Part shown: positions 1 to 64,000 of the stretch, in pieces
Position numbering within the stretch: the first letter of the stretch is position 1
How the letters are laid out: the number at the start of each line of letters is the position of its first letter
Translations under genes and position numbers: made by a program
Source: Terebella lapidaria
Taxonomy: Eukaryota; Annelida; Polychaeta; Terebellida; Terebellidae
Reading direction: 5' to 3'
Assembly: GCA_949152475.1 (NCBI GenBank)
Contig: OX424561.1
Location: 43,862,802 to 43,926,801 of the forward strand
DNA length: 64,000 nt
Notes under the pieces: model-generated
The model's database searches: none
What the model saw: only the letters and a program-made list of their open reading frames with translations
What the model was told of the DNA's origin: nothing

Positions 1-279
1 AAGTTAATATGACAAAATATGCGATTCTGATGGCCAAATTTCAGCCATTTCGGGCATCGTATCCTCATCGGCGAAGGCGTCGGTGCAAAGTGACTTAGGC
101 ACCACACGGCAATAAAAACCCTGCAGTTTACCGCCAAACGTTACATGATGTGTTGGGTCAGGCCATGTCTACGTTGACGTTCTATTGCACAAAATTTGAA
201 GATACTGTATTGGTTGGTCCTGATAGAATCGTGCCGTTCCAGTGCAAGACATTGAAACGACATTGCAAGACACTGTTTT
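1..279. other. Unassigned flank
   Basis: I see no recognisable gene, repeat unit or RNA here. Short reading frames on the minus strand run into the minisatellite to the right and are best explained by that repeat. Confidence 0.5.
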
Positions 280-672
280 AACGCTTCCACGTGTGAAATT
301 GGTAGCTTTGAAACTTTCTATGTGTGAACGTAGAAACCTAAATCGTTCTACGTGCGAACGTGGAAAGGTATAAATGCTTCCACGTGTGAACGTGGTAGCT
401 TTGAAACTGTCTACGTGTGAACGTGGAAACCTACATCTTTTTACGTTCAAACGTGATAGGTTTTAAAGTTTTCTACGTGCGAACGTGAAAGCATATATTG
501 TTTCCACGTGTGAACGTGGTAGCTTTGGACTTTATACGTGTGAACGTGGAAGCCTAAAACCTTTCTATGTACGAACGTGATAAGTTTTAAAGTTACCACG
601 TGCGAACGTGATAGCGCTAAATGCTTCCACGTGCGAACGTGGTAGCTTTGAACTTTCTACGTTCGAACGTGC
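280..672. repeat. Minisatellite of ~31-bp units with a palindromic core
   Basis: About 13 units spaced roughly 31 bp apart share a core of the form ACGTGYGAACGT, nearly identical on both strands (an ideal dyad would be CACGTTCGAACGTG). Examples lie near 290, 350, 379, 410, 473, 505, 595, 625 and 656. The spacers alternate between types (TAGCTTTGAAAC-like and AAACCTAAA-like), so the true period may be about 62 bp. The array runs up to the LINE fragment at its right. Minus-strand reading frames across it are translations of the repeat, not genes. Confidence 0.85.
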
Positions 673-684
673 AAGGTTTTTACT

Positions 685-1271
685 AGAAAAAAACCCACAA
701 ATTTTTTCCCCGCACATGTCACCTATGGGCTTCCATAAATAGTTGCCACGGAGTGTCAGTTCATTCATAATTTTGTACATTGTAGTCAGAAGATAGTAAT
801 CACGACGTGTTTTCAGTGTAGGCCAACCCAATTCTGATAGAAGAGCAGTATTACTCACAGAATTATAGGCACCTGTACAAGATATGGCAGCAGATCTTTG
901 ACATTTTTTTCCAATATATTGTACAAATCACTAGTACAGTTGTTATACAGCAAACAGCCATATTCCAGGATTGACCTAATGTATGTTTTGTAAATGTTTT
1001 CTTTGCACTTCCTTGGTGAATTATTAGCCATACATTTTAGCATGTTTATCATGGGTCCTGCTTTCACAACCCTATCGTGAATATGACTTGCCCAGGACAT
1101 ATCCTCACATGAAATGACACCGAGATGGCAATGCTTTGTTACTCGCTCTATAGTTGTATTATCGAAGAGAACATCTCCGTAGTGCATTCGATTTCGTTTC
1201 TTGGACATGTAACAAAATCCATGCAACTGCCACGCTAAACCGTTCGTTAGGAATGACCACGTGACCTTCAA
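685..1271 (-). mobile_element. LINE 3' fragment (reverse transcriptase C-terminal region)
   Basis: The minus strand encodes the part of a non-LTR retrotransposon ORF2 that follows the RT palm. Seen in order: HLGVISCEDMSWASHIHDRV, then NIYKTYIRSILEYGCLLYNN, then SNTALLSELGWPTLKTRRDY and LLTTMYKIMNELT. The HLGV, YKTYIRxILEYG and LLSELGWxTLxxRR signatures are typical of CR1/L2/Jockey-type LINEs. The reading frame shifts once, at a run of seven T (plus strand 904-910): the stretch reading CQRSAAISCTGAYNSVSNTA continues in another frame from the HLGV part. The fragment lacks the endonuclease and the catalytic RT motifs, so it is dead. It is bounded by the minisatellite on one side and the LTR of the gypsy element on the other. 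The family within the LINE clade is not resolved. Confidence 0.8.
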
Positions 1272-1284
1272 AGTCTACTGACGA

Positions 1285-1425
1285 AGACACCGTTCGCGGA
1301 AGAACCATTCGCGGAAGAACCGTTCGCGGAGGCACCACCAGCGGAAGCACCGTTCGCGGAGGTACCGTTCGCGGAAGCACGTTCGCGGAAGAGGAGCCTT
1401 CGCGGAAGAACCGTTCGCGGACGCA
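1285..1425 (+). repeat. GTTCGCGGAAG short tandem repeat in the LTR
   Basis: About ten units of 15-16 bp, each with a GTTCGCGGA core followed by AG or GC and an ACC-like spacer. The same core recurs many times inside gag (2165-3320), so LTR and gag of this element share one minisatellite motif. Confidence 0.8.
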
Positions 1426-1495
1426 GTCTTCACCACGTGGAGATGAGTAGGGAAGAGACGTTCGCGGACGAAGATGCGTGCGCAGCCACCCTGGC

Positions 1496-1503
1496 TATAT
1501 AAG
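1496..1503 (+). promoter_or_regulatory. TATA box of the gypsy LTR
   Basis: TATATAAG in a GC-rich setting, inside the LTR and upstream of the primer site, where an RNA polymerase II promoter is expected. The start of transcription would lie about 25-30 bp downstream, near 1525-1535. Confidence 0.6.
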
Positions 1504-2046
1504 GGGGAGCGGACGGCCGCTCTGAGAGCACTGCAACAGTGACATCGACCGTGGGGAGATCGTCATGGCCACAGCCAAGGGACTCGACGACCTCCGTGCG
1601 GACGACTCCTTCTTCAGGGCCTTTGATTTGACGTGACTTACGACTAACTACCTGGAGAAACCATTCGACTAACGGGACGGGAAACTTCAACGGGAAGGGA
1701 CAGAGAGAAGCCTCGGTGAAGAACTCTTTTTAGTTGTGCCCTCGTGCACTAGTTATTTTTAAACGTGATCATACAGTGCTCCATGTTTGAACTTCATATC
1801 TGTACGTCACGTTGGTGACCGACAATTCATTGATGATGAGATGTTGATAAATCTTCATTTATTCACGTCTGAGTTGATTCTTGCCTGAAGTAAGCCGGTG
1901 AGCTACTGAGTGATGATAAGCACCATTTAGTGACGGCTCTCGAATCACAACGCGCGGGAGTTACAAAAGTCTATACGATCAAGAAGCAGGGTTTTTGGGA
2001 AGACAAAAACACACACAACCAGAGATACCCACTATACGTCACAACT

Positions 2047-2064
2047 TGGTGCCGTGACCAGGAT
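2047..2064 (+). promoter_or_regulatory. Primer-binding site, tRNA-His
   Basis: TGGTGCCGTGACCAGGAT is complementary over 18 bases to the 3' end of invertebrate tRNA-His including CCA, as I recall that tRNA (acceptor strand ending GTCACGGCACCA). The same 18 bases occur in the second LTR element at 62492-62509. Confidence 0.8.
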
Positions 2065-2159
2065 CCCCGAGGGTTTACTGCCAGGGAACGAACCTCAGCA
2101 TCACTCATGTCCGGCGGAAACGACGAAACTACCCCAGGGAAGACAGGAGGTGAAGAGAA

Positions 2160-4405
2160 AGACTCTTCGCGGACGGCCTCACTCGCGGACGAGGACGACA
2201 GCTGTTCGCGGAAGCCGACCTTGGCGGAAGAGGACGACAACCGTTCGCGGAAGACGACCTTAGCGGAAGAGGACGACGACCGTTTGCGGAAGTAGACGTT
2301 CGCGGAAAACGACCGTTCGCGGAAGAGCAGCTTCACAGCAAGGGGTGGACGTGGCGTTTCGTCAAATGAGGAGCAACCAGGGAGGTCGAGATCTTCCATG
2401 GGCCAGTCGACGAGTCAGCAGAGAGCGCGGAGCCAGACACCCGACAACCGTTTTCCTTTTAGGTCCAGCGGACACGACTCTGGGTGGCAGCATGAGCGTG
2501 ACAGAGAGAGGTCGACCTACCTTGAGAACGTTAGGAGGGGCCCCGAGGAACGACGAGTGCTGGGAGAGGAGAACGTCAACCTGGACAAGGAGGACGGCGA
2601 AATCTGGGCGAGGAGGGATCGGCTACAGCTACCAGAACAGAGTCCGAGTGTGGCACCCCCGGAGAATGCAGCACTGAGGCGGCTTTGGGACCAGTCCCAG
2701 CAGCAGTCTGGTGCAACAGGGCAGCGGTCCAGTACGACGAATCGACAGTCGGGAGTGACAGGAGGACGGGTTACTTGGGCTCCAACCCAAGAGAGCAGCT
2801 CGAGAGGGAGTGGACTCTTCGCGGAAGAGAACGTTCGTGGACGAGAGACACTCTTCGGTGGCAGGGACGCTTGCAGCCGGGGATTCTTCGTGGATGAACG
2901 TGCTCGCGGGCGAAGGGGAGTCTTTGGTGATGAGGACGCTTGTGACTGGAGAGGGCCCTTCACGGACGACCACGTTCGCGGACGAGGACGACTCATGGAC
3001 GAGGGTGTTCGCAGAAGAGAGGAGTCTTCACCCAGACGGTGGCTCGACGGAAGGAGTGATCCAGGCGACCAATCTTCCTTTCCAGTTTTTCAGAGTAGAC
3101 AGGGAAGACCATTCGAGGATGGGGCCATTCGCGGAAGACCAGAGGAAGACAACGTTCGCGGACGTACGTCTTTTGTGGAAGAACGTCTCCGAGGCATCTT
3201 AGCGGACGAGTCAGTTCGTGGAAGACTCGCGGAAGAAGGCGTTCGCGGAAGGGGCCTATTCGTGGAAGAACTTCTTCGGGAGCTGTTCGCGGAAGAGTCC
3301 ATTCGCGGAAGGTTCGACAGCAGCCGACAGCAGCCATGGTTACCCAGGACGGGGGAAGCGACCACCGAGGCGGGGGCCGCTGCTGCACCGACGAAGCCCT
3401 AGGCCCAGACGGAGGCAGGAGGACTCGTCGTCCGAGGACAGTTCAGCCTGGAACCAGGGCAGTAGAAGGAACCGGAAGATGCTGACACCTGACAAGTTCG
3501 ATGGGACATCCATAGAGTGGCCGTTGTACCGGGCCCACTTTGACGTCATCGCAGAGGTCAACGGATGGAGCAAGCGGGAACAGGGCATCTATTTAGCCGG
3601 GAGCTTGATGGGAGAGGTGCGATGAATGTTGACGAGCCTGAGCCCTGCAGACCGGAGGGACATTGACGTTCTGACCAACAAGCTGACCCTACGATTCGAC
3701 CCTGACTGTCAGGAGGAGTCCTATAAGGCGACCTTGGGGCAGAGAACCCGCAGGAAGGCAGAGACACCACAGCAGTACGGCTATGAACTGCAACGACTGG
3801 CCGGCCGTGGTTACCCGGATCTGAACTCCGCAGCTCAGGAGGCTATCGCCTTAGACCACTTCTGGAAGGGCCATCCAGATGGGGACATGAAGGTGATGGC
3901 GCTCATGAAAAAGATGAAGACCATGGAGGAAGCCATAGCGTTCATAACCCAGTCCGAATGTGTCGAGCCCAAGCCTGGGAAGCCGGTGATGTCCATTGAG
4001 TCAGAGGACTCCGAGCCAGCACTAGGACGGGTCCTGCAGTTACTGAAGAACCAGCCGGAGGGCGGAGCTACCACCAGTGGGCAGCAGAGCAACCAGCCGA
4101 ACGTAGCGGGTCTACCCAGACTTCCTACTTCAAGGGGCTCTTTGAGGGCCAGGACAGGAAGCTGGATCGACTGATTGAGCTGTGCGAGCAGGTGCTGTCC
4201 ATCAAGCCAAGGGCCGCCACCGCTGAGAACAAGGGACCAAGCGCTAGGCCAGGGCCAGATGACTGCTGGTACTGTGGAAAACCGGGTCATCGGAAGTACC
4301 AGTGTCCAGACCGGCCACCACCTCAGACCAAGGAGGATCGCTTGAGTCGACTAATCGAGGAGATTCGTGAGGACAACGGTTCAGACGAGGAGTCGAAAAA
4401 CCAGT
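2160..4405 (+). pseudogene. gag region of the gypsy element
   Basis: The first half (about 2165-3320) is low-complexity and arginine/glutamate-rich, built from repeated GTTCGCGGA-like DNA that reads as VRGR/IRGR and FAEE-type peptides. A capsid-like part follows: LTPDKFDGTSIEWPLYRAHF near 3480 and a stretch ending before 3960 with ETPQQYGYELQRLAGRGYPD, the usual Gag pattern with W, PQxY and L-rich helices. A CCHC zinc knuckle at 4264-4305 (CWYCGKPGHRKYQC) is the nucleocapsid. Gag would form the particle and package the element RNA. The region is broken, as in the element entry. Confidence 0.8.
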
Positions 4406-5159
4406 AGGTCTCATACCCGCCCCCAACCGTATGGGCCAGTGGCAGGTGTGTGCACGGCTTCACAGGCGAGAAGTACGACGAAGACGTGAAGAACACATTG
4501 CCAGGGGGGAAGCTTTTGTTTCAAAGATTTTGAATAGGCTTTTCAGGTGTGCATCCGAAGTGACTGGATGGGCACAAGAGGAGCTCGAGGATCGAATTCT
4601 CGACTATTTGGAGGGCAAGCCTGTCAACACAGACGGGAGTGCCAGTGTACAGCAAACTGATGGAGCCATGGAGCGTCTAATGACCCGCGGAGACGTCTAC
4701 GAAATGCAGACCGATGGAGCCGTGGAGCGTCTGAGGACCCGCGGAGACATAAACGAGGTTTCTGCTAGCAGCAAGGAAGACCAGCGAGTCACAACCTTGA
4801 GGCTAGAGGCTGCGAAACAGCAGGGACCCCCCCCCCCCCTCCTTCAACTGAACCACAAGCGGCCGTGAAAGAGGAGACAGAGGGCCGGGTGAGCAGAATG
4901 ACCAAGGGGCCAGCGCAGCAGCTATTGCTGGTGGACGACTCATTACTTATCCGGAGCGGCGGTTCCGAGGGGAGAGCATCCATTAAGACTGACAGAGAGG
5001 ACCAGGGTGGTGCATCACTGTGGGTGGACGACTCAGTACTTATCCAGGACGGCGTCCCTGAGGAGAGTGGCAGCTCTCTTAAGACAGAAATGGCCAGGTG
5101 GTGTCGTTGTCAGCCGGTTCTCGAGGCACATTGGCGTGGTATGCGGCGTGCCACGTTAT

Positions 5160-5470
5160 GGGGAAGGTGACTCCTATGCTGGTGGACACGGGTGCCTCCT
5201 CCACCGTTCTGGACGAGTGTCTCTTCGACCAACTGGATGACGAACATAAGGCGACGATAAGGCAGGCGAGAATAAGGTTACGGGCAGCAACCGGAGACTA
5301 CTTACAGGTTCGAGGTGAAATGACAGCACAACTACTACTGGGCACACGACTCGTGTCGGCAGACGTACTGGTTGCCAAGCTGGGAATCCCGGGTGTGCTG
5401 GGGCTTGATGTACTTCAACAGATTGGGGGACAACTGGATCTGAGTAAGGGCGAGTGGCATGTAGGCGACA
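5160..5470 (+). pseudogene. Aspartic protease domain of the gypsy element
   Basis: The retropepsin active-site motif is visible as MLVDTGASSTVLDE, with DTGAS at 5185-5199. Downstream the flap and the hydrophobic LGLDVL-type second motif (GIPGVLGLDVLQQ) fit a retropepsin that cuts Gag and Gag-Pol. Two short imperfect duplications lie just before it (around 4653-4759, and near 4931 and 5034). Confidence 0.8.
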
Positions 5471-6119
5471 CTACCGTAGTGATGAGCTCGGGCCACGAGG
5501 ATGCCGTCTACACACTGGTGATGGAGGAGACGGTCGTCTTGCCACCCTTTTCGGAAATTAATATTGGACCTCAAACTGACGGGAAGTGAGGGAGGAGTTC
5601 CGAAGGCCGGCCTCGTGCAGTCCGCAAGAGAGCCGATGGAGGACGACCCCCTCGTAGTGGGACGAGCCCTTGTACGACCCCGAGGACGCCTGGTACCGGT
5701 GGTACTTTTGAATGCCGGTGCTGGAGTCCGCACTGTGCTGATGGGGACCATCCTAGCTGAGCTTCACGGGATAGAGGCCGTGATCGACCTAGGATTTCGT
5801 CCCGATGGCGGGAAGTCAACCCAGAACGAGCCTGAGAGAGAGCAGTGGTACCGGGAGGAGCATGGGAGGGAGCATGAGCCCCTTACACCAAACTCCACCA
5901 AGTGGCGGAACCGGAAGCCTGAGCAGCACGCCATGCACGCCGAACTGTCGACAAAGACACCAGAGTGCCCGGAGCATCTACAACCGCTCCTGGAGGGAAT
6001 GCATCCGGACTTGACGGAGAGGGAGGTGGAGGTCGTCAGCGATCTCCTTCGATGCCACCAGTAGGTCTTCATGGGACCAGACGGGAGATTGGGCCGGACG
6101 TCCCTGGCAAAACACGTCA

Positions 6120-6790
6120 TCGACACGGGAGATCACCCCCCGATCAAGCAGCCTCTACGGAGAGCCCCGTACTACCAGCAGGAGCTGATCGAGGACGAGG
6201 TCGACGAGATGTTGAAAGCCAACGTTGTGGAGCCCAGTGACAGTCCATGGTCGTCCCCCATCGTACTGGTGAAGAAGAAGGATGGTGCGCTGAGATTTTG
6301 TGTCAACTACCGCCGTCTGAATGATGTCACCCGGAAGGACGTGTACCCTCTGCCTCGAGTCGACGAAAGTTTTGACACCTTATCAGGAGGACAATATTTT
6401 TCGACGCTAGACTTGGCTAGTGGTTACTGTCAGGTCGAGATGAATGACAGGGACAAGGAGAAGACGGTGTTTACCACCCGCAGTGGACTCTACCAGTTCA
6501 AGGTGATGCCATTTGGATTAGTGGCGGCCCCGGCTATGTTCGAACGTCTAATGGAACTGGCGCTGAGAGCACTCCAATGGAAGAGATGTCTAATTTATTT
6601 AGACGATGTCATCTGCCTGGGGAAGACCTTCCCAGAAGCCGTGGACAACCTCCAGGACGTGTTCCAGAGACTGCAAGCCGCCGGACTGAAGCTGAAACCC
6701 GCCAAGTGTGAGTTGTTTCGACAACAGGTCCACTTCCTGGGCCATGTCGTGTCCGATCGAGGCATCCAGTGCGACTGGCGAAGTCGAAGC
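6120..6790 (+). pseudogene. Reverse transcriptase domain of the gypsy element
   Basis: Canonical RT motifs appear in order: SPWSSPIVLVKKKDG, RFCVNYRRLN, FSTLDLASGYCQVEM, MPFGLVAAPAMFERLM, and the catalytic YLDD at 6596-6607, followed by GLKLKPAKCELF and VHFLGHVVS. The enzyme copies element RNA into DNA from the tRNA primer. The motif set is diagnostic of Ty3/gypsy. Confidence 0.92.
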
Positions 6791-6959
6791 TGTCAAGAAA
6801 ATGGTGCCGCCTACCACCTTGACGGAACTAAGGAGCTTCCTTGGGTTTGTGGGGTATTACCTCAGGTTCATCCCTGACTTTGCCACTCGAGTCCATTACC
6901 ATTGGAGCGAGGCTCACCAGCAGGCATTCGAGGCGTTGCGTCAACCCCTGACCGAGCAC

Positions 6960-7350
6960 CCCCTGCTGGTGTACCCCGACATGAACCTTGAATTTATCCT
7001 GGATACTGATGCTAGCGGCCACGGAGTGGGAGGAGTCTTATCCCAGGTGCAGGACGGACGAGAGCGGGTGATCGCCTATGCTTCTAGAGCCTTGAGGGAT
7101 ACCCAGCGGAACTACTGCACCACCAAGCGGGAGCTCCTGGCCGTCATCAGTATGATACACCATTTCAGACATTTCTTGTGGGGGAGAGCGTTCCTGCTGC
7201 GGACTGACCACGCCTCTCTCAAGTGGCTGCTGAACTTTCGGGATGCGGAGGGAATGATCGCTAGATGGGCGGCTCGCATCGCCAGCTACGCCTTCAGGTG
7301 TGAGGTCCGACCGGGAGTACAACACAGGAATGCAGACGGGATGTCCAGAT
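6960..7350 (+). pseudogene. RNase H domain of the gypsy element
   Basis: FILDTDASGHGVGGVLSQ carries the first catalytic aspartate; VIAYASRALRDTQRNYCTTK with KRELLAVI supplies the glutamate, and FLLRTDHASLKWLL a further aspartate. The end of the domain reads HRNADGMSR, typical of gypsy elements. The stretch between this domain and integrase (about 7360-8030) is unusually long and contains a hydrophobic run (WVWFLLMMLFTLHGLG near 7740) of unknown meaning. Confidence 0.9.
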
Positions 7351-8129
7351 GTCGGCAGTGCCGGAGACCGGATTGTCCCGCCCCTCGCCACACCACAAGA
7401 CCCGAAGAAAAAGAGGAGGCCTGTCCAACTCAGGAGGAGTGTCCCCTACCCCTGGAGGACCTCTCTGACGAGGATCTGCTTCCGCCGATCAATGGAGAGG
7501 AGTGGAGCCCAGGAGGACCCCAAGTCAACAGCTTACGGGAGGACCCCTTGGAGCCCTGGATGGAGGACCATTACTGCGGAGATGGAGTCGGGATATTCCA
7601 GATCTGGGAGGTGCACCGCCAGGAGGACCCGAGGATGTCTACAGAGCCGACCGAGGAATCCCCGCCTGAAGGCCGGAGCCCCCCACGAACAGAGGACGGA
7701 GCCAGGAGTGTCTGCAGATCACTGCATCAGCTTTGCCCCTCTGCCTGGGTTTGGTTTCTCCTGATGATGCTCTTCACACTGCATGGTTTGGGACCGAAGG
7801 CTGTGGCCGGAGCAGCAATCGGGGCGACGGCCGACGTGTGGATGCGCTGCTGAGACCCGTGCCCCAACCCTGTGGTCCGAGATCCAGATAAACGAGTGCT
7901 GGCTGTCACGCGGGCTATGGCTACAAGAGGACGTCAGACCCCGACGGAAGGAGCTCAGGAGGTCCAGGTGTTGAATGGATATTCTCAGGAAGACCTCGTG
8001 ACCCTTCAACGAGCAGAACAAAAAGTCAGCAGATGAAGACTCTGTGGCAACAGTGGGACCAGCTGGAGCTACGTGATGGGCTTTTGTACCGGCGGTACCA
8101 AGCGGCATGCCAGAACCCACAAATCCATC

Positions 8130-8455
8130 AACTGGTCGTTCCGCAGGTCCTGAGACGTGCCGTCATGAAGGAGGTCCACACAGGCAAGCTGATGAGCCAC
8201 CAAGGAGTCACCAAGACAGTCCACCGACTAAAAGCGAGAATGTACTGGCCGGGTTTGACGAAGGACGTGAAGCGTTGGTGCCGGGAGTGCCTGAAGTGCA
8301 GTGGGAGAAAGCCGCGACTGGGGCCCAAGTACCACCCCATGGGAAATCTACCGGTGGGTGATCGGCTAGAAAGGGTGGCCATGGACATATTGGAGCCCGG
8401 GATGATCACCAATTCTGGGTACCGGTATATACTGGTCGTGGGTGATTATTTCAGG
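8130..8455 (+). pseudogene. Integrase N-terminal part of the gypsy element
   Basis: The HHCC zinc-binding domain is present: histidines at 8177-8179 and 8198-8200, cysteines at 8288-8290 and 8297-8299, with the usual RMYWPGLTKDVKRW between them. The catalytic core begins with VAMDILEP (first catalytic aspartate) and ends at ILVVGDYF, where satellite A takes over. The other catalytic residues and the C-terminal domain are absent. Confidence 0.88.
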
Positions 8456-8817
8456 GGCCGTTTCTGAGAGTTTATTTTTTGACCCCATATTAAAGCATAG
8501 GCGCTCATCGTATTTTATAATGGGCATATCGAAAATTTTAAGTTAATTTATTCAGCGAGTGTTTGTGGCTAACAGTTAGTCTAGGGACATAGTACATTGT
8601 GACATAAAATGGGGCCGTTTCTGAGAGTTTATTTTTTGACCACATGTTAAAGCATAGGCGCTCATCATATTTTATAATTAGCATATCGAAAATTTTAAGT
8701 TAATTTATTCAGCGAGTGTTTGTGGCTAACAGTTAGTCTAGGGACATATTACATTGTGACATAAAATGGGGCCGTTTCTGAGAGTTTATTTTTTGACCCC
8801 ATGTTAAAGCATAGGCG
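8455..8817 (+). repeat. Satellite A, short plus-strand block at the left edge
   Basis: A little over two 157-bp units in plus orientation, starting GGGGCCGTTTCTGAGAG directly after the truncated integrase. They share private changes (GTTTATTTTTTGACC, TCGAAAATTTT) that set them apart from most of the array. At about 8817 the array turns over to minus orientation through an imperfect palindrome (CATGTTAAAGCATA, six-base centre, TATGCTATAACATG). Confidence 0.95.
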
Positions 8818-11103
8818 CTTATGCTATAACATGGGGTTAGAAAATTAACTCTCAGAAACGGCCCCATTTTATGTCACAATGTACTATGTTCCTAGACTAA
8901 CTGTTAGCCACTAACTATTAACACTCGCTGAATAAATTAAATTAAAATTTACGATATGCCCATTATAAAATACGATGAGCGCCTAAGCTATAACATGGGG
9001 TTAAAAAATTAACTCTCAGAAACGGCCCCATTTTATGTCACAATGTACTATGTCCCTAGACTAACTATTAGCCACAAACACTCGCTGAATAAATTAACTT
9101 AAAATTTACGATATGCCCATTATAAAATACGATGAGCTCCTATGCTATAACATGGGGTTAAAAAATTAACTCTAAGAAACGGTCCCATTTTATGTCACAA
9201 TGTACTATGTCCCTAGACTAACTATTAGCCACAAACACTCGCTGAATAAATTAAGTTAAAATTTACGATATGCCCATTACAAAATACGATGAGCGCCTAT
9301 GCTATAACATGGGGTTAAAAAATTAACTCTCAGAAACGGCCCCATTTTATGTCACAATGTACTATGTCCCTAGACTAACTGTTAGCCACAAACACTCGCT
9401 GAATAAATTAACTTAAAATTTACGATATGCCCATTATAAAATACGATGAGTGCCTATGCTATAACATGGGGTTAAAAAATTAACTCTCAGAAACGGCCCC
9501 ATTTTATGTCACAATGTACTATGTCCCTAGACTAACTGTTAGCCACAAACACTCGCTGAATAAATTAACTTAAAATTTACGATATGCCCATTATAAAATA
9601 CGATGAGCGCCTATGCTATAACATGGGGTTAAAAAATTAACTCTCAGAAACGGCCCCATTTTATGTCACAATGTACTATGTCCCTAGACTAACTGTTAGC
9701 CACAAACACTCGCTGAATAAATTAACTTAAAATTTACGATATGCCCATTATAAAATACGATGAGCGCCTTTGCTATAACATGGGGTTAAAATATTAACTC
9801 TCAGAAACGGCCCCATTTTATGTCACAATGTACTATGTCCCTAGACTAACTGTTAGCCACAAACACTCGCTGAATAAATTAACTTAAAATTTACGATATG
9901 CCCATTATAAAATACGATGAGCGCCTATGCTATAACATGGGGTTAAAAAATTAACTCTCAGAAACGGCCCCATTTTATGTCACAATGTCACTATGTCCCT
10001 AGACTAACTGTTAGCCACAAACACTCGCTGAATAAATTAACTTAAAATTTACGATATGCCCATTATAAAATACGATGAGCGCCTATGCTATAACATGGGG
10101 TTAAAAAATTAACTCTCAGAAACGGCCCCATTTTATGTCACAATGTACTATGTCCCTAGACTAACTGTTAGCCACAAACACTCGCTGAATAAATTAACTT
10201 AAAATTTACGATATGCCCATTATAAAATACGATGAGCGCCTATGCTATAACATGGGGTTAAAAAAATTAACTCTCAGAAACGGCCCCATTTTATGTCACA
10301 ATGTACTATGTCCTTAGACAAACTGTTAGCCACAAACACTCGCTGAATAAATTAACTTAAAATTTACGATATGCCCATTATAAAATACGATGAGCGCCTA
10401 TGCTATAACATTGGGTTAAAAAAATAACTCTCAGAAACGGCCCCATTTTATGTCACAATGTACTATGTCCCTAGACTAACTGTTAGCCACAAACACTCGC
10501 TGAATAAATTAACTTAAAATTTACGATATGCCAATTATAAAATACGATGAGCGCCTATGCTATAACATGGGGTTAAAAAATTAACTCTCAGAAACGACCC
10601 CATTTTATGTCACAATGTATTATGTCCCTACACTAACGGTTAGCCACAAACACTCGCTGAATAAATTAACTTAAAATTTACGATATGCCCATTATAAAAT
10701 ACGATGAGCGCTTATGCTATAACATGGGGTTAAAAAATTAACTCTCAGAAACGGCCCCATTTTATGTCACAATGTACTATGTCCCTAGACTAACTGTTAG
10801 CCACAAACACTCGCTGAATAAATTAACTTAAAATTTACGATATGCCCATTATAAAATACGATGAGCGCCTATGCTATAACACGGGGTTAAAAAATTAACT
10901 CTCAGAAACGGCCCATTTTATGTCACAATGTACTATGTCCCTAGACTAACTGTTATCCACAAACACTCGCTGAATAAATTAAGTTAAAATTTACGATATG
11001 CCCATTATAAAATACGATGAGCGCCTATGCTATATGGGGTTAAGAAATTAACACTCAGAAACGGCCCCATTTTATGTCACAATGTACTATGTCCCTAGAC
11101 TAA

Positions 11104-11200
11104 CTGTTAGACTATGACCCCGGACTATGAGATTGGATAACGGACCCTGTTTTGTTTGCTCGGAATACTTGATACAGGGTATTGATTCCACGTCTGTTAG
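11104..11200. mobile_element. 83-bp insertion in satellite A with 7-bp direct repeats
   Basis: One unit is interrupted by 83 bp (11111-11193) unlike either satellite. CTGTTAG at 11104-11110 is repeated at 11194-11200, so removing the insert and one repeat restores a normal unit. Inside are complementary 7-mers, ACCCTGT (near 11144) and ACAGGGT (near 11173), about 20 bp apart, which could form a hairpin. I see no terminal inverted repeats. A small non-autonomous transposon with a 7-bp target duplication is my reading. Confidence 0.6.
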
Positions 11201-14200
11201 CCACAAACACTCGCTGAATAAATTAACTTAAAATTTACGATATGCCCATTATAAAATATGATGAGCGCCTATGCTATAACACAGGGTTAAAAAATTAACT
11301 CTCAGAAACGGCCCCATTTTATGTCACAATGTGCTATGTCCCTAGACTAACTGTTAGCCGAAAACACTCGCTGAATAAATTAATTTAAATTTACGATATG
11401 CCCATTATAAAATACGATGAGCGCCTATGCTATAACATGGGGTCAAAAAAATAACTTTCAGAAACGGCCTCATTTTATGTCACAATGTACTATGTTCCTA
11501 GACTAACTATTAGCCACAAACACTGGCTGAATAAATTAACTTAAAATTTACGATATGCCCATTATAAAATACGATGAGCGCCTATGCTATAACATGGGGT
11601 TAAAAAATTAACTCTCAGAAACGGCCCCATTTTATGTCACAATGTACTATGTCCCTAGACTAACTGTTAGCCACTAACTATTAACACTCGCTGAATAAAT
11701 TAAATTAAAATTTACGATATGCCCATTATAAAATACGATGAGCGCCTAAGCTATAACATGGGGTTAAAAAATTAACTCTCAGAAACGGCCCCATTTTATG
11801 TCACAATGTACTATGTTCCTAGACTAACTATGAGCCACAAACACTCGCTGAATAAATTAACTTGAAATTTACGATATGCCCATTATAAAATACGATGAGC
11901 TCCTATGCTATAACATGGGGTTAAAAAATTAACTCTAAGAAACGGTCCCATTTTATGTCACAATGTACTATGTCCCTAGACTAACTATTAGCCACAAACA
12001 CTCGATGAATAAATTAAGTTAAAATTTACGATATGCCCATTACAAAATACGATGAGCGCCTATGCTATAACATGGGGTTAAAAAATTAACTCTCAGAAAC
12101 GGCCCCATTTTATGTCACAATGTACTATGTCCCTAGACTAACTGTTAGCCACTAACTATTAACACTCGCTGAATAAATTAAATTAAAATTTACGATATGC
12201 CCATTATAAAATACGATGAGCGCCTAAGCTATAACATGGGGTTAAAACATTAACTCTCAGAAACGGCCCCATTTTATGTCACAATGTACTATGTCCCTAG
12301 ACTAACTATTAGCCACAAACACTCGCTGAATAAATTAACTTAAAATTTACGATATGCCCATTATAAAATACGATGAGCTCCTATGCTATAACATGGGGTT
12401 AAAAAATTAACTCTAAGAAACGGTCCCATTTTATGTCACAATGTACTATGTCCCTAGACTAACTATTAGCCATAAACACTCGCTGAATAAATTAAGTTAA
12501 AATTTACGATATGCCCATTACAAAATACGCTGAGCGCCTATGCTATAACATGGGGTTAAAAAATTAACTCTCAGAAACGGCCCCATTTTATGTCACAATG
12601 TACTATGTCCCTAGACTAACTGTTAGCCACAAACACTCGCTGAATAAATTAACTTAAAATTTGCGATATGCCCATTATAAAATACGATGAGCGCCTATGC
12701 TATAACATGGGGTTAAAAAATTAACTCTCAGAAACGGCCCCATTTTATGTCACAATGTACTATGTCCCTAGACTAACTATTAGCCACAAACACTCGCTGA
12801 ATAAATTAACTTAAAATTTACGATATGCCCATTATAAAATACGATGAGCGCCTATGCTATAACATGGGGTTAAAAAATTAACTCTCAGAAACGGCCTCAT
12901 TTTATGTCACAATGTACTATGTCCCTAGACTAACTGTTAGCCACAAACACTGGCTGAATAAATTAACCTAAAATTTACGATATGCCCATTATAAAATACG
13001 ATGAGCGCCTATGCTATAATATGGGGTTAAAAATTAACTCTCAGAAACGGCCCCATTTTATGTCACAATGTACTATGTTCCTAGACTAACTGTTAGCCAC
13101 AAACACTCGCTGAATAAATTAACTTAAAATTTACGATATGCCCATTATAAAATACGATGAGCGCCTATGCTATAACATGGGGTTAAAAAATTAACTCTCA
13201 GAAACGGCCCCATTTTATGTCACAATGTACTATGTCCCTAGACTAAATGTTAGCCACAAACACTCGCTGAATAAATTAACTTAAAATTTACGATATGCCC
13301 ATTATAAAATACGATGAGCGCCTATGCTATAACATGGGGTTAAAAAATTAACTCTCAGAAACGGCCCCATGTTATGTCACAATGTACTATGTCCCTAGAC
13401 TAACTGTTAGCCACAAACACTCGCTGAATAAATTAACTTAAAATTTACGATATGCCCATTATAAAATACGATGAGCGCCTATGCTATAACATGGGGTTAA
13501 AAAATTAACTCTCAGAAACGGCCCCATTTTATGTCACAATGTACTATGTCCCTAGACTACCTGTTAGCCACAAACACTCGCTGAATAAATTAACTTAAAA
13601 TTTACGATATGCCCATTATAAAATACGATGAGCGCCTATGCTATAACATGGGGTTAAAAAATTAACTCAGAAACGGCCCCATTTTATGTCACAATGTACT
13701 ATGTCCCTAAACTAACTGTTAGCCACAAACACTCGCTGAATAAATTAACTTAAAATTTACGATATGCCCATTATAAAATACGATGAGCGCCTATGCTATA
13801 ACATGGGGTTAAAAAATTAACTCTCAGAAACGGCCCCATTTGATGTCACAATGTACTATGTCTATAGACTAACAGTTAGCCACAAACACTCGCTGAATAA
13901 ATTAACTCAAAATTTACGATATGCCCATTATAAAATAAGATGAGCGCCTATGCTATAACATGGGGTTAAAAAATTCACTCTCAGAAACGGCCCCATTTTA
14001 TGTCACAATGTACTATGTCCCTAGACTAACTGTTAGCCACAAACACTCGCTGAATAAAATAACTTACAATTTACGATATGCCCATTATAAAATACGATGA
14101 GCGGCTATGCTATAACATGGGGTTAAAAAATTAACTCTCAGAAACGGCCCCATTTTATGTCACAATGTACTATGTCCCTAGACTAACTGTTAGCCACAAA

Positions 14201-15579
14201 CACTCGCTGAATAAATTAACTTAAAATTGACGATATGCCCATTATAAAATACGATGAGCGCCTATGCTATAACATGGGGTTAAAAAATTAACTCTCAGAA
14301 ACGGCCCCATTTTATGTCACAATGTACTATGTCCTTAGACTAACTGTTAGCCACAAACACTCGCTGAATAAATTAACTTAAAATTTACGATATGCCCATT
14401 ATAAAATAGGATGAACGCCTATGCTATAACATGGGGTTAAAAAATTAACTCTCAGAAACGGCCCCATTTTATGTCACAATGTACTATGTCCCTAGACTAA
14501 CTGTTAGCCACAAACACTCGCTGAATAAATTAACTTAAAATTGACGATATGCCCATTATAAAATACGATGAGCGCCTATGCTATAACATGGGGTTAAAAA
14601 ATTAACTCTCAGAAACGGCCCCATTTTATGTCACAATGTACTATGTCCCTAGACTAACTGTCAGCCACAAACACTCGCTGAATGAATTAACTTAAAATTT
14701 ACGATATGCCCATTATAGAATACGATGAGCGCCTATGCTATAACATGGGGTTAAAAAATTAACTCTCAGAAACGGCCTCATTTTATGTCACAATGTACTA
14801 TGTCCTTAGACTAACTGTTAGCCACAAACACTCGCTGAATAAATTAACTTAAAATTTACGATATGCCCATTATAAAATAGGATGAACGCCTATGCTATAA
14901 CATGGGGTTAAAAAATTAACTCTCAGAAACGGCCCCATTTTATGTCACAATGTACTATGTCCCTAGACTAACTGTTAGCCACAAACACTCGCTGAATAAA
15001 TTAACTTAAAATTGACGATATGCCCATTATAAAATACGATGAGCGCCTATGCTATATCATGGGGTTAAAAAATTAACTCTCAGAAACGGCCCCATTTTAT
15101 GTCACAATGTACTATGTCCCTAGACTAACTGTCAGCCACAAACACTCGCTGAATGAATTAACTTAAAATTTACGATATGCCCATTATAAAATACGATGAG
15201 CGCCTATGCTATAACATGGGGTTAAAGAATTAACTCTCAGAAACGGCCCCATTTTATGTCACAATGTACTATGTCCCTAGACTAACTGTTAGCCACAAAC
15301 ACTCGCTGAATAAATTAACTTAAAATTTACGATATGCCCACTATAAAATACGATGAGCGCCTATGCTATAACATGGGGTTAAAAAAGTAACTCTCAGAAA
15401 CGGCCCCATTTTATGTCACAATGTACTATGTTCCTAGACTAACTGTTAGCCACAAACACTCGCTGAATAAATTAACTTAAAATTTACGATATGCCCATTA
15501 TAAAATACGATGAGCGCCTATGCTATAACATGGGGTTAAAAAATTAACTCTCAGAAACGGCCCCATTTTATGTCACAAT

Positions 15580-18410
15580 GTACTATGTCCCCAGACTAAC
15601 TGTTAGCCACAAACACTCGCTGAATAAATTAACTTAAAATTACGATATGCCCATTATAAAATAGGATGAGCGCCTATGCTATAACATGGGGTTAAAAAAT
15701 TAACTCTCAGAAACAGCCCCATTTTATGTCACAATGTACTATGTCCCTAGACTAACTGTTAGCCACAAACATTCGCTGAATAAATTAACTTAAAATTTAC
15801 GATATGCCCATTATAAAATACGATGAGCGCCTATGCTATAACATGGGGTTAAAAAATTAACTCTCAGAAACGGCCCCATTTTATGTCACAATGAACTATG
15901 TCCCTAGACTAACTGTTAGCCACAAACACTCGCTGAATAAATTAACTTAAAATTTACGATAAGCCCATTATAAAATAGGATGAACGCCTATGCTATAACA
16001 TGGGGTTAAAAAATTCACTCTCAGAAACGGCCCCATTTTATGTCACAATGTACTATATCCCTAGACTAACTGTTAGCCACAAACACTCGCTGAATAAATT
16101 AAGTTAAAATTTACGATATGCCCATTATAAAATACGACGAGCGCCTATGCTATAACATGGGGTTGAAAAATTAACTCTCAGAAACGGCCCCATTTTATAT
16201 CACAATGTACTATGTCCCTTAACTAACTGTTAGCCACCAACACTCGCTGAATAAATTAACTTAAAATTTACGATATGCCCATTATAAAATACGATGAGCG
16301 CCTATGCTATAACATGGGGTTAAAAAATTAACTCTCAGAAACGGCCCCATTTTATGTCACCATGTACTATGTCCCTAGACTAACTGTTAGCCACAAACAC
16401 TCGCTGAATAAATTAACTTAAAATTTACGATATGCCCATTATTAAATACGATGAGCGCCTATGCTATAACATGGGATTAAAAAATTAACTCTCAGAAACG
16501 GCCCCATTTTATGTCACAATGTACTATGTCCCTAGACTAACTGTTAGCCACAAACACTCGCTGAATAAATAAACTTAAAATTTACGATATGCCCATTATT
16601 AAATACGATGAGCGCTTATGCTATAACATGTGGTTAAAAAATTAACTCTCAGAAACGGCCGCATTTTATGTCACAATGTACTATGTCCCTAGACTAACTG
16701 TTAGCCACAAACACTCGCTGAATAAATTAACTTAAAATTTACGATATGCCCATTATAAAATACGATGAGCGCCTATGCTATAACATGGGGTTAAAAAATT
16801 AACTCTCAGAAACGGCCCCATTTTATGTCACAATGTACTATATCCCTAGACTAACTGTTAGCCACAAACACTCGCTGAATAAATTAACTTAAAATTTACG
16901 ATAAGCCCATTATAAAATAGGATGAACGCCTATGCTATAACATGGGGTTAAAAAATTCACTCTCAGAAACGGCCCCATTTTATGTCACAATGTACTATGT
17001 CCCCAGACTAACTGTTAGCCACAAACACTCGCTGAATAAATTAACTTAAAATTTACGATATGCCCATTATAAAATAGGATGAGCGCCTATGCTATAACAT
17101 GGGGTTAAAAAATTAACTCTCAGAAACGGCCCCATTTTATGTCACAATGTACTATGTCCCTAGACTAACTGTTAGCCACAAACACTCGCTGAATAAATTA
17201 ACTTAAAATTTACGATATGCCCATTATAAAATACGATGAGCGCCTATGCTATAACATGGGGTTAAAAAATTAACTCTCAGAAACGGCCCCATTTTATGTC
17301 ACAATGAACTATGTCCCTAGACTAACTGTTAGCCACAAACACTCACTGAATAAATTAACTTAAAATTTACGATAAGCCCATTATAAAATAGGATGAACGC
17401 CTATGCTATAACATGGGGTTAAAAAATTCACTCTCAGAAACGGCCCCATTTTATGTCACAATGTACTATATCCCTAGACTAACTGTTAGCCACAAACACT
17501 CGCTGAATAAATTAAGTTAAAATTTACGATATGCCCATTATAAAATACGACGAGCGCCTATGCTATAACATGGGGTTGAAAAATTAACTTTCAGGAACGG
17601 CCCCATTTTATGTCACAATGTACTATGTCCCTTAACTAACTGTTAGCCACCAACACTCGCTGAATAAATTAACTTAAAATTTACGATATGCCCATTATAA
17701 AATACGATGAGCGCCTATGCTATAACATGGGGTTAAAAAATTAACTCTCAGAAACGGCCCCATTTTATGTCACCATGTACTATGTCCCTAGACTAACTGT
17801 TAGCCACAAACACTCGCTGAATAAATTAACTTAAAATTTACGATATGCCCATTATTAAATACGATGAGCGCCTATGCTATAACATGGGATTAAAAAATTA
17901 ACTCTCAGAAACGGCCCCATTTTATGTCACAATGTACTATGTCCCTAGACTAACTGTTAGCCACAAACACTCGCTGAATAAATAAACTTAAAATTTACGA
18001 TATGCCCATTATTAAATACGATGAGCGCTTATGCTATAACATGTGGTTAAAAAATTAACTCTCAGAAACGGCCCCATTTTATGTCACAATGTACTATGTC
18101 CCTAGACTAACTGTTAGCCACAAACACTCGCTGAATAAATTAACTTAAAATTTACGATATGCCCATTATAAAATACGATGAGCGCCTATGCTATAACATG
18201 GGGTTAAAAAATTAACTCTCAGAAACGGCCCCATTTTATGTCACAATGTACTATGTCCCTAGACTAACTGTTAGCCACAAACACTCGCGGAATAAATTAA
18301 CTTAAAATTTACGATATGCCCATTATAAAATACGATGAGCGCCTATGCTATAACGTGGGGTTAAAAAATTAACTCTCAGAAACGGCCCCATTTTATGTCA
18401 CAATGTACTA
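15580..18410 (-). repeat. Nine-unit (1,413-bp) higher-order duplication in satellite A
   Basis: Private variants recur at an offset of 1,412-1,413 bp: TATGTCCCCAGAC (15585 and 16997), AATGAACTATG (15890 and 17303), CTTAACTAACTG with CCACCAACACTC (16218 and 17631) and GCGCTTATGCTATAACATGT (16614 and 18026). This equals nine 157-bp units. Confidence 0.85.
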
Positions 18411-21400
18411 TGTCCCTAGACTAACTGTTCGCCACAAACACTCGCTGAATAAATTAAGTTAAAATTTACGATATGCCCATTATAAAATACGATGAGCGCC
18501 TATGCTATAACATTGGGTTGAAAAATTAACTCTCAGAAACGGCCCCATTTTATGTCACAATGTACTATGTCCCTAAACTAACTGTTAGCCACAAACACTC
18601 GCTGAATAAATTAACTTAAAATTTACGATATGCCCATTATAAAATACGATGAGCGCCTATGCTATAACATGGGGTTAAAAAATTAACTCTCAGAAACGGC
18701 CCCATTTTATGTCACAATGTACTATGTCCCTAGACTAACTGTTAGCCACAAACACTCGCTGAATAAATTAACTTACAATTTACGATATGCCCATTATAAA
18801 ATACGATGAGCGCCTATGCTATAACATGGGGTTAAAAAATTAACTCTCAGAAACGGCCCCATTTTATGTCACAATGTACTATGTCCCTAAACTAACTGTT
18901 AGCCACAAACACTCGCTGAATAAATTAACTTAAAATTTAAGATATGCCCATTAAAAAATACAATGAGCGCCTATGCTATAACATGGGGTTAAAAAATTAA
19001 CTCTCAGAAACGGCTCCATTTTATGTCACAATGTACTATGTCCCTAGACTAACTGTTAGCCACAAACACTCGCTGAATAAATTAACTTAAAATTTACGAT
19101 ATGCCCATTATAAAATACAATGAGCGCCTATGCTATAACATGGGGTTAAAAATTAACTCTCGGAAACGGCCCCATTTTATGTCACAATGTACTATGTCCC
19201 TAGACTAACTGTTAGCCACAAACACTCGCTGAATAAATTAACTTAAAATTTACGATATGCCCATTATAAAATACGATGAGCGCTCATGCTATAACATGGG
19301 GTTAAAATATTAGCTCTCAGAAACGGCCTCATTTTAGGTCACAATGTACTATTTCCCTAGACTAACTGTTAGCCACAAACACTCGCTGAATAAATTAACT
19401 TAAAATTTACGATATGCCCATTATAAAATACGATGAGCGCCTATGCTATAACATGGGGTTAAAAAATTAACTCTCAGAAACGGCCCCATTTTATGTCACA
19501 ATGTACTATGTCCCTAGACTAACTGTTAGCCACAAACACTCGCTGAATAAATTAACTTAAAATTTACGATATGCCCATTATAAAATACGATGAGCGCCTA
19601 TGCCATAACATGGGGTTAAAAAATTAACTCTCAGAAACGGCCCCATTTTATGTCACAATGTACTATGTCCCTAGACTAACTGTTAGCCACAAACACTCGC
19701 TGAATAAATTAACTTAAAATTTACGATATGCCCATTATAAAATACGATGAACGCCTATGCTATAACATGGGGTTAAAAAATTAACTCTCAGAAACGGCCC
19801 CATTTTATGTCACAATGTACTATGTTCCTAGACTAACTGTTAGCCACAAACACTCGCTGAATAAATTAACTTAAAATTTACGATATGCCCATTATAAAAT
19901 ACGATGAGCGCCTATGCTATAACATGGGGTTAAAAAATTAACTCTCAGAAACGGCCCCATTTTATGTCACAATGTACTATGTCCCTAGACTAACTGTTAG
20001 CCACAAACACTCGCTGAATAAATTAACTTAAAATTTACGATATGCCCATTATATAATACGATGAGCGCCTATGCTATAACATGGTGTTAAAAAATTAACT
20101 CTCAGAAACGGCCCCATTTTATGTCACAATGTACTATGTCCCTAGACTAACTGTTAGCCACAAACACTCGCTGAATAAATTAACTTAAAATTTACGATAT
20201 GCCCATTATAAAATACGATGAGCGCCTATGCTATAACATGGGGTTAAAAAATTAACTCTCAGAAACGGCCCCATTTTATGTCACAATGTACTATGTCCCT
20301 AGACTAACTGTTAGCCACAAACACTCGCTGAATAAATTAACTTAAAATTTACGATATGCCCATTATAAAATACGATGAGCGCCTATGCTATAACATGGGG
20401 TTAAAAAGTTAACTCTCAGAAACGGCCCCATTTTATGTCACAATGTACTATGTCCCTAGACTAACTGTTAGCCACAAACACTCGCTGAATAAATTAACTT
20501 AAAAATTTATGATATGCCCATTATAAAATACGATGAGCGCCTATGCTATAACATGGGGTTAAAAAATTAACTCTCAGAAACGGCCCCATTTTATGTCACA
20601 ATGTACTATGTCCCTAGACTAACTGTTAGCCACAAACACCCGCTGAATAAATTAACTTAAAATTTACGATATGCCCACTATAAAATACGATGAGCGCCTA
20701 TGCTATAACATGGGGTTAAAAAATTAACTCTCAAAACCGGCCCCATTTTATATCACAATGTACTATGTCCCTAGACTAACTGTTAGCCACAAACACTCGC
20801 TGAATAAATTAACTTAAAATTTACGATATGCCCATTATAAAATACGATGAGCGCCTTTGCTATAACATGGGGTTAAAAAATTAACTCTCAGAAACGGCCC
20901 CATTTTATGTCACAATGTATTATGTCCCTAGACTAACTGTTAGCCACAAACACTCCCTGAATAAATTAACTTAAAATTTACGATATGCCCATTATAAAAT
21001 ACGATGAGCGCCTATGCTATAACATGGGGTTAAAAAATTAACTCTCAGAAACGGCCCCATTTTATGTCACAATGTACTATGTCCCTAGACTAACTGTTAG
21101 CCACAAACACTCGCTGAATAAATTAACTTAAAATTTACGATATGCCCATTATAAAATACGATGAGCGCCTATGCTATAACATGGGGTTAAAAAATTAACT
21201 CTCAGAAACGGCCCCATTTTATGTCACAATGTACTATGTCCCTAGACTAACTGTTAGCCACAAACACTCGCTGAATAAATTAACTTAAAATTTACGATAT
21301 GCCCATTATAAAATACGATGAGCGCCTATGCTATAACATGGGGTTAAAAAAATTAACTATCAGAAACGGCCCAATTATATGTCACAATGTACTATGTCCC

Positions 21401-21960
21401 TAGACTAACTATTAGCCACAAACACTCCCTGAATAAATTAACTTAAAATTGACGATATGCCAATCATAAAATACGATGAGCGCCTATGCTATAACATGGG
21501 GTTAAAAAATTAACTCTCAGAAACGGCCCCATTTTGTGTTACAATATACTATGTCTCTAGACTAACTGTTAGCCACAAACACTCGCCGAATAAATTAACC
21601 TAAAATTCACGATATGCCCATTATAAAATACGATGAGCGCTTATGCCATAACATGGGGTTAAAAAATTAACTTTCAGAAACGGTCCCATTTTATGTCACA
21701 ATGTACTATGTCCCTAGACTAACTGTTAGCCACAAACACTCGCTAAATAAATTAACTTAAAATTGACGATATGATCATTATAAAATACGATGAGCGCCTA
21801 TGCTTAAAAAAATTAACTCTCAGAAACGGCCCCATTTTATGTCACAATGTACTATGTAACTAGACTAACTGTTAGCCACAAACACTCGCTGAATAAATTA
21901 ACTTAAAATTTACGATATGCCCATTATAAAATACAATGAGCGCCTATGCTATAACATGGG

Positions 21961-23808
21961 GAAGAAAGCCCGACCAAATAGTGTTTTTGGATGAACTATT
22001 TAGTCGGGCTTTGTTTCTATTGCAAAATGTTGTGTTTTACGTTTGTTATTGGCATCATCAAAATCTGACTATTGGTGGTAATAGATTGATAGTTACATTC
22101 ATACCAATGACTCGGTGTCACTGCTGGCAGACGTTAAATGTGTCCCCGAGGATACCATCAACTCAGTAGCCTTCTGGCTTGTGATTAGGTACTTATGTAC
22201 TTGTCATGTATCTGTTCTATGGGGTTTGTTTCGGATTTCTAAATCATTTTCATAGGTTGTTGGGGAGTTGTATACTAATTCCATCAGGTGTACAGTGTAA
22301 ACAACTATATTTCACACTGTCTGCCCCTGATGACGCCAGTGTGTCTTTGGATGAACTATTTGGTCGGGCTTTGTTTCTATTGCAAAATGTTGTGTTTTAC
22401 GTTTGTTATTGGCATCATCAAAATCTGACTATTGGTGGTAATAGATTGATACTTACATTCATACCACTGAGTCGGTGTCACTGCTGGCGGACGTTAAATC
22501 TGTCCCCGAGGATACCATCAACTCAGTAGCCTTCTGGCTTGTGATTAGGTACTTATGTACTTGTAATGTATCTGTTCTTTGGGATTTGTTTCGGATTTCT
22601 AAATTATTTTCATAGGTTGTTGGGCAGTTGTATACTAATTCCATCAGGTGTACAGTAGAAACAACTATATTTCACACTGTCTGCCCCTGATGACGCCAGT
22701 GTGTCTTTGGATGAACTATTTGGTCGTGCTTTGTTTCTATTGCAAAATGTTGTGTTTTACGTTTGTTATTGGCATCATCAAAATCTGACTATTGGTGGTA
22801 ATAGATTGATACTTACATTCATACCACTGAGTCGGTGTCACTGCTGGCGGACGTTAAATCTGTTCTATGGGGTTTGTTTCGGATTTCTAAATCATTTTCA
22901 TAGGTTGTTGGGGAGTTGTATACTAATTCCATCAGGTGTACAGTGGAAACAACTATATTTCACACTGTCTGCCCCTGATGACGCCAGTGTGTCTTTGGAT
23001 GTACTATTTGGTCGGGCTTTGTTTCTATTGCAAAATGTTGTGTTTTACGTTTGTTATTGGCATCATCAAAATCTGACTATTGGTGGTAATAGATTGATAC
23101 TTACATTCATACCACTGAGTCGGTGTCACTGCTGGCGGACGTTAAATCTGTCCCCGAGGATACCATCAACTCAGTAGCCTTCTGGCTTGTGATTAGGTAC
23201 TTATGTACTTGTCATGTATCTGTTCTATGGGGTTTGTTTCGGATTTCTAAATTATTTTCATAGGTTGTTGGGCAGTTGTATACTAATTCCATCAGGTGTA
23301 CAGTAGAAACAACTATATTTCACACTGTCTGCCCCTGATGACGCCAGTGTGTCTTTGGATGAACTATTTGGTCGTGCTTTGTTTCTATTGCAAAATGTTG
23401 TGTTTTACGTTTGTTATTGGCATCATCAAAATCTGACTATTGGTGGTAATAGATTGATACTTACATTCATACCACTGAGTCGGTGTCACTGCTGGCGGAC
23501 GTTAAATCTGTCCCCGAGGATACCATCAACTCAGTAGCCTTCTGGCTTGTGATTAGGTACTTATGTACTCGTCATGTATCTGTTCTATGGGGTTTGTTTC
23601 GGATTTCTAATTTATTTTCATAGGTTGTTGGGCAGTTGTATACTAATTCCATCAGGTGTACAGTCGAAACAACTATATTTCACACTGTCTGCCCCTGATG
23701 ACGCCAGTGTGTCTTTGGATGAACTATTTGGTCGTGCTTTGTTTCTATTGCAAAATGTTGTGTTTTACGTTTGTTATTGGCATCATCAAAATCTGAATAT
23801 TGGTGGTA
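21961..23808 (+). repeat. Satellite B left array, 360-bp unit, plus orientation
   Basis: The start GGATGAACTATTT recurs at 21989, 22349, 22709, 22997, 23357 and 23717. The spacing is 360 bp except for one 288-bp unit (22709-22996) lacking 72 bp. The units are nearly identical. Because 360 is divisible by three and one frame is largely open, peptides such as LFGRALFLLQNVVFYVCYWH appear repeatedly. Each unit ends that frame with a stop, and no homology is recognised, so I do not call it coding. Confidence 0.93.
21965..22012. repeat. Hairpin at the left A/B border
   Basis: Arms 21965-21982 and 21995-22012 are complementary at 17 of 18 positions (AAAGCCCGACCAAATAGT against ACTATTTAGTCGGGCTTT), with a 12-base loop. 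The left arm is an inverted scrap of the satellite B unit placed exactly where satellite A ends. Confidence 0.85.
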
Positions 23809-24429
23809 TTTGCATTGGCATCATAAAAATCTCATTTCCGTTTGTTATTGGCATCATCAAATTCTCATTTCCATGAGAGACACAGTGATGCCAGCAGTTG
23901 AATGGTACACAATATGTACTGCACATATTATTACAAAATACAGGTACTTTTATACATTCAGGCTGCATCAGAGAGCATGTATGCATCAATGAATACATGC
24001 GTCCATCTCCCTATTTTATTGGCCTGTTCTCCTGCTTCTGTACAGAATATAGTCATTCATCAATCACTAATGAGTTGGGCAAATGATTTTCAAATCACTC
24101 TCCAAACTTGTCACAAAGTACGAGTAGGTTTCAGAGGCTGGTGACAAGGGGATGAATTCATTTTACACTTCATTTCACACCCAAATGTGACTGTCATCAA
24201 TTAGTGAGTAGCCCAATATCCCCAGCTTTATTCAATAATCTGAAGGTAAGATAATGTGCATCACTTGAGACTAATCCCCAGACTGGGTGACATGAGTGTG
24301 ATTCATTAATGATAACTGTTAAGCAATTGGAGTCATTATGTCTGCAGTCTTGTCTAACTTCACCAGTAATTTCTTAGGTGAAAAAAACAATTGCAAACAA
24401 GGCAGGGGGCCTTGACGCTTGAAGAGCTG

Positions 24430-24437
24430 TATTTAAA
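24430..24437 (+). promoter_or_regulatory. Possible TATA box in the core
   Basis: TATTTAAA lies about 170 bp upstream of the candidate first exon at 24607, after a GC-richer stretch (GGCAGGGGGCCTTGACGC). A TCAGATT initiator-like site follows at 24444-24450, closer than the usual 25-30 bp, so the pairing is weak. Confidence 0.3.
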
Positions 24438-24606
24438 CCCCACTCAGATTACTGAGACCATATTATGACTGTGACTCTGCTCTGAACCTAGAGGTTGCAT
24501 CAACTACATCATTGAAAACTGCAATTTCTACCACCAATACTTTTGGAGGAAGTTTTATGCTTTTTTGGACCTGTTTTGTTTGGACTTCGATTGCATTAAC
24601 TGGAAA

Positions 24607-24672
24607 ATGGCCCGGAAAGTGAAGGACACGTCGCTGGAGTTCTTCTCCTCATGTTACCAAGAAGCACTGACG
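24607..24672 (+). CDS. Candidate first coding exon (22 codons)
   Basis: An ATG in good context (A at -3, G at +4) opens MARKVKDTSLEFFSSCYQEA plus two codons, then meets a splice-donor-like GTTAGT at 24673. Read through, the frame stops four codons later. If the donor is used the exon ends in phase 0, matching the phase-0 acceptor of the exon at 55217, although not the phase the possible exon at 54951 would need. I do not recognise the peptide. It could be the 5' exon of the gene at 55-59 kb, with the right satellite arm as intron, part of another gene, or chance. Confidence 0.3.
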
Positions 24673-25193
24673 GTTAGTGAATGAAAATTGGTACACAACA
24701 CTGCTGAAAATAATGATTCGGTATTTATGTCTATTTTACATTGATAATCAGAATAATGAGGATAATCAAACTTTGCGTATCCACTATGGAAAAGCTACCC
24801 ATACATGCAGGGTAATTTGGGAATTTTGCATGTCAAATTCATGTATGTATAGCTTACAGAAAAAAGTAATAACATGCAATGAACTCATTACATTGAGATC
24901 AAATTTGCATTTGATACTCTTGAATCTAAATTGGCTAAAGTCAATACCAACACAACAGCTTCAATGATATTTCCCCATAACCTTCAGAGCGTCGTGTTTG
25001 ATAGTTAGACCAATTGGAAATATTGTTCTGGCAGTGTCCATTTCTCACTAAACTATAATTTGTACGAAAATGTTGGACTTGAAGCACTTGGAAATGGAAA
25101 TGTTGCAAATGGAAATTGAAATTGAGTAGAGTTTTAGCCAGGAGTAGGATCATGGGAACAAGCAAATTACAGGATTTCCTCTTATTATTGCTC

Positions 25194-26054
25194 ATGAATG
25201 TAAGTATCAATCTATTACCACCAATAGTCAGATTTCGATGATGCCAATAACAAACGTAAAACACAACATTTTGCAATAGAAACAAAGCCCGACCAAATAG
25301 TTCATCCAAAGACACACTGGCGTCATCAGGGGCAGACAGTGTGAAATATAGTAGTTTCTACTGTACACCTGATGGAATTAGTATACAACTGCCGAACAAC
25401 CTATGAAAATAATTTAGAAATCCGAAACAAACCCCATAGAACAGATACATGACAAGTACATAAGTACCTAATCACAAGCCAGAAGGCTACTGAGTTGATG
25501 GTATCATCGGGGACAAATTTAACGTCCGCCAGCAGTGACACCGACTCAGTGGTATGAATGTAAGTATCAATCTATTACCACCAATAGTCAGATTTTGATG
25601 ATGCCAATAACAAACGTAAAACACAACATTTTGCAATAGAAACAAAGCCCGACCAAATAGTTCATCCAAAGACACACTGGCGTCATCAGGGGCAGACAGT
25701 GTGAAATATAATTGTTTCCACTGTACACCTGATGGAATTAGTATACAACTGCCCAACAACCTATGAAAATAATTTAGAAATCCGAAACAAACCCCATAGA
25801 ACAGATACATGACAAGTACATAAGTACCTAATCACAAGCCAGAAGGCTACTGAGTTGATGGTATCCTCAGGGACAGATTTAACGTCCGCCAGCAGTGACA
25901 CCGACTCAGTGGTATGAATGTAAGTATCAATCTATTACCACCAATAGTCAGATTTTGATGATGCCAATAACAAACGTAAAACACAACATTTTGCAATAGA
26001 AACAAAGCCCGACCAAACAGTTCATCCAAAGACACTATTTGGTCAGGATTTGTT
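25194..26054 (-). repeat. Satellite B right array, 360-bp unit, minus orientation
   Basis: About 2.4 units, reverse complement of the left B array. The landmark ATGAATGTAAGTATCAATC recurs at 25194, 25554 and 25914, exactly 360 bp apart. The outer end meets satellite A in the same unit phase as on the left side. Confidence 0.93.
26001..26054. repeat. Hairpin at the right A/B border
   Basis: Arms 26001-26021 and 26034-26054 are complementary at 18 of 21 positions (AACAAAGCCCGACCAAACAGT against ACTATTTGGTCAGGATTTGT plus T), with a 12-base loop. It mirrors the hairpin at 21965-22012 and again marks the exact switch between satellites. Confidence 0.85.
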
Positions 26055-29000
26055 CCCCATGTTATAGCATAGGCGCTCATCGTATTTCATAATGGGCATA
26101 TCGTAAATTTTAAGTTAATTTATTCAGCGAGTGTTTGTGGCTAACAGTTAGTCTAGGGACATAGTACATTGTGACATAAAATGGGGCCGTTTCTGAGAGT
26201 TAATTTTTTAACCCCATATTATAGAATAGGCGCTCATCGTATTTTATAATGGGCATATCGTAAATTTTAAGTTAATTTATTCAGCGAGTGTTTGTGGCTA
26301 ACAGTTAGTCTAGGGACATAGTACATTGTGACATAAAATGGGGCCGTTTATGAGAGTTAATTTTTTAACCCCATGTTATAGCATAGGCGCTCATCGTATT
26401 TTATAATGGGCATATCGTGAATTTTAAGCTAATTTATTCAGCGAGTGTTTGTGGCTAACAGTTAGTCTAGGGACATAGTACATTGTGACATAAAATGGGG
26501 CCGTTTCTGAGAGTTAATTTTTTAACCCCATGTTATAGCATAGGCGCTCATCATATTTTATAATGGGCATATCATAAATTTTAAGCTAATTTATTCAGCG
26601 AGTGTTTGTGGCTAACAGTTAGTCTAGGGACATAGTACATTGTGACATAAAATGGGGCCGTTTCTGAGAGTTAATTTTTTTAACCCCATGTTATAGCATA
26701 GGCGCTCATCGTATTTTATAATGGGCATATCATAAATTTAAATTAATTGATTCAGCGAGTGCTTGTGGCTAACAGTTAGTCTAGGGACATAGTACATTGT
26801 GACATAAAATGGGGGCCGTTTCTGAGAGTTAATTTTTTAACCCCATGTTATAGCATAGGCGCTCATCGTATTTTATAATGGGCATATCGTAAATTTTAAG
26901 TTAATTTATTCAGCGAGTGTTTGTGGCTAACAGTTAGTCTAGGGACATAGTACATTGTGAAATAAAATGAGGCCGTTTCTGAGAGTTAATTTTTTAACTC
27001 CATGTTATAGCATAGGCGCTCATCGTATTTTATAATGGGCATATCGTAAATTTTAAGTTAATTTATTCAGCGAGTGTTTGTGGCTAACAGTTAGTCTAGG
27101 GACATAGTACATTGTGACATAAAATGGGGCCGTTTCTGAGAGTTAATTTTTTAACCCCATGTTATAGCATAGGCGCTCATCGTATTTTATAATGGGCATA
27201 TCGTAAATTTTAAGTTAATTTATTCAGCGAGTGTTTGTGGCTAACAGTTAGTCTAGGGACATAGTACATTGTGATATAAAATGGGGCCGTTTCTGAGAGT
27301 TAATTTTTTAACCCCATGTTATAGCATAGGCGCTCATCGTATTTTATAATGGGCATGTCGTAAATTTTAAGTTAATTTATTCAGCGAGTGTTTGTGGCTA
27401 ACAGTTAGTCTAGGGACATAGTACATTGTGACATAAAATGGGGCCGTTTCTGAGAGTTAATTTTTTAACCCCATGTTATAGCATAGGCGCTCATCGTATT
27501 TTATAATGTTCATATCGTAAATTTTTTAACCCCATGTTATAGCATAGGCGCTCATCGTATTTTATAATGGGCATATCGTAAATTTTAAGTTAATTTATTC
27601 AGCGAGTGTTTATGGCTAACAGTTAGTCTAGGGACATAATACATTGTTACATAAAATGGGGCCGTTTCTGAGAGTTAATTTTTTAACCCCATGTTATAGC
27701 ATAGGCGCTCATCGTATTTTATAATGGGCATAAGTCTAGGGACATAGTACATTGTGACATAAAATGGGGCCGTTTCTGAGAGTTAATTTTTTAACCCCAT
27801 GTTATAGCATAGGCGCTTATCGTATTTTATAATGGGCATATCGTAAATTTTAAGTTAATTTATTCAGCGAGTGTTTATGGCTAACAGTTAGTCTAGGGAC
27901 ATAATACATTGTTACTTAAAATGGGGCCGTTTCTGAGAGTTAATTTTTTAACCCCATGTTATAGCATAGGCGCTCATCGTATTTTATAATGGGCATATCG
28001 TAAATTTTAAGTTAATTTATTCAGCGAGTGTTTGTGGCTAACAGTTAGTCTAGGGACATAGTACATTGTGACATAAAATGGAGCCGTTTCTGAGAATTAA
28101 TTTTTTAAGCCCATGTTTTAGCATAGGCGCTCATCGTATTTTATATTGGGCATATCGTAAATTTTAAGTTAATTTATTCAGCGAGTGTTTGTGGCTAACA
28201 GTTAGTCTAGGGACATAGTACATTGTGACATAAAATGGGGCCGTTTCTGAGAGTTAATTTTTTAACCCCATGTTATAGCATAGGCGCTCATCGTATTTTA
28301 TAATGGGCATATCGTAAATTTTAAGTTAATTTATTCAGTGAGTGTTTGTGGCTAACAGTTAGTCTAGGGACATAGTACATTGTGACATAAAATGGGGCCG
28401 TTTCTGAGAGTTAATTTTTTAACCCCATTCAGTTATAGCATTCAGAGCATTCAGGGCATATCGTAAATTTTAAGTTAATTTATTCAGCGAGTGTTTGTGG
28501 CTAACAGTTAGTCTAGGGACATAGTACATTGTGACATAAAATGGGGCCGATTCTGAGAGTTAATTTTTTAACCCCATGTTATAGCATAGGCGCTCATCGT
28601 ATTTTATAATGGGCATATCGTAAATTTTAAGTTAATTTATTCAGCGAGTGTTTGTGGCTAACAGTTAGTCTAGGGACATAGTACATTGTGACATAAAATG
28701 GGGCCGTTTCTGAGAGTTAATTCTTTAAACCCATGTTACAGCATAGGCACTCATCGTATTTCATAATGTTCATATCGTAAATTTTAAGTTAATTTATTCA
28801 GCGAGTGTTTGTGGCTAACAGTTAGTTTAGGAACATAGTATATTCTGACATAAAATGGGGCCGTTTCTGAGAGTTAATTTTTTAACCCCATGTTATAGCA
28901 TAGGCGCTCATCGTATTTTATAATGGGCATATCGTAAATTTTAAGTTAATTTATTCAGCGAGTGTTTGTGGCTAACAGTTAGTCTAGGGACATAGTACAT

Positions 29001-32000
29001 TGTGACATAAAATGGGGCCGTTTCTGAGAGTTAATTTTTTTAAGCATAGGCGCTCATCGTATTTTATAATGGGCATATCGTAAATTTTAAGTTAATTTAT
29101 TCAGCGAGTGTTTGTGGCTAACAGTTAGTCTAGTGACATAGTACATTGTGACATAAAATGGGGCCGTTTCTGAGAGTTAATTTTTTAACCCCATGTTATA
29201 GCATAGGCGCTCATCGTATTTTATAATGGGCATATCGTAAATTTTAAGTTAATTTATTCAGCGAGTGTTTGTGGCTAACAGTTAGTCTAGGGACATAGTA
29301 CATTGTGACACAAAATGGGGCCGTTTCTGAGAGTTAAGTTTTTAACCCCATGATATAGCATAGGCGCTCATCGTATTTTATAATGGGCATATCGTAAATT
29401 TTAAGTTAATTTATTCAGCGAGTGTTTGTGGCTAACAGTTAGTCTAGGGACATAGTACATTGTGACATAAAATGGGGCCGTTTCTGAGAGTTAATTTTTT
29501 AACCCAATGTTATAGCAAAGGCGCTCACCGTATTTTATAATGGGCATATCGTAAATTTTAAGTTAATTTATTCAGCGAGTGTTTGTGGCTAACAGTTAGT
29601 CTAGGGACATAGTACATTGTGACATAAAATGGGGCCGTTTCTGAGAGTTAATTTTTTAACCCCATGTTATAGCATAGGCGCTCATCGTATTTTATAATGG
29701 GCATATCGTAAATTTTAAGTTAATTTATTCAGCGAGTGTTTGTGGCTAACAGTTAGTCTAGGGACATAGTACATTGTGACATAAAATGGGGCCGTTTCTG
29801 AGAGTTAATTTTTTAACCCCATGTTATAGCAGAGGCGCTCATCGTATTTTATAATGGGCATATCGTCAATTTTAAGTTAATTTATTCAGCGAGTGTTTGT
29901 GGCTAACAGTTAGTCTAGGGACATAGTACATTGTGACATAAAATGGGGCCGTTTCTGAGAGTTAATGTTTTAACCCCATGTTATAGCATAAGCGCTGATC
30001 GTATTTTATAATGGGCAATTCGTAAATTTTAAGTTAATTTATTCAGCGAGTGTTTGTGGCTAACAGTTAGTCTAGGGACATAGTACATTGTGACATGAAA
30101 TTTGGCCGTTTCTGAGAGTTAATTTTTTAACCCCATGTTATAGCATAGGCGCTCATCGTATTTTATAATGGGCATATCGTAAATTTTAAGTCAATTTATT
30201 CAGCGAGTGTTTGTGGCTAACAGTTAGTCTAGGGACATAGTACATTGTGACATAAACTGGGGCCGTTTCTGAGAGTTAATTTTTTAACCCCATGTTATAG
30301 CATAGGCGCTCATCGTATTTTATAATGGGCATATCGTAAATTTTAAGTTAATTTATTCAGCGAGTGTTTGTGGCTAACAGTTAGTCTAGGGACATAGAAC
30401 ATTGTGACATAAAATGTGGCCGTTTCTGAGAGTTAATTTTTTAACCCCATGTTATAGCATAGGCGCTCATCGTATTTTATAATGGGCATATCGTAAATTT
30501 TAAGTTAATTTATTCAGCGAGTGTTTGTGGCTAACAGTTAGTCTAGGGACATAGTACATTGTGACATAAAATGGGGCCGTTTCTGAGAGTTAATTTTTTA
30601 ACCCCGTGTTATAGTATAGGCGCTCATCTTATTTTATAATGGGCATATCGTCAATTTTAAGTTAATTTATTCAGCGAGTGTTTGTGGCTAACAGTTAGTC
30701 TAGGGACATAGTACATTGTGACATAAAATGGGGCCGTTTCTGAGAGTTAATTTTTTAACCCCATGTTATAGCAGAGGCGCTCATCGTATTTTATAATGGG
30801 CATATCGTCATTTTAAGTTAATTTATTCAGCGAGTGTTTGTGGCTAACAGTTAGTCTAGGGACATAGTACATTGTGACATAAAATGGGGCCGTTTCTGAG
30901 AGTTAATTTTTTAACCCCATGTTATAGCATAGACGCTCATCGTATTTTATAATGGGCATATCGTAAATTTTAAGTTAATTTATTCAGTGAGTGTTTGTGG
31001 CTAACAGTTAGTCTAGCGACATAGTACATTGTGACATAAAATGGGGCCGTTTCTGAGAGTTAATTTTTTAACCCCATGTTATAGCATAGGCGCTCATCGT
31101 ATTTTATAATGGGCATATCGTAAATTTTAAGTTAATTTATTCAGCGAGTGTTTGTGGCTAACAGTTAGTCTAGGGACATAGTACATTGTGACATAAAATG
31201 GGGCCGTTTCTGAGAGTTAATTTTTTAACCCCATGTTATAGCATAGGCGCTCATCGTATTTTATAATGGGCATATCGTAAATTTTAAGTTAATTTATACA
31301 GCGAGTGTTTGTGGCTAACAGTTAGTGTAGGGACATAGTACATTGTGACATAAAATGGGGCCGTTTCTGAGAGTTAATTTTTTAACCCCATGTTATAGCA
31401 TAGGTGCTCATCGTATTTTATAATGGGCATATCGTAAATTTTAAGTTAATTTATTCAGCGAGTGTTTGTGGCTAACAGTTAGTCTAGGGACATAGTACAT
31501 TGTGACATAAAATGGGTCCGTTTCTGAGAGTTAATTTTTTAACCCCGTGTTATAGCATAGGCGCTCATCGTATTTTATAATGGGCATATCGTAAGTTTTA
31601 AGTTAATTTATTCAGCGAGTGTTTGTGGCTAACAGTTAGTCTAGGGACATAGTACATTGTGACAGAAAATGTGGCCGTTTCTGAGAGTTAATTTTTTAAC
31701 CCCATGTTATAGCATAGGCGCTCATCGTATTTTATAATGGGCATATCGTAAATTTTAAGTTAATTTATTCAGCGAGTGTTTGTGGCTAACAGTTAGTCTA
31801 GGGACATAGTACATTGTGACATAAAATGGGGCCGTTTCTGAGAGTTAATTTTTTAACCCCGTGTTATAGTATAGGCGCTCATCGTATTTTATAATGGGCA
31901 TATCGTCAATTTTAAGTTAATTTATTCAGCGAGTGTTTGTGGCTAACAGTTAGTCTAGGGACATAGTACATTGTGACATAAAATGGGGCCGTTTCTGAGA

Positions 32001-35000
32001 GTTAATTTTTTAACCCCATGTTATAGCATAGACGCTCATCGTATTTTATAATGGGCATGTCGTAAATTTTAAGTTAATTTATTCAGTGAGTGTTTGTGGC
32101 TAACAGTTAGTCTAGCGACATAGTACATTGTGACATAAAATGGGGCCGTTTCTGAGAGTTAATTTTTTAACCCCATGTTATAGCATAGGCGCTCATCGTA
32201 TTTTATAATGGGCATATCGTAAATTTTAAGTTAATTTATTCAGCGAGTGTTTGTGGCTAACAGTTAGTCTAGGGACATAGTACATTGTGACATAAAATGG
32301 GGCCGTTTCTGAGAGTTAATTTTTTAACCCCATGTTATGGCTAACAGTGAGCATAGGCGCTCATCGTATTTTATAATGGGCATATCGTAAATTTTAAGTT
32401 AATTTATACAGCGAGTGTTTGTGGCTAACAGTTAGTGTAGGGACATAGTACATTGTGACATAAAATGGGGCCGTTTCTGAGAGTTAATTTTTTAACCCCA
32501 TGTTATAGCATAGGTGCTCATCGTATTTTATAATGGGCATATCGTAAATTTTATGTTAATTTATTCAGCGAGTGTTTGTGGCTAACAGTTAGTCTAGGGA
32601 CATAGTACATTGTGACATAAAATGGGTCCGTTTCTGAGAGTTAATTTTTTAACCCCGTGTTATAGCATAGGCGCTCATCGTATTTTATAATGGGCATATC
32701 GTAAATTTTAAGTTAATTTATTCAGTGAGTGTTTGTGGCTAACAGCTAGTCTAGGGACATAGTACATTGTGACATAAAATGGGGCCGTTTCTGAGAGTTA
32801 ATTTTTTAACCCCATGTTATAGCATATGGGCTCATCGTATTTTATAATGGGCATATCGTAAATTTTAAGTTAATTTATTCAGCGAGTGTTTGTGGCTAAC
32901 AGTTAGTCTAGGGACATAGTACATTGTGACATAAAGTGGGGCCGTTTCTGAGAGTTAATTTTTAACCCCAGGTTATAGCATAGGTGCTCGTCGTTTTTTA
33001 TAATGGGCATATCGTAAATTTTAAGTTAAATTATTCAGCGAGTGTTTGTGGCTAACAGTTAGTCTAGGGACATAGTACATTGTGACATAAAATGGGGCCG
33101 TTTCTGAGAGTTAATTTTTCAACCCCATGTTATAGCATAGGCGCTCATCGTATTTTATAATGGGCATATCGTAAATTTTAAGTTAATATATTCAGCGAGT
33201 GTTTGTGGCTAACAGTTAGTCTATGGACATAGTACATTGTGACATAAAATGGGGCCGTTTCTGAAAGTTAATTTTTTAACCGAATGTTATAGCATAGGCG
33301 CTCATCGTATTTTATAATGGGCATATCGTAAATTTTAAGTTAATTTATTCAGCGAGTGTTTGTGGCTAACAGTTAGTCTAGGGACATAGTACATTGTGAC
33401 ATAAAATGGGGCCGTTTCTGAAAGTTAATTTTTTAACCCCATGTTATAGCATAGGCGTTCATCGTATTTTATAATGGGCATATCGTAAATTTTAAGTTAA
33501 TTTATTCAGCGAGTGTTTGTGGCTAACAGTTAGTCTAGGGACATAGTACATTGTGACATAAAATGAGGCCGTTTCTGAGAGTTAATTTTTTAACCCCATG
33601 TTATAGCATAGGCGCTCATCGTATTTTATAATGGGCATATCGTAAATTTTAAGTTAATTTATTCAGCGAGTGTTTGTGGCTAACAGTTAGTTTAGGGACA
33701 TAGTACATTATGACATAAAATGGGGCCGTTTCTGAGAGTTAATTTTTTAACCCCATGTTATAGCATAGGCGCTCATCGTATTTTATAATGGGCATATCGT
33801 AAATTTTAAGTTAATTTATTCAGCGAGTGTTTGTGGCTAACAGTTAGTCTAGGGACATAGTACATTGTGACATAAAATGGGGCCGTTTCTGAGAGTTAAA
33901 TTTTTAACCCCATGTTATAGCAGAGGCGCTCATCGTATTTTATAATGGGCATATCGTAAATTTTAAGTTAATTTATTCAGCGAGTGTTTGTGGCTAACAG
34001 TTAGTCTAGGGACATAGTACATTGTGACATAAAATGGGGCCGTTTCTGAGAGTTAATTTTTAACCCCAGGTTATAGCATAGGTGCTCATCGTTTTTTTAT
34101 AATGGGCATATCGTAAATTTTAAGTTAAATTATTCAGCGAGTGTTTGTGGCTAACAGTTAGTCTAGGGACATAGTACATTGTGACATAAAATGGGGCCGT
34201 TTCTGAGAGTTAATTTTTCAACCCCATGTTATAGCATAGGCGCTCATCGTATTTTATAATGGGCATATCGTAAATTTTAAGTTAATTTATTCAGTGAGTG
34301 TTTGTGGCTAACAGTTAGTCTAGGGACATAGTACATTGTGACATAAAATGGTGCCGTTTCTGAGAGTTAATTTTTTAACCCCATGTTATAGCAGAGGCGC
34401 TCATCGTATTTTATAATGGGCATATCGTAAATTTTAAGTTAATTTATTCAGCGAGTGTTTGAGGCTAACAGTTAGTCCAGGGACATAGTACATTATGACA
34501 TAAAATGGGGCCGTTTCTGAGAGTTAATTTTTTAACCCCATGTTATAGCAGAGGCGCTCATCGTATTTTATAATGGGCATATCGTAAATTTTAAGTTAAT
34601 TTATTCAGCGAGTGTTTGTGGCTAACAGTTAGTCTAGGGACATAGTACATTGTGACATAAAATGGGGCCGTTTCTGAGAGTTAATTTTTAACCCCAGGTT
34701 ATAGCATAGGTGCTCATCGTTTTTTTATAATGGGCATATCGTAAATTTTAAGTTAAATTATTCAGCGAGTGTTTGTGGCTAACAGTTAGTCTAGGGACAT
34801 AGTACATTGTGACATAAAATGGGGCCGTTTCTGAGAGTTAATTTTTCAACCCCATGTTATAGCATAGGCGCTCATCGTATTTTATAATGGGCATATCGTA
34901 AATTTTAAGTTAATTTATTCAGTGAGTGTTTGTGGCTAACAGTTAGTCTAGGGACATAGTACATTGTGACATAAAATGGTGCCGTTTCTGAGAGTTAATT

Positions 35001-38000
35001 TTTTAACCCCATGTTATAGCAGAGGCGCTCATCGTATTTTATAATGGGCATATCATAAATTTTAAGTTAATTTATTCAGCGAGTGTTTGAGGCTAACAGT
35101 TAGTCCAGGGACATAGTACATTATGACATAAAATGGGGCCGTTTCTGAGAGTTAATTTTTTAACTCCATGTTATAGCATAGGCGCTCATCGTATTTTATA
35201 ATTTGCATATCGTAAATTTTAAGTTAATTTATTCAGCGAGTGTTTGTGGCTAACAGTTAGTCTAGGGAGATTAGTACATTGTGACATAAAATGGGGCCGT
35301 TTCTGAGAGTTAATTTTTTAACCCCATGTTATAGCAGAGGCGCTCATCGTATTTTATAATGGGCATATCGTAAATTTTAAGTTAATTTATTCAGCGAGTG
35401 TTTGTGGCTAACAGTTAGTCCAGGGACATAGTACATTGTGACATAAAATGGGGCCGTTTCTGAGAGTTAATTTTTTAACCCCATGTTATAGCATAGGCGC
35501 TCGTCATATTTTATAATGGGCATATCGTAAATTTTAAGTTAATTTATTCAGCGAGTGTTTGTGGCTAACAGTTAGTCTAGGGACATAGTACATTGTGACA
35601 TAAAATGGGGCCGTTTCTGAGAGTTAATTTTTTAACCCCATGTTATAGCATAGGCGCTCATCGTATTTTATAATGGGCATATCGTAAATTTTAAGTTAAT
35701 TTATTCAGCGAGTGTTTGTGGCTAACAGTTAGTCTAGGGACATAGTGCATTGTGACATAAAATGGGGCCGTTTCTGAGAGTTAATTTTTTAACCCCATGT
35801 TATAGCATAGGCGCTCATCGTATTTTATAATGGGCATATCGTAAATTTTAAGTTAATTTATTCAGCGAGTGTTTGTGGCTAACAGTTAGTCTAGGGACAT
35901 AGTACATCGAGACATAAAATGGGGCCGTTTCTGAAAGTTAATTTTTTAACCCCATGTTATAGCATAGGCGCTCATCGTATATTATTATAGGCATATCGTA
36001 AATTTTAAGTTAATTTATTCAGCGAGTGTTTGTGGCTAACAGTTAGTCTAGGGACATAGTACATTGTGACATAAAATGGGGCCGTTTCTGAGAGTTAATT
36101 TTTTAACCATATGTTATAGCATAGGCGCTCATCGTATTTTATAATGGGCATATCGTAAATTTTAAGTTAATTTATTCAGCGAGTGTTTGTGGCTAACAGT
36201 TAGTCTAGGGACATAGTACATTGTGACATAAAATGGGGCCGTTTCTGAGAGTTAATTTTTTAAATCCATGTTATAGCATAGGTGCTCATCGTATTTTATA
36301 ATGGGCATATCGTAAATTTTAAGTTAACTTATTCAGCGAGTGTTTGTGGCTAACAGTTAGTCTAGGGACATAGTACATTGTGACATAAAATGGGGCCGTT
36401 TCTGAAAGTTAATTTTTTAACCCCATGTTATAACATAGGCGCTTATCGTATTTTATAAAGGGCATATCGTAAATTTTAAGTTAATTTATTCAGCGAGTGT
36501 TTGTGGCTAACAGTTAGTCTAGGGACACAGTACATCGTGACATAAAATGGGGCCGTTTCTGAGAGTTAATTTTTTAACCCCATGCTATAGCATAGGCGCT
36601 CATCGTATTTTATAATGGGCATATCGTAAATTTTAAGTTAATTTATTCAGCGAGTGTTTGTGGCTAACAGTTAGTCTAGGGACATAGTACATTGTGACAT
36701 AAAATGGGGCCGTTTCTGAGAGTTAATTTTTTAACCCCATGTTATAGCATAGGCGCTCATCGTACTTTATAATGGGCATATCGTAAATTTTAAGTTAATT
36801 TATTCAGCGAGTGTTTGTGGCTAACAGTTTGTCTAGGGACATAGTACATTGTGACAAAAAATGGGGCCGTTTCTGAGAGTTAATTTTTTAACCCCATGTT
36901 ATAGCAGAGGCGCTCATCGTATTTTATAATGGGCATATCGTAAATTTTAAGTTAATTTATTCAGCGAGTGTTTGTGTCTAACATTTTGTCTAGGGACATA
37001 GTACATTGTGACATAAAATGGGGCCGTTTCTGAGAGTTAATTTTTAACCCCAGGTTATAGCAAAGGCGCTCATCGTATTTTATAATGGGCATATCGTAAA
37101 TTTTAAGTTAAATTATTCAGCGAGTGTTTGTGGCTAACAGTTAGTCTAGGGACATAGTACATTGTGACATAAAATGGGGCCGTTTCTGAGAGTTAATTTT
37201 TTAACCCCATGTTATAGCATAGGCGCTCATCGTATTTTATAATGGGCATATCGTAAATTTTAAGTTAATTTATTCAGTGAGTGTTTGTGGCTAACAGTTA
37301 GTCTAGGGACATAGTACATTGTGACATAAAATGGTGCCGTTTCTGAGAGTTAATTTTTTAACCTCATGTTATAGCATAGGCGCTCATCATATTTTATAAT
37401 GGGCATATCGTAAATTTTAAGTTAATTTATTCTGCGAGTGTTTGTTGCTAACAGTTAGTCTAGGGACATAGTACATTGTGACATAAAATGGGGCCGTTTC
37501 TGAGAGTTAATTTTTTAACCCCATGTTGTAGCATAGGCGCTCATCGTATTTTATAATGGGCATATCGTAAATTTTAAGCTAATTTATTCAGCGAGTGTTT
37601 GTGGCTAACATTTAGTCTAGGGACATAGTACATTGTGACATAAAATTGGGCCGTTTCTGAGAGTTAATTTTTTAGCCCCATGTTATAGCATAGGCGCTCA
37701 TCGTATTTTATAATGGGCATATCGTAAATTTTAAGTTAATTTATTCAGTGAGTGTTTGTGGCTAACATTTAGTCTAGGGACATATTACATTGTGACGTAA
37801 AATCTGGCCGTTTCTGAGAGTTAATTTTTTAACCCCATGTTATAGCATAGGCGCTCATCGCATTTTATAATGGGCATATCGTAAATTTTAAGTTAATTTA
37901 TTCAGCGAGTGTTTGTGGCTAACAGTTAGTCTAGGGACATAGTACATTGTGACATAAAATGGCGCCGTTCCTAAGAGTTAATTTTTTAGCTCCATGTTAT

Positions 38001-41000
38001 AGCATATGGGCTCATCGTATTTTATAATATGCATATCGTAAATATTAAGTTAATTTATTCAGCGAGTGTTTGTGGCTAACAATTAGACTAGGGACATAGT
38101 ACATTGTGACATAAAATGTGGCCGTTTCTGACAGTTAATTTTTTAACCCCATGTTATAGCATAGGCACTCATCGTATTTTATAATGGTCATATCGTAAAT
38201 TTTAAGTTAATTTATTCAGCGAGTGTTTGTGGCTAACAGTTAGTCTAGGGACATAGTACATTGTGACATAAAATGGGGCCGTTTCCGAGAGTTAATTTTT
38301 AACCCCATGTTATAGCATAATCGCTCATCGTATTTTATAATGGGCATATCGTAAATTTTGAGTTAATTTATTCAGCGAGTGTTTGTGGCTAACTGTTAGT
38401 CTAGGGACATAGTACATTGTGACATAAAATGGGGCCGTTCCTGAGAGTTAATTTTTTAACCCTATGTTATAGCATAGGCGCTCATCGTATTTTATAATGG
38501 GCATATCGTAAATTTTAAGTTAATTTATTCAGCGAGTGTTTGTGGCTAACAGTTAGTCTAGGGACATAGTACATGGTGACATAAAATGGAGCCGTTTCTG
38601 AGAGTTAATTTTTTAACCCCATGTTATAGCATAGGCGCTCATCGTATTTTATAATGGGCATATCGTAATTTTTAAGTTAATTTATTCAGCGAGTGTTTGT
38701 GGCTAACAGTTAGTCTAGGGACATAGTACATTGTGACATAAAATGGCGCCGTTTCTAAGAGTTAATTTTTTAGCCCCTTGTTATAGCATAGGGGCTCATC
38801 GTATTTTATAATATGCATATCGTAAATTTTAAGTTAATTTATTCAGCGAGTGTTTGTGGCTAACAGTTAGTCTAGGGACATAGTACATTGTGACATAAAA
38901 TGTGGCCGTTTCTGAGAGTTAATTTTTTAACCCCATGTTATAGCATAGGCGCTCATCGTATTTTATAATGGGCATAACGTAAATTTTAAGTTAATTTATT
39001 CAGCGAGTGTTGTGGCTAACAGTTAGTCTAGGGACATAGTACATTGTGACATAAAATGGGGCCGTTTCTGAGAGTTAATTTTTTAACCCCATGTTATAGC
39101 ATAGGCACTCATCGTATTTTATAATGGGCATATCGTAAATTTTAAGTTAATTTATTCAGCGAGTGTTTGTGGCTAACAGTTAGTCTAGGGACATAGTACA
39201 TTGTGACATAAAATGGGGCCGTTTCTGAGAGTTAATTTTTTAACCCCATGTTAAAGCATAGGCGCTCATCGTATTTTATAATGGGCATATCGTAAATTTT
39301 AAGTTAATTTATTCAGCGAGTGTTTGTGGCTAACAGTTATTTTAATGACATAGTACATTGTGACATAAAATGGGGCCGTTTCTGAGAGTTAATTTTTTAA
39401 CCCCATGTTATAGCATAGGCGCTCATCGTATTTTATAATGGGCATATCGTAAATTTTAAGTTAATTTATTCAGCGAGTGTTTGTGGCTAACAGTTAGTCT
39501 AGGGACATAGTATATTGTGATATAAAATGGTGCCATTTCTGAGAGTTAATTTTTTAACCCCATGTTATAGCATTCAGCATCGTATTTTATAATAGGCGCT
39601 CATCGTATTTTGTAATGGGCATATCGTCAATTTTAAGTTAATTTATTCAGCGAGTGTTTGTGGCTAACAGTTAGTCTAGGGACATAGTACATTGTGACAT
39701 AAAATGGGGCCGTTTCTGAGAGTTAATTTTTTAACCCCATGTTATAGCATAGGCACTCATCGTATTTTATAATGGGCATATCGTAAATTTTAAGTTAATT
39801 TATTCGGCGAGTGTTTGTGGCTAACAGTTAGTCTAGGGACATAGTACATTGTGACATAAAATGGGGCCGTTATAGCATAGGCACTCATCGTATTTTATAA
39901 TGGGCATATCGTAAATTTTAAGTTAATTTATTCAGCGAGTGTTTGTGGCTAACAGTTAGTCTAGGGACATAGTACATTGTGACATAAAATGGGGCCGTTT
40001 CTGAGAGTTAATTTTTTAACCCCATGTTATAGCATAGGCGCTCATCGTATTTTATAATGGGCATATCGTAAATTTTAAGTTAATTTATTCAGCGAGTGTT
40101 TGTGGCTAACAGTTAGTCTAGGGACATAGTACATCGAGACATAAAATGGGGCCGTTTCTGAAAGTTAATTTTTTAACCCCATGTTATAGCATAGGCGCTC
40201 ATCGTATATTATTATAGGCATATCGTAAATTTTAAGTTAATTTATTCAGCGAGTGTTTGTGGCTAACAGTTAGTCTAGGGACATAGTACATTGTGACATA
40301 AAATGGGGCCGTTTCTGAGAGTTAATTTTTTAACCATATGTTATAGCATAGGCGCTCATCGTATTTTATAATGGGCATATCGTAAATTTTAAGTTAATTT
40401 ATTCAGCGAGTGTTTGTGGCTAACAGTTAGTCTAGGGACATAGTACATTGTGACATAAAATGGGGCCGTTTCTGAGAGTTAATTTTTTAAATCCATGTTA
40501 TAGCATAGGTGCTCATCGTATTTTATAATGGGCATATCGTAAATTTTAAGTTAACTTATTCAGCGAGTGTTTGTGGCTAACAGTTAGTCTAGGGACATAG
40601 TACATTGTGACATAAAATGGGGCCGTTTCTGAAAGTTAATTTTTTAACCCCATGTTATAACATAGGCGCTTATCGTATTTTATAAAGGGCATATCGTAAA
40701 TTTTAAGTTAATTTATTCAGCGAGTGTTTGTGGCTAACAGTTAGTCTAGGGACACAGTACATCGTGACATAAAATGGGGCCGTTTCTGAGAGTTAATTTT
40801 TTAACCCCATGCTATAGCATAGGCGCTCATCGTATTTTATAATGGGCATATCGTAAATTTTAAGTTAATTTATTCAGCGAGTGTTTGTGGCTAACAGTTA
40901 GTCTAGGGACATAGTACATTGTGACATAAAATGGGGCCGTTTCTGAGAGTTAATTTTTTAACCCCATGTTATAGCATAGGCGCTCATCGTATTTTATAAT

Positions 41001-44000
41001 GGGCATATCGTAAATTTTAAGTTAATTTATTCAGCGAGTGTTTGTGGCTAACAGTTTGTCTAGGGACATAGTACATTGTGACAAAAAATGGGGCCGTTTC
41101 TGAGAGTTAATTTTTTAACCCCATGTTATAGCAGAGGCGCTCATCGTATTTTATAATGGGCATATCGTAAATTTTAAGTTAATTTATTCAGCGAGTGTTT
41201 GTGTCTAACATTTTGTCTAGGGACATAGTACATTGTGACATAAAATGGGGCCGTTTCTGAGAGTTAATTTTTAACCCCAGGTTATAGCAAAGGCGCTCAT
41301 CGTATTTTATAATGGGCATATCGTAAATTTTAAGTTAAATTATTCAGCGAGTGTTTGTGGCTAACAGTTAGTCTAGGGACATAGTACATTGTGACATAAA
41401 ATGGGGCCGTTTCTGAGAGTTAATTTTTTAACCCCATGTTATAGCATAGGCGCTCATCGTATTTTATAATGGGCATATCGTAAATTTTAAGTTAATTTAT
41501 TCAGTGAGTGTTTGTGGCTAACAGTTAGTCTAGGGACATAGTACATTGTGACATAAAATGGTGCCGTTTCTGAGAGTTAATTTTTTAACCTCATGTTATA
41601 GCATAGGCGCTCATCATATTTTATAATGGGCATATCGTAAATTTTAAGTTAATTTATTCTGCGAGTGTTTGTTGCTAACAGTTAGTCTAGGGACATAGTA
41701 CATTGTGACATAAAATGGGGCCGTTTCTGAGAGTTAATTTTTTAACCCCATGTTGTAGCATAGGCGCTCATCGTATTTTATAATGGGCATATCGTAAATT
41801 TTAAGCTAATTTATTCAGCGAGTGTTTGTGGCTAACATTTAGTCTAGGGACATAGTACATTGTGACATAAAATTGGGCCGTTTCTGAGAGTTAATTTTTT
41901 AGCCCCATGTTATAGCATAGGCGCTCATCGTATTTTATAATGGGCATATCGTAAATTTTAAGTTAATTTATTCAGTGAGTGTTTGTGGCTAACATTTAGT
42001 CTAGGGACATATTACATTGTGACGTAAAATCTGGCCGTTTCTGAGAGTTAATTTTTTAACCCCATGTTATAGCATAGGCGCTCATCGCATTTTATAATGG
42101 GCATATCGTAAATTTTAAGTTAATTTATTCAGCGAGTGTTTGTGGCTAACAGTTAGTCTAGGGACATAGTACATTGTGACATAAAATGGCGCCGTTCCTA
42201 AGAGTTAATTTTTTAGCTCCATGTTATAGCATATGGGCTCATCGTATTTTATAATATGCATATCGTAAATATTAAGTTAATTTATTCAGCGAGTGTTTGT
42301 GGCTAACAATTAGACTAGGGACATAGTACATTGTGACATAAAATGTGGCCGTTTCTGACAGTTAATTTTTTAACCCCATGTTATAGCATAGGCACTCATC
42401 GTATTTTATAATGGTCATATCGTAAATTTTAAGTTAATTTATTCAGCGAGTGTTTGTGGCTAACAGTTAGTCTAGGGACATAGTACATTGTGACATAAAA
42501 TGGGGCCGTTTCCGAGAGTTAATTTTTAACCCCATGTTATAGCATAATCGCTCATCGTATTTTATAATGGGCATATCGTAAATTTTGAGTTAATTTATTC
42601 AGCGAGTGTTTGTGGCTAACTGTTAGTCTAGGGACATAGTACATTGTGACATAAAATGGGGCCGTTCCTGAGAGTTAATTTTTTAACCCTATGTTATAGC
42701 ATAGGCGCTCATCGTATTTTATAATGGGCATATCGTAAATTTTAAGTTAATTTATTCAGCGAGTGTTTGTGGCTAACAGTTAGTCTAGGGACATAGTACA
42801 TGGTGACATAAAATGGAGCCGTTTCTGAGAGTTAATTTTTTAACCCCATGTTATAGCATAGGCGCTCATCGTATTTTATAATGGGCATATCGTAATTTTT
42901 AAGTTAATTTATTCAGCGAGTGTTTGTGGCTAACAGTTAGTCTAGGGACATAGTACATTGTGACATAAAATGGCGCCGTTTCTAAGAGTTAATTTTTTAG
43001 CCCCTTGTTATAGCATAGGGGCTCATCGTATTTTATAATATGCATATCGTAAATTTTAAGTTAATTTATTCAGCGAGTGTTTGTGGCTAACAGTTAGTCT
43101 AGGGACATAGTACATTGTGACATAAAATGTGGCCGTTTCTGAGAGTTAATTTTTTAACCCCATGTTATAGCATAGGCGCTCATCGTATTTTATAATGGGC
43201 ATAACGTAAATTTTAAGTTAATTTATTCAGCGAGTGTTGTGGCTAACAGTTAGTCTAGGGACATAGTACATTGTGACATAAAATGGGGCCGTTTCTGAGA
43301 GTTAATTTTTTAACCCCATGTTATAGCATAGGCACTCATCGTATTTTATAATGGGCATATCGTAAATTTTAAGTTAATTTATTCAGCGAGTGTTTGTGGC
43401 TAACAGTTAGTCTAGGGACATAGTACATTGTGACATAAAATGGGGCCGTTTCTGAGAGTTAATTTTTTAACCCCATGTTAAAGCATAGGCGCTCATCGTA
43501 TTTTATAATGGGCATATCGTAAATTTTAAGTTAATTTATTCAGCGAGTGTTTGTGGCTAACAGTTATTTTAATGACATAGTACATTGTGACATAAAATGG
43601 GGCCGTTTCTGAGAGTTAATTTTTTAACCCCATGTTATAGCATAGGCGCTCATCGTATTTTATAATGGGCATATCGTAAATTTTAAGTTAATTTATTCAG
43701 CGAGTGTTTGTGGCTAACAGTTAGTCTAGGGACATAGTATATTGTGATATAAAATGGTGCCATTTCTGAGAGTTAATTTTTTAACCCCATGTTATAGCAT
43801 TCAGCATCGTATTTTATAATAGGCGCTCATCGTATTTTGTAATGGGCATATCGTCAATTTTAAGTTAATTTATTCAGCGAGTGTTTGTGGCTAACAGTTA
43901 GTCTAGGGACATAGTACATTGTGACATAAAATGGGGCCGTTTCTGAGAGTTAATTTTTTAACCCCATGTTATAGCATAGGCACTCATCGTATTTTATAAT

Positions 44001-47000
44001 GGGCATATCGTAAATTTTAAGTTAATTTATTCAGCGAGTGTTTGTGGCTAACAGTTAGTCTAGGGACATAGTACATTGTGACATAAAATGGGGCCGTTAT
44101 AGCATAGGCACTAATCGTATTTTATAATGGGCATATCGTAAATTTTAAGTTAATTTATTCAGCGAGTGTTTGTGGCTAACAGTTAGTCTAGGGACATAGT
44201 ACATTGTGACATAAAATGGGGCCGTTTCTGAGAGTTAATTTTTTAACCCAATGTTATAGCATAGGCGCTCATCGTATTTTATAATGGGCATATCGTATAT
44301 TTTAAGTTAATTTATTCAGCGAGTGTTTGTGGCTAACAGTTAGTCTAGGGACATAGTACATTGTGACATAAAATGGGGCCGTTTCTGAAAGTTAATTTTT
44401 TAACCCCATGTTATAGCATAGGCGCTCATCGTATTTTATAATGGGCATATCGTAAATTTTAAGTTAATTTATTCAGTGAGTGTTTGTGGCTAACAGTTAG
44501 TCTAGGGGCATAGTACATTGGGACATAAAACGGGGCCGTTTCTGAGAGTTAATTTTTTAACCCCATGTTAGAGCATAGGTGCTCATCGTATTTTATAATG
44601 GGCATATCGTAAATTTTAAGTTAATTTATTCAGCGAGTGTTTGTGGCTAACAGTTAGTCTAGGACATAGTACATTGTGACATAAAATGGGGCCGTTTCTG
44701 AGAGTTAATTTTTTAACCCCATGTTATAGCATAGGCGCTCATCGTATTTTATAATGGGCATATCGTAAATTTTAAGTTAATTTATTCAGCGAGTGTTTGT
44801 GGCTAACAGTTAGTCTAGGGACATAGTACATTGTGACATAAAATGGGGCCGTTTCTGAGAGTTAATTTTTTAACCCCATGTTATAGCATAGGCGCTCATC
44901 GTATTTTATAATGGGCATATCGTAAATTTTAAGTTAATTTATTCAGCGAGTGTTTGTGGCTAACAGTTAGTCTAGGGACATAGTACATTGTGACATAAAA
45001 TGGGGCCGTTTCTGAGAGTTAATTTTTTAACCCCATGTTATAGCATAGGTGCTCATCGTATTTTATAATGGGCATATCGTAAATTTTAAGTTAATTTATT
45101 CAGCGAGTGTTTGTGGCTAACAGTTAGTCTAGGACATAGTACATTGTGACATAAAATGGGGCCGTTTCTGAGAGTTAATTTTTTAACCCCATGTTATAGC
45201 ATAGGCGCTCATCGTATTTTATAATGGGCATATCGTAAATTTTAAGTTAATTTATTCAGCGAGTGTTTGTGGCTAACAGTTAGTCTAGGGACATATTACA
45301 TTGTGACAAAAAATGGGGCCGTTTCTGAGAGTTAATTTTTTAACCCCATGTTATAGCAGAGGCACTCATCGTATTTTATAATGGGCATATCGTAAATTTT
45401 AAGTTAATTTATTCAGCGAGTGTTTGTGTCTAACAGTTAGTCTAGGGACATAGTACATTGTGACATAAAATGGGGCCGTTTCTGAGTGTTAATTTTTAAC
45501 CCCAGGTTATAGCATAGGCGCTCATCGTATTTTATAATGGGCATATCGTAAATTTTAAGTTAAATTATTCAGCGAGTGTTTGTGGCTAACAGTTAGTCTA
45601 GGGACATAGTACATTGTGACATAAAATGGGGCCGTTTCTGAGAGTTAATTTTTTAACCCCATGTTATAGCATAGTCGCTCATCGTATTTTATAATGGGCA
45701 TATCGTAAATTTTAAGTTAATTTATTCAGTGAGTGTTTGTGGCTAACAGTTAGTCTAGGGGCATAGTACATTGTGACATAAAATGGGGCCGTTTCTGAGA
45801 GTTAATTTTTTAACCCCATGTTAGAGCATAGGTGCTCATCGTATTTTATAATGGGCATATCGTAAATTTTAAGTTAATTTATTCAGCGAGTGTTTGTGGC
45901 TAACAGTTAGTCTAGGACATAGTACATTGTGACATAAAATGGGGCCGTTTCTGAGAGTTAATTTTTTAACCCCATGTTATAGCATAGGCACTCATCGTAT
46001 TTTATAATGGGCATATCGTAAATTTTAAGTTAATTTATTCAGCGAGTGTTTGTGGCTAACAGTTAGTCTAGGGACATAGTACATTGTGACATAAAATGGG
46101 GCCGTTTCTGAGAGTTAATTTTTTAACCCCATGTTATAGCATAGGCGCTCATCGTATTTTATAATGGCCATATCGTAAATTTTAAGTTAATTTATTCAGC
46201 GAGTGTTTGTGGCTAACTGTTAGTTTAGGGACATAGTACATTGTGACATAAAATGGGGCCGTTTCTGAGAGTTAATTTTTTAACCCCATGTTATATCATA
46301 GGCGCTCATCGTATTTTATAATGGGCATATCGTAAATTTTAAGTTAATTTATTCAGCGAGTGTTTGTGGCTAACAGTTAGTCTAGGACATAGTACATTGT
46401 GACATAAAATGGGGCCGTTTCTGAGAGTTAATTTTTTAACCCCATGTTATAGCATAGGCGCTCATCGTATTTTATAATGGGCATATCGTAAATTTTAAGT
46501 TAATTTATTCAGCGAGTGTTTGTGGCTAACAGTTAGTCTAGGGACATAGTACATTGTGACATAAAATGGGGCCGTTTCTGAGAGTTAATTTTTTAACCCC
46601 ATGTTATAGCATAGGCGCTCATCCTATTTTATAATGGGCATATCGTAAATTTTAAGTTAATTTATTCAGCGAGTGTTTGTTGCTAACAGTTAGTCTAGGG
46701 ACATAGTTCATTGTGACATAAAATGGGGCCGTTTCTGAGAGTTAATTTTTTAACCCCATGTTATAGCATAGTCGCTCATCGTATTTTATAATGGGCATAT
46801 CGTAAATTTTAAGTTAATTTATTCAGTGAGTGTTTGTGGCTAACAGTTAGTCTAGGGACATAGTACATTGTGACATAAAATGGTGCCGTTTCTGAGAGTT
46901 AATTTTTTAACCCCATGTTATAGCATAGGCGCTCATCGTATTTTATAATGGGCATATCGTAAATTTTAAGTTAATTTATTCAGCGAGTGTTTGTTGCTAA

Positions 47001-50000
47001 CAGTTAGTCTAGGGACATAGTACATTGTGACATAAAATGGGGCCGTTTCTGAGAGTTAATTTTTTAACCCCATGTTATAGCATAGGCGCTCATCGTATTT
47101 TATAATGGGCATATCGTAAATTTTAAGTTAATTTATTCAGCGAGTGTTTGTGGCTAACAGTTAGTCTAGGGACATAGTACATTCTGACATAAAATGGGGC
47201 CTTTTCTGAGAGTTAATTTTTTAACCCCATGTTATAGCATAGGCGCTCATCGTATTTTATAATGGGCATATCGTAAATTTTAAGTTAATTTATTCAGCGA
47301 GTGTTTGTGGCTAACAGTTAGTCTAGGGACATAGTACATTGTGACATAAAATGGGGCCGTTTCTGAGAGTTAATTTTTTAACCTCATGTTATAGCATAGG
47401 CGCTCATCGTATTTTATAATGGGCATATCGTAAATTTTAAGTTAATTTATTCAGCGAGTGTTTGTGGCTAACTGTTAGTTTAACGACATAGTACATTGTG
47501 ACATAAAATGGGGCCGTTTCTGAGAGTTAATTTTTTAACCCCATGTTATAGCATAGTCGCTCATCGTATTTTATAATGGGCATATCGTAAATTTTAAGTT
47601 AATTTATTCAGCGAGTGTTTGTGGCTAACAGTTAGTCTAGGGACATAGTACATTGTGACCTAAAATGAGGCCGTTCCTGAGAGTTAATTTTTTAACCCCA
47701 TGTTATAGCATAGGCGCTCATTGTATTTTATAATGGGCATATCGTAAATTTTAAGTTAATTTATTCAGCGAATGTTTGTGGCTAACAGTTAGTCTAGGGA
47801 CATAGTACATTGTGACATAAAATGGGGCCGTTTCTGAGAGTTAATTTTTTATCGTAAATTTTAAGTTAATTTATTCAGCGAGTGTTTGTGGCTAACAGTT
47901 AGTCTAGGACATAGTACATTGTGACATAAAATGGGGCCGTTTCTGAGAGTTAATTTTTTAACCCCATGTTATAGCATAGGCGCTCATCGTATTTTATAAT
48001 GGGCATATCGTAAATTTTAAGTTAATTTATTCAGCGAGTGTTTGTGGCTAACAGTTAGTCTAGAGACATAGTACATTGTGACATAAAATGGGGCCGTTTC
48101 TGAGAGTTAATTTTTTAACCCCATGTTATAGCATAGGCGCTCATCGTATTTTATAATGGGCATATCGTAAATTTTAAGTTAATTTATTCAGCGAGTGTTT
48201 GTTGCTAACAGTTAGTCTAGGGACATAGTACATTGTGACATAAAATGGGGCCGTTTCTGAAAGTTAATTTTTTAACCCCATGTTATAGCATAGGCGCTCA
48301 TCGTATTTTATAATGGGCATATCGTAAATTTTAAGTTAATTTATTCAGCGAGTGTTTGTGGCTAACAGTTAGTCTAGGGACATAGTACATTTTGACATAA
48401 AATGGGGCCTTTTCTGAGAGTTAATTTCTTAACCCCATGTTATAGCATAGGCGCTCATCGTATTTTATAATGGGCATATCATAAATTTTAAGTTAATTTA
48501 TTCAGCGAGTGTTTGTGGCTAACAGTTAGTCTAGGGACATAGTACATTGTGACCAAAAATGGGGCCGTTTCTGAGAGTTAATTTTTTAACCCCATTTTAT
48601 AGCAGAGGCACTCATCGTATTTTATAATGGGCATATCGTAAATTTTAAGTTAATTTATTCAGCGAGTGTTTGTGTCTAACAGTTAGTCTAGGGACATAGT
48701 ACATTGTGACATAAAATGGGGCCGTTTCTGAGAGTTAATTTTTAACCCCAGGTTATAGCATAGGCGCTCATCGTATTTTATAATGGGCATATCGTAAATT
48801 TTAAGTTAAATTATTCAGCGAGTGTTTGTGGCTAACAGTTAGTCTAGGGACATAGTACATTGTGACATAAAATGGGGCCGTTTCTGAGAGTTAATTTTTT
48901 AACCCCATGTTATAGCATAGTCGCTCATCGTATTTTATAATGGGCATATCGTAAATTTTAAGTTAATTTATTCAGTGAGTGTTTGTGGCTAACAGTTAGT
49001 CTAGGGACATAGTACATTGTGACATAAAATGGTGCCGTTTCTGAGAGTTAATTTTTTAACCCCATGTTATAGCATAGGCGCTCATCGTATTTTATAATGG
49101 GCATATCGTAAATTTTAAGTTAATTTATTCAGCGAGTGTTTGTTACTAACAGTTAGTCTAGGGACATAGTACATTGTGACATAAAATGGGGCCGTTTCTG
49201 AGAGTTAATTTTTTAACCCCATGTTATAGCATAGGCGCTCATCGTATTTTATAATGGGCATATCGTAAATTTTAAGTTAATTTATTCAGCGAGTGTTTGT
49301 GGCTAACAGTTAGTCTAGGGACATAGTACATTGTGACATAAAATGGGGCCTTTTCTGAGAGTTAATTTCTTAACCCCATGTTATAGCTTAGGCGCTCATC
49401 GTATTTTATAATGGGCATATCGTAAATTTTAAGTTAATTTATTCAGCGAGTGTTTGTGGCTAACAGTTAGTCTAGGGACATAGTACATTGTGACATAAAA
49501 TGGGGCCGTTTCTGAGAGTTAATTTTTTAACCCCATGTTATAGCATAGGCGCTCATCGTATTTTATAAAGGGCATATCGTAAATTTTAAGTTAATTTATT
49601 CAGCGAGTGTTTGTGGCTAGCTGTTAGTTTAACGACATAGTACATTGTGACATAAAATGGGGCCGTTTCTGAGAGTTAATTTTTTAACCCCATGTTATAG
49701 CATAGTCGCTCATCGTATTTTATAATGGGCATAACTTAAATTTTAAGTTAATTTATTCAGTGAGTGTTTGTGGCTAACAGTTAGTCTAGGGACATAGTAC
49801 ATTGTGACATAAGATGGTGCCGTTTCTGAGAGTTAATTTTTTAACCCCATGTTATAGCATAGGCGCTCATCGTATTTTATAATGGGCATATCGTAAATTT
49901 TAAGTTAATTTATTCAGCGAGTGTTTGTTGCTAACAGTTAGTCTAGGGACATAGTATATTGTGACATAAAATGGGGCCGTTTCTGAGAGTTAATTTTTTA

Positions 50001-53000
50001 CCCCATGTTATAGCATAGGCGCTCATCGTATTTTATAATGGGCATATCGTAAATTTTAAGTTAATTTATTCAGCGAGTGTTTGTGGCTAACAGTTAGTCT
50101 AGGGACATAGTACATTGTGACATAAAATGGGGCCTTTTCTGAGAGTTAATTTTTTAACCCCATGTTATAGCATAGGCGCTCATCGTATTTTATAATGGGC
50201 ATATCGTAAATTTTAAGTTAATTTATTCAGCGAGTGTTTGTGGCTAACAGTTAGTCTAGGGACATAGTACATTGTGACATAAAATGTGGCCGTTTCTGAG
50301 AGTTAATTTTTTAACCTCATGTTATAGCATAGGCGCTCATCGTATTTTATAATGGGCATATCGTAAATTTTAAGTTAATTTATTCAGCGAGTGTTTGTGG
50401 CTAACAGTTAGTCTAGGGACATAGTACATTGTGACATAAAATGGGGCCGTTTCTGAGAGTTAATTTTTTAACCCCATGTTATAGCATAGGCGCTCATCGT
50501 ATTTTATAATGGGCATATCGTAAATTTTAAGTTAATTTATTCAGCGAGTGTTTGTGGCTAACTGTTAGTCTAATGACATAGTACATTGTGACATAAAATG
50601 GGGCCGTTTCTGAGAGTTAATTTTTTAACCCTATGTTATAGCATAGGCGCTCATCGTATTTTATAATGAGCATATCGTAAATTTTAAGTTAATTTATTCA
50701 GCGAGTGTTTGTGGCTAACAGTTAGTCTAGGGACATAGTACATTGTGACATAAAATGGGGCCGTTTCTGAGAGTTAATTTTTTAACCCCATGTTATAGCA
50801 TAGGCGCTCATCGTATTTTATAATGGGCATATCGTAAATTTTAAGTTAATTTATTCAGCAAGTGTTTGTGGCTAACAGTTAGTCTAGGGACATAGTACAT
50901 TGTGACATAAAATGGGGCCGTTTCTGAGAGTTAATTTTTTAACCCCATGTTATAGCATAATCGCTCATCGTATTTTATAATGGGCATATCGTAAATTTTA
51001 AGTTAATTTATTCAGCGAGTGTTTGTGGCTAACTGTTAGTCTAGGGACACAGTACATTGTGACATAAAATGGGGCCGTTTCTGAGAGTTAATTTTTTAAC
51101 CCCATGTTATAGCATAGGCGCTCATCGTATTTTATAATCGGCATATCGTAAATTTTAAGTTAATTTATTCAGCGAGTGTTTGTGGCTAACAGTTAGTCTA
51201 GGGACATAGTACATTGTGACATAAAATGGGGCCGTTTCTGAGAGTTAATTTTTTAACCATATGTTATAGCATAGGCGCTCATCTTATTTTATAATGGGCA
51301 TATCATAAATTTTAAGTTAATTTATTCAGCGAGTGTTTGTGGCTAACAGTTAGTCAAGGGACATAGTACATTGTGACATAAAATGGGGCCGTTTCTGAGA
51401 GTTAATTTTTTAACCCCATGTTATAGCATAGGCGCTCATCGTATTTTATAATGAGCATATCGTAAATTTTAAGTTAATTTATTCAGCGAGTGTTTGTGGC
51501 TAACAGTTAGTCTAGGGACATAGTACATTGTGATATAAAATGGGGCCGTTTCTGAGAGTTAATTTTTTAACCCCATGTTATAGCACAGGCGCTGATCGTA
51601 TTTTATAATGGGCATATCGTAAATTTTAAGCTAATTTATTCAGAGAGTGTTTGTGGCTAACAGTTAGTCTAGGGACATAGTACATTGTGACATAAAATGG
51701 GGCCGTTTCTGAGAGTTAATTTTTTAGCCCCATGTTATAGCATAGGCGCTCATCGTATTTTATAATGCGCATATCGTAAATTTTAAGTTAATTTATTCAG
51801 CGAGTGTTTGTGGCTAACAGCTAGTCTAGGGACATATTACATTGTGACATAAAATGGGGCCATTTCTGAGAGTTAATTTTTTAACCCCATGTTATAGCAT
51901 AGGCGCTCATCGTATTTTATAATGGGCATATCGTAAATTTTAAGTTAATTTATTCAGCAAGTATTTGTGGCTAACAGTTAGTCTAGGGACATAGTACATT
52001 GTGACATAAAATGGGGCCGTTTCTGAGAGTTAATTTTTTAACCCCATGTTATAGCATAGGCACTCATCGTATTTTATAATGGGCATTTCGTAATTTTTAA
52101 GTTAATTTATTCAGCGAGTGTTTGTGGCTAACAGTTAGTCTAGGGACATAGTACATTGTGACATAAAATGGGGCCGTTTCTGAGAGTTAATTTTTTAGCC
52201 CCATGTTATAGCATGGGCGCTCATCGTATTTTATAATGGGCATATCGTGAATTTTAAGTTAATTTATTCAGCGAGTGTTTGTGGCTAACAGTTAGTCTAG
52301 GGACATAGTACATTGTGACATAAAATGTGGCCGTTTCCGAGAGTTAATTTTTTAGCCCCATGTTATAGCATAGGCGCTCATCGTATTTTATAATGGGCAT
52401 ATCGTAAATTATAAGTTAATTTATTCAGCGAGTGTTTGTGGCTAACATTTAGTCTATGGACATAGTACATTGTGACCTAAAATCTGGCCGTTTCTGAGAG
52501 TTAATTTTTTAACCCCATGTTATAGCATAGGCGCTCATCGTATTTTATAATGGGCATATCGTAAATTTTAAGTTAATTTATTCAGCGAGTGTTTGTGCCT
52601 AACAGTTAGTCTAGGGACATAGTACATTGTGACATAAAATGGGGCCGTTTCTGAGAGTTAATTTTTTAACCCCATGTTATAGCATAGGCGCTCATCGTAT
52701 TTTATAATGGGCATATCGTAAATTTTAAGTTAATTTATTCAGCGAGTGTTTGTGGCTAACAGTTAGTCTAGGGACATAGTACATTGTGACATAAAATGGG
52801 GCCGTTTCTGAGAGTTAATTTTTTAACCCCATGTTATAGCATAGGCGCTCATCGTATTTTATAATGGGCATATCGAAAATTTTAAGTTAATTTATTCAGC
52901 GAGTGTTTGTGGCTAACAGTTAGTCTAGGGACATAATACATTGTGATATAAAATGGGGCCGTTTCTGAGAGTTAATTTTTTAACCCCATGTTATAGCATA

Positions 53001-54935
53001 GGCGCTCATCGTATTTTATAATGGGCATATCGTAAATTTTAAGTTAATTTATTCAGCGAGTGTTTGTGGCTAACAGTTAGTCTAGGGACATAGTACATTG
53101 TGACATAAAATGGGGCCGTTTCTGAGAGTTAATTTTTTAACCCCATGTTATAGCATTGGCGCTCATCGTATTTTATAATGGCATATCGTAAATTTTAAGT
53201 TAATTTATTCAGCGAGTGTTTGTGCCTAACAGTTAGTCTAGGGACATAGTACATTGTGACATAAAATGGGGCCGTTTCTGAGAGTTAATTTTTTAACCCC
53301 ATGTTATAGCATAGGCGCTCATCGTATTTTATAATGGGCATATCGTAAATTTTAAGTTAATTTATTCAGCGAGTGTTTGTGGCTAACAGTTAGTCTAGGG
53401 ACATAGTACATTGTGACATAAAATGGGGCCGTTTCTGAGAGTTAATTTTTTAACCCCATGTTATAGCATAGGCGCTCATCGTATTTTATAATGGGCATAT
53501 CGAAAATTTTAAGTTAATTTATTCAGCGAGTGTTTGTGGCTAACAGTTAGTCTAGGGACATAATACATTGTGATATAAAATGGGGCCGTTTCTGAGAGTT
53601 AATTTTTTAACCCCATGTTATAGCATAGGCGCTCATCGTATTTTATAATGGGCATATCGTAAATTTTAAGTTAATTTATTCAGCGAGTGTTTGTGGCTAA
53701 CAGTTAGTCTAGGGACATAGTACATTGTGACATAAAATGGGGCCGTTTCTGAGAGTTAATTTTTTAACCCCATGTTATAGCATTGGCGCTCATCGTATTT
53801 TATAATGGCATATCGTAAATTTTAAGTTAATTTATTCAGCGAGTGTTTGTGGCTAACAGTTAGTCTAGGGACATAGTACATTGTGACATAAAATGGGGCC
53901 GTTTCTGAGAGTTAATTTTTTAACCCTATGTTATAGCATAGGCGCTCATCGTATTTTATAATGGGCATATCGTAAATTTTAAGTTAATTTATTCAGCAAG
54001 TATTTGTGGCTAACAGTTAGTCTAGGGACATAGTACATTGTGACATAAAATGAGGCCGTTTCTGAGAGTTAATTTTTTAACCCCATGTTATAGCATAGGC
54101 GCTCATCGTATTTTATAATGGGCATATCGTAAATTTTAAGTTAATTTATTCAGCGAGTGTTTGTGGCTAACAGTTAGTCTAGGGACATAATACATTGTGA
54201 CATAAAATGGGGCCGTTTCTGAGAGTTAATTTTTTAACCCCATGTTATAGCATAGGCGCTCATCGTATTTTATAATGGGCATATCGTAAATTTCAAGTTA
54301 ATTTATTCAGCGAGTGTTTGTGGCTAACAGTTAGTCTAGGGACATAGTACATTGTGACATAAAATGGGGCCGTTTCTGAGAGTTAATTTTTTAACCCCAT
54401 GTTATGGCATAGGCGCTCATCGTATTTTATAATGGGCATATCGTAAATTTTAAGTTAATTTATTCAGCGAGTGTTTGTGGCTAACAGTTAGTCTAGGGAC
54501 ATAGTACATTGTGACATAAAATGGGGCCGTTTCTGAGAGTTAATTTTTTAACCCCATGTTATAGCATAGGCGCTCATCGTATTTTATAATGGGCATATCG
54601 TAAATTTTAAGTTAATTTATTCAGCGAGTGTTTGTGGCTAACAGTTAGTCTAGGGACATAGTACATTGTGACATAAAATGGGGCCGTTTCTGAGAGTTAA
54701 TTTTTTAACCCCATGTTATAGCAGAGGCGCTCATCGTATTTTATAATGGGCATATCGTAAATTTTAAGTTAATTTATTCAGCGAGTGTTTGTGGCTAACA
54801 GTTAGTCTAGGGACATAGTACATTGTGACATAAAATGTTACCGTTTCTGAAAGTTAATTTTTTAACCCCATGTTATAGCATAGGCGCTCATCGTATTTAA
54901 TAATGGGCATATCGTAAATTTTAAGTTAATTTATT
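26055..54935 (+). repeat. Satellite A right array, 157-bp unit, about 184 copies, plus orientation
   Basis: Unit counted directly: GGGGCC at 26183 and 26340 gives 157 bp. Order within a unit: GGGGCCGTTTCTGAGAGTTA, AACCCCATGTTATAGCATAG, GCGCTCATCGTATTTTATAA, TGGGCATATCGTAAATTTTA, AGTTAATTTATTCAGCGAGT, GTTTGTGGCTAACAGTTAGT, CTAGGGACATAGTACATTGT, then GACATAAAAT. Higher-order duplications are frequent, with offsets of about 627 bp (52.6 and 53.2 kb; 34.0 and 34.7 kb), about 1,256 bp (30.6 and 31.86 kb) and 4,227 bp. Broken units occur near 27530, 27731, 28430, 29041, 32337, 39572, 39869, 43800, 44096 and 47851. No credible reading frame lies in the array. Confidence 0.97.
35642..44095 (+). repeat. 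Tandem duplication of a 4,227-bp block of satellite A
   Basis: Two adjacent copies, 35642-39868 and 39869-44095. Shared rare variants line up at an offset of 4,227 bp: ACATCGAGACATA (35904 and 40131), TATATTATTATAGGC (about 35979 and 40206) and the junction GGGGCCGTTATAGCAT (39863 and 44090). Very few differences were noticed by eye (for example CGGCGAG near 39806 against CAGCGAG near 44033). The join falls at GTTATAGCAT. Confidence 0.9.
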
Positions 54936-55216
54936 TATACTTCTCAACAGACAAGGGGTGTCAGGTCAACTTGTGTGATTTGCCCCCACTCGATTTTCTT
55001 GATCCACGAACAGCATCTGTGCCGACATTTGAGCTAATTGCACTTTATTGAGCACAGACATTGCTAGCCCTATGATAGCTGCCGTCATACACCTTTGATG
55101 GATGATAAAAAAGTCATGTTTGTTATTTACCCTGTGCAATACTGTGCAAAATAATAAGTTGCAAATTGAAAGCACACTGTCACATGTACATGGGCTGTAA
55201 TGTTGTACTCTTGCAG
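54936..55216 (+). other. Right flank of the array with a possible broken exon (54951-55033)
   Basis: Fifteen bases after the last satellite unit an acceptor-like TTCTCAACAG precedes an open stretch reading KGCQVNLCDLPPLDFLDPRT and then ASVPTFE. It ends in phase 0, fitting the exon at 55217, if the donor was once at 55034 (now CTAATT rather than GT). The frame stops at 55052-55054 if read through. It would need a preceding exon ending in phase 1. Evidence is limited to frame, acceptor and phase. Confidence 0.3.
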
Positions 55217-55893
55217 GGTGATTATTCCACTACCGATGAAGCGGAGGGGATGGAAACCGAGGAATTGGAGTGTGATCCAACATGGCTGCCCTCCCAAAGT
55301 GATGAGGAATCTGATCCAGAGGAGGAGGATATGGACTGTGATGACACCGAAGATGGATCTTCACTGGCTTCTGATTTGTATGTGATGCTTCTACTTGTAC
55401 CATATGAAGATCAATAACAAACATCGCATAATTACTTTTGTCTAAATATGTCACAAATTTATCAAGTTGTCATATATTAAATTTTTGAAGGGGCAGCATG
55501 GCAGAGGACCCTCCAGCATTGCAGGAAAAGTTCATGGTTTATGCTTCCGCGCTGTATGAACTTTTCAAGACATGTGAAGCTTGTCATGAGAGCACGGTGC
55601 CCCGAATTGTGAAGTCCATTGGTACTTTCATCAGAGTCGAACAGGTAAATCGCAATAATTTGTTTACCGCTATGTATGAGATCTTACATTTAGTATTTAC
55701 ATTTAGTAGTATGAAACACAGTGTCTGTCGATGAGGAAATAGTATTGTGTAGGAATATTTCGGTAGAAAAGTTCACGAGTTCAACTTTGACTCAGAGATC
55801 TAATCAGGAAAGAGTACCATAACAATTCTGCTAATTGCCTTCGAGATATTCTTGAGGGGTGGGGGGATACTGGATGATTGGCATAATGATTTA

Positions 55894-56060
55894 CAGTGGA
55901 TTTTAGGGCCAAGGGACCCTAAATAGGTGGTCCTAAATGACAGGTGGTCTCTCATGACAGGTTCATTCACATGGTAAAAGGCCACTTGGGACCAAGTGGA
56001 GCGGTCTTGAAACACAGGGTGGTCTCTCAAACCAGGTGGTCTTTAACACAGGATCCACTG
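55894..56060. mobile_element. Tc1/mariner-type MITE in an intron
   Basis: Ends are inverted (CAGTGGAT at 55894 and ATCCACTG ending at 56060) and flanked by TA on both sides (55892-55893, 56061-56062), the usual Tc1/mariner target. The inside repeats an AGGTGGTCTCTCA-like motif four or five times. It sits in the intron between exons 55491-55644 and 56187-56375 and has no coding capacity. Confidence 0.7.
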
Positions 56061-56424
56061 TATATTGAGTGTGGGTTGCATGTATTCAAATGTTGCAACC
56101 ACATTTGAAAAGTATTTATTGTAGATGTATGCATGTAATACTAGTTTCGAACTGGAGAAAATTTGTTAATTTCTTTTCACTTTCAGACGTGTCGTGCATG
56201 TGGACATTTGAGAAGCTGGGACAGTCAACCTCTTCTGAAGAATCGACTTCCAGCTGGGAACTTGCAACTCGCAGGATCGATCCTCTTTGCTGGTGCAATG
56301 ATCCAACAGTCATTACGGCTTGTGAAGATCATGGGACTGAGGTGTTTCAATCAGGCAACATACTTCAAACATCAGGTTAGAATTTGATAACAATGATGTT
56401 TTTTCTGTTCAGTATTTATAACAT

Positions 56425-56620
56425 ATACTCCATCCATTTGTAATTCCCATCCAAGTCTCCATCCCATCGGGCCGTCTTGTCCCCATCCCATCCGGCCGTC
56501 CCATCCCCATCCCATTGACCTGTCCCGTCCCCATCCCATCGTCTCGTCTCGTTGCCATCCTATTGGCCTGTCCCGTCCCGTCCCCATCCCATCGGCCCAG
56601 CTCGTCCCCATCCCATCTTT
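56425..56620. repeat. GC-rich minisatellite in an intron
   Basis: Irregular units of about 25-30 bp built on CCCATCCCATCGGCC and GTCCCGTCCCC. It lies in the intron between exons ending 56375 and starting 56662. Minus-strand reading frames here (DGMGTGRDRP-like) are translations of the repeat. Confidence 0.8.
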
Positions 56621-59141
56621 TTTGGTTCATATGATTGCACAATTATTTTCTTTGTTTTCAGCGAAACTACCTGGTGCCCACCATTTCGAAAGCGTGGGAT
56701 GACAAGAGAGCTGCACTGATCCAGGAACTCAAGGAGAAAGGTCAGCCACTACAGTTCAGTGGTGATGGTCGCAGTGATCCCCCCAGGATTCTGTGCCAAG
56801 TTCGGGGCATACACTATCATCGAGTGCTCCATCAACAAGGTCCTGGACATAGAGTTGGTTCAGGTAATACAGATTGTCCAGCTTTCATTTTATTGTGGAA
56901 AATGGAAAACTGTCTCAGAGAATTAGAATTGTTTACCAAAAACTGCAATGTATGACACAATTTATTAACACATTTTAGGCGGATGTGACAAAATTTACAA
57001 TATGATTCCTTTACCAATCACATAAAAAGCATTTTGTTTTACTTTTATAAGAGCAACGAGGTTGGTAACTCAGCCAGATGCGAGTTGGAAGGCCTCAAGC
57101 GCTGTTTCCAACATGTAGAGGACAACGACCTGGTGGTTGGAGCTCTAGTCACGGATCGGCACAAGTCAATCGCCAAGTGGGTCAGGGAGACTCATCCGGA
57201 CACCGATCACAAGAACGACGTATGGCACACTGCCAATGGTATGTCAATTTAATGTTATTAATGGTATGGCAATAATTATGTTTTTGGTAAAAAATGCATC
57301 TTTACAGTTAGAGATGAATGTAATAGGCTTAGGCCATGTTACTGTATTCTTCCTGATACATGTACATATTTTGCACAATATGTTTTGTAAAATATGCTAA
57401 AGTGATATTTTATTGATGTAGAGCATGAACTGTGAAGACGGGCTTGATAAGAATGTGCACATTATTTCTATTCGCATATGTAAAGATAACGTCTAGTTTA
57501 TGAATTGCTCATGAAAAGTTTATTTTCATTGGATACAGGGCTTCGCAAGATATTGATGCCTTAGGTCGTAGTATTCCCTTGCTTGGAAATTGGAAGAAAA
57601 GCATCATCAACCACTTGTACTGGGTTGCTTCCTCCACCCCTGAGAGTGATGGGGCTGTCATGGAAGCCAAGTGGGTGTCTCTACTTGACCACATCGTTGA
57701 CCAGCATGACAAATGCTATCATGATGACCTGGAGGGAGAAGACTGCAACAAGGAATGGTTCTCAAACTGTAAGTATATCTGTCTCCTCTCCTTGTTGTAT
57801 CATGTTTCTGTTTCCAAGTTTCATAATTTCATTAGTAAGTGTACATACCGATAGGTTATTTGCAATTGTTCAATGTTGACATCTCTGTTTTTGCAGTTAT
57901 TTCCCTTGTAGTTAAGCATTCGTTGTACAGTTCCCTGTTGGAAGTTTTGCTATGGAGCCTAACATGAGGTAAGGTACTCTCTGAGTTTTGAAACGAGTGA
58001 ACTATTACATATATGCGATATGTAGTATTATAATGTGTACATGTGATTTATGAAATGGAGGGGTCAATGATTTATTATCACAAATATTAAACACGAACAC
58101 GCAGTTTGTAAGTCAGTTTGTGTAAGTGTGAACTTTTCTTGTATTCATTAGTGTCTCGAGATTACATGAAGGTGGAGGACAAGCTGCTTGACAAAAGATT
58201 GATCAAGGATGTCCAGAATCTGTCCACAAAGTTCCAAACCTCTCGCCTCTAGGCCTTCCACTCTTTGATCCTGAAGTTTGCCCCCAAGAGTGTTTGTTTC
58301 TCCTACTCAGGAATGAGAAGTCGGTAGGTGCCCATGTCCTATGGTAACCAACTGACACAACTAAATATTCTTATAAATTCGATTCAGGCAGTGGAATTGG
58401 TTGTGAAGTTGTTGGATTGGCTGATAAACTGGTTGTCAATCTGATATGGGTGTTGATTGATCATTAAATGTCAGGCATGGTACTACATTTCAAATAATGA
58501 GCCAATGGGCAATCGTGTCCTGTTTTCAATATAAACTATTTTGGTATTGTCTCCTCTTACAGCTTGATGCTAGCTGGTCTGCACTACAACGAAAATTCCA
58601 ACAGGCAGCAAGCTGTGAAGGCAGACGGTGAAAAGCGGTGGAACATCACATACCGCAAATACATGTCAGGGATGCCAAGTGTGAGAGCCGTGAAGCAGTA
58701 ACCAACTTACAGTATGCTACTTTTCATTCTTCCTTTCGATGGATAAATGTGTGATTCGCAGCTTAATGTGGCCATTGTCTATTCCCATTGATCTTATCTT
58801 ACTTTTCTTCGACTGTTCCTTATCCTGTCATTAATTGAATCGTTCATCAAAAATATATGTTTTGGTTATTTATATGCAAGTACTGTACATGTAGTCATTT
58901 AATGTAATTTAAATGTATATATCTACTGGAGTATATCGTGTTTGTGTCCGTAGACTACACGGGGAAGCTGTTGGAGCAGCTCCACTCTCTGTATGAGTCT
59001 GACCCACGGGACCTCAAGAGCCTGTCACAAGACCTGAAGGACAAGGAGCCTCCCACGCTGTCTTCTGTGTTCTTACACTTGGACAAACAGGAAGTGGTGT
59101 CGAACTACACGTCTCGCTTCAACACACTCACGTTACGTTAA

Positions 59142-60555
<1,414 letters not shown>

Positions 60556-60733
60556 AATGGTGGGTGCGTCTCACGCACATCTGATTGTTGATTAAATTAA
60601 TTCGCACGTTCATGCAGCTTGATTACTTTTTTTGATGAACATTTATGTTTCATCAAATTCATCCTTGAACCTTTTGATTGAAAAGATTACTTTGATTACA
60701 TTAATCAGAGTGCGTGAAACGCGCCCCATGATT
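60556..60733. mobile_element. MITE-like element with ~37-bp imperfect terminal inverted repeats
   Basis: The left end (AATGGTGGGTGCGTCTCACG, continuing CACATCTGATTG) matches the reverse complement of the right end (AATCATGGGGCGCGTTTCAC, continuing GCACTCTGATTA) with a few mismatches. The element is about 178 bp, AT-rich inside and non-coding. A target duplication is not clear, so the superfamily is not assigned. Confidence 0.65.
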
Positions 60734-61290
60734 CCTGAGGATATTAATTTCAATGTGCCTGATGTGAAATAATAAAAAATTAAAATATAATTTAGTTTTC
60801 AGTGTTCTCGTCATTTTTTCTTCATTACTGATACCCGAAACACATATTATCATATGCCAGAATGACAGTCGATGCGAATAGCGTAGTTAATGCTATTATA
60901 CAGTAATTTAAATTACTGTCAACAAACTTAGACCTGAAAATACACCATTTCTATGTATTTTGTTTTTCAATAGCTGTGCCTATTCTTCCAATAACACACT
61001 TCTGCCCGGCGGGCTGTAAATTCCACACTTGCCCGGGCAGCTCCCAGTTCAAGAAAACGTCATTTTTTCGAAGGGTAAACAAATGCACATGGTCGCTCTC
61101 CTGGCCCGATTCCGTTATGTTTGACGTTTTTGCCACCAATTTACGTTTTACGCTGATGCTCTTGGAACTCTGAAATGGCCTGTGAATCGGAGAAATGTGT
61201 AAATAAAAGCTGTATTTCTTGCTTATTTCTTTCTAATCGGATATGATTCGGTCATTTGAAACATACTAAAATGTCCCCGACATCCACTGG
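60734..61290. other. Intergenic DNA, nothing recognised
   Basis: An AT-rich stretch with AATAAAAAATT near 60770 could hold a poly(A) signal, but no gene is seen that would use it. Short overlapping frames around 60951-61173 on both strands lack family features. Confidence 0.45.
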
Positions 61291-61437
61291 CATATGATAA
61301 ACGGGTTATTGCACAATATGGGGTTTCATGCCCTCGGGCCAAGTCTTCAAGAAGCCCTCCGCTTCGCGTCGGGCTTCTCAAAGACTTGGCCCTCAGGCAT
61401 AAAACCCCATATTGTGCAGTAACCCTATAATCTTATG
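61291..61437. repeat. Foldback (hairpin) element, 147 bp
   Basis: The two halves are nearly perfect reverse complements. Left: GGGTTATTGCACAATATGGG, then a GCCCTCGGGCCAAGTCTT-type stretch, then GAAGCCC. Right: GGGCTTCTC, then AGACTTGGCCCTC, then CCCCATATTGTGCAGTAACC. A short GC-rich loop (TCCGCTTCGCGTC) lies at about 61358-61370. Weaker pairing extends to CATATGATAAAC and its partner. A foldback MITE is the best reading; a hairpin RNA is possible if transcribed. Confidence 0.8.
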
Positions 61438-61849
61438 GGTTTCTGCTGATAGTACAAAAAAAATAACAATTTTCACAAATACAACAATGATCTACCATCA
61501 AATGATACACGACACAAATATTCTGTTATACATATGAGGGTGGGAAATATGATGGAATGTTCTATTGGATGCAAATACCTCAATCACACTTAGTCTACCC
61601 GGTAGCCTACAATACCATGTACTGGCACCATATATTTGTAAATGTGGGAATGGTTGTACTGGAAATTTGTAAATCTATGAGGCAAACGAGTTGTTTGTCC
61701 CTCACTAGGCCAGTAAAAATTGTACCAGGGGTAAAATATGTACATGACAAATGGGGCGATTTTGCCCTAAGATCGCGGCAGGTGATTGTAAAACTACACG
61801 CCATTTGTGTGGCCTTTTCTGTCTTGGCCTTGTTTTGACACGCTCCGTT
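61438..61849. other. Unassigned DNA left of the second LTR element
   Basis: No repeat or gene recognised. The true left edge of the second LTR may lie somewhere in the last part of this stretch. Confidence 0.4.
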
Positions 61850-62490
61850 CGAGCGGGCGTTGCTACAGCGACGCATTGTAATTTACGTTATCCAGTAAAC
61901 TATAACAATGGTTTGATTACACCTCGCGTGCGTCCTTCAGTTGGTAGTGTATTATATATACACTGGAAGCTACTCGATCGAGGAGATTGTCCGAGAGAGA
62001 GTGAACAGGACGCACGTAAGGCTCGCCATGAGCTTTGCGTTCCCTGGTCGTGGGTAGAGGCCCCTTGGGGCCCTGGGGACAATTTCCATAGGGGGGGCCC
62101 GGACTGGGAGAGACGAGTTGCTGACTCGGGGGCGCAAGCCCTGTGGATCGCCAGTTCTCTCCCTTCCCGGGACGGTGTGACGTAGGCTCTGGCTAGTTCG
62201 TCGGACTGTACGGGGTTCCGTCCCCGAGGCAGACCGCGGCTCGCCAGGCCCCTCCAGCTAACACCGTGGTGATGAACTAGTTTCTGAACGGTGTCCGTAG
62301 GCCTGGGCGTGTCGGGTGGGCTGTTACCTGGTTACCGTAAATGCTAGAGTGGTTACCGTGTCCTCAGTGACCTCCGGTGAGTGGCGCCGCCGCAAGGATC
62401 CGGAATAGCGGATGCGCGTCCGCAAGGACTCGTGGTGAGAGGACTATCCTCGAGGATCCCGAAGAGCGGACGACAGTCAATAACTTTACA
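61850..62490 (+). repeat. 5' LTR of the second element (left edge uncertain)
   Basis: Ends in ACTTTACA one base before the primer-binding site. It contains the TATA box at 61953-61960 and a GC-rich leader. The start is not defined because no second copy is in the window. Confidence 0.5.
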
Positions 62491-62491
62491 T

Positions 62492-62509
62492 TGGTGCCGT
62501 GACCAGGAT
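62492..62509 (+). promoter_or_regulatory. Primer-binding site, tRNA-His (second element)
   Basis: TGGTGCCGTGACCAGGAT, identical over all 18 bases to the site at 2047-2064, complementary to the 3' end of invertebrate tRNA-His. Confidence 0.8.
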
Positions 62510-62590
62510 CAGTCCGACGGCGCTCATTGCAGCCTAAGGTCACAGTGTTGTAGCCTCCTTCGTCCCTGGGGGATCCCTCGCTCCTCTGGG

Positions 62591-62668
62591 ACTCAACAGA
62601 ATGAGTGATAAAGAGAACTCAACAGAATGAGTGATAAAGAGAACTCAACAGAATGAGTGATAAAGAGA
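62591..62668 (+). repeat. Three perfect 26-bp tandem copies over the gag start
   Basis: The unit starts ACTCAACAGAATGAGTGATA and ends AAGAGA, at 62591, 62617 and 62643. Each carries an ATG (62601, 62627, 62653). The first two open nine-codon frames whose TGA overlaps the next ATG as ATGA; the third ATG starts the long gag frame. Confidence 0.95.
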
Positions 62669-64000
62669 AAAAGGATGAAAATGAGAAAAACGGGAGGGAT
62701 AAGGGTGGTAATGTCGCGGACCACACCCGGTCGCGCGACAGCCGCCGTGAGACATCTTCGGGTGACTCTGGTGGTAAGAAGGTACGCGCAGAGACCCCCA
62801 TAGACAAGACCCAGTCCGCGGAGTCGACTCTGGCGTCCCTGACTCCGTCTCCGGACGTAGAGTCGAGCCCCGTGGGGCCGCAACATGTGTTGCAATCAGG
62901 GCCTGGCCTTGATTTGTTAGGCGCCGTGGGCGGAGCTGGCAACGGCTCTACGTTGTCCGGACGACCATTTCGTCAGCCGGTACTCTCCCAGGGGACGTCT
63001 CCGGATGTCCGGAATCGAGTGCCGGTGACCACGGTCTCCTCCGGGCAGACGGACCCGTTCTGGACACCAAATCCAGCAGGGTGGACTCCTTCGCGAGCCT
63101 CCCGCACGGATCCCGGACGGTCCGTACAGGGCGTAGTGGACCAGCTCACCCAGGCACTAGGTGCGCTGGCTCCGGAAGGGCGCTACGATCGCGCCCGGTC
63201 GCCCCATCAGGGACGACCCAATCGACGGGACCGCTCCCCTTCTCCGCGGTCAAAAGGTTCCTTGGGGCCTTTGTCGGAGAGGGAGAGGTGGCTGATTTCC
63301 GCAGCGCTTGAGCAGTTCAAGCAAAATCAGCCCGGGGATGGCTGGTTCTATAGCCCCTCCACAAGTCCTTCCGAGTCCACAGACGCCAGTGGTCCCTGCA
63401 ATCGGATCCGCGCCTGCTCCGCGGCTCGGAGGCACCACGTTGGTGACCGCGTCGACCGTCCCTACTTTTGGAGTGCAAGCCGCGTGGTCGACTTACCCTG
63501 GTGCGCAAAGTGTGTTGGGCGGACAGTGGCAACCGGTGGCTCCGGCCCCGAGCTATGCTAGCTTTGCCGCCCCATCTGGAGCCTACCCCGTAGGTTCGAT
63601 GGGAGCGCCGCCCGCACCTAGCCAGGGTGGGTTACTAGCGGGAAAGTACCCGGCGGCGAGCGTGAGCTTTCCTGCTCCTATGTCCACGGCGTCGATGTTT
63701 GCTCCGGCAGACTCCGCCGTAGGCGCGGGTAGCTCGCGGACCTTGCCGTCTTACACGGACGACCCCGGAGCCGGATCCGCACGTCGGGCGCGTAGTAAGC
63801 GCGATGACGGGCCCGACCACTCTTCGTGGCGGAAAAGGTTTAACGGGGATAACGCCGACTTGGAGGACTACCTACTCCAAGTGTGGCGGACCGCCGTGTA
63901 TGAAGGATGGACCCAACAGGAAGCTGGGCATGTCCTTATGGGGAGCTTGGAGGGAAAAGCTCTCCGTGTTATGCAGTGTTTGCCGGTGGGAACAGTAACC
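62653..64000 (+). pseudogene. gag of the second gypsy-like element (partial)
   Basis: Starts MSDKEKKDENEKNGRDKGGN, a highly charged N-terminus, followed by a Ser/Pro/Gly-rich stretch (RNRVPVTTVSSGQTDPF) and SLGPLSERERWLISAALEQF. Near the window end DLEDYLLQVWRTAVYEGW with LMGSLEGKALRVMQCLP fits the start of a Ty3/gypsy-type capsid (W, GW and L-x-G-x-A pattern). The region has one or two breaks and is cut off by the window. Confidence 0.65.

Follow-up and report, generated by a model that had tools for sequence, protein, structure and literature searches.

The window analysed here is a stretch of 64,000 nt of Terebella lapidaria (C7:43862802-43926801; assembly of 761.6 Mb in 438 contigs), which ends 24 kb short of the end of contig C7 (43,950,887 bases). 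It harbors two tandem repeats, the satellite A with 157-bp units and the element B with 360-bp units, laid out symmetrically on both sides of a short core, with a retrotransposon on the left and a gene family on the right. The features, in window positions, are the following:

2000-8453, + strand: Ty3/gypsy-type retrotransposon (protease, reverse transcriptase, RNase H; from Pfam, start approximate)
8454-8822, + strand: third A array, of another subfamily, 2.3 units, oriented as the right arm
8815-21961, - strand: left A arm, 13,147 bp of 157-bp units
11111-11193: non-A (foreign) insert of 83 bp in the left A arm
21962-23808, + strand: left B array, about 5 units of 360 bp
21962-22015, + strand: A/B hairpin, left copy, 54 bp
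23809-23864, no strand: left B/core join, short repeated pieces and not a B terminus
23865-25193, + strand: core, 1,329 bp, the part that matches the native locus
24607-24672, + strand: likely first coding exon in the core, from ATG to a GT splice donor, by eye
25194-26054, - strand: right B array, about 2.4 units of 360 bp
26001-26054, + strand: A/B hairpin, right copy, 54 bp
26055-54935, + strand: right A arm, 28,881 bp of 157-bp units
54936-62000, + strand: right flank with a multi-exon gene family, equivalent to C4:47881283-47887786

The full order of the repeats is A(+), A(-), B, core, B and A(+). Exact inverted matches between the arms reach 362 bp, a length that excludes chance, and together with the array coordinates they confirm the mirrored order A-B-core-B-A described in the original prediction, whose estimate of 13.1 and 28.9 kb of 157-bp units for the two arms agrees with the lengths measured. 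The structure had been proposed to extend from 8818; the left arm does begin at 8815, and A itself starts at 8454, where the third array opens. This array adjoins the left arm in phase, yet its 2 units differ by 6.0% from either arm as against 3.3% within the arms, and a 31-mer diagnostic of it (1 mismatch allowed) was found at 7 places in the genome, three of them in the window and the others on C5 (twice), C141 and C247.

The consensus A units of the left and right arms are identical, and the mean difference between monomers is 3.3% both between the arms and within each of them (81 left and 178 right units). For full-length units (17 left, 46 right) the values are 1.4% within the left arm, 2.2% within the right arm and 1.8% between them. 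At position 120 of the A unit, T is present in 76-95% of the monomers in five loci on C1, C170 and C383, and is mostly absent from the monomers of the window arms and of C4, the exceptions being the left arm, with 11% T, and one of two far C4 loci, with 43%. The A array of C4 extends from 47815770 to 47881029. The reading covered the initial 14 kb of this array, some loci and the far end; same-strand matches suggest that it is continuous.

A pattern spanning the A/B junction (2 mismatches allowed) occurs at three places in the assembly, namely both window arms and one site on C4, compared with none for the reversed control, which excludes chance. The hairpin that stands at this junction (3 mismatches allowed) was found at the same three places. 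Both A arms meet B through it and in the same unit phase, as had been noted. Considering that two of the three junctions are in the window and the third on C4, this is a single mirror and not a dispersed family; the search for further A-B-core-B-A copies through this junction returned only the one mirror.

The B element occurs as dispersed tandem arrays, and its 3' end is fixed. All nine array ends examined, from six stretches, stop at ACTTACAT, and the 5' ends vary among the loci read (7 shown). The right core/B join of the window matches this fixed 3' end, and at that join C1 provides the core locus without B, which allows the comparison on one side only. In the one B target compared by eye, inside a LINE on C17, no duplication was seen beyond a shared T. 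Two positions of the unit set the window and C4 copies apart from the 36 dispersed B units taken from six stretches, out of 103 matches listed: position 9 is T in 22 of 22 units (left 5, right 2, C4 15) and C in 33 of 33 dispersed ones, and position 144 is G in 27 of 27 (left 6, right 3, C4 18) and A in 36 of 36 dispersed ones. The B units of both arms and of C4 thus form one group.

The A/B hairpin was considered as a unique mark of the mirror. Its sequence is unique, but folding back at B 5' ends may be commoner: two of the seven dispersed 5' ends (C13 and C8) carry a perfect 12-bp stem at the border, matched by 0 of 200 shuffles, which means that the A/B hairpin may simply mark where a B insertion ends on its 5' side and not be a product of the mirroring. 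The stems of 8 bp at the C17 and C9b ends were equalled in 11 and 18 of 200 shuffles, respectively, and at the remaining three of the seven there is no stem of at least 8 bp. The C9b stem is made of AT repeats.

A search of the assembly with the core gave long matches at three places, the window, C1 (45663417-45664706, 91% by BLAST) and C4 (47797199-47797954, in two pieces, being partly deleted), together with three extra matches of 33-40 bases. The centre had been taken as single-copy, which holds inside the window and fails for the genome as a whole. Over the two pieces that C4 keeps, the identities are 98.5 and 98.6% between C7 and C4, 96.5 and 98.0% between C7 and C1, and 96.5 and 96.1% between C1 and C4. 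Neither A nor B is present in the 50 kb read around the C1 core; the core is not the body of a transposon but part of a locus that is free of the satellites elsewhere. By eye, it likely carries a promoter-like stretch followed by the short first exon with its splice donor.

To the left of the core, C1 and C4 match each other in pieces over about 9 kb (88-96%), and the left flank of the window (8,453 bp) shows no match longer than 80 bp to either of the two 50-kb stretches from these contigs. The native sequence beyond the break is gone from this flank, the part of C7 covered by the comparison. The left B/core join falls inside a B unit and consists of short repeated pieces of about 30 bp, with a possible microhomology of about 2 bp (GA) judged by eye.

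From left to right, C4 carries the native flank, a partly deleted core, several interrupted pieces of B minus, A plus and the gene-family flank, an unmirrored block that matches the right half of the window. The right half is an older block, present on C4 in unmirrored form. The right flank agrees with C4 in five pieces of the same order, 92-99% identical and with indels; the unmatched parts are some 400 bp in the window (near 58.5-58.9 kb), some 570 bp on C4 and a window repeat of roughly 585 bp at 60847-61431 that C4 lacks. The border between A and the gene is common to C4 and C383, the latter read for only 17 bases of A: A ends in GGGG and the gene follows. On C6 the gene stands at that border position without A. 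The right A border is an old junction, shared with C4 and C383. Three exon pieces of the right-flank gene compared with Pfam gave 0, 0 and 1 matches; the single match, to MULE (E 0.0031, 18.3 bits), lies below its cut-off of 27.6. This gene family may be Kolobok-like.

With regard to the outer ends, the absence of a common unit phase or target duplication had been described correctly. Relative to C4, the right end of the window lacks 62 bp of A and 254 bp of flank (about 0.3 kb), a loss that explains the missing phase on that side. On the left, the outer end of the arm is a junction with another A array (8454-8822), which accounts for the other side. The retrotransposon, in which Pfam recognized gag-asp_proteas, RVT_1 and RT_RNaseH domains, is cut off at 8453, where A begins, and this gypsy/A border exists at one place in the assembly, the window's own. 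By eye, no direct repeat is common to the left (gypsy/A) and right (A/gene) borders.

We consider that the mirror was probably formed by a single event of inverted duplication, in a part of the chromosome that is rich in satellites, and not by a mobile element. This agrees with the more cautious alternative already put forward for this DNA, an inverted duplication followed by array growth, which fits the evidence. The numbers of copies and the borders are observed; the course of events given next, from the first break through the fold-back to the later steps, is what we infer from them. A block consisting of native locus, core, B, hairpin, A and gene-family flank, on C7 or its forerunner, would have broken inside the core, at window position 23865. 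After fold-back of the broken end, or its fusion with another copy, B, the hairpin and A would have been copied in reverse orientation, so that the 1.33-kb core remained between the arms as an unduplicated spacer. The new A arm may then have broken internally in its turn and been sealed in phase onto a small A array in the gypsy element, at about 8817. Later, A and B would have grown and shrunk by unequal exchange, which would be the reason why the arms are now unequal in length. In its single-copy spacer and in the repeated pieces that stand at the left join, the mirror resembles human fold-back inverted duplications, for which PMC3907307 gives a spacer of 766-70,466 bp at 21 of 21 sequenced junctions and 2-8 bp of microhomology at 13 of the 21.

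The most serious rival, clearly less probable than the inverted duplication although far from negligible, is the fusion of two different chromosome ends, or of homologues, that each carried A, hairpin and B; the mirror would then be a fusion scar, and the left arm would come from a third lineage. Next to A, 178 bp of B are 94.4% identical between left and right, 94.9% between left and C4 and 96.1% between right and C4, which makes the left arm the outlier. Given that the left arm is no closer to the right one than C4 is, it may derive from another A-B copy, and C4 shows that such a block exists on another chromosome. Moreover, the left B array, with its about 5 units, is no simple duplicate of the right arm in its present form, which has about half as many; this larger number of units, combined with the identities, is what makes fusion with another A-B copy a serious rival. 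On the other side, the comparison covers only 178 bp, the assembly yielded no extra donor that carries the A/B junction, and the B units as a whole are star-like, with divergences of 2.19% (left-right), 2.56% (left-C4) and 2.27% (right-C4). The relations of left, right and C4 are star-like for both the 178 bp and the B units.

An assembly artefact, in which the left arm was misjoined to the core or came from a chimeric read, is unlikely. Long satellite arrays near contig ends are error-prone, and this region is of that type. However, a foldback at the level of the reads would give identical arms, and here the arms are unequal in length and, next to the hairpin, differ by several percent. In addition, the sequence at the left join is peculiar to it and includes repeated pieces, and the A/B junction was independently assembled on C4.

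In fission yeast a unique core is surrounded by inner and outer repeats, all of them inverted. That the mirrored block is a chromosome-end or pericentromere region whose symmetry of this type is now used for chromatin or segregation seems very improbable. No telomeric array is present in the last 24 kb of C7, nor, by eye, in 400-bp pieces from both ends of C7, C4 and C1 and from the start of C14. Slightly less credible still is a functional centromere-type arrangement, in which a unique core between inverted repeats would be kept by selection. The length of the A unit and the positions of its arrays speak for it: A lies 180-245 kb from the C4 end, 33-80 kb from the C7 end, about 0.9 Mb from the C14 end and at 48.06-48.12 Mb in the 100.8-Mb C1. 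Symmetrical satellites have also been proposed to matter in Tribolium (PMC13081366). Against it, the junction count gives one mirror, the core is a gene fragment, and among the A matches listed (a partial list that leaves out C7 itself) there is one direction per contig. The literature searches made found no paper on a 157-bp centromeric satellite DNA of molluscs and, for inverted, head-to-head or palindromic satellite DNA in connection with Helitrons, one plant review.

The idea of a giant foldback-type transposon with terminal inverted repeats built of satellites, raised in the original prediction, is equally hard to credit and went unsupported. Inverted arms that consist of tandem units and enclose a unique centre do recall such elements, whose terminal repeats can contain tandem repeats (PMC4079207). 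Copy number, core identity and borders nevertheless practically rule it out: the junction count gives one mirrored copy, the core is a fragment of a locus that elsewhere has neither A nor B, the right border is common to C4 and C383 at an interrupted gene, an unmirrored half exists on C4, and no target duplication was seen.

Returning to the one-off inverted duplication, several known systems share part of its features, and although none of them is identical to it, rearrangements of this kind have been documented before. As in the human inverted duplications (PMC3907307), inverted arms flank an unduplicated ('disomic') spacer, here of 1.3 kb, the sequence past the break is absent and short extra pieces stand at the join; unlike them, the window has arms made of satellite arrays and goes back to an old event, and its two arms may or may not derive from a single molecule. 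The macro-dyad symmetries of Tribolium madens (PMC13081366) likewise combine two satellites, changes of orientation and a mirror over tens of kilobases. The symmetry of the major and minor satellites in that species recurs genome-wide with conserved inversion sites, whereas here the junction count gives one A-B mirror, around a gene fragment. The Foldback, Galileo and Tetris elements also have inverted arms of tandem units, and the foldback transposon Tetris contributed to a satellite (PMC4079207); in contrast, the window has no copy family, target duplication or shared ends, and its core is locus sequence.

The B element itself may find a parallel in the tandem-repeat non-autonomous Helentrons of the oyster (PMC7492417), which are dispersed short tandem arrays like B and have constant flanking modules, to be compared with the fixed 3' end and the varied 5' ends of B at the loci read. 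Oyster Helentrons prefer TT and leave no target duplication (same source), and B may possibly be like them in both respects. Since a fixed 3' end with varied 5' ends also suggested a ribozyme-type retroelement, a known RNA was sought in B, and Rfam gave no family. The Rfam scan of 21.8-26.2 kb listed one weak match, to mir-278_2, which falls on the left hairpin (E 0.031; 25.6 bits, the gathering score being 70) and was taken as chance, and over the whole window no family reached its gathering score.

Read alone, one window with a 46-kb inverted repeat can pass for a giant transposon. Here the history of a satellite mirror is partly readable, with the unmirrored half, the satellite-free core locus and the A-free gene all in one assembly, and the join sequences given above are test material for fold-back and fusion models. 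Within the right A arm, the stretch 35748-39805 is repeated at 39975-44032 with 1 mismatch in 4,058 bp, a tandem duplication that is recent.

At the 5' ends of the dispersed arrays of B, the 360-bp tandem element, a perfect 12-bp stem is located at the border in two of seven cases (contigs C13 and C8), and the shuffle control for the stems at these two borders gave 0 of 200 shuffles each. Further arrays of A, the 157-bp satellite, lie on other contigs of the assembly, among them:

C1, 48.06-48.12 Mb, A array
C14, 36.48 Mb, A array
C170, A array
C383, A array
C407, A array

Among the matches listed, these arrays display a single orientation per contig.

Within the window, the left A arm is interrupted by an 83-bp non-satellite insert (11111-11193), and a sequence similar to it was found within a B array on C4, the contig carrying the unmirrored half, near 47815500. 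Judged by eye, the insert may have a target duplication, CTGTTAG. The right A arm harbors a recent tandem duplication (35748-39805 and 39975-44032), whose copies show one mismatch over 4,058 bp at a shift of 4,227 bp.

The right flank contains a gene family that may be transposase-like:

55217-59150 of the window, multi-exon; relatives located on C4, C6, C12 and C383

By eye, one exon of the window copy goes out of frame. A repeat of about 585 bp (window 60847-61431), with matches at 91-99% on many chromosomes, is missing from the corresponding C4 copy. The beginning of a second gypsy-type element was recognized by eye at 61900-64000, and it has in common with the first, at about 2 kb, the type of primer-binding sequence (also by eye). 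A 134-bp repeat with GTCAAAGGTC is present within the last 24 kb of C7, the contig of the window; inspection by eye also placed it where C7 and C4 begin.
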